Below, piece by piece: positions 1 to 64,000 of a stretch of 64,000 nt of DNA. A program made the translations under genes and the position numbers. Within the stretch, counting starts at the first letter, position 1, and every line of letters starts with the position of its first letter. The notes under the pieces are model-generated. The model ran no database searches. It saw only the letters and a list, made by a program, of their open reading frames with translations, and was not told where the DNA came from. The DNA lies in NCBI GenBank assembly GCA_963920765.1, contig OY987245.1:17438727-17502726 (forward strand), in the 5' to 3' direction. Source of the stretch: Ulota crispa. Its lineage: Eukaryota; Streptophyta; Bryopsida; Orthotrichales; Orthotrichaceae.

Positions 1-620
1 CTGAGAATACCGGAACATTGTAGTTTTTCGAAATTTGAACTCCGCAACACATATGAACGTTCTTTATGTTTAACTGCAGCCTTAAATCCTCTTTTCAATC
101 TTCGTATGTTTTTAATTACAGCCTAAGAATAAGAATAGAGTCTTTGGAGGCAGAACCAAAAGAGAGGAAAAAACGCAATGTCGGAACAGAGTTTTTAAAA
201 ATCAAAGAGAAAATTTGCAGTTTAAGCCGTGATTCGGCAAAATGCTGCCTGAGAATACTGGACTATGATAGCTTTCCAAATGTTAATTTCGCAACAAATA
301 TGAACGTTCTTTATGTTTAACTGCAGCCGAAAGTTTTTTTTTCCAATCTTCGTGTGTTTAATTACAACCTAAGAACATAGTCTTTAGAAGCAGAACCGAA
401 AAAGAGAAAAAAACGTAACGTAGGGACTGAGTCTCAGACAACCAAATAGAAAATTTGCGGTCAAAGCCGTGATTCGGCAAAATGCCGCCTAAGAATATTA
501 GATTATTATAGCTTTCTAAATTTGAATTTTGTTTAATTGCAGCCTACAATGTTTTTTCAATCTCCGTATGTTTAATTACAGCCTAAGAACATAGTCTTTA
601 GAAGCAGAACTGAAAACGCA
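1..620. repeat. Diverged tandem repeat, about 248-bp unit, 2.5 copies
   Basis: The word ctgagaatac at position 1 recurs at 249 and, diverged, at 489, so the unit is about 240-248 bp. Each unit contains a gtttaaytgcagcc segment and an A-rich block with aaaacgcaayg. It lies upstream of the splice acceptor at 771-779, so it is probably intronic sequence of the gene whose last exon starts at 780. The short reading frames inside it look incidental. Confidence 0.75.
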
Positions 621-779
621 ACGTTGGAACAAAGTCTTAAATAATCGTATACTAAAATCTACTGTTAAATATGTCATTAGGAAATTGTGAGTGCGGGAAT
701 ATTCTGTGTTTTCAGAGCATGAATGCGCATACATGAGAGTTGCCATAGTGATGGCCGAAGTTTCTTGATTCCGATGCAG

Positions 780-978
780 GTACAATCCTACGAGCAAATT
801 GCGATGGCGGAAGAGCAAGGCTACAGGTGTTCCCAATGCTCACGGTCCCAAGGTCATGAAATCAGTAAAGCCTGCAGCGTCGTCTAGACCGAAGCTTAAT
901 TACGTTAATCCTCTTTACTACATCCGTCGAATCAAGAACAACCTCACCAACAGCAAACGGCAGAGAACTCCTTCTTGA
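780..978 (+). CDS. Last exon of a small unrecognised gene (paralogue of 32541-33543)
   Basis: A pyrimidine-containing stretch ending gatgcag (acceptor, 773-779) is followed by a phase-2 exon encoding 65 residues and a TGA at 976-978. The peptide begins YNPTSKLRWRKSK and contains LNYVNPLYYIRRIKNNL, then a basic tail. The exon at 33321-33543 starts at the same phase with CNPRLRWKLSK and contains FDYVNPLSYIRRIQHNI, so the two are paralogous with a conserved intron position. I do not recognise the family. The product is short and very basic, which would suit an RNA- or DNA-binding or ribosome-associated role, but that is only inference. The upstream exon or exons lie outside the window or in unrecognisable sequence, so it may equally be a relic. 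Confidence 0.5.
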
Positions 979-1708
979 CTAACACTCAAACAATGCTTGA
1001 CGAACAACTAAATCGTATTTTTTTTTTCAAAAAACCAATGACGGAGGAGATTTGGAATTTTCAGCGGAACAGCAGCCCTGTGGAGAAAAGCGTGAGTGAG
1101 CCACGCGGTGGAGGTCGTTTCTCTGAACGTTGTAACTCAGAACCGTGTAATTTTGCATTCAGAATAATTCACAAACTTCAATATAACTCACACCACTTAA
1201 AAATCAACTTTTTTAATCTAACAACGGCGGCGTTGAAAAAGAAAATGCTGATGGTTCCTCAGCATGAACATGGTATTTGTCAGTTTGCACTTCTGTTTGT
1301 TCAGCAAAATGTTATTCTGCACATCACGATGCGATAGGGCATAAATTACTAAATAATAAAAAGTGGATACTAGGCCTTGTTTAGCGGTGTCTCGTAACAT
1401 TAGGAGGTTTCGAAACCTTGTAGAAAAGAGATTTTTCCTGAGCAGGAAACCGCTGTCTTCTCACGCAAAATCCAAGTCTTCTTCTAAGAAACCAAAGAGC
1501 TTTCCGCGCATCTAGCAAGGTGCAAAAAACTGCAATCATAGGCTGTCTTGCTTGAGAAAAAGACACCCTTGGCAGGAAGAAAAAACAAGGAAACTACCAT
1601 GAAAAATTAAACTTTTGCTCTTGCAAAAGTCCCTGACAGAAGAGGAATTATTAATAACTATAATTATTACAATAATGAGTTTTGAAACCCTTGTATACTG
1701 CTTAATTT
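979..1708. other. Intergenic DNA, nothing recognised
   Basis: This stretch presumably includes the 3' UTR of the gene ending at 978. There are homopolymer runs at about 1019-1027 and only short incidental reading frames. I see no TIR, tRNA or conserved motif. Confidence 0.5.
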
Positions 1709-2028
1709 GGCAGGGTTGCTAAATCGTGAGCAATAAGCAATGAGCAATGAGTGGTGAGCAATAAATGAGACTTTTTAGAGTGCAGGAGGAGAAATAAAAA
1801 TTTCCGTAATTTGAGATTGGATGTTTTGAAACAACAAAAAATTCCCTAAAGCAACACAATTTGTCTCTAAAGTGCAATAATCATTTGAAAGAGGGGAGGA
1901 TGTGGATGAAATAAATCAATGATATTCATTGGAGCCAATGAATGAAAATTAATATGGATGAAAAATGGCGGTCTAAGGTGGATGAAAAAATCTGTGATGG
2001 TTGTTTAGCATATTGAAATCAATGAACA

Positions 2029-2965
2029 TTAACCCCTAATGCACAATTGTCCCTTTAGGGAACAAATGGGATTTTGGGCATGTACCTATGGCTAAACTAC
2101 TTTGTGTGATTTTTTGAAACTTTTATTGAAGATGGGGAATTGAAAGATATGTGTGGGCATCTAATTTTTCCTTCATTCCGACATTTACTGAAGAAGTTAT
2201 GCATGAATTTATGAAAATCAAGGGAGGCCAGGCAACCAAAAACTTTTTTAAAAATAACATTTTTTAAAAACAAAAATCTGAAATTCATTCTTTAGATTTA
2301 TACATATGTGAGGAGCTTTGAATCATTCAATTTTGATTTATGAGTGAGAAGTTTTAGTTTACGAGCATGCACGGGATTTCCATACCTCCATTCCTTTTGC
2401 CTTTGGTGCATTACTTTTTTGAGCTCTTTGTGAATTTGATTTTTGACTTCTTTTTTTTCCAAGTTTTAGTAGACTAAGATTCCTTGGTTTTCACCATTTG
2501 GATCAAAAGAATTCATATGTCTCAATTTTACATAAATCCTCCAATTTGGCCTAGTGTATATGCAAATTTCATGTCCTTACGGCATTGCAAGATTTTACAA
2601 AGTATGATCCACACCTCTATTTCATTTGGAAAATCTCCCACACTCACCTAACTTGGTCTTCTACACAGAAAAAATAAACCTCAACTTTGCTTAGAGCAAT
2701 TTTTTGATTTAGGGGCAATTAAAGGCTTCTGAAATTTTTGGGCAGCAGGGAAAAAACTTTTTTTTCACTTAAGATGTCAATATCTCACTCCTCTACATCC
2801 TAAATGAGATGATTTTTTCCACAAGTACCTCCCATAGTCTAAGACAAGATCTTACGGTTGGATTTCCAAAAATAATTGTTTTTCCTACCTTTCTATTCAT
2901 TCCCCCAAAAGTGGCAGTTTTCAGTAACTTTTGCTGAAAAAAGGGCTTGGTCCTTCAGGGGTTAA
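2029..2965. mobile_element. TTAA-flanked MITE, subfamily A (937 bp), left palindrome arm
   Basis: It starts TTAACCCCTAATGCACAATT and ends GGTCCTTCAGGGGTTAA. TTAA is present at both outer ends. The interior matches 26047-26977, 39047-39977 and 44844-46702. The 63-aa reading frame on the minus strand at 2097-2288 recurs in several copies but has no coding character. The length equals the inverted copy at 7305-8241. Confidence 0.85.
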
Positions 2966-3186
2966 GCAAATTATATCCATAAAAGACCTACATTTTTATT
3001 GTCATGGGCAATAATTGGTGCAATGATTTTGTAGACCATGTACAATACATTCAAGCATCTTTCCTCAATTTTACAAAAGTCTATCAATTTCTTCTTAATG
3101 ATTCAACATGACTTTAGCTGCCATAGTAAGAAATGCACTTTGTTTTAGAAGAATCATTTTGTAGATCATGTAGAGTACATTCAAAC

Positions 3187-3756
3187 ATCTTACTTGATTA
3201 TACATAAGTTTAATTATTTTATTTATTTATAAGATTCAATAGCCTAGTCTTGCCTAAAGACCACATCCATATTCCTCTAAAAGCAGAAACATTTATTGAG
3301 ATAAATTCTAATATTCCAAGTAGCATATTTATTCAACATACATAACACTTGTTCCCATATTAGAGATTTGAAATAACTATTAGAAAGTCAAATTTAAATG
3401 TTCTCAACATTGCATTTTCTGGAGAAAATTGAGGGTATACTTAAGGGTGCAAAGGACTGGCCACATTGAGGGGCAAGTAGAATCGAAATTGCCCTTTTTT
3501 GAGGGTATTCAAGAGCCGTATCCCTCACTCTCTTAACTCCTAATACGTGTTGACCTTTGCCTTCTACTAACATTTGAACATTGTACTTGACCTCAAGAAT
3601 TTGAGTTCCAAATGTGCAAAGCAAGAACCTGATTTGGCCAGTCCTTTGCACCCTTAAGTATACCCCTCAATTTTCTCCAGAAAATGCAATGTTGAGAACA
3701 TTTAAATTTGACTTTCTAATAGTTATTTCAAATCTCTAATATGGGAACAAGTGTTA
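3187..3756. repeat. Direct duplicate of 6362-6928 (assembly overlap)
   Basis: These 570 bp match 6362-6928 (567 bp) in the same orientation. The only differences I find are three one-base homopolymer length changes (T3/T2 near 3205, T6/T5 near 3495, C4/C3 near 3663). It spans the palindrome loop and the start of the right arm. The match stops at gtgtta (3751-3756), where fungal sequence begins. This is the pattern expected when one locus is assembled twice around a wrong join. Confidence 0.85.
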
Positions 3757-6161
3757 CCATCGCATCATCGAATAGTGCATCACCTCCGAGCTCCTTTACA
3801 ACGATCCCAACAATCCGCTTCGGCCAACGCAGATGCGTGCCCAATATCGTCCCGTCGATCTTCCTGAAATGTTCTCCGCCCATTCTACCGTCCCATACAG
3901 CGATCTTGCTTTCGACGAGTCTACATGGGCAGGATGGTCAGGCCACTCGTGTGCAGCAAGAGGCATCATGAGCATCTGGATGCTGATGAAGTAGGAGAGT
4001 AAGAGTTGAACGATCAAGTTGTTGGGGTCAAGGAATGACTTGAAAGAATCGTGGCATAATTCGTACCTGTCTGCATTAGTCTGTGTGTTCGGGCAGTGTG
4101 GTACGGAAGGGAAGCTCACCAGACAGCGTAGACACCGACGAATTGCATGTAGCCTGATTGCGGCGATGCGAGTAGTGAAGAGATCACATCAGTGAGTGCG
4201 CCATGGAAGTCGGAGTCGACGTCATTCTCTAGGTATGGCTGGATGTCCTCGAGTGCTGCTATGCCTTCCTCGAGTAGTGTATGGTTTACCGGTGGCAGAC
4301 TTGCAAGTCTCGGTGCCATGACTTTGAAATGCCAATCAGGTTGGAGGTTGAATGCTGTTGGCACGTCTTCTCTGCGGATCTTCTCCGTTGTCAATGCACA
4401 GCCACGAACCATCGTGATGAAGTCTTCTAACCCATCACCCATGTATGAAGCTTGGAAAGTAAGAGCGTAGCAGGCTGCCAGCATAGCGTCCGACTCGCCG
4501 TAATGCTGTGCCTTTTGACTCAAAGCTTTGTTGAGTCCGGCGATCGCTTGACCTCGATGGGTCAACGACTCCTTCCGATAGTCGATGCCTGTCAAGCGGC
4601 TGAGATGAGACGCGCCGAGCGACAGGATTGCGTGCATGAGGTACTCCTGATGCTCGGCGAATTGAGGGATCTCGTTGACCCAGACATGGTCGTTGCCGAC
4701 TGGCAAGTGAGGGTAGGCCGTGGTCAGGAAATGATGGAAGAACTTCATGTCTAGCATCGTGAACAGCGCCGTTCCAGGACTGTTCCCTGTTGGCACTCGC
4801 TTTGCCAAGGGAAGAGGATCACTTCGCTTGCGAGGCTGCTCAGCGGTCGGATAGACGCAGCTGAGGCCTTTCATCAAGCAGTTTCCACACTTTGGCTTCT
4901 GCTCTCCGCACTTGATCTTGCGTCCTTTGCACGTGTAGCAACCAGCTCGGCTCTTCTTATGACTCCTACGGGTCAGATTAGGAGCGAGCGTACGTGCCTG
5001 TCGTTGGTCTGTACTTCTGCTGTCGTCGACATGCATTGTCGAGAATAGCAGGTCGTCCTTGGAGAATCCACAAGATGATGTACTAGACGCGTCGAAGTTT
5101 GAAGTGCAGACATCGGACAAACCAAAGACATCTGACTCGCTGATATTGGGTGTGAAGATTTGGTCGTGCACATACATCGTTGGCCACTATTACCACAATG
5201 TCTTTGTGATGTCAAGAATCCTTCGAGATTCTGTATATAATGTCGTTATGGCGTCGAAGCAGTGGCTGTCTACCGGTAAGACCAGAATGTCTCCGGCAGT
5301 GTTGATCTCAGTCAATGTCGTGAGGCTTGGTTGGATCAGGTGTTGTATATTTGCAAGGCTATGGCGATGTGGAAGTAAAGTGCATCTGATAAGTTTGTTG
5401 ATACTCCTGGCTCGGGAAATGTCGTCAATAGTATAGGAGAGCCGTACCCGACGGGAACGGCTAGAATGTTAGCCTTGTTAGACATAGATACCGGAATGAG
5501 TCAAGAGCAAGGCAGACGTCGCTTGTCCCATGTGGCTTGCAGGGGTCCTCGAGGAACATTCGCGGAATACCACTGCCTAGAGCATAGCCTCACAGGAGCA
5601 ACGGCTTCCAATGGTCCTTTTGGTCTTGCCTGTACGCCCTTGCATTTAGTCATTCACGATCACCAACGCCGAGAGGGACCATTGCAGCTCTTGTCACCTG
5701 AAGCTGTGACTACTTTCGCGCAATAGTAGACGAAACAAAAATAGCCAGGTGATTCAAGGGTCACGGCTCGTAAGTTGGGGCTGGTGGGCGCGCATCTCTA
5801 ACCATTTGGGACGTTCGTGGGTTGGCCAGGCTCGCATATCGTCCAATGGAGCGTCGAGGGAGATTGATGCAGGGCAGATATTAATGCCTCAGGACACCTG
5901 ACCTGTGCCCAGACACTGTCCGTGTGCCCGGGGTTGTAGTGTACCAACTGCCATGCCGGAAGAAGTTGGAGATGAAGTTGCAGTGATAGAAAGAAGACAA
6001 ACAACGTTGTTTTTGTCGTTGATTCAAGTTGTCCTCGTGATGTCGAAGATGATGCGGTGCCTGGAAGTCAAGCCTGGTCTCACCCAGTGCAGTGCCCCGG
6101 AGAGCCTCACCCGTTGTTGTGGAACGCCAATGCAAGGCATTGATGATGACTTCGCAAACTC
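3757..6161. other. Foreign, fungus-like segment (probable contaminant or chimera)
   Basis: Base composition changes sharply at 3757 to roughly balanced GC with CpG-rich words, unlike the AT-rich flanks. It carries a fungal Zn2Cys6 gene. It ends at the N gap starting at 6162. Outside the gene, 5178-6161 has no reading frame I recognise; it is probably the promoter and upstream region of the fungal gene. Confidence 0.85.
3796..5177 (-). CDS. Fungal Zn2Cys6 transcription factor, UPC2-like layout
   Basis: Two exons on the minus strand, 5177-4120 and 4066-3796, separated by a 53-bp intron (donor GTGAGC at 4119, acceptor ACAG ending at 4067). Splicing is phase 2 and restores a tryptophan codon, giving 442 residues plus stop. 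Residues about 80-107 form a textbook binuclear zinc cluster, CYTCKGRKIKC then CGNC and a last Cys (C-x2-C-x6-C-x6-C-x2-C-x6-C). A basic stretch precedes it (RRSHKKSRAG). The remainder resembles the fungal-specific regulatory region of sterol-uptake-control-type factors, with helices such as YLMHAILSLGASHLSRL and, after the intron, LLLSYFISIQMLMMPLAAHEW. Such proteins are nuclear activators found in fungi, not plants; the exact target pathway cannot be read from sequence. Without splicing the first exon would stop at TGA 4116-4118. Confidence 0.88.
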
Positions 6162-6361
6162 NNNNNNNNNNNNNNNNNNNNNNNNNNNNNNNNNNNNNNN
6201 NNNNNNNNNNNNNNNNNNNNNNNNNNNNNNNNNNNNNNNNNNNNNNNNNNNNNNNNNNNNNNNNNNNNNNNNNNNNNNNNNNNNNNNNNNNNNNNNNNNN
6301 NNNNNNNNNNNNNNNNNNNNNNNNNNNNNNNNNNNNNNNNNNNNNNNNNNNNNNNNNNNNN
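6162..6361. other. Assembly gap of exactly 200 N
   Basis: A run of exactly 200 N separates the fungal segment from plant repeat sequence. The round length suggests a placeholder, not a measured distance. Reading frames running through it are meaningless. Confidence 0.98.
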
Positions 6362-7304
6362 ATCTTACTTGATTATACATAAGTTAATTATTTTATTTAT
6401 TTATAAGATTCAATAGCCTAGTCTTGCCTAAAGACCACATCCATATTCCTCTAAAAGCAGAAACATTTATTGAGATAAATTCTAATATTCCAAGTAGCAT
6501 ATTTATTCAACATACATAACACTTGTTCCCATATTAGAGATTTGAAATAACTATTAGAAAGTCAAATTTAAATGTTCTCAACATTGCATTTTCTGGAGAA
6601 AATTGAGGGTATACTTAAGGGTGCAAAGGACTGGCCACATTGAGGGGCAAGTAGAATCGAAATTGCCCTTTTTGAGGGTATTCAAGAGCCGTATCCCTCA
6701 CTCTCTTAACTCCTAATACGTGTTGACCTTTGCCTTCTACTAACATTTGAACATTGTACTTGACCTCAAGAATTTGAGTTCCAAATGTGCAAAGCAAGAA
6801 CCTGATTTGGCCAGTCCTTTGCACCCTTAAGTATACCCTCAATTTTCTCCAGAAAATGCAATGTTGAGAACATTTAAATTTGACTTTCTAATAGTTATTT
6901 CAAATCTCTAATATGGGAACAAGTGTTATGTATGTTGAATAAATATGCTACTTGGAATATTAGAATTTATCTCAATAAATGTTTCTGCTTTTAGAGGAAT
7001 ATGGATGTGGTCTTTAGGCAAGACTAGGCTATTGAATCTTATAAATAAATAAAATAATTAACTTATGTATAATCAAGTAAGATGTTTGAATGTACTCTAC
7101 ATGATCTACAAAATGATTCTTCTAAAACAAAGTGCATTTCTTACTATGGCAGCTAAAGTCATGTTGAATCATTAAGAAGAAATTGATAGACTTTTGTAAA
7201 ATTGAGGAAAGATGCTTGAATGTATTGTACATGGTCTACAAAATCATTGCACCAATTATTGCCCATGACAATAAAAATGTAGGTCTTTTATGGATATAAT
7301 TTGC

Positions 7305-8241
7305 TTAACCCCTGAAGGACCAAGCCCTTTTTTCAGCAAAAGTTACTGAAAACTGCCACTTTTGGGGGAATGAATAGAAAGGTAGGAAAAACAATTATTT
7401 TTGGAAATCCAACCGTAAGATCTTGTCTTAGACTATGGGAGGTACTTGTGGAAAAAATCATCTCATTTAGGATGTAGAGGAGTGAGATATTGACATCTTA
7501 AGTGAAAAAAAAGTTTTTTCCCTGCTGCCCAAAAATTTCAGAAGCCTTTAATTGCCCCTAAATCAAAAAATTGCTCTAAGCAAAGTTGAGGTTTATTTTT
7601 TCTGTGTAGAAGACCAAGTTAGGTGAGTGTGGGAGATTTTCCAAATGAAATAGAGGTGTGGATCATACTTTGTAAAATCTTGCAATGCCGTAAGGACATG
7701 AAATTTGCATATACACTAGGCCAAATTGGAGGATTTATGTAAAATTGAGACATATGAATTCTTTTGATCCAAATGGTGAAAACCAAGGAATCTTAGTCTA
7801 CTAAAACTTGGAAAAAAAAGAAGTCAAAAATCAAATTCACAAAGAGCTCAAAAAAGTAATGCACCAAAGGCAAAAGGAATGGAGGTATGGAAATCCCGTG
7901 CATGCTCGTAAACTAAAACTTCTCACTCATAAATCAAAATTGAATGATTCAAAGCTCCTCACATATGTATAAATCTAAAGAATGAATTTCAGATTTTTGT
8001 TTTTAAAAAATGTTATTTTTAAAAAAGTTTTTGGTTGCCTGGCCTCCCTTGATTTTCATAAATTCATGCATAACTTCTTCAGTAAATGTCGGAATGAAGG
8101 AAAAATTAGATGCCCACACATATCTTTCAATTCCCCATCTTCAATAAAAGTTTCAAAAAATCACACAAAGTAGTTTAGCCATAGGTACATGCCCAAAATC
8201 CCATTTGTTCCCTAAAGGGACAATTGTGCATTAGGGGTTAA
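7305..8241. mobile_element. TTAA-flanked MITE, subfamily A (937 bp), right palindrome arm
   Basis: This is the inverted copy of 2029-2965, starting TTAACCCCTGAAGGACC and ending TTAGGGGTTAA. It has the same length and nearly the same sequence. The MITE therefore inserted before the arm was duplicated, or the arms have been homogenised by gene conversion. Confidence 0.85.
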
Positions 8242-8572
8242 TGTTCATTGATTTCAATATGCTAAACAACCATCACAGATTTTTTCATCCACCTTAGACC
8301 GCCATTTTTCATCCATATTAATTTTCATTCATTGGCTCCAATGAATATCATTGATTTATTTCATCCACATCCTCCCCTCTTTCAAATGATTATTGCACTT
8401 TAGAGACAAATTGTGTTGCTTTAGGGAATTTTTTGTTGTTTCAAAACATCCAATCTCAAATTACGGAAATTTTTATTTCTCCTCTTGCACTCTAAAAAGT
8501 CTCTTTTATTGCTCACCACTCATTGCTCACCACTCATTGCTGACCACTCACTGCTCACGATCTAGTGTCATT

Positions 8573-9567
8573 GCTTAACTTGGTCAATGGCACTCTTTGG
8601 TTGAAAATGTAGAGGGTTTGTGATGGGCCAAACATATTGTTATAGGATATTCAAAACTAGTGAAAAAGGTAAAAATTGAGTAGAATGCACTTGTATTGTG
8701 ATGTCAAATAGCATGTAAATCAATTACGTATATGATAATGCATGGGTTTTCTATCTCGCGATATTTGAAATTTTCTATAAACAATGTAAGTTCAAAATTC
8801 TCTATTATAAGGCATTTGGGTGTTAAGCATTAGATGTTTATCAACCACCCAAATTCTGAAATTCACAACAGGCAAATTCAAGAGGGGAGGGAGAGAAGAA
8901 GAGATAGAGAAATGAAAATTCAATTTAAAAATCACCAAAAATTAAGAGAAACATGATACAACGTGCCTACGAGATATACTTGTTTACTTAATAAATGACA
9001 CCGGTTTGTTATAGGAATTACTTGGAACTTCTCCCTTTTTCATGAAAGGAGGCTAATTTTCCCACAACGGTCACTCGTTTCGTTTTGAGAAGTTCAATAT
9101 TTTTATGCCTCTTTATTTTGGTTCTAACTCAATAGCTTACAATTTAGTCACCTTTCATCCAAAATCTTCAAGCGACACATACAACAATGATGAAAAAAAC
9201 ATTGTAGAGGCACAATTGGATAGTGAGCATGATGGAGCTGACTCAGTTTGTGTCGATCCAGTCCTAATTAGTCTCTTGACTCTCTTCTTCCTTCAACAAA
9301 ATAATTGATTAACACAATATTCATGAACTTGGGAACTGAGACTTGACTTTGAGACTCTTTAGTTTTTATGTCCTCAAAATATTTTTGACTAAATCATTTT
9401 CCAAGAACATAAAATCTAAAAGTTTTAGAATTGAGTGTTTTCCCAAATTAATGAAAACTGTATTTTATCCTTCCTTTTTGGTATAGAAGCCTAATAGGAA
9501 CTTCATTCAAACTTATTCCGAAGATAGAGAATGAAAAACAAAGGGATTTTTGATTATACAACAATTT
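8573..9567. other. AT-rich intergenic DNA, nothing recognised
   Basis: Only short frames occur. The 67-codon frame at 9105-9308 has no recognised domain. A GA-rich run lies at 8882-8915. No supported feature. Confidence 0.5.
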
Positions 9568-10244
9568 CTAACCCCAAAACAACTCTAGAATTTCTTGAGC
9601 TTCTAGGAATTTTCCCTAATTTGAACAAAAACCTAACATTTTGAACAAAAACCTAACATTTTGATAAAGTTGTATCAATTCTTTTTGAACTGTAACCATA
9701 TAAAATCAAACTAGACATGTTAGAGATCACAATTAGAGAAGAAAGCACAACTATACCTCTTATGATTGAAGGATTATAATGTTTGATCATGAGGGTGTTA
9801 AAATTGTGAAAGTGATTTGAAGTTTTTCAATCTTCTTTTCACTAGTCAAACTTTAAAAATTGGTCACCAAAAAAATATGAGGATCAAAGGCCCTAACATG
9901 CATAACCTCAATCAATTTATGATTTCTCAAAATCTACTCTACAATTTTTTGAATGAATTCTAATGTGATTTTTTCTCAAAGATCTAGTGTACTTGAGGTT
10001 CATTCCCAAGAGCCCTCAACCCAACATAAAGTCAAGATTGCAATGGACACCCGTGCACAAAATCTTGAATAGAAAAATTGTAATCAATTGTTTGCAAAAA
10101 TCAAGTTGTTGAAGCTAAAACTAAACTTCAAAAAAAACCTTTAAAAAAAATTAAAACAATAAAAAGAGTGAGTTGGTAAGGTTCTATTTAACTTCAAAAA
10201 TTAGTTGAGGACACATTATGTCCTCAGGGTCGTTTAGGGGTTAA
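9568..10244. mobile_element. TTAA-type MITE, subfamily B (677 bp)
   Basis: It starts CTAACCCCAAAACAACTCTA (left TTAA mutated to CTAA) and ends GTCGTTTAGGGGTTAA. The interior is homologous to 52291-53421 and 54836-55490. A 22-bp stretch beginning tttgaacaaaaaccta is directly repeated at about 9622-9665. Confidence 0.75.
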
Positions 10245-11769
10245 AGCATCAAGTGTTTTGGCAGTCACACAGAACTCAAAATTCTTTATCAACATCAAAA
10301 TTATGAAATTTTCTATCAAAATGAAGGGAAGAATAGGAAGGAAAAGGCAAAGAAAAGGAGGGGAAAAGTCATTAAAAATAAAGGGAGAGGGAGAGGCAAA
10401 AGGCAAAGGATAGGTGAAAAGGGAATATAGAGGGAGGAGAAGGTAAATCGACAATAAGAGAGAAGAAGAAAAAACATTTGAGATAGCGCAAAGCATGGAC
10501 AAGGCATATTTGTTGTAATGAAGTAAGAATCATATTTTGTTGAGGCCAAAATGTTGACAATGTTCAATATACCGGTACATGAATATATAACTCAAAAAGA
10601 TTGCAACAATATACACTTGTACTATTTGCACCCAAATAATGAACAACAACTAAACTTACATCTATTGCCAAATAAATGAACATTACTTACCATATATCAC
10701 TAATAAAGTTTGGCATTTTCAAATTGTTGTTTGAGAATGATGATTTTCTTTGTGAAGTCTTAGGACAACCATGGATTCAAGCGTTTGCCTTGGATCCTCA
10801 AAGCGGATGTTATACTCCAGTATATATACCAATAACGTACTACAAGGAAAGTTGTCAACAATGACATGTCCAAATTGACTAAAGTGTCCAAATTAATAAA
10901 ATTTTGACAGAAACATGTCCAAATTAATAAAAAAGTGTCTGAATCAAGGTGACCTAATTGACAAAAAATGTCCAAATTGACATTGCTCCCTTATAGTATA
11001 CTTACTACTTGTTCCCCTATACGTTAATTGATCTTTCTAAACTTAAATCAACCAAAACTGCCCCTACTCTCGGAGTATCAAACAACCTGATTCTTCCTAC
11101 CTACTATTTTAATAAATTCCTTCATTTTCTCTATCTGTTGATTTCATGTGCTATCTACTAAAACAGTGATTTTGAGATGTTTGTAACAAAAACCAAATAA
11201 ATCCTTTATATTCATTAATACAATTGAATTATATTTTTATAGAACAATTGCAACTTGGACAGACCCAATTCTAAACAATTAGAGGACAATTACAATACAG
11301 CTGCTGAAATAAAATGCATTCACATCTGCAGCAGGCATCCTAAATGCAGCAAATCACAATACCCAGCACAATAAAGAATGGCAACCGATTCAAAAAAGAA
11401 ACAAAAAATATATGAAATTTCGAAAATTAGAAGAGGCATTTGTATTACAATCGTTTTATAGTAATAGGGTTGTAGTACATAAATCCATGAACAACTGGTA
11501 TACAACTACATTACAATTGTATTAGAAAACGCATTCAAACTAACATGAAAAGGAGTAATTGCAAAAAGCATTGCTGCCCAGGGCAGCACAAAGTGTCAAA
11601 AAGTGTATAAGGGTAGAATAAAAGAAAAAATAAATAAATAAATCAGGTGTGAGCCAGTAATTTTTTTTAGTAGTATTGCATTAGAAGTAATAACTCAAGA
11701 ACAATTGGGATACAGCTCCAATACAACTATCTCAAAAGAATACATTTACACCTACCTCAGAAAGGGTTT
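10245..11769. other. Intergenic DNA, no gene seen
   Basis: Contains a GA-rich tract (10320-10500) that produces long incidental minus-strand frames. It also contains several near-repeats of gtccaaattga at 10867-10982. No element ends or coding sequence could be supported. Confidence 0.5.
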
Positions 11770-12990
11770 TCAACCCCTAAAGTCCTAATGGGGAATGCTA
11801 TATTGTGAGTGGGGATTTGTGCGTCGTGAGCCGTGAGCTTAGATTTTTTGTCAAAATACTCAATTTCATTTATAACCATATACATGGGGCTCTTTAATTG
11901 TGCATTTAAAACTTATATCTTTTACAAAACTTACTTTTTTAAAAGTCTTTTCATTGATGTTGAGCTCAAAATTGATTCCTGTTTACCAAATCTTGGCTCA
12001 CCGCTCTTAGGCTCATCAATTTAAGCTCACAAAATAGCGTCATCCAAGTCCTAATTAAAAACCTTTTTTGGCAACATAGCAATTTTGGGCAACTCACTAC
12101 CAATGGATTTTTCATTTTTTTCTTTGAAATTTTCACACATGAAGTGTCCAAGGAGTGGCTTTAAGGCCCAACAATTTTCTTAATTTTTGACTTCATGCTT
12201 CAAAAGTTGTTGCATAATAAGTAGTTTTCTTTGCTCAGTTGGCAACTCGGGCAGCTCAAAAAGCTTCTTTAAAAATTATGTTTTTTGAATTATGTTTTCA
12301 AAATTGATTTTTTAGATTTATATACATAAGAAGCTTTGAATCATTCCATTTTGATAATGAGATGAAAGTTATGAGGAGTTTTTGTTTGTGGGTAGTCATG
12401 GGTTCTCTACTCTAAAATAAAATTTGAAGTCCTTTATTTTACTCAATTTTCAATATTTTGCAAAAAAAAACAAAACCTAAAGATGTAAATTGCTTATTAC
12501 CACATTGCACCCATTGGGATTGGAATTTTTATTTCCATAATTAAGTTTTTAACAATTTAGTGGTTTGAATCATTCTCAACTTCTTCTTACTTCCTGTATT
12601 GTTTCCATGTGTTTTGCAATTCCAAATGATTTGAAAGTTTTCAAGTGTGTACCTAACTTGCTTTGACAAACAAATCCAAAAAATTACAACCATTTCCAAA
12701 AAAAATCATACAAGTATGCCCTTGTGAAGTGCAGCTGCCTAAATTTTTGCAGAGACAAAAAATGACAATGACTTTTTGTCATTTCAAACTCAAATATCTA
12801 ACAATCTATATAGTGAAAAAATTTGAATTTCTTTTTACATCTTTTAATACTAATATAGTCTGTGTAGTACAAGATCTTATGACTACATTTATCAAAGATT
12901 GTTTTTTTCTAAAAATTGGTACTTATAATAGAAATGGCAATTTTGGATTGGTTTGGGTGAAAAGCTTAGCTTAGGTCTTTAGGGATTAAA
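11770..12990. mobile_element. TTAA-type MITE, subfamily A (1221 bp) with nested MULE-like MITE
   Basis: It starts TCAACCCCTAAAGTCC (left TTAA mutated) and ends GGTCTTTAGGGATTAA. Removing the nested element 11790-12046 plus one duplication leaves about 955 bp, close to the 931-937 bp of sister copies. It shares with them internal words such as the gagtaaaataaaggacttca-like block (about 12415-12440). Confidence 0.7.
11790..12046. mobile_element. MULE-like MITE, 257 bp, with perfect 9-bp duplication
   Basis: Flanked by AGTCCTAAT at 11781-11789 and again at 12047-12055. The ends are imperfect inverted repeats: left GGGGAATGCTATATTGTGAG, right reading inward TGGATGACGCTATTTTGTGAG-like. GTGAGC-type words follow on both sides. 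A homologous copy lies in opposite orientation at about 49925-50173. The 9-bp duplication is typical of Mutator-like elements. Confidence 0.85.
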
Positions 12991-13480
12991 GGAGAGTATG
13001 CTGCCTAGGGTAGAAAAAAACTATTAAATTTTCTTACGTGAACAAATAATAAAGCTTGTTTCCAAAGAAATGGCGGGCAGTCGTATTGTAGTTGTTTTTT
13101 AGTAGTAAGGTAATAGTATGGATTACCGTTATCAACTATAGTGCAACTAGGAAGGATTTATTTGGCCACATTATTAGTTTTCATATAAGAGATGACTGAA
13201 AATTGGTGATGTGAAAAGGATTTGTCACGTGTAGTTGTTTCTGGAAATTATGAGTTATATACACAATCGCCATGGTCATTTTAGTCGTAAGGTGGTTGTT
13301 CACTTGGCTAAGTTGTAAGGCAGTTGGTTGGTGGGAACTGTCATGTTTTTTTTCTAGTGCAATCTCTTTTTGTCAAGGCTAATTTATTTGTAAAAATTTC
13401 TACCACTTAATGTTTATGCATATCATAATTCGTATATACTAAAATATATAATATTTCATGAATTTTATGGAAACTCAACA

Positions 13481-13968
13481 TCTATACTACTAAGTGGGAG
13501 CCTAACCCTCATTGACTCCGCTCCCTTTTTTAGAACCTTCTAGAAATTTTTGGTGGAAGTTGAAGTAATAAAAAATGCCCTAGATACAAAACACCAAGCA
13601 CCCTTCAACCATGTTCTTTTCCAAAATCTTCTAGAACATTTTGGTGGAAGTTGAAACAATAAAGGATGCCTTAAATGTAGAACACCAAACACCCTTCAAC
13701 CATGTGTTAGAAAAACAACAAAACACCAAACATCCCCTAGCAAAGTATTAAATAAGAGCATCGTGATGAGGGCAATTACTACATTTGGTTTCCAAAAAGA
13801 GCCAAAATGATGGTGTTTTAGCTTAGATTCTAAACCAATTGTGAGATATTGACTTTTTGTAAAATACATTAGGATTAGACTCTAGACCAATTGATTTGTG
13901 AGATGTTATTTTTTTGTAAGACTGAATGTTGCATTACCCATACATGTCCAATTCTTGCAAAGCATGTA
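13481..13968 (+). mobile_element. Non-autonomous Helitron, 3' end degraded
   Basis: The 5' end TCTATACTACTAAGTGGGAG is preceded by A (13480), as expected for insertion between A and T. The body is nearly identical to 20281-20782. The 3' end (near 13950-13968) retains only ttgcaaagcatg of the terminal hairpin and lacks CTAG. No Rep/helicase reading frame. Confidence 0.8.
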
Positions 13969-13974
13969 ACCATG

Positions 13975-14345
13975 ACCAAATTTTGTAAAATATATATCTC
14001 CATTTTCAATTAGCTTTTGGCAAAGTAAACACATAATTATGCTCAAATGTACAAACTTCATTACAATAAATGAGTCAAATAGGAAAATCTAACTACCATA
14101 AATAAAAATTTAGAAAATTTGGTCATGACCACCCCACCATTAAAATCTCTATAGAAGGAACTTTGAAACTTTTGAAGATTCTTGGTAAAAAGAAAGATGT
14201 GCATATGGATGTTTCCTACATTCCCATGCAATCAAATCTCAAAAACTCATCAATGTTGTTTTTTAATCAATTATCATGTCAAACCATGAATTTTAATGAA
14301 AATGATTCACCAAAAATAGGATTTTGGTTTTTAGTGACTAAAATT
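13975..14345. repeat. Diverged copy of the 14563-15225 fold-back arm
   Basis: Segments such as gtgcatatggatgtttcct and catgcaatcaaatctcaaaa match the right arm at 15055-15215 in the same direction. It is a third, older copy. The 64-codon frame inside it is not coding by any sign I can see. Confidence 0.65.
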
Positions 14346-14562
14346 TGGTATGCTTGATTAGGATTGCATGAGGGTGAGATAATGACAATATGAGAATGAA
14401 AGGTCAATTATATTCTTTATTATACATAACTTTCTTTAGGGTACTTACAGTACCCCTTAATGTGTTTACGTTTGGTCCAATTTTGCCATGTACTGAACTT
14501 TGCAAAAGATAGTGTAAAGTTTGATTTCTTTTGTTTTGCTCAATGATTTTGTAATTCTTATG

Positions 14563-15225
14563 CAGTCTCAATAAAGTACATCAAATTTTAGTTCCAAAAA
14601 AATCAAAAATCCATTTTTGATGAATTGTTTTATATTAAATTCATGGTATTATATGAAATTTGATTGAAAAAAATTGGTGATGACACTTTGAGATTTGATT
14701 GCATAGATATGTAATGAACATCCATATGCACCTTTCATGTTCAAACAAACAACATCAATTAACGCAAACATGATCTCCAAAGAAATCAATGTGAAATCAA
14801 CATGGAGTGTGATAGAACCAAAATTTGTAAAATAGGTTTTTCTTTATGAAATCATATATTGCTATTTGACTTATACACCATGATTACATTTGTACATTTG
14901 AGTATGAAAATATGTTTACTTAGCCAAAAGTAAGCTAGAAAGTAAATATATGTATTTTACAAATTTTGGTCCTATCATACCCCATGTTGATTTCACATTG
15001 ATTTCTTTGGAGATCATGTTTGCGTTAATTGATGTTGTTTGTTTGAACATGAAAGGTGCATATGGACGTTCCTTACATATCTATGCAATCAAATCTCAAA
15101 ATGTCATCACCAATTTTTTTCAATCAAATTTCATGTAATACCATGAATTTAATACAAAACAATTCATCAAAAATGGATTTTTGATTTTTTCGGAACTAAA
15201 ATTGGATGTACTTGATTGAGGTCCT
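14563..15225. repeat. Fold-back repeat, arms about 270 bp
   Basis: The left arm 14563-14834 is repeated inverted at 14952-15225 around a loop of about 117 bp. Matching words include caacatcaattaacgcaaac (left) and gtttgcgttaattgatgttg (right). No clear target duplication was found. Confidence 0.8.
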
Positions 15226-15609
15226 CAAAGTTGTACCAATCCACAACGTCTCTAGTATATTTATTCTACAACTTTTTTCTCCTTCAAACACCAGATCAAT
15301 CTTTGCCTTTTCTATGAATGTCTCTAACATTCGTCACCTTCAAACACCGGAAAATCTTAGCCTTTTCTATGAAAATTTGTAACGGTCAAGAAAATAACAA
15401 AGTAGACTTCAAAGGCAATTTTCCATTAGATTGACGTCTTGTTTTGTCCAAGGGTGCTAAAGTGTGAGCGGTGAGCAAAAATTCTTGAGAATTTGGAAGT
15501 TGAAAATGATAATTTAATGAACTTCATACAATAATAAATATGCAAAAACGGTCATTACATGAATTATTTTTTTGATGTTGCATGAAAATCATCCTTGAAA
15601 AGAACAAAC

Positions 15610-15715
15610 AAAAAATCATATTGAATGAATGGAAAATTATATGGATGAATGAAAAATGAAATAGATGAATGAAAAATGAAATAGATGAATGAAAAATGAA
15701 ATGGATGAATGTAGA
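15610..15715. repeat. 20-bp tandem array, about 5 copies
   Basis: The unit is atggatgaatgaaaaatgaa with small variants. The 20-bp period produces a long minus-strand frame with no coding meaning. Confidence 0.85.
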
Positions 15716-15839
15716 TGAAAGGAGGACAACAAATATGATGCTAATACGTTTATAATGATACATTATAATAAATAATAAAGGCAAAGTATTCAAAAACTAG
15801 AGAATACAAAATTTCATAGATTTTCACTTTTTCAAAGAA

Positions 15840-16465
15840 AGAAGATCAAATACAAGAATGTTCCACCTTCTCATGTTCTAAATAGGGCAGCACAATCCAC
15901 ATTGCAATTTATAATATTTCAAAAGATTGTATCAAATGCTTTAATATTGAATTTGAATATTTTTACATGTGCCTTTTTTACATTCCCAACTTCTAAATAA
16001 AACAACTCAAGCCCACATTGCAATTTGTAGTATTACAAAGGGCATTGTCAAATGCTTAAAAATAGAGTTTACATTTCTTCTATAGTGTATGTTTTACCTT
16101 TCCAAGTTCTAGATAAGACAACTCAAGCCCACATTGCAACTTGTAATATTACGAAGGGCATTGTCAAATGCTTTAAAATAAGATTTACATTTCTTTAATT
16201 GTGCCTGTTCTATCTTCCCACATTCCAAATAGAGTAGCTAAAGCCCACATCTTAATTTGTGGTAACTTGAAGAACATTGTCAAATGATGTAAAATAAAAT
16301 ATACATTTCTTCAATTGTGAATGCTCTACCATCCCAAGTCCTAAATAGGGTAGCTCAAGCTCACATTGCAACTTGTAATATTGCAAATAACTGTCAAATA
16401 TTTTCAAATACAATTTACATATTTTGACATGTGCAAGGTCTACCTTTTCAGTTTCCAAATAAAGT
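15840..16465. repeat. 116-bp tandem array, about 5 copies
   Basis: The word (c)cccacattgcaa(c/t)tt occurs near 15896, 16012, 16128, 16244 and 16360, an exact 116-bp spacing. Each unit also has a catttcttyaattgtg segment and a ccaartyctaaatag segment. The copies are moderately diverged. Confidence 0.85.
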
Positions 16466-16689
16466 AACATAAACACAACAAATCATTTAAGGCAAATTTG
16501 TGTTCATTAGATTTGAATTGCTTAATCCAACATTATTCTCAAATCAACTTAGTAGCAAAATGGTAATTTTGGCAATTTTCTCTATTATAGGTCATTTTAA
16601 TTGATTTTTAGCAAAATATAACTAAGTTTTTAATTTCAAACCTTAAATTTTGTTGAAATTTCTTATATTGCAATTTTAACAAATTTTGT

Positions 16690-16880
16690 GTCTCTTTTAC
16701 AAGACACACTAAGGATACAACAGTGCCTCCTAGGTTTCAAGGAAGGTCCTAAGATAAAAAGAGGTAACTTGCAAAAAAAAATTTGATTTTTTCTTTGTTT
16801 TTTTTTTGTTTTGTTGTAGGAGCACCTTGGATTCCAAGGAGGGTTTTGAAAAATGTGTTTTCTAGTACACCCCATTCAAA
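16690..16880. repeat. Dispersed repeat with ccttggattccaagg motif
   Basis: It shares tttcaaggaaggtcctaag, a gaggtaacttgcaaaa block and the ccttggattccaagg palindrome with 19060-19305, where these blocks occur in a different order and orientation. Function unknown. No coding sequence. Confidence 0.55.
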
Positions 16881-18930
16881 TTTGGGCACTTAATTGTACT
16901 CTTCTAGCATCAAAATTATATCTTTGCCTACCCTCCGGTGTTCTGTAAAAGTTCAAAAACCCATATGAATCAATGCTCATCCTACTATCATGTGATGTCC
17001 ATTGAGAACTCACTGTAGTAAGAATAAAATATAGTGCAAACACTTTTAAAGAAAAAGCAATCAATTGGCCAAAACAAAAGTTGTGCTCAGAACTCGCTAA
17101 GCATCTTCAATAATCTAATCAGAAAGACTATTGTATTGCAAGCATGTTCCAAAAACCTCTGTATATCCGTGCTTGATACTTCGAACAGCTATACTTTTGT
17201 GCAAACAGATATAACTTCCATAGTATTAGCACATGTATACAGGTATAAAATCCAGTGCAGAAATCACAAGACTAGTCCATGCTTATGAGAAACCGATATG
17301 TATCTAGAAAAAAGCTCAAGCTGAATTACAAGTCACACATGTTGCTTATAAAAAATGCTATCAAAAAAGCTGATATAGCTTTATGTATGTGCATGCAGGT
17401 AATATTACCCATGCAAAGGTCAAAGAACCATTCCTTTTGAAAAAAGGGAGGGAGTGATGTGTATACAGCAAGTATATCGGCCTGATAACACACCATAATC
17501 AAATGCTATTACCCTAATAAAGCATGTTTATTCCCAGGTGTATTCTAAAAAGTATGCAAGATACCTCAAACTTAAACCAAAATCTGGAATGTTTTTATGT
17601 GTAAAAAATCAAGACCAAAGCATCCATATCCTACAAGTATATATAAGAACATATAAACATCTAAATACAAAGTTTTAGAGTTTATAAGGTTTTAGAAAAG
17701 TGGAGTAGAAAGCTTGAGTGTTGCCAACTTCTCCAAGAGGTTATGGACCTCACCTGTGCCCATCCCAAAAACACCAACAAGTCAATGTGAGGTTAGTGAG
17801 GATGCAATAAGTGTCAATAGCCCATAACGCGTGTTATTGCCTTCACAAGGAGAAACAAAGCTAAAGCAACAAAACTACCTCAAAGTAAAACCTCAAATTA
17901 ACAAAACTTGTGTGGACTCTGATAAAGCCATGTGTCTTGCTGAGTCCACTTGCTCAATTGCTGCTATTTCTATACTCTGTAAGTGAACAGGGTAGTATAT
18001 AGCAACTTGTGCACAACTTAGCTTAAGTTGCAGTCAGAATAGCTCTAAATACAACGTGAACCCTCTTGAGCCATATGTATAAGCACATCCAGAGTACTGT
18101 ATAGACATAGCAATTTCTCTGCTTAGAATTTGAGCAAGAAGGGTATTGAAACGAGAGAGAGAATAAGCACAAGGATCATGCAGTACCATTATCCCAGCTT
18201 AACACAAGCCATTATTGCTAGCTAAACTCAAGTGGAGATTAGTGGAAGGCCAGTAGTTTTCATGGGCTTATCACGGTACTGCTAGACTTAGCATAATGAG
18301 ATTAACTCAAGTTGCGAATGGTGTACTGACCAATGGTTATTTCATGCAAGTGAGTGTGCAGACCAATGGATATCCCATGCAGGTTAGTGGAAATCTAGGG
18401 ATCAATAATTGAGATTAACTCAGATTGGGATTAGTATACCAAGCAATAATTTATCCAAGCACCTCAATGTGAGTCCAGGGACCCTTAAGCTTACTGGGAT
18501 ATGCCTCAAGTAAGTGTATAGTAATTACTAAAACTAAGTATAGCTTTTAGTATGTAATACACAAACTTAAGAGTCTATTAATATAGGTCGATGGTAATGA
18601 TGAAATCTATCCATCAATCCATAGGTTTGGATGAATGCAAATTCATGCTTTTAATCCATGTATGAAAAAAAATCACTCATAGAAAGTATAAGCACATAAG
18701 AGTGCATTACAAATTTTGTTGCAAAACTAATATACCAATAAATTGAGTTGGTGTAATTGCCATTTAATAGTTCACAAATATAGCTAAATATAGCATACTA
18801 GGAGTAAGTCAGAAAATCATTATATAGCAGCTAGAGTTGGCAAGGAAAGTGGCACTATGGCTAGACCCACACATATAATTGTAAAGCTCTTTTTGTTTAA
18901 ATTACTATAGTAATCATATAATGTAGGCCA
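16881..18930. other. Intergenic DNA, nothing recognised
   Basis: Less AT-rich than its neighbours (about 17000-18500), with many short frames. I see no domain, splice pattern or element end. An undetected non-coding transcript or an old retroelement body is possible but unsupported. Confidence 0.4.
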
Positions 18931-19059
18931 AATCATGAGAAAAGTAAGCCCAAAGAGCTATAATCATAGTTCTTATAACTATCCTTATATGCGATATGGT
19001 CAAAAAGCAACCATTTGCATTGAATACTATAAAAAATAAATAAATAAAATAAAAATAAA

Positions 19060-19305
19060 AATAAATAAAATTGTAGAAGGGCACTTCGGATTCCGAGGAG
19101 CAAAAAGGGGTAACTTACAAAACCAAAAAAAAAAAAAATTGAGAAAAAAATAATTTTGAAAAAAATAATAATAATAATAATTTGTGGGAGGGCTTCTCGG
19201 ATTCCGAGGTGCACTTTGCAAAACCCACAATGGGCCGAAAATGACCTCCTTGGTTCCAAGGAAGGTCCTAAGCCCCTCTATTTGGTCCAAAGAGGGGATT
19301 TGTAG
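19060..19305. repeat. Dispersed repeat with ttggattccgagg motif
   Basis: Two cggattccgagg blocks (19087-19099; 19198-19210) and ttggttccaaggaaggtcct (19250-19269) surround low-complexity A-rich and (ata)n DNA. Related to 16690-16880. Confidence 0.55.
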
Positions 19306-20280
19306 TGTGCAAGTAAACTTGTAAATGTTAGTATATCATAACTTGAAGCATTTTTGAAATATGAGGTTTTTTTTTAATGTCCTATTTATGCACGTCTGTT
19401 CATTAAATATTCCAAACTCACATCATAATCTCATTCATTGGATGATAATTGGATGAACGATGGATGAATGATTGGATGAATGATTTTTATCATGAATGAA
19501 TGATATTCATTCTTCATTTGTTTCAAATTTCCTTTCATGTGCATAAATTAGAATTTCTACTATTTTTGCTTTTACTACACTTATTTAGACAACGCATGAA
19601 TTTATTAGAGCTCTCTTCCTCCAAGTTATTTGATGATCTTTTCATTTTTAAGAGTCGTTCTATTACTATTTTATGGGCTAACTTCATTTTTTAGTAAAAT
19701 GCAAACACTCACTGCTCAAATCTAACTGCTCACTACTCATTGCTCACCGCTCACCGCTCACCGCTCCCCACTCATACTTTAGTTGTGCTGTTGTTTTTTC
19801 ATTTAAACAAATGCAACAACTATAACTAATGGAACAACTTTCCAAGGTAAGGCAACCTAACTACCAAGGCAACTGAAGTGCAATATTCCGTGCACCTAAA
19901 CGCAGATCTCCTTATGTTTGTTTACAAAAGTCCAAAATTATATAAATAGTTCATGTTTAGTTAAGTGGAGTTAAGTGCGTCATTAATCCACAAAGAGCTT
20001 TCAATCTGCAACTCTACCGCCTGTTTTATCTTTAGGGGATAAAAAAGCAAAGAAGTGGTCTCTGATACTTTTCAAAAAATCTTTTGTGTAAGCGTAGTAG
20101 CACTTGGTTAAATCTGTGGAGCAGCAGGTGTAGCAACCATGAGCAAGGTTGAAGATGAGCATCATGGATGATTGTCACGCCAGACAACAGACGACCGTTC
20201 TAGCTGATTGATAGGTCTTTTGCTCGTGTTATATAATTTTTTGTTTATTGAATTAAATGGTTCCTATCTTTTAACTTACA

Positions 20281-20782
20281 TCTATACTACTAAGTGGGAG
20301 CCTAACCCTTATCAACTCCACGCCCTTTTCTAGAACCTTCCTGATATTTTTGGTGGAAGTTGAAGCAATAAAAATGCCCTAGATACAAAACACCAAGCAC
20401 CTTCCAGCCATATTCTTTTCCAAAATCTTCTAGAACATTTTGGTGGAAGTTGAAACAATAAAGGATGCCTTAAATGTAGAACACCAAACACCCTTCAACC
20501 ATGTGTTAGAAAAACAACAAAACACCAAACATCCCCTAGCAAAGTATTAAATAAGAGCATCGTGATGAGGGCAATTACTACATTTGGTTTCCAAAAAGAG
20601 CCAAAATGATGGTGTTTTAGCTTAGATTCTAAACCAATTGTGAGATATTGACTTTTTGTAAAATACATTAGATTTAGATCTAGATTCTAGACCAATTAAT
20701 TTGTGAGATGTTTTTTTGTAGAATTGAATGTTGCATTACCCATACATGTCCAATTCACGCAAAGCGTGTGCTTGTATATTAG
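20281..20782 (+). mobile_element. Non-autonomous Helitron, 502 bp
   Basis: 5' TCTATACTACTAAGTGGGAG is preceded by A (20280). Near the 3' end, cacgcaaagcgtg (20757-20769) forms a hairpin about 10 bases before the terminal TTAG (20779-20782, a variant of CTAG), followed by T. This is the classic Helitron layout: 5' TC, 3' hairpin plus CTRR, insertion between A and T, no TIR. It is too short to code for a RepHel protein. Confidence 0.88.
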
Positions 20783-21227
20783 TAGTATCTAAACATGAGC
20801 TAGTGATCTCCACAAGAGTTGATCTTGTGATCTTTCTTCCTCGCCCTTCTATTGTATGAGTAATAGATTCGTTGGTGACCTATTAATAACACGGGTGAGA
20901 ATCATTTCAAGTTCATGGTTCAAATTACTTCAAGATTATAAATTTGTAAACTAAATTTTTTTTCAAAATAGAAAGTTGAGTTGTTGGTCATTTTTCTATA
21001 AGTTTTTTTGTCAACATTTCATATAAATTTATTGCTTTTTGTAACATCTTTTTCATTTTTTTGTCATGTTTTATTTTAATTATTTCCCTTTAATGTTATC
21101 TTCATTTTTTTTCTTTCAATTTTTTTATTATATTCAATATTTGGAACTTATTTTTGCAACTTTGTCATTTTTTAAAGAGGTTTCAATAACTTGAATGAGC
21201 GGGGTACTGTGCAAATCTCTTAATAAA

Positions 21228-21812
21228 TTATTGTAAATTCAATAGTTTGTTTCTCGCCTTTTCTGTCCATGTCATGTAAAAGTTATCATTTTCCATAATG
21301 CACAAATTATGCAAATTTATACTTGCAATTACAAAATTGAAAATATTTTGTAAAATAACATCAGTTCTCTTTAGCATAGTGCATTTTTTACTTTTTAGAA
21401 TTCCAAAAGCTCTCTCAATTGTCATTCAAGTACTAGATTGGATAAAGTTTTAATGGATTTTCTCTTTGGACAATTCTTCTTTTCTACCTTTAAATAGTGA
21501 ATAGAACCAATGCCTTCTAAAATGTGCTGCAACCTCTATTAATTTATATAATAAACAGCTCTTTTTGTTGTTTTTTCTTTATCTCATATTTATGAAATAA
21601 TGTCCAATCATGGATTTTCCCAATCCTTTTTAAATCTTAATTCCAAAATTTATAATTTGCATCTATTGCACTTTGTAAAATAGCAAAATAAAATCTTTTG
21701 CAACAATAATATGCAATATGATCTATAGGAGGTGCCATAATAAGAATGTATCTATTGTCTATGGCACTTAAAATATAAGGAATACCATGCTAGTTCTCGA
21801 ACTTTTTTAACT
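21228..21812 (-). pseudogene. Fossil PIF/Harbinger transposase
   Basis: Reading the minus strand from about 21812, a broken frame gives GIPYILSAIDNRYILIMAPP, then DHIAYYCCKRFYFAILQSAI and DANYKFW, a stop, then RIGKIHDWTLF. Further stops and frame changes follow before the last open part (21425-21228), TIERAFGILKSKK and ASINLHNLC. These match the order and spacing of the DDE nuclease domain of Harbinger transposases: AID, HD and ERAFG hold the three acidic residues, all still visible. The family moves PIF/Tourist elements with 3-bp (TWA) duplications. At least five stop codons show it is dead. No terminal repeats or Myb-like partner gene were found around it. Confidence 0.85.
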
Positions 21813-22079
21813 ATTTGATTGATACAAGATAAAGCATGTTTAAAAAAAACTAAAGGCATAATTGCATTTTAATCGCTTACAATATTTAATTACAACTTTT
21901 GAAGTTGTACCCACATTTACACCATATAGGTTGCCAACTACAATTAAAGGACTTATGGACCGTAAACAAGAAATTGTTCAACAATTTTAGTAATTAACCA
22001 AGCGACATCTCAATAAACTATGAAGGTTCCTTATAATTGAATTATTGTTTTAAGTATAAAAAGGTGGTGTGCTTTGGCA

Positions 22080-22480
22080 GTGTGGTGTTCTAAATACATT
22101 TAGAGTATTGCACAATTTGAAGTACTATTTTTTTTATGCTTTTGAAAGAAATTTTTATTATAAATTATTACGGATTATAACATAAGTATTGATTTTAGAA
22201 AGGACTTTAGTTATAAGATGTTGTAAGTTTATTTACAACACATATACAGTTATTTTTTAAAATATAAAAAATGATTGTGTTTTGGCAAAGCGATACTCTA
22301 AGTGAATTTAAAATATTGCACAATATTTTGGATTGCTATTTGTTCTATATCTTTAAAATCTAAATTTTTCATTTCATAATTAAAACAATGAATTATTATT
22401 ATTGTATTAGTTTAGTTTGTTTTTTGTTTTATTTTGTATAATAGAAAAAATAACCAGATTAAAAACAAAAAAGAGTACAG
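22080..22480. repeat. Diverged tandem duplication, about 200-bp unit
   Basis: Blocks such as tgtgytttggcaRWg, then a gtgttctaaatacatttaga-like segment and tattgcacaat, occur at about 22070-22120 and again at 22278-22330. The copies are diverged. Possibly part of an old element together with the Harbinger fossil. Confidence 0.5.
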
Positions 22481-22485
22481 CATAG

Positions 22486-22677
22486 TTGCAGAGGAAAGCT
22501 AATGCAGATGATTCAAATAACTATGAATGTCCATTTTGTAAGTGCTCAATATCAAATACTAAAGTAACACTCAATGAACATTATCTTAGAAAGATGCATT
22601 ATCAATTGGAAAAACTGCAGCTTTATGTTTTGTTTTTTCAAGAGCATGGTATATATTATAGGGAATTACTACAATGA
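22486..22677 (+). other. Short frame with a C2H2-like zinc-finger pattern
   Basis: The 63-codon frame contains CPFCKCSISN and, later, NEHYLRKMH, giving C-x2-C-x13-H-x5-H. The spacing is close to, but not, the classical C2H2 finger. It overlaps the left end of the fold-back 22660-23070, and no exon context is visible. It may be a remnant of a transposon-encoded zinc finger, or chance. Confidence 0.25.
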
Positions 22678-23070
22678 CACCCTATATTGCTAACGGGACA
22701 CCCCCTCTGAGCATGAAAATGTGATTTTTAAAGCAGATTTTGTTGATGTTTTTATTTGGATCAAAAGATTTGTTCCATCTTTACCATTCTAAGGTTGTAT
22801 TCAAAATAATAATAGGTGTGATTAAATTTCAAATAAAAAATACAAGACTTTTGAATCACAAAAAGCAAAAATAAATCAAAAAATGGTATGGGTGCAAAAA
22901 TATTTCTTTTTTTGTATTTGTCATGTTTTCTTGCAAGGAGGTGACAATGTTGTGATTGAATGAATGATGTACCACTTCACAAATAAATAAAAACACTAAA
23001 TTATCAAATTTTATGCTCAGAGGGGGTGTCCCATTAGTAATTCATGATGTCAATGCAATAATTCCCTTTA
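22660..23070. mobile_element. Fold-back MITE, about 410 bp
   Basis: The outer inverted repeats are agggaattactacaatgaca (left) and gatgtcaatgcaataattcc (right). Inner repeats are gggacaccccctctgagcat (left) and atgctcagagggggtgtccc (right). The interior is AT-rich with no coding sequence. The target duplication is uncertain (TATTAT-like on both sides). Confidence 0.75.
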
Positions 23071-23158
23071 TTATATTGACAAACAAAAGATTTGTGAATG
23101 TAGTGTCCAATAGAAATGGTTTTCTAGTTAATGTTTAAGGACTAATGACATATCTTTT

Positions 23159-23808
23159 GAATATGCATCTTGTAGATCCGAAGCAAAATAGTATGCTTTC
23201 AAAATCACAATTGTAATATGCAGAAGAAAAACACTTTGATGTAATAAAAATTACAAAAAACTAAATCCAAAATGTATTGAGGTAAAGAATATAAGATAGA
23301 GAAAAAACTTGACAGTTTTAACAAGGTTTATTTTCTAACACTGTGTTGATTCCACAAGCTCTAGATTTTTTTTTTATTTTTTTTTAAATTTATTTATTTA
23401 TTTTTATGTTAATGCTGGAGTTAGTTGCAATACACTTAGTGCAATTACAAAATTGACAATATTCATAGAGTCTCATGAGAATTGAATATGCATCTTGTAG
23501 ATCCGAAGCAAAATAGTATGCTTTCAAAATCACAATTGTAATATGCAGAAGAAAAACACTTTGATGTAATAAAAATTACAAAAAACTAAATCCAAAATGT
23601 ATTGAGGTAAAGAATATAAGATAGAGAAAAAACTTGACAATTTTAACAAGGTTTATTTTCTAACACTGTGTTGATTCCACAAGCTCTAGATTTTATTTTT
23701 ATTTTTTTTTAAATTTATTTATTTATTTTTATGTTAATGCTGGAGTTAGTTGCAATACACTTAGTGCAATTACAAAATTGACAATATTCATAGAGTCTCA
23801 TGAGAATT
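23159..23808. repeat. Recent 325-bp tandem duplication
   Basis: Units 23159-23483 and 23484-23808 are almost identical, differing mainly in the T-run near 23367/23690. Both start gaatatgcatcttgtagatc and end with a tagagtctcatgagaatt segment. The near identity suggests either a young duplication or an assembly artefact. Confidence 0.9.
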
Positions 23809-26046
23809 GCGCAAGACGTGGAAAAATTGTGAGAGCAGATTGAGACGCCAAAATTGTAAATTTTGAATTTTATCATGCTTATGGCAAAAATGGAAGGTGA
23901 GTTTATTAATGGCAATATTAATATATAGATTTTTTATTTAACGTATTTTTATAAAATATGTTATTGTTATGTATGTTGATTTTGCAAGTTCCATCATGAT
24001 ATTATAATGTCATTGTCAAACAAATCTTTTATAATCAATAAGAGTGATCATTTGAAGGTATTTTTTCCAAATACTAAAAATAGTTATAAGATGTAGTTTA
24101 TGGTGAGAAAATTAATGAAAATGACATAATTACCCATGAATTTTTTTTAATTTTTATCACAGTGAGCGTCATTAAAAAATACTATTGCAACGTTCATACA
24201 AATTTTGAAAATGTTTCATCTGATTTTTTTGTTTGAGCCAAAGCAAATGGTACATGCTTGTTTTTTATCTTTCAATTTATGTTCCATTCATTTAAGCTTT
24301 ATATTTTATTGCTTTGAAGGCTATAAAATTTACTATGTTTTTTACAAATGCTAGAGACTAACAACAAAGAAAAAAATTATTTTTTAAGTATCAAGTTATT
24401 CACAAAACCATACATTGGTGGAGTGATGTTGTGCAAAGCCTCAAAGCTTGTGCATTGTACAAGGACTATGAAATAAAAATAACAATTTAGTATTGCTCTT
24501 CATCAAAAAGGCTTTGTTGTATAGGTGGTACTCTATAATGAAGAAAATACGTTTAGGTGATGGTAATGACAAACTCATTTTGAGTTGGATTAAGTGTTGT
24601 AGTTTTTAGTATTAAATTCTTATAAAATGGTAGAGTGTAGATACTACTACTTTGATGTATTTTGCTCTTGTATGTGGTAAAATTTATATATGTAAACTAT
24701 AGTCAACAAATAGCATATTATAACATTCGTTTAATGCAATTTTCAACTCCAAAAAAACTTATCTAAAATATTTAAATAATATGACACAAATGGAAGTCAA
24801 TTAGAAAATCACATATGTAAGCTTGTAAAAAGTTAGTGTCTAATGAGTTGATCAAATTTAGGTGTTTCATATCTTCTTGTGTCTCAATATCATACCCTTT
24901 GTAAATAATCATTTGTTTGTTTTGACTTTTTTGTAAAATCCTCTATTGAGTTCAATGTGACATGTATAATATATCTAATACAATAAAATATCACATTTGA
25001 TTGAATAATTGTAAACATCATATTTTCAATAAAATTAATTAATTTCCAACAAAAGATGAAAAATAAACATTTAGAGTTCTATATTCCATTTGAAATACAA
25101 AATTTAGGTAATCCATATAAAATCACATCTTACCTACTATCATTGATAGAATTAGTCATAACCATCATTATATATAAAATGAGATAAAACATCACATTCA
25201 TTATAATAATTGTTGAAATTACAAATTTTGTAAAATAATGTTGTAGATAAGAATTTACAATCTATAAAAATTGGTGAACTCTATAGTTAAGTTTGAACGC
25301 AAGGAGGTAAGGATTCTTATACAAATTATAGGTTGTTCTAATTAATCCCAAGGGAATGTACAATAGAGTATAAAAAATAATCTTAATTCCCATTACTCAT
25401 CAATCAATAATTTATTCTCTATTACAATTAAGAGTAAGGTCCCAAACTTATCAAACAATTATCTTTTGTCTTCTCTTAACTTTAACTTTTCTTTTTGTCT
25501 ACAACTTGGTTCCTTTACTTCATTGTTTCTTTCCAATCGCAAGTATTAATGCCATAGTTATCATATATAATAAGTTCTTCCTTATCTATTAACACTCAAT
25601 TCGTTATTCATAAATCCTCACAAAAATTCTATAGATATTCAACCCTTGGTATTTAGCCACAACAATTTTATCATTGTCTCATCACTTCAATTTTATTCAA
25701 TTGACTTAATTATAAATCTTTCAATCACTCGATCTACTCTATAGCATCATAGCATTATCTATAGATATTAAATCTATATGTATCTGATATTTGTCTATCT
25801 ATAGATCACTGCTATATTCTACTCAAATATGCTCGTTCAATTATCTATTGTATCCAAAAAATTCCATGGCCTTCATTCGAATCTCGATTGATCTCTCATA
25901 TTCATTTTCTCTACTCAACTATTGAGTTTCTCTCTTTTCATATCTAGATTCTATTGACTCAATTCCACTTCCAAAGTACTCATAGAATTTAGACAACCAT
26001 AGATCATACATTTGCAACAAAATCGCAATTGACTTACGCATACACA
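23809..26046. other. Very AT-rich intergenic DNA, nothing recognised
   Basis: No frame above 65 codons with coding character and no element ends that I can support. Confidence 0.5.
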
Positions 26047-26977
26047 TTAACCCCTAAATACCCAAGCCCTTTTTTCTAGTGAAAGTCATTGTTAACTGCC
26101 ACTTTGGGGGGAATGAGTAGAAAAGTAGGAAATAAAGTTTGTTTTGCAAATCCAATTGTAAGATTTTGCCTTAGACTAGAAGAGGTACTTGTGGGAAAAA
26201 ATCAGGTCATTTTAGATGGAGAGGAGGGAGATATTTACATCTGAAGTGAAAAAAAAAAAGATTTTATCCTTGTTGCTAGTAAATTTCAGAAGCCTTTGAC
26301 CACTCTTACATGAAAAAAATTACTCTTCACAAAGTTGAGGTTTATATTTTCCATGTAGAAGACCAAATTAGGTATGTGTAAGAGAATTTTCAAATTAATT
26401 GGAACTATACAACACATGGGAAAAAACAATAAGTAAAAAGAAGTAGAGAATGAGTCAAATTACTAAATTGTTAAGAATTTAGTTATTAAAATGAAGAATG
26501 CAAATCCCAATGGCTATAATGTTGTAATAAACAATCACCTTCTTAGGTTTAGTTTTTTCCAAAATATTGAAAATTGTGGAAAATAAAGGACTTCAAAGTT
26601 TATTTTAGAGTAGAGAATCCATAACTGCCCACAAACTAAAACATCTCATAACTTTCATCTCATCAATTGAAGTTGAATGATTCAAAGCTTCCCACATATG
26701 AAAAAAATCCAAGGAACCAATTTCAGATTTTTATTTTTAGAAAGTATAAACTTTTAAGAAGTTTTTGGACTTCCCAGATTGCCCTCCCTCCCCCGGGTAG
26801 TTGAAATTCTTGCATAACTTCTTTGTCAAATGTTAGAATGACAAAAAAAATTAGATGCATACTTAGATCTTGAAATCCCCACCTTCAAAAAATGTTTTAA
26901 AAAATCATAAAACCTAAATTAGCTATAGGTACATTCCTGAAATCCGTTTGTCCCTCAGCTGGGCCTTTAGGGATTAA
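26047..26977. mobile_element. TTAA-flanked MITE, subfamily A (931 bp)
   Basis: It starts TTAACCCCTAAATACCCAAG and ends GGGCCTTTAGGGATTAA. Internal blocks match those of 39047-39977 in order and spacing, among them gaaaactgcc-type, tgtagaagaccaaattaggt and ataactttcatctcatcaat. Confidence 0.88.
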
Positions 26978-27321
26978 ACAATCGAAGACTTGAATACTCA
27001 ATAGCAATTACACAAATATACTCTATATTTATCTACCTTACGTACACAGAATTTGATTGTCTTCTATTGCTGGCCCTCAACCTTTTGGAGCCTCCTACTC
27101 ACCCTACTCTCTTTGCCTTCATCTGCAATAGATTCTTCTTTTCACCTCTACCCATGAGCAATTAAATAACCAACTAGGTAGCTGGCTATGGATACTAGTA
27201 CCCTATAGTTATACTAACCAGCTTCTACATAGACAAAACTCGGCCTTTACCCTATAAAACTCTGTAAAATTCTCGGTAAAATTATAGATAATTGGAAATT
27301 TAACATGTTTTTAGCATTTAT

Positions 27322-27593
27322 CGCCATATTTGTTAATTTGGGGAGAAACCTCGATTTTGAGAATAAACTAGGTTTAAGGTGATCACTTTAAATTGAGCTC
27401 TAGGTTTACGCAGCATTTTTTGGGTACACGTGCCCTCACTTGAGAAGAGGACTTTGCAAAGGACAAAATCTCAGTGGCTCATACCAAATTTGGTACTTTC
27501 AAATTTGACATTTAAATGCTAAAAAGAAAAACGTTGAATTTAAGGTGAAGTACAACTTGAGAATCTGGTTTTCCCAATTTAATGAATATGGCG
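27322..27593. mobile_element. MITE family C (272 bp), unoccupied by TTAA elements
   Basis: Terminal inverted repeats CGCCATATTTGTTAATTTGG and CCAATTTAATGAATATGGCG. It is homologous to 50981-51236 and to the split copy 37218-38935. At gaatttaaggtgaagtaca (27536-27554) it retains the uninterrupted TTAA site that is filled in the 37218-38935 copy. Confidence 0.75.
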
Positions 27594-28212
27594 TTATTTA
27601 CCATTTCCTCACTATAGATTCCATGACTACATGTGTTATTTCTAATTAATACTTTTTTCGAAAGGTAGGAAAACAATAGCAAACAAATTTATAATTTATT
27701 TTATTTTATTACTTGACAGGATCAAAAAACTTAATTTCAAATGCATATTTACAAATTCATATTAATAGGATTGACTAATGTTACGTAAAATGTGTATCGT
27801 GATAAAATATCATGTCAAATAAATAAATTATATGAATCACATTCTAAGTAAAAAATACTCATTCCTAAAATGATATAAAAAACAAGTTTTAGGCTTCTTT
27901 ATGTCATTGCAATAGAAATTTAAAGTTTTCATCATATAAGGTATATAATTGCATTATTTCACCATATCAAAATTGTATGGTTGGTAATTTAAATAGTGGT
28001 TGTTCAAGAATTTCAAATATTACTAACAACAACTATCTTAAGTCTTAGAACTGTGAGTTCTTCAAAATTTTCAAACCTTTAAAATGTGTATTTTACAAAT
28101 GTACAGGTCTTTTAGTATTGATACAATGGTACCAATGAATTTTTTAATTAGTTAAATTGTAAATGTCAATTCTCTTTAACAAGATTTGAAATAATTTGGA
28201 AAAAATGTAATT
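27594..28212. other. AT-rich intergenic DNA, nothing recognised
   Basis: No coding, repeat or element-end signal that I can support. Confidence 0.5.
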
Positions 28213-28871
28213 TTAACCCCTAAAGCACCTAGGGCCCTTTTGGGGGACATTTGGGATTTTAGGCATGTACCTATGGCTAAACTACTTTGCATGATTTTTT
28301 GAAACTTTTATTGAAGGTGAGGAATTCATAGATCTACGTGGGAATGTAATTTTTCTTCATTCCAACAATTATTGAAAAAGTTAAAAAGGAATTTTTGGAA
28401 AAAGCTGCTCCCCGGGCAGCCAGTTTTTATTTTATTTTTATATTTCATTTTTTTCAAATAAAAATCTAAAATAGGTTCTTTAGACTTATATAGATGTGGG
28501 TGTTGTTTTGAGCAAAACAACACCTACCCGCAAACTAAAACTTCTCATAACTTTCATCTCATCTATCAGATTTGAATGATTCAAAGCTCCCCACATCTAT
28601 ATAAGTCTAAAGAACCTATTTCAGATTTTTATTTGAAAAAAATAAGATTTAAAAAAAAAATTGGCTACCTGGGGATCTGCTTTTTCCAAAAATTCCTTTT
28701 TAACTTCTTTAGTAATTGTCGAAATGAAGAAAAAATTACATTCTCATGTAGATCTATGAATTCCTCACCTTCAATAAAAGTTTCAAAAAATCATGCATAG
28801 TAATTTAGCCATAGGTACATGCCCAAAATCCCAAATGTCAACCAAACTGACAATGATCCTTTAAGGGTTAA
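28213..28871. mobile_element. TTAA-flanked fold-back dimer of subfamily A (659 bp)
   Basis: It starts TTAACCCCTAAAGCACCTAG and ends ATCCTTTAAGGGTTAA. The two halves are inverted copies of the same right half of the subfamily A element, each arm about 300 bp, meeting near 28500-28540. This explains the mirrored frames on the two strands (28326-28523 and 28576-28800), which resemble those at 2097-2288 and 39678-39908. Confidence 0.88.
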
Positions 28872-29075
28872 AATATACTTTGGCATTTCACTAAAAAATA
28901 AATTAACTTTTTTGCAAATTTAACAATTCTTGTATTCATACAATTACTTATAACATGGTTTACAATACTAATCTTTCTTTTGGTTATTTTGTTTTGTTTT
29001 TAGCACTATTTCAATTATTTCAATTCTTCTATAAGGTTTTCAACACTAAATTTTTTCAATTTTTAAATACTACTT

Positions 29076-29093
29076 ATATATATATATATATAT
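29076..29093. repeat. (TA)n microsatellite
   Basis: A simple TA run of about 9 repeats. Confidence 0.9.
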
Positions 29094-29177
29094 TTAAGTC
29101 TAGCTCATAAAAAGTCCGTCGTTGTAGCAAACTATTGAAAGTCTTCTCCTCACCTGTGCAATACACTTTGTTTTGCT

Positions 29178-29462
29178 TCATAAGCAGTACAATAAGTCTG
29201 TATGTTCTGCAATGAGCTTAGCAGCAATGGTTAGACGTTCACCTCCGTCCTCGTTGCGGTGCAGGGCCGTCGGGTCTCGGCTCCGTTGAGTCCGTGAGGC
29301 AGTTCCATCTATTTCGTCCATTCCGCCCATTCCGTTGAGGAGCATACAAGAGGAAGCCCGGATTACGGTGCCATCAAAAGTGGGCTGACCAAGTGACGGG
29401 TCGCTGCCATATCTATTCCTTGCCCCGTGCACCACGTCGACCGGGCCCATTTTGAATGGCAC
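29178..29462 (-). CDS. GC-richer 94-codon frame, unrecognised
   Basis: A complete frame from ATG at 29462 to a stop at 29178, in an island clearly richer in GC than its AT-rich surroundings. The product is hydrophilic with a GMGGMDEIDGTASRTQRSRD segment and no transmembrane run. I do not recognise it. It could be an exon or processed fragment of a displaced gene, or a non-coding island. No splice sites or promoter could be tied to it. Confidence 0.25.
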   Translation of the reverse strand: MPFKMGPVDVVHGARNRYGSDPSLGQPTFDGTVIRASSCMLLNGMGGMDEIDGTASRTQRSRDPTALHRNEDGGERLTIAAKLIAEHTDLLYCL

Positions 29463-30880
29463 GATTTAACATCATGCATTCTTGAGGCCATTTGGGCTGA
29501 AATTTTGGTTGAAATTGCTCCAAGTTTTCATGGCCCTAACTCCTGGTGTAAAACAGCTCTAAGTATTGCTCCTATTTTATAGTTGGTTAACTTCATCTCC
29601 TTCCTTGATTCATGACAAAATCACGATCTATGATTCCATACAGGAGTTTAAAATTTCCCAAATTGTGATATATTTCTAAACTCTTGTATCCTCTGCCAAG
29701 TAAATTGTGAAATAGTCTGAGGCCCCCTTTACACTTATGCCGCTGAGAAGCCATGGAGAGCAAAATTTTAGCCATGATAACTTGATGAATTGAGAAGACC
29801 AAAAAACGTCACTTTAGATGGGATTTTTTTCTTCTAAGGGACAAGAGAAGGAGAAAATGAGATGGACCACACTTTTGTCCTCTGTGGCAATGAAAAAGCA
29901 CAAGTAGAGGGTCCTTGGAATTATTATCAGGCCCACCTCCTTAGGTGGGCTTGACTTTAATTCCTAGGGAAAAAGAATTACTTTAAGAAAAAAAAAATAA
30001 ATAAATAAATTTGGTGACCCCTTCTCACTTTACAATGAGAAGCCTCTACCTCCAAAGGCTGGCCTTTCAAAGGGAGGCCATGGCTCGGGTGAATGCATGG
30101 TTGAGTGGCTCAAAAACGTGACAAACTATAAAAAATTGCACACATTCAATTTTCAAATGCCAAAATGGTACATTGGAAATTTTCAAAAAAAAAAAAAATC
30201 CATTATAGAGACTTATTTTTTATTGTAACTACAATAGAATTGTTCAGTTCTTTTTTTGGCATTTTATGGAGGTGTGGAGGACTTTTGAAAAAACGTGATT
30301 GTGACATTTTTGCTGTCTGCAAATTTTTCAAGGACTTTTTTAAGATGATTTTGTTACTTAAGAGAATACAAAAGACTATGATTCTAGTGGGTATTTGGGT
30401 AAACTTTTAAGAAATTATAATCTTGTTTTATAAATGTGTATTGAATGCTTGCAAAGGACTTTTTAATGCCCTTTTTAACCTTGGATCTTACAAAGTCTTT
30501 TTCTCCTTTATCTTTTAATTTTTTCCTATTCTTATTTTTTTTAACTGGAATATTTTTCTAAGTTCTAGAGGTGCTTCTTGAGGTAAGGACTTTTTGAATA
30601 ACTTTGATTGATTTAAGTCTAAGCCCTAGAGCACAGCTTGCAGTGTGTGATTTCAAATAGAATAGATCCAAAAACATTGGGTTGTTGATTGAGTTTATAA
30701 GTCCATTATAGACATGAAGAGGTCACTTAGCAGCCCAGACACTTGATGAAATTACAAATTAACACTTGAGTCAAAATCCTTAAACCCACTTGAGGGACTT
30801 TGAGAATAGGGACTCTTGCCAAAATTGAGCCACTCAACTTTGCATTGACCCGCCCATGAAAGACTTTCTTCACGACTTCT
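29463..30880. other. Intergenic DNA, nothing recognised
   Basis: Contains homopolymer A runs (29983-30010; 30186-30199) and short frames without recognised domains. Confidence 0.45.
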
Positions 30881-30889
30881 CACCAGGAT

Positions 30890-31140
30890 TTAATTTTTAG
30901 GCAGATTTTTGCCTAAATCTTACCTTGCAAGGCCTTTGGCGATCAATACACTAGGAAAGTTGGGTGGTAAGTTGGATGAATTCACCTGATCCTTACTTGA
31001 GCATAAAGTTAGTTTGCCATATTTTGGATGAAAGTAGCTTATATTAGTAGTGTTTTGGATGAACTTTCACATATCATTCATTCTTTTAAATTTTAGCAAA
31101 CTTTCCCTTACTTGCGGACAGCCTGGGGTGTAGGCTACCA
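30890..31140. repeat. Dispersed repeat, related to 57840-58090
   Basis: Shared blocks in the same order include gcctaaatcttaccttgcaa (cttaaatcttacctta in the other copy), a ccatattttggatgaaagta segment and tttcccttacttgcggacag. Probably two relics of one old mobile element of unknown class. Confidence 0.6.
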
Positions 31141-31860
31141 ATGTGTGGGAAAAATTGGCTGCTAGTTCATTATTAGCCGGTGGAATTAGGAAAATAATTG
31201 GTTGGATTTTGAATTTAGAGGATGCAAAATCGGAAAGAAGTTTTAAAAAACCGGATTTCAACCAGTGCCTTCCAAAATTTGTAGGATTTTAAACTAGCTT
31301 TCATTAAAATATGACGGATTTCAACCGGTAGGTTAAAGTATTCATTGGCTGGTACCTGGGCAAGCCCAAGGTTATACCCAGGTATCAATCCCACAACCTT
31401 TTGGGTATAGTTCCTTGAAACCCTCTGAATATGATTTCTCACTCTAATACCTTGAACCCTACACAGAGTACACAATGGTGCAACAATAAACCATTACCAA
31501 ACAAATGCCGTTTTGAAATTGTAATCAGTTTTCGGTTTGCCGCTCACAATCATCACATAAGTCTTCTTGGACTTGGAACGTTGGTTGTGAATTTACAACA
31601 TTCACTATCAACATCTTTGCCTTCTACCTTTGTTTGTGATTTTTTTAGTGGTTGTGTTTTGTGATCCCTTTGAAACTATCTTTTCATTTATGCATTATGA
31701 GAATTTAATAAAATTACTAGTGTAAATTTCAATTTGGAGAAAATTAGCCAGTAAAAATTTGAAATTATAGGAAATCAACCGGGCATTATTTTAATTGAGA
31801 GGATGCAATTGGTGCTTGCTGAAAAAAAACCTGTTTAATTTTATAATAGGAGGAAATCAG
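31141..31860. other. Intergenic DNA with old repeats
   Basis: Words such as ccggatttcaaccagtgcc and gacggatttcaaccggtagg recur within 31240-31335, hinting at a degraded fold-back. No gene seen. Confidence 0.4.
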
Positions 31861-32540
31861 CTGGAGGGGCTCTAAAAATTTCCCGAACACTGGGCGCAGG
31901 TCGCTCTACCTTCATGAATATAAAAATAAAACCCTGCGAACTGCTTCTCACCTCTACTGTAAAAGAGGTCTGAGCTTCTCCCACAAACGCCGTATACCAA
32001 ACCCTCCAAGCCGATGTTTGAAGCTGGCAAAATTAAAACAACTGGCAATAATAGCTGACTTCAGATCCGAAGATTGCGCTCACGAAACCGAGTCAAAACC
32101 GCGAGACAACGTCAGTCATCCACGTGGGAGCCCTACCAGATTCCTGGTTCCGGAAGACCCTTGAAAATAGAAGAAGCTTTCAAAGGCATCCATCTGTCCA
32201 TACAAACTGTTTCAAAACCCACACGTTGCCCAAGTGAAACCATTAGAGCTACAAAAAGCCAGCACCAGATATTGCTAATTTCAAATTCACCCAAACGGCT
32301 ATAGCAGTCCACTCATGATTCAAGTACAACTTATGAACCCCAGTACCTTACTATAAAGTTCTACCGTACATGTACTCCCCAAGTCACTAACCCAACTGTT
32401 GTTTGTCTTGCTCATGTTTCGAACTTGTACCACTTTGGTAGGGAAGTCTACAGCGCAGATTTGTGAACCTTGTGAGTTTGAGAGTGTGAGCTGCTAGTTT
32501 CTGGGTTTTACTAAGAGAAAGACTTGGATTTGGATCTGCG
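31861..32540 (+). promoter_or_regulatory. Probable promoter and 5' leader with a G-box
   Basis: This stretch is less AT-rich than its surroundings and lies directly upstream of the ATG at 32541. It contains a palindromic G-box, CCACGTGG at 32120-32127, the core site for plant bZIP/bHLH factors. A tatataa-type box was not found; aatataaaaataaaacc at 31918-31934 is a weak candidate. The 76-codon frame at 32074-32304 is probably incidental or an upstream frame. Confidence 0.4.
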
Positions 32541-33543
32541 ATGGAGGAGTTGCGACATACTGATGCGAAAGTCTACGCAGCCACTCACCCTGGTGTTCGA
32601 GCGAGAGGCCATGCCAACCGGTACTACTACTACAACCTCCTCCCTTTTCTCTCAACTTATTGGCTACTCTAACCATGCTGATATATCACTGTTTAGCAAC
32701 CAGAGTGTCAATCCTAACGATCTGTGCATCGAAGTTTACAAGTTGCAGTTCCTATTTCTTTTCAAGGATCTAGCTTCCGTGTTGAGTTTTGGAATGTTGG
32801 TTCTTGTTGGGTGTTGTAAGTTGGATCTACTGTCGGAGGTTTTAGGCCCAGTTCAGACCTGAAGTGGATATCTTAGTGGACAAAACACTTTGTATATTGT
32901 CTTGTCCACCTTCATTTGGCGGGAAGTTGTCATGTTATCATTGATTTTGTTTTTCTTTGTTTTTTTGTGGAAAATTTCACACTAAGAATTGGACGTCCAG
33001 TGGAGTTATAGTTCTATTCCTGCTATTCCCTCTTGATATGATTTTGTCTTTACCTCCATTGAAATGAGAGGGAGAGTTTTGCCTAGTGGACAAAATTTGG
33101 GGTCACCTTGAGAGGTGATTTCAAATCTTGCCAGTACAACTGAACCCCACTTCAAATTTGGTTGGAGTGGGTGATGACATGGTGTTAATAGTAATGGCCA
33201 TCAGCTTCATTGTGATATACAAAACCCTCCAATTGACCAGTGAGATGTTCTCAAATATTGTCCATTTTTCATTCTGAACCGGCCCTTATAGTGCGTGCTT
33301 GGGGAACTTGGTTGTGACAGATGCAACCCGAGGTTGAGGTGGAAACTGAGCAAGTTCAACCCAATGAACAAGTTTCGGCTGGCCAAGTACAAGAAAACGC
33401 ATCCAGTGGAGTTCCAGAAAGCCAGAGCTCGGAGCCGGTTCGATTACGTGAACCCACTCAGTTACATCCGACGCATTCAGCATAACATTTCTCACGCTGG
33501 TCGTAAAGAGCACACCACAACCACGACTACTACTCATCATTGA
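32541..33543 (+). CDS. Small basic protein gene, two exons, unrecognised family
   Basis: Exon 1 is 32541-32620 and exon 2 is 33321-33543, joined at phase 2 (donor GTACTA, acceptor TGACAG), predicting 100 residues. Exon 1 gives MEELRHTDAKVYAATHPGVR and ends HANR; exon 2 gives CNPRLRWKLSKF, then FDYVNPLSYIRRIQHNI and a Thr/His-rich tail. The last exon of a paralogue at 780-978 starts at the same phase and keeps N-P-x-LRW-x-SK and YVNPLxYIRRIxxN, so these are the conserved and presumably functional parts. The protein is strongly basic in the middle, with no signal or membrane segment. I do not recognise the family. The weak donor and the 700-bp intron are the least certain parts; the frame continuing through the donor would instead read NRYYYYNLL. 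Confidence 0.6.
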
Positions 33544-33933
33544 GGTGGACTAAGTTCCTTACGAAGGAAGTAGATGTATTGTGGATTCCAGCCTTTTTAT
33601 GTAGTTTTATTTGTGGCAGGTCGATTTGGTGAGGTTGTATATACTATTTTTAAGGTTTTGATTAGGTGTTCGTTGTGTCAGAAGGTATAATTTAGCTTCA
33701 GAACTTTGGCTACGTGCTGAGCCGTGGGTGAGACTAACTGGGGTGTTGATCCACAGTTAAGACTATTGTAAGAAAGGGTTTCCATTTTAAACTCTTGAAA
33801 AAAACTATGATTTTGCGCATTGTCGATTTGAATTTCGGAGTATATGTACAGTCTTTGATTCAGCCTGGTTAAACCGGGTTTCTTCGTTTCTGCAATTTAT
33901 TGAGGTATTACTCAAGTAATGCATTTGAAAATA

Positions 33934-34239
33934 GGGAAAATTTTATAAATATCTCTGAAGTTTGCCATATTTGTAAAAGGATCCCTGGTTTTTCAGAAAT
34001 TGCAGAAATATTATTGGACCAGAATTTTCAAGCGTTTGTCTTGTTGTGCACACTCTGCCCTTCTCCCTTTCTACACACAATTATATGAAAGGAGTGTGCA
34101 TACGTCAAGAAAAGGAAGTGGCCTGCACAACCAGGTAAGCCTTTGAAAATCATGGTCCAAGGGTGTATGTGCAATTTTTGAAAATCACAATCAATTGTAC
34201 AAATATCGCAAATTCCAGCGGTACGTATCAAAATTTCCC
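33934..34239. mobile_element. Fold-back MITE family E (306 bp)
   Basis: The inverted ends are GGGAAAATTTTATAAATATC and GTACGTATCAAAATTTCCCC-type. A matching pair, ggaccagaattttcaagcg and tgaaaatcatggtcc, lies further in. Homologous to 58227-58545. It sits about 390 bp past the stop codon at 33543, possibly in or just beyond the 3' UTR. Confidence 0.75.
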
Positions 34240-35693
34240 CAGAAAACATGGGCCTTGGAAAATGAGGTTCCCAAAGATATGATGAGAGTTACATTGAATT
34301 GTTCCGAGATTGTGTAATAAAATACAGAGAGAGAAGAACACTTCAACGATGATTTACAGTATGTATGCACCATATGGTTGGAAATTTGGAATTATGGGTG
34401 GTCTCACCAAACTTTGTCAAAGAAAAACCTTCGAATGAAATCTCTTTTGAGATTTGATTTGGATGTCGTTTGTGATTATGTTATTCAACATATATGTTTT
34501 AGAATGAAAATATATGGTGCGAAGTAGTGTTCCAAATATGATTCTCATTTGTAGCTAAAAAAACGCTGCTGAAAAGCTACAATTTTCAAATTTAACACTG
34601 AAAAATTTACATTTTCTTAGTTGCATAAAAAATTTGTTAGCAATCCTGCGAAATTGAGCCAGTCTAAGGAACGCTGGTGCGAAGGTTCAACTATGAGCTG
34701 AAATCTTGTGGTAATTGTTTATCAGAAGTCGTTAAGTAGAGATACTTTTTTGAACTGAAAATTGTTAATTTGGAGATGGAAGAGATTACTTTTCCTTGAA
34801 TAATGTATAAATTGTCAGTCAAACCGAAATTTCGAAGTTTCCATTCTATGGTGGTTTGAATTTTGAGAAATGTTTTTGAAAACACTGGGTGTATATGAAA
34901 AGAGCGAGTCTTGGCACACTTGACACACTTGGCACATGAACGAAGCTATTCATCATCTCCAATGTGATTGTTATAATGATGAGACATTGAAGTAATCTAT
35001 TAGTTTCCAACAATTGATAATGTATATGTGTAACGAAAACTAGATTCATGTCAAGATAGTTGTTCGCTTCAAGAATAGGTGCAATAATTGAAAATCTGTC
35101 CCCAACTGCTCATTTTCAACACAATATTGGTTAATTTGGGGAAAAAACGTAAATTTGGAGCTTTTTGAATTTATGTTTTTAGAGATATTTGATGATTTAA
35201 AGTGAATTTTATATGTAGTAGCTTGCAACTTCTTTGCAATAACTAGCAACAACTCACAATTGACTTTATGTGGTGCCTAAATTTGCAACAAGAGTGGGAG
35301 AATTCAGCGATTGCAAATTTTTTTGGACGATGAGCAAACATAGAAGCAACCAATTTTCAATTTGGAACCCTGTTTGTAGGTTGATGATGTCTTAACTAGG
35401 GCTTTTTATTTATTTTTTGCTTGCACCCAAAAATAATAATTTGGCTAAAAAATGTCAAAAAAAATGGCAAAAAACTTGGATGAAATTGCCAAAAAGGCTT
35501 CAAATTAAAAATAAAAAAACTTGGATGAAATTGTCATATTGTGGACAAAAACCAAATTATAAGACATGTAATATGTACTAATGTGATATTTTCTATCCAA
35601 TATGTGGATGGATGTTGAAACTTGGAGCACCACTATAACATTTTAAATTGCCACTTTTGCACTTCTTAAAAAATGAAAAAAATAACCTTGGTC
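34240..35693. other. Intergenic DNA with one repeat relic
   Basis: Positions about 34540-34680 match the right half of the TTAA element 53418-53829 (shared blocks include gctacaattttcaaattta-like and agaacgctg-like words) but lack the terminal TTAA. The rest is AT-rich with no gene seen. Confidence 0.5.
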
Positions 35694-36094
35694 TTAACCC
35701 TTGAGCGCCCAGCTTGTGTTCACTAAAATCTAGACCTATACAAACTCATTCTAATTAAATTGTTACCAAAAAACAAAATTCATAGAAATTGACCATATCG
35801 ATTGGGAGTGGAAATAGGTCCCAAGGTACGGGAGAAAGGACAAATGTTTTGACTATGCCAATCAAAAGATTATAGAAATCAAAGACTTGGGGAGTGCACT
35901 CCCCGTTTTCTTTTGGTACACTTGCAATCAAATGAAGGGTTATTTTAATTACCTTGGTCCTAAATTTTTAACATGGCTTGGAAATAAAGAAGCTACAGTT
36001 TTATAGGCTTTGGGTCTTTATAAGTAATGAAGGGTAGTGTTTATTAATCAATATTACATATTTTTTAGTTCTACAATAGGCATTAGAAGATAAA

Positions 36095-36215
36095 CGTGTC
36101 CTACATGACTGGTCCACAATGATTGCAAATGTCCTAAACAACTATACAATGACTCAATTACAATCGTTTAGGACATTTGCAGTCGTTGTGGACCACTCAT
36201 ATAGGACACATTTTC
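36095..36215. repeat. Near-perfect hairpin
   Basis: The arms ggtccacaatgattgcaaat and gtcctaaac pair with gtttaggac and atttgcagtcgttgtggacc around a short loop near 36150. It produces similar frames on both strands. Confidence 0.8.
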
Positions 36216-36465
36216 TTCTAGTGAGGGTTGTTAAAATAAGAAATAAAAAACCAGTACTTTTCTTAGCTATAGGTCTAGGTTTTTTTTCATGGTTGTTACT
36301 CTTGCAAGTATCCAAAGCAAGATCCAATGCCATGTGGTAAGCAGCTTCTTCATGTTTATTTATGAGCAATCAAGACACGCCATGTGTTGTTCAAGCTTGC
36401 GATTTAGAGATACAGTATTGGAGTAAGATGGGAATTAATGGATGCAAGCTTTATTGTTCAAGGGT

Positions 36466-36714
36466 TAAGGTACCTAGGAGGCTCTAATTTGGTCTAAGGC
36501 TCTAATCTAGTTTAGCTCTAGGAAGGGCTGACATGTTACTTCAAATACCTATTGTCACTGCTGAGTTAGGTGGGCTTAGCAAGTTAACCTAATTTGCTAA
36601 GCGCACCTAACTCATCAATGACATGAATAGATATTTGAAATAACATGTTAGCCCTTCCTAGAGCTGAACCGGATTAGAGCCCTAGACCAAATTAGAGCCT
36701 CCTACCTTAGTTGA
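36466..36714. mobile_element. Fold-back MITE (about 249 bp)
   Basis: The inverted arms are about 115 bp. Left gaggctctaatttggtctaa pairs with right tagaccaaattagagcctcc. The centre lies near 36590, where aacctaatttgctaag occurs. A short duplication of TTA/TAG type at the ends is uncertain. Confidence 0.75.
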
Positions 36715-37421
36715 CATTATTTTCCTATATGGGCACAATTAGTATGTTTAGGTTACTTTTTAACCACATTGCTCAATGGCTAATTGACAAGTGTTGTAAA
36801 TGGGTTCATAATTAATCAAGGGAACTTTGTGTTTACAAGTGCAAGCCATAAGCCACTCTAAGTGCAGGGTTCAATTTTTGCATGCCTAAACCCTAACAAT
36901 GAATGTCACTGATTCTACAACAAGTGGATGAATTTCTTCACATGTCATTATGAATTTATAATGAACATAGGGTACAAAAAAAGATGAAAATAATTTTTTT
37001 TAAATGAAGTATAGGATATATGAAATGTCTTCAATTTAGAAATTTAGGTAAAGATAGCCCTATGAAAATCTAAATAATTTACCTACATAGCCCCCCTCTT
37101 ATAGGACCTTGCACGCACATTACCCATGAAGACCCTATATAGTGCACTCCCTGAGATCAAAGATGAAACTTTTTTTGTTCACAGCAATTAGAATTTGGTT
37201 GTTGGGGCGCTCACGGGTTAAAACGCCATATTAGGTAAATTGGGAAAAACAGTACATTTTGGGACTTCTGAAGGATTAAGGTGATCCCCTTAATCTGAGC
37301 TCCAACGTTTTTTTTGGTACTCATGCCCTCACTTGAGAGGAGGAATTTGGAAGAGAAATAATCTTAATGGCTCAAACTAAATTTGATACCTTCGAATCTG
37401 GTTTAAGGTAAATTTTTGGGT

Positions 37422-38340
37422 TTAACCTCTAAAGGCCCAAGGAACCCACTTTGGGCTTTATGAGAACTTGGGCAGGCTCTATTGACTTCATAATTTGGAA
37501 ATTTTTTCATGAATTTTTTAAGATGGATGCTACTTATCATAATCTACATGTGAAGCTTTATTTCATGTCATTTGGATAAGTATTGCAAAAGTTAGAAGTT
37601 TATTCAAATTTCAATGTTAAACCAAGCAGCAAAAAATATATTCTAATTTGTTTTAAAAAAATTTATAGAATTTTATAGATTGATACCTACTCAAAAATAT
37701 TGAATCTCTCAATTTCAGATAATGAGGTAAGAGTTAAACGGAGTTTTCTTTTGCGGGCAATGAAGGTAGGAAGAGGGTAGAAAAAACATATAGAGTTATC
37801 TTTTACTCTCAATTTTGAAAAATTACTAATGAAAATGAAAATTAAAGTTATTAATTGTTTGTTGGAGCATTTCCACCATTAAGATTAACAATTTTCAAAT
37901 TCTTCCAAAACTTATTAGCATATTGGTTATATCTTTCATTCATCAATACCTTTCACTTTACAATTTTTGTAAAAATGATTTTTTTTTTTTTTTTTTTTTA
38001 AATTTTTTATATGCTTTCAACCCATTTTCCGACATATTGCAAAAATTGCACAAGAAATACAACAAATGTGTTTTTTTCTAAAAAGTTTGAAAATCAAAAC
38101 TTTACTTTTTGGAAGGACTAGAAAAGCCTACATTTTGAAGTTTAGGCACATTGATCATGCAATTTGGTGGGGATATTCATTCTAAAATTTTGGGACAATG
38201 TACTTGTGCAAGTCAACCAAAGGATCCTATAGTTGGATTGGTTAAAAAATAAGTTTCAATGAAGATTTTGACCTTGGTTTGGGGACTAGTATTTTGAAGC
38301 AGTTTTGGGCCTCTAAACACAAAAGAATTTTAGGGGTTAA
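37422..38340. mobile_element. TTAA-flanked element (919 bp), inserted in MITE C
   Basis: It starts TTAACCTCTAAAGGCCCAAG and ends GAATTTTAGGGGTTAA. Its right TTAA (38337-38340) is also the left TTAA of the next element. The interior is AT-rich with a 20-T run at 37979-37998 and no coding sequence. Confidence 0.8.
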
Positions 38341-38878
38341 CCCCTAAGCGCCCAATCAACCATTTTTTGGTCGCTGCCCGTTCATTTTGGGTTGCCCAAG
38401 ACAAAAAAGAACTTTTTTCAAATTTTTTTTTTGTAATAGAAAATCAAGTCTACTTTCCTACTTAACTATAATGATGTCAATCCAAGTTAAACTCCACCAA
38501 GGAGAATTTTTCAAAGATAAACACTTTAATATTTGCTAGTGTTGTAAAATTTACTATTTTGGGAAACTAATGATGTTCTCTCCTTTCAAAAGATTGCATT
38601 TTTGAAGTTTAGGATTGAATGTCTATTTTTAACCAATCATTCCAAATTTTGAAACCTATGAGCAAACTTTGTAACTTTGATGAATAGTAAATGGTAAATG
38701 CTTCTAAATTCATTACATAAAAATCCAAAACTTTATTTGAGTGTTTGACCTATGGATAATTACTAAACATTATGAGTCTTATTTTCTCTTTTGAAGCAAA
38801 TTTCATCAAAGTTACAAAAGTACCATTTTATAACACATCTATGTTTTGCCCTTACCCCCTTATGCCTTTAGGGGTTAA
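38337..38878. mobile_element. TTAA-flanked element, subfamily C (542 bp)
   Basis: It starts TTAACCCCTAAGCGCCCAAT and ends TATGCCTTTAGGGGTTAA. It shares one TTAA with the preceding element. The accattttttggtcgctgcc hairpin word near its left end (38359-38378) is comparable with gaccactatgtggtcg at 53438-53453 in a sister copy. Confidence 0.8.
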
Positions 38879-39046
38879 GATGGAGTACAAAATGATACCC
38901 CTATTTTTCCCAATTTACCTAATATGGCATTTTAACGTCTTGAAGTTTGAAGTGTAACGCTAGAGATGCTTTGAGGGCACCTTATTTTCAAATGTCGGAG
39001 GGAGGGTCCTTGCACCGTTGCACGGCATAAGGGCCGCAATACATCC

Positions 39047-39977
39047 TTAACCCCTAAAGGACCAAGCCATTTTTTCTGTGAAAAACACAGAAAACTGCCA
39101 CTTTTGGGGAAGCAAGTACAATGGTAAGAAATATAGTTTTTACAAGAATTTAACCGTAAGATCTTACAACAGATTACAAGAGGTACCCGTGGTAAAAAAT
39201 TCAGCTCAATCTACACAAAAATGAGTGAGATATTTACATTTGAATTGCAGAAAAAAGTTTTTTTTGTTGCTATCCAAAAATTTCAGAAGGCTTTGACCAC
39301 TCTTAGAGCAAAGTAATTACTCTACACAAAGTTGTGGTTTATTTTTTCCATGTAGGAGACCAAACTAGGTATGTGTGGGAAAATTTTCAAATCAATTAGA
39401 ACTATACAACACATGGGAAAAAAATAGTAAGTAAAAAGAAGTAGAGAATGAGTCAAAACACTAAATTGTTAAGAATTTAATTATAAAAATGAAAATGCAA
39501 ATCCCAACAGTTTCAATGTTGTGATAAACAATCTACATCCTTTGGTTTTGTTTTTTTTACTAAAATATTAAAAATTGAGTAAAATAAAGGACTTCAAAGT
39601 TTATTTTAGAGTAGAGAATCTAGAACTGCCCGCAAACAAAAACTCCACATAACTTTCATCTCATCTATCAGAATTGAATGATTCAAAGCTCCCCACGTCT
39701 AAATAAGTCTAAAGAACCTATTTCACATTTTTATTTGAAAAAAATAAAAAAAAATAAAAAAGTTTTTGGCTGCCCGAGGAGCAGCTTTTTCCAAATTTTC
39801 ATGCATAATTTCTTCAATAAATATTGGAATGAAGAAAAAACTACATTCCCATGTAGATCTTTGAATTCCTCATCTTGGATAAAAGTTTCAGAAAATCACG
39901 CAAAGTAGTTTAGCCATAGGTACATGCCCAAAATCCCAATTGTTCCCCTCTGGGGACAATGGTCCTTTAAGGGTTAA
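39047..39977. mobile_element. TTAA-flanked MITE, subfamily A (931 bp), next to a promoter
   Basis: It starts TTAACCCCTAAAGGACCAAG and ends GGTCCTTTAAGGGTTAA, the cleanest terminal repeats in the window. It ends only 146 bp before the ATG of the rhodanese/PpiC gene at 40124, so it may lie in that gene's promoter or 5' UTR. Confidence 0.9.
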
Positions 39978-40123
39978 GGCCCCCACCGTAGGGAGATTCC
40001 GGAAGACTGCGACGCGACGGGGCCACTGCTCACCGTCGCAAGCGCTGCTGCTGCAGGTCCAAGCCCATTCCCAAGCTTTCCCAAACCAGAGCTCGGAGCT
40101 CGTTGCTGCTGCTGCTGACAACC

Positions 40124-43100
40124 ATGGCCAGATCATGGGCCTCGTCGCTGCCCACCACGTCCCGCCTTTTGGCCATCACTTCCTCCTCCGCCGCTTATCT
40201 CCCTCTTCTCTCCCCTTCATTTTCTTTTTCTCCTTCTCCTTCTTATTTATCGTCGTCTTCGCCACGTTCTCCTCTCACATTTCGCTCTATCAGCCCTCCG
40301 TCGCGTGTGCGCATCTCTCCCCTGTTGCAACAGCTACAACGCCGCACCATTTCTCTCTGTAGGAGCCAATTTCCGAACAGGATGTGGATTTCAATTTATT
40401 AGGGTTTTGAATTGTCCGAGCAGGATGTGGATTTCAAATTTCTAGGGTTTTGAATTGTCCGAGCAGGATGTGGATTTCAAATTTCTAGGGTTTTGAATTG
40501 TCCGAGCAGGATGTGGATTTCAATTTATTAGGGTTTTGAACTGTCCGAACAGGATGCGAATTTCAAATTTATTAGGGTTTCGATTGCCCTGTGGGATTAC
40601 GATTGGCGCAACTTTATAAGACCGGAGTTTATTAGTGTGCACCTGAGAAATAAACGGCTATCGCATTTAAGCATTGTTTGGCCGATTGAACGGATTGCGT
40701 TTGCAAATGCAGGTACTGTGAAAGCTGTGGGAATGCCGGACGGTGTAGGAAGCACTAAATTCAAGGAACGAGAGATTTTGGTGCAGCATCTCTTAGTGCC
40801 GGAAGATCAGCTCCAGTTATTGCTTGACCTTCAACGCCAAGTTATGCAAGGTTTTATTTTTTCCTCACCGTTCGTGTCTTCTCTGAATTGAATGTTTGCA
40901 AAATCGTATGTATAGTTGTAGTTGTGTAGCATCGAGGATTGAGATAATTGAGGATAATGTGAGGACTTAGGGTTTAGTGGTGATGGACATGTGAGTGACG
41001 ATGCATTTTTTTAATTTCTGCTCAGATGGAGTGGATTTAAGCGACTTGGCAACTGAGTACTCTATATGCGCTTCTAAGGGCGAAGGAGGAATGTTAGGAT
41101 GGATATCCCTGGGTCGAACTGTAAGTTTCTAACCTCTATTGTTCAAGGAGCTCGAAGTCACTTGTCAAAATCGATTTGGAATATTTGCCTTTGAATATCT
41201 ACTAATACAACAAAACAAAAAAAGAGGTAAAATCCTCTGGCTATCTATGTATCTGTATTATAAGGCTGGTGTATCTGTCTCATGACATAAGTCTCATGAT
41301 GTAATGATATAATGACGTGTCATGTCATAAATTCTCTATTAACATCACAAGTTCTGTCACGCCATAAATTTTCTATTAACATCACAAGTTCTAATAAAGA
41401 GGGGAGAAATGAGAGGAAAGGCACCCAAAAGGGGGTGAAATGTCACAAAGGGAGAGGAAAGGACACCCAAAGGGCGGGTGAAAGTCATTTGGGATTGTGA
41501 AAAGTCATCAGAATTGTGAAATCCTCAAATCTGATATTTTAAAACATTATAAACTCTCTATAGCATTGTGTGTCTTTGCATTCCTCGAATTTTGAAATTC
41601 AAGGAAGGGGGAGGGAGAGGAAAAGGTAGGAAAAGGGCGGGTAAAAACTGACATAGAAAAGTCATGCGCAGCGAAGCGCGTGCAGTATACTCGTTGGTAT
41701 AATATCTTCACTAGATTGTTTATTCGCTATCAACCTCTAAATTGCCTACGCATACAGTAAAGAACCTAGCAAAGAGAAACTTACACACATGAGTGTTTTG
41801 ATTTTTCAGTATTTGAGGGAAGCATGTAGCGGAGTTTTGTATTTTATAAATACTAAGTTACCTTGATTCTATGTAACTGAGATTCCAAATGCATTTTTCT
41901 AGAGCCTTGTAAATGGATGAAAGCAATCTTACTTCTAGGTATCTAGAGGTTAACCACGTTGAGCTAGAGGTTTGGTTGTGTGTTAAGTCATCCAGACCTC
42001 AGAATTGATGTTCTCGAGAGTTGGTTTCTCTGAAGAAACCGTGCTGCTTTATGATTATGTTGCATAACTGAGTCTTTTGAGGCCACTGTAAGTGAACGTG
42101 CTGCAAGTAAAGCCGACAACGTTATTCACCGTAATGACATATCTGCTTGGAGTAAGGTGCCGGAATTTGAAGTGGCGGCCTTTAAAGCTCCTTTGAATAA
42201 GCTGGTTCGCGTCAAGACGAAACATGGTTGGCATCTTCTGCAAGTGCTGTCCGAAAGGTCTGTTGTTCTCTTCCCTGTTTTTTCCCCATCAGCTTTTCTT
42301 TTGACACCAGTTGGTACATTTTTTTGAGTTCAGCAATCAAATACATTGAATTGCGTGTTTTGGTATGAATCTCGGTTACTAGGGTTGGAGTTATTTCCAA
42401 GACTCGAGCATGTCCTCAAGTGGATGTCTATTCTGCAGAGAGGCTAGCTTCTTGCGTGATATAAACGTGGACGAGTTTGGCATAAAAATGGAGGGTCCTG
42501 AGTTTTTGCAAGAAGCACAGCTGTTGGATGTGCGAGAACCTGATGAAATGTAACCTTCCAAACGAATGATCTCGTTTAAGTTTTCTGCTGCAAGTCTATC
42601 TTCGTTATTAAGTTTTATTTTTAACATAACCAAAATTCTTTGGACTTCAGCAACGCCATTGGATTTCTGTCTTTTTTTGTGTCGAGAGTAACAGCTAATT
42701 TCAAACAATGCTGCACTACATTCGTACGAATCTTACTTCAAAACTCTGTTTGCATCAGCGCAACAGCATCAATAGAAGGGTTCAAGGCTTTTCCACTTAG
42801 TCAATTCGGAAAATGGGCACCAACTATTGCAGAAGATCTTGACCCAAACAAGGACACATATGTGCTGGTGAGCTTAGCAATGCCCCTTCGCCTTCTTCTT
42901 TTCTTTTTCCAGGATGACAAATTCTCTACATGGTTTTGGTAGTTCCTAGTGCGTGAGACGGATTTCCTGCAACGTCAATGCTTGGGACTACCTGAGAATT
43001 ACTGATTGTACATTTTTGTTGAACATCATAATAATCATGCATCGGTGTTTCTGGTGCAGTGTCATCATGGCATGCGATCTTTGCAGGCTGCTAATTGGCT

Positions 43101-43530
43101 GAAATCTCAAGTACGTCACTTGAAATCCTTCAATTATTTCATCAAGCGTTGGTTTGAATCAGGGTCCGGTAAATATTTGAGATTTTTCTGTAGATTTCCT
43201 TCAATTCCTATATTGAACCGGTTTATCAAGAAGCTCTATCGGTTATTTTCTCTATTCCATACTATAAGTAATTTTTTTTAAGAACTTTGACCGGTTTTTA
43301 GCCAAAGTTTATAAATTGCAAACGGTTTTTTCTCATTTTGATCGGCTAGCATTGAACTAGCGGTCGGTTCTTCCCGGACCTTGGTTTGAATATCAGTCGC
43401 ATGCCTAACCTGTTTGTTTGGCGGTCTAACATTCTTAAGTCTGTTGCAGGGCTTTACAAGGCTATACAATGTTAGTGGTGGAATTCATGCTTACTCCGTC
43501 AAAGTGGATGACAGTATTCCCAAATATTGA
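40124..43530 (+). CDS. STR12: Chloroplast rhodanese-like/PpiC domain protein
   Basis: Eight exons: 40124-40358, 40713-40850, 41026-41120, 42157-42257, 42439-42549, 42759-42867, 43060-43110 and 43450-43530. All introns are GT-AG and phases join, giving 306 residues. Residues 1-79 are Ser/Arg-rich and nearly free of acidic residues, as expected of a plastid transit peptide. Next comes a parvulin-type PpiC peptidyl-prolyl isomerase domain (about 93-167), EILVQHLLVPEDQ through GEGGMLGWISLGR, VPEFEVAAF and KTKHGWHLLQVLSER. The rhodanese domain follows, with LLDVREPDE, FPLSQFGKWAP and the active-site loop CHHGMRS, then GFTRLYNVSGGIHAYS. The Cys of CHHGMRS would carry the persulfide in sulfur transfer. 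The length and domain order match the plant protein At5g19370; its physiological substrate is not established. Intron 1 holds a 43-bp array and intron 3 a Helitron, but neither breaks the frame. Confidence 0.93.
40373..40588. repeat. 43-bp tandem array, 5 copies, in intron 1
   Basis: The word gatgtggatttc recurs at 40381, 40424, 40467 and 40510, and as gatgcgaatttc at 40553, an exact 43-bp period. Each unit contains (t/c)tagggtttt, which resembles the plant telo-box (AAACCCTA). The array starts 15 bp after the exon 1 donor. Confidence 0.92.
41252..41693 (+). mobile_element. Non-autonomous Helitron in intron 3 of the rhodanese/PpiC gene
   Basis: The 5' end TCTGTATTATAAGGCTGG follows A (41251); an alternative start is TCTATG at 41244. 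Near the 3' end gcgcagcgaagcgcg (41667-41681) forms a hairpin, followed 9 bases later by CTCG (41690-41693, variant of CTAG) and then T. Unrelated in sequence to the 13481/20281 family. Confidence 0.7.
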
Positions 43531-43814
43531 TGAAGTCCACTGTCAACGGTCGGTGCCCAATACAAAGGTCATATTTCCTCGCCTCTTTACTTCTAGATGT
43601 AAGTGGTATTCTCATTTGAAGGCCCTATGGAAATAGATAACAAATCGTTAGCAATTAAGAGGCTTCTACGCTCCTGTAGGCTCAAGGGGCTGGGAAACAT
43701 CGGAAACAGCTGTGACAGCCCTCTGTAGACATATTGTTAATCTTTAAATTGGAGTAGGTCTGTTGCACTAACGCCTGCTATCTTTCATGTTTTGCTTGTA
43801 TATTTAATTCTTTG

Positions 43815-44640
43815 TGAAAAATAGCCATGAAAGGTATCCTGTTTATCTGTACATGGACTTACAAGCTGGAACCCTCGATGCTCAACAGCACGTGAGTTCT
43901 TTACTGTCTGTCTGATGATTTAGGGAACTGATATGTGCACACCCGGGGAGGGTAAAGTTTAGATATTTACCATCAACAAGTTGAATTTGGAAAATTTGAA
44001 TTCGGATTTGTATTTAGAGACCTTGGTTTAGTCTAGAATCACAAAGGAGGTTACAATAGAACCACAAAGGAGGTTACAATTGAACAACGCCCAGTGGAAT
44101 AGCTAGGAGCAAATAATTACTTTTACCTTTGTAAAAAAAACTAAGTTTTTCCATTGGGCGTTGTTCAATTGTAACCTCCTTTGTGGTTTTAGACTAAATC
44201 AAGGTCTCTAAGTCCAAATCTGAATTCAAATTTTCCAAATTCAACTTTTTGATGGTAAATATCTAAACTTACCCCCCGGTGTGCATATATCAAACCCCGG
44301 GTGTACACATATCAATTCCCATGATTTATCAGCATCAGATCAAAACCAAATACATAACATTGTTAATCTGGCTGTATTCCTCCCCCAGCAGTGGAAGGAT
44401 ATTCCCTTGGATACCTGGGGGAGTGGAAGGATATTCCCCTGGATACTTGGGAAGAGTTTAGTTATAAATCGTGAGAGCCGATTGGTGAAGGCCAGAGCCA
44501 GCGCATGGCATTCGCTGGGATCCTCATATTGTGGGGAGCAAAAGGTAAAGGTTAACAATGTTATGTACCAAGTCGTGCCTGAACCAGAAAGAGACGTTCA
44601 TCGCAGTCTGGTAGGTATTATAATATTATACTATATGAAC
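43815..44640 (+). pseudogene. Exon-like sequence of an unidentified gene, interrupted by a MITE
   Basis: Three blocks look like exons. 43830-43891 reads HERYPVYLYMDLQAGTLDAQ and ends at a strong donor, gtgagt. 44391-44460 reads WKDIPLDTW after a good acceptor (ccccagcag) but contains a 32-bp tandem duplication. About 44475-44542 and 44543-44611 lie around donors gtaaag and gtaggt, with VMYQVVPEPERDVHRSL in the last. In the frame of WKDIPLDTW a TGA occurs at about 44470. I do not recognise the protein. The first and second blocks are separated by the MITE 43923-44320, which lies wholly in the presumed intron. It may be a decaying gene or part of a live gene with wrong exon bounds. Confidence 0.3.
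43923..44320. mobile_element. Fold-back MITE family F (398 bp), perfect 8-bp duplication
   Basis: Flanked by ATGATTTA at 43915-43922 and 44321-44328. The ends are GGGAACTGATATGTGCACAC and GTGTACACATATCAATTCCC, and the arms of about 190 bp fold on each other (for example cacaaaggaggttacaattg and caattgtaacctcctttgtg). The 8-bp duplication is typical of hAT elements. A diverged relative lies at 63273-63689. Confidence 0.88.
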
Positions 44641-44843
44641 CACGTTGACTAAGCAATTTATGTTTGCAATTCATCCGTGTTTTCTATGAGTACTGGTGCT
44701 CCCAATCAGACCTTTTAGCAGGCCAATCAGGATTAGCCTTGCTTGGTGGGCATGAGAATGTTACCCCTCATAGATTTTATTGATGCGCAGCTTTTTGACT
44801 CGGGTGAATTCAGCTGCTCGAACCTCCCTAAACTAATACCTCT

Positions 44844-46702
44844 TTAACCCCTAAAGGACCGAGCCATTTTTCAGTGAAAAAGACTGAAAACTGCCACTTT
44901 TGGGGGAATGAGAGGAATGGTATTTTTTTTCAGATTTTTTTGAAATCCAACCATAGGATCTTGCTCTAGACAGCATGAGGTACTTGGGAAAAAAATTTGA
45001 GCTTATTCCAAACTAGTATACAGGCACATGCTTTGCGTGAGTTGGGCATGTATGGGTAATACAACATCCAACTTTACAAAAAACTGATATCTCAATTCAA
45101 TTGGTCTAGATTTCAATCTAGATGTATTGTACAAAAAACAATCTCACAATTGGTCTAGAATCTAACCCTCATACACCGTCATTTTGGTGAGATCAAAAAT
45201 GCCAATGGCATGGCTTCATCACAATGCTACTCTTTAATACTTTGCTAGGAGGTGTTTGGCATTTTATTAAATTTCTAGCACATGGTTGGAAGGCATTTGA
45301 TGTTTTATATTTGGAGCATGGCTTATTGTTTCAACTTCCACCAAAGAGTTCTAGAACATTTTGGAAAATGATATGATTGGAAGACACTTGGTGTTCTATA
45401 TCTTGCGTGTCCTTTGTTGCTTCAACTTACAAAAAAAACTTCTAAAAGGTTCTAGAAAAGAGCACACTCAAGGAAATCCTCCCACTTAGTGGTATAGATA
45501 GATAGATAGTTTTTGGTGTTTCTTCTCCTCTTGAGAAAAGATCAATCAATTTTTATGAAGGAAGCTCAAGGGTTTGTATGAAGGAAGCTCAAGGATTTGA
45601 ATAAGGGAAGCTCAACAACCTTGATGTGAGGTTTCCCAAGGATTGTTGACCTTTCGTAGTTTAAAAGTTCTAGAAGGTTTTAGAGGGTGTGGAGTGAGTG
45701 CCTCCCACTTAGTAGTATAGATGGTTGGAGGGTGTTTGGTGTTCTATATATGGGACATCCTTTACTATTTCAACTTCCACCAAAAAGTTCTACAAAATTT
45801 TGGAATGAACATGGTTGTAGGACACTTGGTGTTCTATTTCTTGGGCGTCCTTTGTTGCTTCAACTTACACCAAAACATTCTAGAAGGTTTTAGAAGAAGG
45901 CGCAGTTAGGGAAATCCTCCCACTTAGTAGTATAGATGACAAGGACTGAGATTTTTACAAATGAAGTGAAGAATTTTTTTTTTTTCATATTGCTTAAAAA
46001 TTTTAGATGTTGTTGACCACTTCTATATCAAAAAATTTGCTCTACGCAAAGTTGAGGTTCTTTTTTCCCATGTAGAAGACCAAGTTAGGTATGTGTGGGA
46101 GAATTTTCAAATCAATTGGAACTATATAGCACATGGGTAAAGTCAATAAGTAAAAAGAAGTAGAGAATGGGTTAAAACACTAAATTGTTAAGAACTTAAT
46201 TATGGAAATAAAAATTTCCAATCCCAATGGTTATAGTGTTGAGATAAACAATCTACATCTTTTTGTTTTGTTTTTGTTCCAAAATATTGAAAATTGAGTA
46301 AAATAAAGGACTTCAAAGTTTATTTTAGAGTAGAGAATCCATAACTGCCCGCAAACAAAAACTCCTTATAACTTTCATCTCATTGATTGAAATTGAATGA
46401 TTCAAAGCTTCTCACCTATAAAAAAATCTGAAGAACCAGTTTCAAATTTTTGTTTTAAAAATATATAATTTTTAAAGAAATTTTTGGGCTGCCCAAGTAG
46501 GTAGCCCTCCCCAAAATTTCAGAAAAACATGCAAAACTTCTTCAATAAATGTCGGAATGAAGAAATTTTTGATGCCCACGTAGATCTTTGAGTTCCTCAT
46601 CTCCCATAAAAGTTTCAGAAAATTACATAAAGTAGTTTACTCATAAATACATGACCAAAACCCAAACGGCCCCCAAAGTGACAACGGTCCTTTAGAGGTT
46701 AA
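44844..46702. mobile_element. TTAA-flanked MITE, subfamily A, carrying nested Helitrons (1859 bp)
   Basis: It starts TTAACCCCTAAAGGACCGAG and ends GGTCCTTTAGAGGTTAA. Subtracting the Helitron cluster 45013-45936 leaves 935 bp, the standard subfamily A length. The Helitrons arrived after this element. Confidence 0.88.
45013..45936 (-). mobile_element. Helitron with three successive 5' ends
   Basis: On the minus strand the 3' terminus is CTAG (45016-45013), next to T, with a gcaaagcatg-type hairpin just before it. The 5' terminus TCTATAC(T/C)ACTAAGTGGGAG occurs three times, at 45936, 45721 and 45498. The last segment (45498-45013, 486 bp) is a full element like 20281-20782. The two upstream segments (about 215 and 223 bp) carry 5' ends but no 3' hairpin. 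The host sequence continues cleanly on both sides. Confidence 0.85.
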
Positions 46703-46895
46703 ACTAATATGCTCTTTAAACTAATGCATGACACAAATCTCAATGTCAGTGCCATAATATAAAAAACCCAAGCTACCTATAATGCTATCCCCACACTAAC
46801 TTCAAGGTTACTTCATTTACACTTCCACAAAATTAACTAATAACTTAAACTAATATGATTCTTGGAGTCCCAACCATATTAGTTTAGGGAGGTTC

Positions 46896-47224
46896 TAAGG
46901 TAGAAGGCTCAAAAACCGTCCAGGCTCAAAAATTGCTCACCCTCCAAAATGTTCTTATTTTGTACATGTATTTTTTCATAGATTTGTATAATGTACAGCA
47001 CATGTACATTTGAGGAGGTGCACCATTTTAGAGCCCTATGACCTTTCCACTTCAATTTTCACAACTAATTCTACAAAACTTCAAAAAATGTGAAACAACT
47101 TGGATTAAATGTCAATTCTTCTTATCTTTCAAGGAAATTTTACTGAAAATTATTTCAAGAAGTTCTACCTCCCCAAAATTCAGTTTCAGCCCTTAGATGG
47201 TCGGTTTTCGAGCCTTCTACCTTA
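46896..47224. mobile_element. Small MITE (about 330 bp)
   Basis: The inverted ends are taaggtagaaggctcaaaaa and cggttttcgagccttctacctta-type (47202-47224). The interior is non-coding. No convincing duplication was found. Confidence 0.65.
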
Positions 47225-47862
47225 CTGTACCACGATTCAGCAATAGTCTTGTTTCTAATTCTGTCAGCCCCGGTCTCCTCGTGGTGTTACAGTTGTTCTC
47301 TGTTGGGAGAACCAAAATTGGACTCAGTCAATTTTAGAAGTGTAAATGGTAATATGGGGTGCCAAACTAGGGCAGGTATCTATGGACTATTGGGTAGAAT
47401 TTGTTGCATTTGATCTTGAGGTCTAAGGTCAGGAATTCAAATATCATATGAGTATGCAATATCAGTATTAGCGAAGTGTACATTGCTTGTATTGAACCTA
47501 GGGCTGTTTTATGTATTAATGTTTTATGAGCATGCATGCCATCACATAACAACGGTATTGAAAACTGTATACATCAGATAGTTGAACTCTTTCAACAAAT
47601 GTTTTGTTTACAGTAGCTAGGTTAGGTTGTAGCTACTCATTTACCACGTGTGTTGCAAGTTTGTGCAATAACTCATTTACTAGTATGATTTAGGGTCCCC
47701 ACACACTATTGAACCTTCTTGATTATTGTTGGATCTTGTTGGCATTTGAAAGAAAAATCTAGATTCTTTTAGCTTGTTTTCTTTAGACACCATGTGAATA
47801 GACTATATATAAATATAATTTTTTTCAGCAAAGGTTAATTCAAAGTATCTTTTCCTTCTCAT
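47225..47862. other. Intergenic DNA, nothing recognised
   Basis: No coding or element signal that I can support. Confidence 0.45.
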
Positions 47863-47869
47863 TTTTTAT

Positions 47870-48271
47870 GGGACCGACTAGGTGGACACCTCCAGTTGGT
47901 ACGCGGACACCCCTAATAGCCAAATCTATTAAATTTGAGATTATTATTACGCTGAAATATGAAATAAAATCAAAGCAATAGTTTAGCATACACTTGTGTT
48001 TATAAGCGCTACAAACATACAACAAATCTGCCTCATTTGTGACACGGTCAAGAGTCAAACTAATCAATGAAGGGAGGAATTGGTTTAACTCCTAATTGTG
48101 TCACAAATGAGGCAAATTTGTTGTGTGTTTGCAACGCTTGTAGATGCAAATGTACGCTAAAGTATTGCTTTGATTAATTTCATATTTCAGTGTAATAATA
48201 ATCTCAAATTTAATAGATTTGACTATGAGGTGTCCGCGTAGCAATTGGGGGGTGTCCACCTAGTTGTTCCC
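47870..48271. mobile_element. Fold-back MITE (402 bp), 7-bp duplication
   Basis: Flanked by TTTTTAT at 47863-47869 and 48272-48278. The ends are GGGACCGACTAGGTGGACAC and GTGTCCACCTAGTTGTTCCC. The arms run almost the full length, for example caaatctgcctcatttgtga with tcacaaatgaggcaaatttg. It has no coding capacity. Confidence 0.85.
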
Positions 48272-48278
48272 TTTTTAT

Positions 48279-49924
48279 ATGTGTATGTTTTGGACAAAAT
48301 ACGGGTTTGAATTTGATCTGATTTCCTTAATGTCTTTCATGACTAAACATTCAATTATTGAATAAATGACAAAATGTATCCACTAGGCCTTACGTATAAA
48401 AAATTTGCTCCTTTCATCATTCACGTGTCAATGGAATGTTGTGTTTGATTCCTAGTATTAGCATGGGATAAATCTCCAAGTGTCTTCTTTGTAACTATTT
48501 TGCAATCCAAAAGAATGCAAGTATGTAATTCCTTGGTCCATAAAAATGATTTTTCCAAAATGACTTCACGAAAGTAAGCATGATAGGAATTACATAAAAC
48601 AAAACTAAATGTTGATTCGCAAACAAAACTGAGGTCTCTAATACCTGCCACAATCATAATGGACCATTATGAATATAAGGAACAAAAAAATCATCTTTGA
48701 GAAATTATCTTATTTTCAATTTGTAACCATCTTTAGGAAGATTCTAAAAAATTTGGTTTCAAATTTTATTGATAAAGATTGGTAAGTGCAATGTAACATC
48801 AAGGTACTCATATGTAATCCATGAATCCTAGTCCAAGTTTTATATTTGAAAGTTTGTCACTACGGCCACCACGTTAAACCAACGGGCTTTAAGAAATGTA
48901 GGATGGAAAGTGAGATGGAGAAGTTATGTGGGGTTGAAAAATCTTGCTCTCTCACCTTCCAAAGTTTGTAATTCTTGTGAGCCATCAATAAATTTTTGCA
49001 CCATCATTCTTATTGTTTCTTGAGCAATCACACTAAAATTCAAAGGGATCCAAGATTAATACAAGTTATTGAAGACCTTTGTGCAACGAGTCTTCTCAAA
49101 TCATAAATTGAGGAACATTCACTCTCTAGAATCTTGAAAATAGAAACATTATGTAAAAAGTTTTTCAATAAAAAAAAACCTGCTTTTGACACCTGCAAAT
49201 TTGCTAATGAAAAGTGACTAATAACAAGAACTTTTTTGGATCCAACGTGCAAATGCTCTCAAAGGTACAAGGTTAGAAGAGGGTAGTTAAGAAGACTAGT
49301 TTTAGCAATATGTTGACCCAAGGTTGTGCAACCTCCAATTTATATTGACCAAAATAAAAACAAAAAAAAGGTTCTAATTTGGAAGCTAGTTAATAGTATC
49401 TCCTATCACTTTAGGCATGTAATTCAAAGTTGTACTTTCAAACATAATTTCAAAGTAAGACCATCGCCACAGTCCAAAGACACTTATGAAACTTGAACTT
49501 AGCTTTCTTTGAAGAATGAACTCCAATATCTTGCAAAATGAATGCTAACCCTAGGCAAGGGACAATTGATCCCACATTGCCCCCCATGCTGAGGTGAATG
49601 GGGCCGGGCTTTGTCTACTACACGTTCATGTTTTCAAGCTAGGGTGGAAGAGCTCCGCTTCTTTGCAAATAATGTTGGACGTAAAAATCCGCCTCTATTT
49701 TGGAGTTGGTCAATTTTTATCCTTTTGGGTTCCTAAATTAAACCAAGGTTTTTGGACGCAAACACAAAGTTCTTATTCTCAAATTCAATCTCCTAATGAT
49801 AAATTTTTAAACTCTTACATTTTTTGGAATGTGAAGAAGCATAAAAAATCATCATGGTCCCTAGTAAACACACAAAACAACAGATTAAGTCCCTGGTCCC
49901 ATTCATTTAGGTGGAGGGCAATGA
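48279..49924. other. Intergenic DNA, nothing recognised
   Basis: Some parts (48840-48960; 49560-49640) are slightly richer in GC and have short frames, but no domain, splice pattern or terminal repeat could be supported. Confidence 0.4.
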
Positions 49925-50173
49925 GGGATGACTCTATTTGTGAGCGTAAAATGGTGAGCCTATGAGTAGTGAGACAAGATTTTGTTAATGGGAACCAATC
50001 ATGAACTCAAAATCAATAAGAAAATTTGAAAAACAACAAGTTTTTAAAGAGATGAACATTTATAATGCACAATTATAAGACCCTATGTACACATTTGTAG
50101 GTGAATTTTAATATTTTGACAAGAAATCTAAACTCAATGCTCATGGATACCGGCTCACAATTTAGCATTCCCC
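49925..50173. mobile_element. MULE-like MITE, inverted relative of 11790-12046
   Basis: The right end, read on the minus strand, is GGGGAATGCTAAATTGTGAG. The left end is gggatgactctatttgtgag. The interior matches 11790-12046 in reverse orientation (for example ttgacaagaaatctaaactc versus gcttagattttttgtcaaaa). No target duplication is recognisable here, so it is older or has lost an edge. Confidence 0.7.
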
Positions 50174-50477
50174 ACCATTAACTCAAATAGCTGCAGACAC
50201 TTCTAAATGTGCTAAGTGTTCTAACCCAACGCCCTCGTATTCTAACTTCTTTTTGGGTGGCTATGAAAAACATTGCTACAGTTTTTTATAAATTTCAACC
50301 ACAGGTTTGAGAACAATTGGACAACGCTATGTCGTAAAGAATAAAAAATAAAAACCTCCAAGAAGAAAACCAGCAGTCCCAAATGTGACTTTCATAATCA
50401 GCTCAAGTGACTATTACTATTGCTAAAATGTGCTAAAACTTCAATTGGAATCACTGGAATACTCGCAGTTTTGTGGC

Positions 50478-50703
50478 TTAACCCTTAAACGTCCATAGGG
50501 AACCGTATATACACTGTCTGATAATTGTTATTTGCTATCGATAAAAATTTAATTTGGGATCTCAACACTAGAACCACATTAATTTATTTTCCAATTTTTT
50601 TGTTGGTCTCAAATGTAGTAGAGGTGTGGATCCATTCCAAACATAAGAAAAATACCCTGTATTGTACTGGTCGCAGCAACACGCTAGGACGTTTAAGAGT
50701 TAA
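50478..50703. mobile_element. Short TTAA-flanked element (226 bp)
   Basis: It starts TTAACCCTTAAACGTCCATA and ends GCTAGGACGTTTAAGAGTTAA-type, 17-20 bp of terminal repeat. It shares TTAA 50700-50703 with the next element, to which it is homologous internally (caaatgtagtagaggtgtgg and caaatgcaataaaggtgtgg). Confidence 0.8.
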
Positions 50704-50942
50704 CTCTTAAAAGGACCAAGCTACTATAATACATAGTATGTATGCTACTATATAACTAGCATTTGTTACCAACAGAAAGTTTTAATTTGGGATCTAGACT
50801 ACCTCACTAGAACAGCCTTGATCTATATTCTAATTTTTTTATTGATCTCAAATGCAATAAAGGTGTGGATGCACTCCAAATACAAGAAAAATACCCCATA
50901 TTGTACTGGTCGCAAAGGGCTGCTTGGTCCTTTAGGGGTTAA
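50700..50942. mobile_element. Short TTAA-flanked element (243 bp)
   Basis: It starts TTAACTCTTAAAAGGACCAA and ends GCTTGGTCCTTTAGGGGTTAA-type. The ends match subfamily A, but the body is only about 200 bp and matches its tandem neighbour. Confidence 0.8.
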
Positions 50943-50980
50943 CTTAGCAAAGTTTCTACAAAAATAGCTTTACTACTAAC

Positions 50981-51236
50981 ACCATATTTGTTAATTTGGG
51001 AAAAATTGTACATTTTGGGACTTTCAAATTTTGAGTTGAAAGTTTGAGAAGGTCTCCTAAAACCCTAGCTCAGCATTTTTTTGTACACATTCACTTGAGA
51101 GGAATTTGCAAGGGAAAAAATCTTAATGGCTCATACTGAATTTGATACCTTTGAATCTAGTTTAAAGTAACTTTTTGGGTTTAAGGTGGAGTACAAAGTG
51201 GGACACCTATTTTTCCCAAATTAACGAATATGATAT
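50981..51236. mobile_element. MITE family C (256 bp), empty TTAA site
   Basis: It begins accatatttgttaatttggg and ends cccaaattaacgaatatgat. At gggtttaaggtggagtacaa (51177-51196) it carries the single TTAA that is occupied in 37218-38935. Confidence 0.78.
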
Positions 51237-52290
51237 TTGCTACAAAAATTGTGAGTAGCATAATGCTAAAATTGAGTATAATTTTTTCCTAACACGTTTA
51301 GTCAAGGATTTTTTTGGGTTTAACTTGACTTGGTCAAGCAACACACACCCTAGAATGCAAGCAAGAAATATGGATAGAACCTTCCATGGATGTTCCATAC
51401 ATGAAATTAGCTAAAATTAATAATCTCATCCAAATTTAGGCATATTACATTTAATCTTTGAGATTGATATGGTAATTATATACATATGTACATTGCTTGA
51501 ATAAAATCTTTTGCATTTTTTGTTGCCATTATAGTTGTGAACATAAAGACAAATATTGCACATTGGTGTCATATTGCATAGTGTCAATCTTGCCAACAAA
51601 AAGGACTCTTAACAATAGTTTTTTAAGCAATGTTTATACAAGCTAAGGATCTCATGGACAAGCAATCTCTTGTTTGTGTCATTGACTAATTACTCAAGCT
51701 TTGCCCTTGTTCCAAGTGGCTTAATGTGGGAATGCCCTTGTGTGAGGCCCTTACCCTATATTTTTGCCTAATTTTTAGTATTATGGTAGCCAATGTCAAA
51801 AGTGATAAGACCGTGTCAAAATGAAGTAAGATCGTGGAAAAAATTAGACCTTGAAAAGATTAGCTGCATTTAGAAGTGTTTTGAGCCACTTAAGCTAATG
51901 TGGAAGCACCCATAGCCAACAACGCCCCATGTCCAACAAATAGGGTGCCCTATTTCCAATCTCAACAAGGATAGGGTTTTGGAATACGTTCTTATGTCCT
52001 TTTCAAGGTTGGACCACTTAAGTCACGACACATGTCCCAAAATGAAGTAGGAAGTAATGAGCGGAAAGTAGTTTGGCTATCATTGGAATTGCATGAATCT
52101 AGAGGTTGGGAATAGGTTCAAAGCACTTTTTGACTCCTAAAATTCACAGTAATTTCAGTTTTGCAAATAAAATTTAGCAATCTTAGTATTTCTTGTCTTC
52201 CCCTACAGGCCTACACATGTGTTTGTTACCTCAAACTCTTTGTAGGTTGTTGCAGAATCACAAAAGTTATTGGGTATGGGTGCTTCCACC
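51237..52290. other. Intergenic DNA, nothing recognised
   Basis: No gene, array or element ends that I can support. Confidence 0.45.
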
Positions 52291-52710
52291 TTAACCCCAA
52301 AACAACCCTAGAAATTCTTGAGCTTTTAGGAATTTGCTCTAATTTGAACAAAAAGCCAACATTTTGATAAGTTTTATCAATTCTTTTTGAACTATAACCG
52401 TATAAAATCAAACCAAACATGTTAGAGATCTCATTAGAAAAGAAAACACAACAATATCTCTTATGGATTGAAAGATTATAATGTTTGATCATGAGGGTGT
52501 TAAAATTGTGAAAGTGATTTGAAGTCTTTCAATCTTCTTTTCACATGTCAAATTTGAAAAATTTGGTCACCAAAAAAATATGAGGTTAAAGGGCCTAATA
52601 TGCATAATCCTAATCAATTTATGACTTCTCAAAATCTACTCCACAATTTTTTTAAATGAATTTCTAATGTGATTTTTTCTTAAAGATCCAATGTATTTGA
52701 GGCTCACTCC

Positions 52711-53145
52711 AGTGTTTTTTTTTTGAGCAATTTAAGGCCCAATTGGCTCAAAAAAAATGGTGAGCTTCAAGCCTATAGAAAAAAATGGGGGATTTTTTTT
52801 CAAAAAATGCCAAATTGCAATAATGAAAATTACTTTGTAGCTTACGCTTACATAGAATTCTCATGAAACGGAAATTTGATGCCATCGTTCTAAAATTGCT
52901 TGAGTATTGTCTAATTCAATTCCATGCAATAATTAAGAAATGCCAATGGTTAATTGAATATTTTCAAAAAAAGGCCAATGAATACTTTTACCTACAAAAA
53001 AAATCCCATGATGTTGCAAAAATCCATGCATAGGGGCCACCTTCAACTCCAACTAAAATAGGGATGAAGCCCACAAGCTACAAATCATTTTCAAATAACG
53101 CCACATATATAGGCATTGGTCAAAAAACCAAAAAGAAAACCTTGA
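52711..53145. mobile_element. 435-bp insertion with perfect 8-bp duplication, class unclear
   Basis: CTCACTCC at 52703-52710 recurs at 53146-53153, and the sister element at about 9990 passes through this point uninterrupted. The insert begins agtgttttttttttgagcaa and ends gaaaaccttga, with no clear terminal repeats. It contains aaaaaatggtgagcttcaag and many A/T runs. Non-autonomous; possibly hAT-derived or a retroposon. Confidence 0.75.
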
Positions 53146-53274
53146 CTCACTCCCAAGAGCCCTCAACGCTACATAAAGTCAAGATTACAATGGACACCTG
53201 TGCACAAAATCTTGAATAGAAAAATCAGAATCAATCATGTGCAAAATCAAATTGTTGAAGCTAATACTAAACTT

Positions 53275-53280
<6 letters not shown>

Positions 53281-53330
<50 letters not shown>
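53281..53330. repeat. (TA)25 microsatellite
   Basis: An uninterrupted TA run of 50 bp inside the TTAA element. Confidence 0.98.
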
Positions 53331-53331
<1 letters not shown>

Positions 53332-53417
53332 CACTAAAAATAGTAATTTGGTAAGGTTTTATTTAACTTCAAAAATTGGTTGAGGACACATATTCTGTCC
53401 TCAGGGTTGTTTTGGGG

Positions 53418-53829
53418 TTAACCCTTGAGCGCCCCAGCGACCACTATGTGGTCGTTTAGTTTTGAAAAATGTCCATGTTTGACTCTCATCCTCTTCTTAA
53501 TGGTAAAGTCAAAGGACTTACTTTTTCATGTACCTCTAGGCATGTATCTACTACTACTCAAAAAAATTCAAGCTATTTGACTCTACTTAAGTAATACTTT
53601 TATTGGACTAAGTACACAAGGGTATGGATTTGAATGAATATGGCCTAGACGCTCAGGCCCCGGATCCCAAATATAATTTTCACTTTTAACACTAGTGGCT
53701 AAAACACTGCTAAAAAGCTAAAATTTTCAAATTTAACACGGGAAAGCTTACATTTTTTAAGCTACAAGAAAATTTTGTTAGCAACCCTGCTAATTTTAGC
53801 CAGTTTAGAGAACGCTGCTCGGGGGTTAA
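53418..53829. mobile_element. TTAA-flanked element, subfamily C (412 bp)
   Basis: It starts TTAACCCTTGAGCGCCCCAG and ends AACGCTGCTCGGGGGTTAA. It shares TTAA 53418-53421 with the preceding element. Its right half matches 34540-34680. The hairpin gaccactatgtggtc lies near its left end. Confidence 0.82.
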
Positions 53830-54186
53830 GGCTAATCATGAAAATATCATGTGAAATCAGTGTGATGGAGACCCGCCTGCAAGGAAATCCAAACCTGCAG
53901 GGCATGAAAATATGATTCCCTAAAACCTGGCCTGGCACAGCAATGGCTCTCACTATCAGTAAGTTACGGTTCTCTGGTAGCTAGTCTGATAACTTAACTT
54001 GCACTGATTCTAGGCTGACGGCCAAACTGCAATCCCGTCCTGCAATGTGTTGACTTCGTCCTCTATAGGGATTTTTGTATTAAGGAAAACTTGATGGATA
54101 CCCTTGAAATTGGCGATAGTTGTACAGATGCCTCTGGTCAAATACCTTTGACATAATGTAAGGTAGATAGACCCATACCCAACCGT

Positions 54187-54839
54187 TTAACCCCGAAATG
54201 CCCAAGTATCACATTTTGGTGCCGACAAAATTTTGCAGTTTAATAAAATCTAATGTAGTTGCTATTTTTAGTATTTAGTAGTTTAGAATTTTTTTTTTTG
54301 AAGTTTAGTTTTAGCATCAAAAATCTGAGTTTGAAAATTATTAATTTTGACATTTTAATTCAAGATTTTGTGCAAAGGTGTCCATTGCAATCTTGATTTT
54401 TTTGGTGTTGAAAGCTCATGAAAATGAGCCACAAATACACTAGATCTTGGAGAAAAAATCACACTAGAAATTCATTTTGAAAAATTGTAGAATTTTTTTT
54501 GAAAATTTGTAAAGTGATTGGAGTTATGTATGTTATGCCCTTTAACCTCATATTTTTTTGGTGATCAACATTTTAGATTTGACATGTGAAAAGAGGATTC
54601 AAAGACTTGAAGTCATTTTTGCAATTTTAACACCCTCTTGATCAAACATTATAATCTTTCAATCCATAAGTGGTATTGTTGTTTTTTCTTTTCCTATCTA
54701 ATATCTAACATATCTAGCTTGAATTTGTATGGTTACAATTTAAACAAATTTGATACAACTTATCAAAATGTTGGCTTTTTGTTCAATTTAGAGCAAATTC
54801 CTAGAAGCTCAAAAAAGGCCTTGGGCATTTAGGGGTTAA
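54187..54839. mobile_element. TTAA-flanked element, subfamily B (653 bp)
   Basis: It starts TTAACCCCGAAATGCCCAAG and ends CCTTGGGCATTTAGGGGTTAA-type. It shares TTAA 54836-54839 with the next element. The internal frame MIKHYNLSIHK recurs in sister copies (52492, 54638, 55290) but shows no coding constraint. Confidence 0.88.
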
Positions 54840-55490
54840 CCCCAAAGCGTCATTGGGGACAGAAACTGTCCTTGACCAATTTTTGAAGTTAAATAGAACC
54901 CAATAAAATTACTCTTTTTAATAGTTCATATTTTTGAAAAGTTATTTCTGAAGCTTAGCTTTAGATTCAACAATCTGATTTTGCAAATGATTGATTATGA
55001 TTTTCCTATTCAAGATTTAGTGCACGGGTGTTCATTGCAGTCTTGACTTTATATAGTGTTGAGGGCTCTTGGTAATGAGCCTCAAATACACTAGATCTTT
55101 AAGAAAAAACCACATTAGAAATTCATTTAAAAAAATTGTGGAGTAGATTTTGAGAAGTCATAAATTGATTAGGATTATGCATATTAGGCCCTTTAACCTC
55201 ATATTTTTTTGGTGACCAAATTTTTCAAATTTGACATGTGAAAAGAAGATTGAAAGACTTCAAATCACTTTCACAATTTTAACACCCTCATGATCAAACA
55301 TTATAATCTTTCAATCCATAAGAGATATTGTTGTGTTTTCATTTCTAATGAGATCTCTAACATGTCTAGTTTGATTTTATACGGTTACAGTTCAAAAAGA
55401 ATTGATAAAACTTATCAAAATGTTGGCTTTTTGTTCAAATTAGAGCAAATTCCTAGAAGCCCCATAAATGCAATGTCACTTTGGGGTTAA
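54836..55490. mobile_element. TTAA-flanked element, subfamily B (655 bp)
   Basis: It starts TTAACCCCAAAGCGTCATTG and ends ATGTCACTTTGGGGTTAA. It lies head to tail with the preceding element in the same internal orientation, with a single TTAA between them. Confidence 0.88.
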
Positions 55491-56701
55491 GGGTTTGGGG
55501 TACCTCAAGGTCTCAGAAAATTCAAGAAAAAAATATGTAGGAATAGCCTTTCAACAAGTTATCATTAACTTCATTTTTGTGTAATAAAGTATTATAGAAT
55601 ATTTTATATTAAAGGGTAAAGTTGCAGCTTGTATGGTCCCTAAAAGTAACCCTAGACTAACCTCGAAATTGTTAGGATGTGTTCCTATAATGGCACTTAA
55701 CAGTCCAAATCCCAACACTCCCAAAGTAGCTTAGCAATTGACATGTGGCAAAATTTGCTTGTGCAAGCAGCCTTCACTGCTCCATTTTGGTTTCAAGAGT
55801 GGTCAATGAACACCTCAAAAATAAGATGCAAAATTGAGTGCTGCTCCAGAATGGGTATGTCTACCTTACTTTCATAATTGCATAAATACCCTTCTCCACA
55901 ATTATCAAAAATACATATCACCTACTTTTGGACATGACTTGTGCTTTGACCAGTCTTTCAATTTCCTTGTAGGTGACATCCATCTTTGATAATTGTGGAG
56001 AAGGATATTTTTGCAATTATGAAAGTATGTTGAAGATTTTTGTGCAACTTCTAAAAAACAAGGGGCATTTGTACAAATATTGCTAATTCTAAGGGTATTC
56101 ATCAAATTTTATTATTATCTCATGTATTACCTCATGTAGCTCTTATAACACTCCTAAATGGGGGATAATTCTAAAAGTTGAAAATCCTTTCGTTTACCAT
56201 ACGTGTCTGTGGGGCCAAGATGGAAGAGCAGAGCTTTAATTTTTCACATCTCTCAGCAAATGTAAGTATTTAGAAATTTACTAGTAGTATACTTAATTTG
56301 GGAATTTTGAATTCATGTTTAGATTCAGAGATCTTGCTTCAATCATCAATTGTTAAAGAAGACAAAATTGATCAATTCCAAAACAGGGAGCCAATTATGA
56401 TTTCTTTGTTTGTGAAAAAGTTGAGATTTTTCATCTTGATAGGGTCAAGAGAGAACTAGCACTTAATGTGTTGCTAGCTAGTTGAAACTGTAAAAGAATT
56501 TGTTGAAAATAACAACTATTGGATAAACATTTGGGCAATTTTTCAAATAAACGAATTCTACTGTAAATGTAGGCAATTTATAGGTGACAACCGCTGCATT
56601 CCCAATGAAAAAATCAGCTAAAACTGGGACATGCCGGAATTAACTCAACTTTATCCTTGAACGCTGTCACAAACATGTATGTGCAGTACACCAAGCCCAT
56701 G
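55491..56701. other. Intergenic DNA with a family E relic
   Basis: Around 55870-56100, words such as tttcataattgcataaatac and ggtattcatcaaattttatt match the ends and interior of the fold-backs at 33934 and 58227, but the copy is degraded. No gene seen. Confidence 0.5.
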
Positions 56702-56704
56702 TAA

Positions 56705-56863
56705 GGGCCTCCTTTCATGTGAAGTTGGGGTCGGGGAAACTAAAAAAAGTCGATTGATTATCAGTTGGATTGGGGCTTTAGAAAATAAAGCTCCCATCTT
56801 GGCCGATAATCGGTCAGCTTATTTTAGTTTCCCCAGCTCCCGACTTCACATAGAAGGAGGCCC
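56705..56863. mobile_element. Tourist-like MITE (159 bp), TAA duplication
   Basis: Flanked by TAA at 56702-56704 and 56864-56866. The ends are GGGCCTCCTTTCATGTGAAG and GACTTCACATAGAAGGAGGCCC-type, and ggggaaactaaaa pairs with ttttagtttcccc inside. The TAA duplication and GGGCC start fit PIF/Harbinger (Tourist) MITEs, whose transposase class survives as a fossil at 21228-21812. Confidence 0.85.
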
Positions 56864-57215
56864 TAAGTTGTAGTCCTAGAATCAAGATTGGAAATTATAT
56901 TTTGTCAAATTTAGTCACATAAGCACATATATGAAATTGCTTGAGAGCATCTTGGCCGGTCCGGGCTCTTTCAAAGTTTTTTGTAAGTTTGCCAACCCTC
57001 AAGTCCCTTGATCTCCACCCATGCTCTTCAAAAAAGTGGCCTTGCACTCCAACACGCCCCACAAATAATCAATTGACCACTTACAAAACCACTTATTAAG
57101 GAAAGTAGAGGATAAAACCCCATATTCAATCAATACGGGATTGCAGGTTGTATATGGAGTGTACAAGAGATTGCATTGGTCCAAACACACTCCATATATA
57201 CCATGCAACTTCATA

Positions 57216-57518
57216 CATTATAAAGGATTTGGACCCAAGAATGGGCCCCTTCCCCCAAAACTATGGGAACTTTGGGAACACTTACACATAGGCAATTTGT
57301 AGCAGTATGATATGGCATTAGGGCGACCAAGTTATACATTATTATTTAATATATTTTTTGGAAAAAATAACTTTCTTTTTACTTTATTTATTTATATTTT
57401 TGATTTTGTTTTATTTTATTTTTTTAAATCTTCTTTTTGACAACTAGCAGCGGTTGGTTCCTAGCATTGGGAACATCCAAACTCACAGCCCTTTCTTGGG
57501 TCCAAATCCCTTCTAATG
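57216..57518. mobile_element. MITE family J (303 bp)
   Basis: The inverted ends are CATTATAAAGGATTTGGACC and GGTCCAAATCCCTTCTAATG. The left third is similar to 61515-61788 (cccttcccccaaaactatgg; ggcattagggcgaccaagtt), and the middle is T-rich low complexity. No clear duplication. Confidence 0.78.
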
Positions 57519-57839
57519 ATGATAGAATATGGGGTTATAAAGTTCACTAAGCTCAAGATGAATAGTGTCATGAAGGGCCCTTGCTAGACACTATAGGACA
57601 AAGTGTCTTGAGAGGGTTTTGAGAGGGGTCTCAACACTTTTCATCCACTTTGAGGGTGTGTGAGCCACTGATGGAGATACCCTGATGCCAAGGTCACAAG
57701 CCATAACATCTAATTTGGAATGGATGTAGAAGCAACTTGTAATTTGAGAAGATTGAGAGGAATCCATTTTGCTCAAGGTTTCATGTGTTGTCTTACTAAA
57801 GATAAACTCTTCACCATTCAAGGATAGACTGTTGGAGCA

Positions 57840-58090
57840 AGGAAATTTTTCTTGGCAAAGATTTGCTTAAATCTTACCTTAATTTTTGACTAGCCAACAA
57901 AACACTAGAAAAATTAGGTGAAATAATGGATGAAGCTGCCAAATCCCTCCCCAAGTTAGCACTTGCTTTGCCAAATTTTGGATGAAAGCTACTAATACTA
58001 GTAGACTTTGTGGATGTCTTCAATGCTACCCAATTATATCAAAATTTTCCTTACTTGCTTGCATTGTGGGGTGTGTGTTGCTCTACCAAC
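57840..58090. repeat. Dispersed repeat, related to 30890-31140
   Basis: Shares cttaaatcttacctt, ccaaattttggatgaaagct, attttccttacttgcttgca and ggggtgtgtgttgctctacc-type blocks in the same order. Class unknown. Confidence 0.6.
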
Positions 58091-58226
58091 TAAAAAATAA
58101 AAATAAAACCTTGGAATATTGACGATGGTTTCTGAAGATCAAAAATTGCTAGTTTGAAAGTTGACTGCATAAATTCAGAATAATCTACTTTTCATACAAA
58201 ATAATAAATGTTGCCACTTGTATTTT

Positions 58227-58545
58227 GGGAAAACTTTGTGGATACCCTTGAAGTCTGCAATATTTGCATAGATACCCTTGCTCTTTCAAAAATTGCATAA
58301 ATACCCTTGGACCAACATAATTAGGCATGTGTTTTGTTGTGCATGCCACTTCCCTTTTCCTTTGTGTGCACATTGCTTCTTTTTTTGTTTTGTTACATTC
58401 CCTTCTTCAACATTGATAAAGAAAGTATGAGCACAATAAATAAATGCCAAAAAATTATGGTCCAAGGATATTTGTGCAATTTCTGAAAAAGCATGCGTAT
58501 CTATGCAATTATAGCAAACTTCAAGGGTATCCATAAAAATTTCCC
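58227..58545. mobile_element. Fold-back MITE family E (319 bp)
   Basis: The ends are GGGAAAACTTTGTGGATACC and GGTATCCATAAAAATTTCCC. The arms include acccttgaagtctgcaatat pairing with atagcaaacttcaagggt. Homologous to 33934-34239. Confidence 0.82.
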
Positions 58546-59940
58546 TTGTATCTTTTACGAAACGCCTGTATGTTTTGGTGTGGCCTGGCCTTTAGGCCCA
58601 CTTCTCCTGATGATCAAGGCTTGAGTGCTTGACCTTTCTTATCTTGGGTCCAGTTGGAGTGCTTAATGCTCCAATTCTCCTTCTATGGACCTTTGATTGT
58701 CACGTGGATCCCGGAGGTCACTCAAGGTCTGGCTTCTGTATTCCTGGGTGGCCCGCCTTGCATTTTATCTACCAATGGAACTAGACTATTGGTGGCCAGG
58801 GTCGGTGGGTTTCAATGTTCACTTATCTGGCTAAATCTACAAAAAAATCTATCCATTTTTATTGATACCTGCTACCAAGATGCCATATTTACCTGTTTCT
58901 GGACTATCTTAGAAGCCAATTCCATGCTCGTCAATAAACCTCTCCAAAGACAAATAAGATTGTCATGTAATATTGTTTGTCATATTGAGATTTGAGACTT
59001 CTATATTCCTTGATAAGAATAGAAGTTTGTTTCACCACCACAAGTAATAATCCAAAAACCTTGCAGAGATACTTACAAAACATTGGAGATATATCCAAGT
59101 CAAGACACATACAAGAAATGAAGAGGTTATCAAATGATCAACGACTTAAAAAGTCCAGAAGTGCACAAACAGTCATAAGTAGTAGTGATCTTTATAGATT
59201 TTTTGTACTTTTAGATGTGTTTAGGCGAGTGTAACGATTGCTGGTGGGTTCATTCAGAGAGCTTCTGTTGTTTTTTTCATTGGTCAACCGACATGCGCCT
59301 TCAAATACATATCATAAATAGATAGAATCATCCCCAAGTGCATATGTGTTAGTAAATTTCGTCCAAAAAGTGGTGAACTTATCTCTGAGAGGGCAGGTGG
59401 TGAAGCATGTAGATATAGAGCTTTTGAGGCATAATAATTTATGGCCTATACATTTTTCAAAAATAGTGTTTCTTTTGGCAAGTTTTTTGTTTTCAGAAAC
59501 AATTTAAAGATTTTCACACAAAATGTGAACATCCAATAATTAACTAATCACATAGTTGAAAACAAACAAACAAATACAACTTTTAGCACATGATGTAAAT
59601 TACTTCATCCATTTCACACAACTCCAACAAATAAGCATTGTAATTTGTTCTTTGTCCACTTAATGTGCACTCTTGGGGGCACGGCATTCATTTCTTTTAG
59701 ATAGAATTGACAATTTCATCTATTTTGTCACCATTTTTTTAGAGTTGGGGTAGCCCATTGATTGGGGAGAACCGGTGGCTAGTGTACAATCAGCGGGTTG
59801 AAATTGCAAAAAAACCAGTTGAAACTTGAAACTACCGGATAAAACAGCTACCATTTTTCTCCAAAAATATAATTATGATACACAAGTTCTCTACTCTTGT
59901 TGTACCAACAGGACAATGAATGAGTTTTTTTGTGACTCCC
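58546..59940. other. Intergenic DNA, nothing secure
   Basis: 58565-58990 is slightly GC-richer and has a 113-codon plus-strand frame (58654-58995). Its product has no motif I recognise, and neighbouring frames have equal claim, so I do not call a gene. Confidence 0.35.
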
Positions 59941-60290
59941 CCATCCCTGTGACTACCCCACCCTCGTGACTACCCCATCCCGTGCCCCTCCCCCCATTTC
60001 TATGGCCCCCATCCCATGCCTCCCATGCATGTGCCCCCATCTCGTGCCCCCATCCCTATGGCCCCCCATGCTTGTGCCTCCCATTCCCATGTCCCATATG
60101 TCCCCATGCCCGTACCCCATCCCTGTGCCCTCCATGCTCATGCTCCCATCTTGTGCTCCTATTTCCATAATTCGGTTATGGAATCCCATGCCTTCTCATT
60201 TCCACAATTTGGTTCGGGAATCCCATGCCCTCCCATCTCCATAATTCGGTTATGGAACCCCGTGCACTCCCTTCCCCATGATCCGGTTAC
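59938..60290. repeat. C-rich imperfect minisatellite
   Basis: Repeated variants of cccatgcctcccatgcatgt, gtgccccca and gactaccccat (59938-60170), then ataattcggttatggaa(t/c)cccatgc units (about 40 bp, 60168-60265). The strong strand asymmetry (almost no G) gives long open frames on both strands with no coding meaning. Confidence 0.8.
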
Positions 60291-60357
60291 AAAATTGTCG
60301 TTCTTGGTTACGGAATTGTCAAGGGAGACGACCATAACTGAAAACCATATTCAATTA

Positions 60358-60379
60358 TTTATATATATATATATATATA
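60358..60379. repeat. (AT)n microsatellite
   Basis: An AT run of about 10 repeats. Confidence 0.95.
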
Positions 60380-60962
60380 ATAGTATACTAATGGACCCTT
60401 GTACCCGCCGTTCCGGCGGAGGGCCATCATGGGAGGGGGTCCTTGCAAAAATATTAGCATGACCTTCCTCATAATCACCTTCTTCAAGCTTCTTCTCCTT
60501 TCCGTTACAATGAGCTTACTTGTACTATGCCTACCTACGCGCTTTGCCTCCTTCTCTAAGTGTCCACCCCCTATTCCCGTGTATACCCCATTCCCAAGAA
60601 TGACCATAACCGCCACATAACCATACAAATAAGAATAACTGCCACATAACCGCCATTTAATCTTCTTGGAGCAACACCCAACTACCCAACTAATGAAACC
60701 AATCCTGTTATTAGTATAGATTTATAGAAATTTCACAAGAAATTACTAGTCCATGCTATTGAAAATTTGCTTGAAATTGGAAAATGCCAGATTTTAGCTT
60801 GTGAAGCTAAAATTTCTCCCCAAACACTGGGGTAGCCAGTGTCAGAATGTGGTAAGAGTCAGAAGAGAAAATAAGAGGAATTCTTTAATTATTAAACGTC
60901 AGGCTAGTCACTGTGACTAGTTTGGCTATAGTACTTTACACACTGTTCATCTGGCCCAACAA

Positions 60963-60967
<5 letters not shown>

Positions 60968-61001
<34 letters not shown>
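60968..61001. repeat. (AT)17 microsatellite
   Basis: An uninterrupted AT run. Confidence 0.95.
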
Positions 61002-61005
<4 letters not shown>

Positions 61006-61273
61006 TTGCAAGAGTCAACAGTACATGGTGCCCTCATGAAAATTGCAAGAAGGGTAGCTTGGGACCTAACACCATGTTTCTAAATTTTACCACAATTTGG
61101 GTTACCTAAAAATGTGAATGCATACAATGAGGTAATTTTTTGCCTTCCATGTTGGACCATGTGTCTATAATCACTTTTTAGAAAAAAATCAGATGAAAAA
61201 CAATTTATTTATGGAACACATAATCTTTTTTCAAAGCCGGAGGACGTTTTTAGTCATGCTCAACATTTAGGGG

Positions 61274-61513
61274 TTAGCCCTTGAGCGCCCCACAGGCCAA
61301 AATGTGGCCTCTCCATATTTGACAATTTGTTGCCTTTGATCGTTATAATCTTTTAATCCATGCAACGAAAACTTATCAAATTTTTCATATATATGCTGAT
61401 CCTTAGCCTCGTGCAAGATCAACGACTAGATGTTATTTTTGAACTTGTGATGCCAAATTGTTTACAATGAGATCTAACACTGCACAAATTTGTATTGGGT
61501 GCTCAAGGGTTAA
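61274..61513. mobile_element. TTAA-type element, subfamily C (240 bp)
   Basis: It starts TTAGCCCTTGAGCGCCCCAC (left TTAA changed to TTAG) and ends TTGGGTGCTCAAGGGTTAA. The bases just before it, acatttaggggtta, look like the right end of another TTAA element sharing the same site, whose left end I could not locate. A family J MITE starts one base after its right TTAA. Confidence 0.75.
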
Positions 61514-61514
61514 C

Positions 61515-61788
61515 CATTACAAGGGATTTGGACCCCCAAAGAGGCCCCTTCCCCCAGATCTATGGGAACTTTGGGAACACCTTCCACATGGGCAATTTGT
61601 CGTAAACTATGCTGGCATTAGGGCGACCATGTCATCTTGTATTATTTTTTTATTTTTTAAAAAGAAATCTTATTTTTTTCTAAAACTTTTTATTTTTATT
61701 TATTTTTAATTAATTTTTCTAATGATCAGCCCCAACATTGAAAACAGAAAAACTCACAGCCCCTTTGGGGTCCAAATCCCTTATAATG
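61515..61788. mobile_element. MITE family J (274 bp)
   Basis: The inverted ends are CATTACAAGGGATTTGGACC and GGTCCAAATCCCTTATAATG. Homologous to 57216-57518. Confidence 0.8.
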
Positions 61789-62412
61789 TGAAACTAACTA
61801 ACAATTAAAATTAGAAATAAAATGTCTTTCGCTTTCTAGAAGTACGGTCTCCCATTGCCGTTGTTTTGAGGATTTCAGCATAAATGAAATAGAACATTGA
61901 AAGGAGTGGATTTTTTTTTTTCTCTAGCAGCAACAACTTCAAACCAAAACTTCTCTCAAAATAACAATAATAACACGAGTTTTGGACTACGAAGATATGT
62001 TTTGGAAAATCTTAAAATCGAAGTGAGAAAAACATATATTTGAGGTACTTGGAGGAATTTGCTTTCATATTCAATCAAACCCAAAATTTGGTCATAAGAT
62101 TTATCATCTAATATTAGATTGATTATTGCAGACCACATGCAAAAGAAACCTTCTCACTATACTTTACAAACGTATTATGGTGCTTTTTAAGGTGACCGAT
62201 TAGTACAGTGGCAAACATACGCAACTTAATTAGAGCCTTGTGTTTTTTTGACTTTGTAGATATACTTTGATTCTTATACAATGCTTTAAATAGAGATTTA
62301 GCCCAAAAATATAGGAAAATGAAAACCTCTTTTCGTCTCACCGCCAAGCAAATTTGTGGTTGGAACATTTGTTTTTAGCCATTCTTTTATTTGTTGTATT
62401 GCGGTTTTCTTC
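61789..62412. other. AT-rich intergenic DNA, nothing recognised
   Basis: Only short frames and no element ends. Confidence 0.45.
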
Positions 62413-63066
62413 TTAACCCCTAAATGCCCAAGGCCTTGTTGAACTTCTTGGCATTTTAGGAAAGTGAACAATCAACCAACCTTTTCATAAATCTCATTAA
62501 GTTTTTTTAAACTGTAGTCGTATAAATTTAAACTTGACATGTAAGAGATCACATGGAAAAAGAAAACTCAACAATATTACTTATAATTTGAAAGATTATA
62601 ACATTTGAACACAAGGGTGTTGAAATTGCAAAAGGTGACTTGAAGTTTTCTAGTCCTCATTTCACATGTCAAATTTAAAAAATTGGTCATCAAAAAAATA
62701 TAAATTTTAAGGCCATTACAAATTTAATTTTAGTCAATTTACAACTTCCAAGATCTACTCCCGTAGTTTTTTTTAAATGGATTGCTAATGCAGATTTTTC
62801 TCCATGCTCTAGTGTATTTGAGGCTCATTTTCAAGATCTTCCAACACTAGAAAACTTAAGATTGCAGTGGACGCCCTTGTACAAAATCTTGAATAAAAAA
62901 ATCATCAATATTCATTTTTTGAATTGAATTTTTGATATTGAAAATAGACTTCAAAACAAACTTGTATTTAAAAGAAAATACCAATAATAATAATTTGATA
63001 AGATTTTATTCATCTTCAAAGTTTTGCAAACACCCAAATTGGGTGCCTTGGGCATTTAAGGGTTAA
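62413..63066. mobile_element. TTAA-flanked element, subfamily B (654 bp)
   Basis: It starts TTAACCCCTAAATGCCCAAG and ends CCTTGGGCATTTAAGGGTTAA-type, 20 bp of near-perfect terminal inverted repeat. The interior is homologous to 54187-54839. Confidence 0.9.
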
Positions 63067-63272
63067 AGTCACGAGAGCATGGGAATGGCCCGTAGTAAAT
63101 ACATGTCCGTTCTCAAATCCAAAATCTTACTAAGAAGTATTTGTAACTAATTGAGCAAATTTTAGTGTTTTTTCAAATTTCCAATAACTTTGTTCCATAT
63201 TTTCTCAACATTTTCAAAAAGATTCCAAAAGTCTTTTACAAACAGATTCAAAACATTGCCAAGACTAAACTA

Positions 63273-63689
63273 GGGAATTGATATACGTACACCGGGAATT
63301 TGTTGTATGATTGTACACCATGTATTTCTTTATATGTACACTGGGATAGATTATAGACGTTTGCCATCAAGAAACTAAATTTGGAAAATTGGAATTCACA
63401 TTTAGATTTAGATACCTTGATTTTGTTTAGAACTTTAAAGGAGGATATAATTGGACAAAGTCAAAATAGGGGAAAATTAGTACTTTTATCCTTGTTTATG
63501 AAATAAATTAAACTTTTTTATCTTGACCCCCACAAATACAATTGCAAAGTTCACCAAGCCAATAAGTGAGGGGAAGAAAGTGCAAGGAGACTGCATGAAG
63601 AGCACAAGGACGACTAGTTGGTTGCTAATTGGTCAATTTTACCCCCTTGTGTACATATAACAAACACCCAATGTACATATACCAATCGT
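63273..63689. mobile_element. Diverged family F fold-back MITE
   Basis: Left end gggaattgatatacgtacac; near the right end atgtacatataccaatcgtc. Inner words (tttggaaaattggaattcac; aggaggatataattggac) match the left arm of 43923-44320. The right arm is largely degraded. Confidence 0.6.
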
Positions 63690-64000
63690 CTTAGGTTATG
63701 GCTTTTTAATTACTAAAGTTCTTAGGATCTTTTCATTTTCTAATATTTATAATAATTCACTATAAAATATATCATGGAGGAATATTTAGGAGTTGATGTT
63801 TTCATGGAGGTAGCAAGTTCTGGAGTTAACATTAAGGGGTTTCAAATATGCTGTTCAGCACCAAAATCGTTCACGTGAATAAGATTTGTGAAAAACTTGG
63901 GCAAGTCACTCCATGAACGAGCCATGACAACATCCCAAAGATAGTCATAGAGTATTCACCTGTGAATAAAAAAATTCACGACCATTCATTCATTGGTTTT
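63690..64000. other. Window end, nothing recognised
   Basis: AT-rich DNA without a supported feature. Confidence 0.45.

Follow-up and report, generated by a model that had tools for sequence, protein, structure and literature searches.

A large, diverse and mostly decayed population of piggyBac transposases and TTAA-bounded MITEs in the moss Ulota crispa

Among the described systems closest to the elements reported here are piggyBac of the moth Trichoplusia ni, a widely used genome-engineering transposon, and piggyBat, whose host is a bat. To our knowledge, piggyBac is rare in land plants, and flowering plants seem to have very little of it. The available part of a survey of animal piggyBacs gives CCCTT as the most conserved end and mentions, with no detail given, isolation of piggyBac from insects, fungi and plants (PMC10813416). 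In the accessible sections of plant papers, PiggyBac is named among the plant DNA superfamilies (PMC10794571), the moth element is used as a tool in plants (PMC10905368), and repeat tables list 1,230 PiggyBac elements (122,417 bp, 0.00%) in the fern Ceratopteris (PMC6890710) and 1 element of 75 bp in the grass Stipa (PMC8319324). No report of piggyBac in a moss was among the literature matches listed, which covered titles and the starts of abstracts, most subscription papers being outside their scope. For piggyBac combined with Physcomitrium the term in the moss paper was "piggybacking", and "piggybac" is absent from the main text of a liverwort paper (PMC9985172). That this is the first report of piggyBac in a moss is not established; the superfamily is already known, and the surprise is its abundance in a land plant.

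The window, meaning the whole 64,000-nucleotide stretch that was analysed, lies on contig C4 of a genome copy of 274.8 Mb in 157 contigs, which was searched throughout. The genome note for Ulota crispa, in its available part, gives 275.00 Mb and 408 scaffolds for assembly cbUloCris4.1 (PMC11803377), and the copy analysed seems to lack the small scaffolds. The first-pass annotation, made from the letters of the window, was right in taking it for plant DNA, the host being a moss. On contig C157 the rbcL reading frame is open and is closely followed on its downstream side by trnR-CCG, a bryophyte-type arrangement. Matches to 5.8S rRNA are present in the genome (G000) at 14 places on many contigs with very unequal scores, 13 of the 14 being above the family cut-off, and Rfam gave no match in the window at gathering scores.

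The window contains far more TTAACC-like end pairs with matching inverted repeats than its eight Markov shuffles: 19 vs 0-3 at 10 or more matches out of 14, 11 vs 0-2 at 11 or more, and 8 vs 0 in all eight shuffles at 12 or more. The elements with TTAACCC and GGGTTAA ends that had been noticed by eye are thus real. The following list was built from the scored end pairs, single ends and self-repeats of the window (strand is given where assigned; fractions are matches in the terminal repeat).

2029-2965, minus strand: MITE of the ~930-bp family, A-end at 2965 and B-end at 2029, TTAA on both sides; inverted-duplication twin of 7305-8241
7305-8241, plus strand: second arm of the MITE copy 2029-2965, in the inverted repeat; scored end pair
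9568-10244: 677-bp element with ends CCCCAAAACAACT and CCCCTAAACGACC, 5' edge CTAA, 3' edge TTAA, 11/14; 86.5% identical to 54836-55439
26047-26954, plus strand: ~930-bp family MITE with an intact A-end and no recognisable terminus on the 3' side; 77.6% identical to 39039-39936
28213-28871: 659-bp element, both of its ends being of B type, TTAA on both sides, 10/14
35694-37221: 1528-bp element of the CCCTTGAGCGCCC subfamily, TTAA on both sides, 12/14
37422-38878: 1457-bp element, TTAA on both sides, 11/14; has paralogous empty sites with one TTAA
38337-38878: possible 542-bp element, weak, nested in 37422-38878, starting at an abutting TTAA, 10/14; outside the 16
39047-39977, plus strand: 931-bp MITE of the ~930-bp family, TTAA on both sides, 13/14
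44844-46702, plus strand: 1859-bp MITE, belongs to the ~930-bp family and carries a repeat inserted internally, 13/14
50478-50942: 465-bp element, TTAA on both sides, 11/14
52291-53421: 1131-bp element of the CCCCAAAACAACCC subfamily, 14/14
53418-53829: 412-bp CCCTTGAGCG-type element, 5' TTAA in common with 52291-53421; paired by eye, weaker
54187-54839: 653-bp element of the CCCC(T/G)AAATGCCCAAG subfamily, 13/14
54836-55490: 655-bp element, TTAA in common with 54187-54839, 12/14
61274-61513: 240-bp element of the CCCTTGAGC subfamily, edges TTAG and TTAA, 12/14
62413-63066: 654-bp element of the CCCCTAAATGCCCAAGG subfamily, 13/14

The 16 listed TTAACCC...GGGTTAA elements measure 240-1859 bp, and their union of 14,095 bp occupies 22.0% of the window, which corrects the earlier figure of about a quarter. 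The two arms of an inverted repeat (1726-3466/6805-8544, 99.5%) hold 2029-2965 and 7305-8241, which are not independent because they are one copy in two arms, so that 15 independent elements stand where about 19 had been counted. TTAA is present at both outer edges of 13 of the 16, the exceptions being 9568 (CTAA at 5'), 61274 (TTAG at 5') and 26047 (3' end not recognisable). At 38337, 53418 and 54836, neighbouring elements abut at one shared TTAA. Pairs 39150-40976, 55193-57538, 61274-63066 and 38337-39977 were discarded as weak or overlapping. The window has eight closed ORFs of at least 120 aa, none of them transposase-like by eye (the one scanned with Pfam is a fungal-type regulator), and the window elements are therefore taken as non-autonomous. 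A tandem duplication of 328 bp with 99.4% identity is also found in the window, at 23157-23809. Here it is proposed that the window elements are, with very high probability, non-autonomous piggyBac transposons (MITEs), moved by the transposase of longer elements of the same genome.

The target of these elements is TTAA. The terminal 13-mer CCCCTAAAGGACC occurs 9,597 times in the genome, vs 3 times for the reversed control, and the bases preceding it are TTAA in 8,154 cases (85%) and CTAA in 139 (1.4%); because of these proportions the targeting is not of TA only, and the genome-wide flank tabulation suggested with the first description gave no TA-only pattern. A degenerate end pattern, TTAACCCYTNANNGNCC, has 31,318 matches in the genome (9 for the reversed control), which for this one pattern is a density of 0.114 per kb; the places listed are the first of the 31,318 and are all on C1. 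Terminal repeats start with CCC in the window elements, in the degenerate genome ends, in transposase loci T2, T3 and T7 and at the 3' end of T4, the 5' end of which reads CTCC. The first 30 CCCCTAAAGGACC loci included 6 anchors with no partner in reach, and the other 24 gave 17 distinct paired elements, with flanks TTAA/TTAA in 13, TTAT/TTAT in one (L049, a 4-bp duplication) and ATAA/TTAA in one (L053); the two that have no target duplication are 99.9% identical to each other. The comparison with empty sites covered 39 candidate pairs, several of which were one element twice, and was informative for three elements, the remaining matches being self, neighbour or partial. Empty paralogs of 37422-38878 with a single TTAA are found at window 51105-51238 (85.8%), at L068 (82.8%) and at window 27453-27595 (68%, gapped), while the empty paralogs of L047 and L075 align with no gap at the target, where the bases have diverged from TTAA. 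The flanks of the paired elements and the single-TTAA empty paralogs bear out the TTAA duplication that had been claimed.

A Tc1/mariner-like family with ACCC ends, having TA as its target and a strong preference for TTAA, is one alternative. TTAA includes TA and therefore a TA duplication with this preference gives the identical sequence at TTAA sites, where both models predict one sequence; the one-sided edges CTAA/TTAA (9568) and ATAA/TTAA (L053) fit a TA duplication, and point mutation fits them too. However, a TA duplication free of the TTAA constraint is not what the 9,597 ends display, with their 85% of TTAA vs 1.4% of CTAA, L049 has TTAT on both sides, and piggyBac transposases lie inside elements with such ends (T3/T10 and S25/S26, described below). 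On the flank counts and the transposase link this explanation was rejected as very improbable.

The genome encodes the corresponding transposases. The piggyBac profile DDE_Tnp_1_7 (PF13843), a check named in the first-pass annotation, matches at least 120 stretches of the genome with a best E of 1.3e-73, a count that comes from the 116 candidates scored out of 528 and in which a single locus sometimes takes up two rows; in 14 control genomes the profile had 0 matches. Ten of the 120 stretches have no stop and 110 have at least one. Locus L076 has an open frame matching PF13843 with E 8e-60. By strict pattern, catalytic motif 1 is present in 10, motif 2 in 10 and motif 3 in 12 of 20 loci, and all three DDD motifs in one, L019, which has a stop ahead of its cysteine motif. 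In 13 of the 20 loci a C-terminal cysteine motif lies 177-197 nt past the domain, in a different frame in 3 of the 13, by a loose pattern that has no shuffle control and gives stray matches elsewhere in three loci. Several old transposase lineages are suggested by the sequences of the 20 domains, because their median pairwise identity is 35% (minimum 27%, maximum 81%). A divergent piggyBac-like gene, L077 (C1:1178200-1184800, at 1.18 Mb), has two stop-free matched pieces, perhaps with introns, and might be a candidate domesticated gene. Just downstream of the T7 transposase domain there is a long CATA-type tetranucleotide tract (L035 and L033 joined, about 8373-9045).

The ends of the transposase-bearing elements were inspected at 11 loci read over at least 5 kb. 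Both ends were recognised in five of them (T2, T3, T7, T10 and, with a poor 5' end, T4) and the 3' end only in S25, S26 and L076, L077 being ambiguous; at L034 (5.0 kb) and T19 (8.6 kb) no MITE-type ends were found. T3 (C3) and T10 (C10) are 90.5% identical over 5,029 columns, both boundaries being at most one base from TTAA edges, past which there is no alignment; the 5' edge of T10 reads TTCA, and T2, with 5,102 bp, is similar to both in ends and length. On their 3' side, downstream of the domain, S25 and S26 carry sequence that matches the A-half of MITE 2029-2965, over 530 bp in S25 (C5, joined 3815-4348) and 440 bp in S26 (C9, joined 3943-4381), with 74% identity and ending at the TTAACCCC terminus, at TTAA. 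The two transposases have diverged to 62% identity, and the A-half is at an equal place and orientation downstream of both; the B-half had no match within the stretches read, which cover the 3' side. Both ends of MITE 39047-39977 match the ends of T7 (C7), which is flanked by the two MITE ends over 52-60 bp each, with scores of 20-38, where 300 letter shuffles reached at most 12-15 (five MITEs). MITE ends are so dense that chance may put one of them close to a gene, and the 5' end of T7, the span of which is nested, might come from a different element there. Longer elements that combine MITE-like ends with a piggyBac transposase, anticipated from the window, were thus found by their 3' side at S25 and S26 and by both ends at T7. 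Together with the TTAA specificity and the PF13843 genes, the ends common to MITEs and transposase loci support the piggyBac interpretation. A TTAA-bounded palindrome (L036 and L029 joined, 3330-4055; 728 columns, 95.9% self-inverse) consists of two MITE B-halves and is a fold-back form of the ~930-bp family.

Kolobok and Sola3 also duplicate TTAA, and one of these superfamilies might have made the MITEs, with the piggyBac genes as unrelated neighbours. The density of the ends, even for one pattern, makes proximity to a gene by chance possible, but chance would have to place 440-530 bp of A-half, contiguous with its terminus, in the same position and orientation at the diverged S25 and S26, and the T3/T10 boundaries are at TTAA edges; a different TTAA superfamily is accordingly considered highly unlikely.

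An origin of transposases and MITEs from a contaminant in the assembly, to which a GC-rich stretch of fungal appearance, next to a gap of N in the window, might point, has the least to recommend it and is close to negligible in probability, since transposase matches are on all the large moss scaffolds (C1-C11), MITEs are throughout the window on C4, and CTAA-variant ends are on C1-C6 among the matches listed. The stretch itself (3757-6161) has a GC content of 0.52 at 4001-6000 vs 0.31-0.36 in neighbouring 2-kb bins, includes an ORF (4116-5177, minus strand) with fungal Zn2Cys6 and Fungal_trans_2 domain matches, and adjoins a gap of 200 N between the arms of the 99.5% inverted repeat; it is probably a fungal contaminant or a misjoin, and possibly a transfer. 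Among viral contigs, five pattern matches and no confirmed relative were obtained.

In the piggyBac reading favoured here, a transposase with a DDD catalytic domain and a C-terminal cysteine-rich finger, encoded by longer resident elements, would recognise the termini common to these elements and the MITEs, cut the elements out, and insert them at TTAA with duplication of the tetranucleotide. The ~930-bp MITE would have arisen by internal deletion from an element that bore a transposase: its A-half is the 3' terminal part of the S25 and S26 elements, and its B-end matches the 5' end of a different one, T7.

The piggyBac and MITE population of Ulota crispa is large, diverse and mostly decayed. 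The window has 14 matches to TTAACCCYTNANNGNCC, of which the duplicated copy accounts for two, vs 7.3 predicted by the genome mean, and scaling its 22% by this ratio puts the MITE share of the genome at roughly a tenth, a figure extrapolated from one window selected for its elements. Two 2-kb samples picked by position had one 98-bp stretch matching window elements and are too small for an estimate of genome share. For 17 sampled MITEs, the best match spanning 400 columns or more has 70%-92% identity in 14 and 99.9% in the duplicated pair, and L067 has no such match. As judged from sequence, piggyBac activity appears to be old and largely finished because of these MITE identities and the mostly broken transposases, and most copies would now be dead. 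That many distinct, long-resident piggyBac lineages made tens of thousands of MITEs, about a tenth of the moss genome, is held with slightly better than even confidence. If this is true, piggyBac has contributed heavily to building some land-plant genomes and is not an animal speciality. The moss offers a plant system for the natural history of piggyBac, its silencing, target choice and possible domestication, and makes testable the time and source of its acquisition by mosses, its reach among bryophytes and its scarcity in flowering plants. Its elements can also serve as seed sequences for repeat annotation in moss genomes.

Like piggyBac of Trichoplusia ni (PDB 6x67/6x68), the moss elements have the transposase domain (the open frame of L076 matches 6x67 with E 4.1e-20, and piggyBat with 5.8e-17), a TTAA target, CCC-starting ends and a C-terminal cysteine-rich domain. 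Unlike it, they have a moss host, stops in 110 of the 120 matched stretches and a large MITE population, and the spans of T2, T3, T4 and T7 are 5.0-8.0 kb (T7 including nested insertions) vs ~2,472 bp for the moth element in the available part of the survey (PMC10813416). The alignment of piggyBat (PDB 9c0f) with the 334-aa domain of L019 covers residues 3-334 of the latter, with E 1.2e-21; piggyBat has no single close counterpart in the moss because half of the pairs among the 20 moss domains have 35% identity or less. As in the animal piggyBacs of that survey, so far as its available text describes them, the TTAA duplication comes with rare CTAA, TTAG, GTAA and other variants and the ends start with CCC (PMC10813416); unlike them, the moss has both CCCCT and CCCTT ends and long A and B subterminal parts in its MITEs. 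In the fern and the grass PiggyBac is a trace in automatic annotation, whereas Ulota crispa has 31,318 ends and at least 120 transposase-domain stretches.
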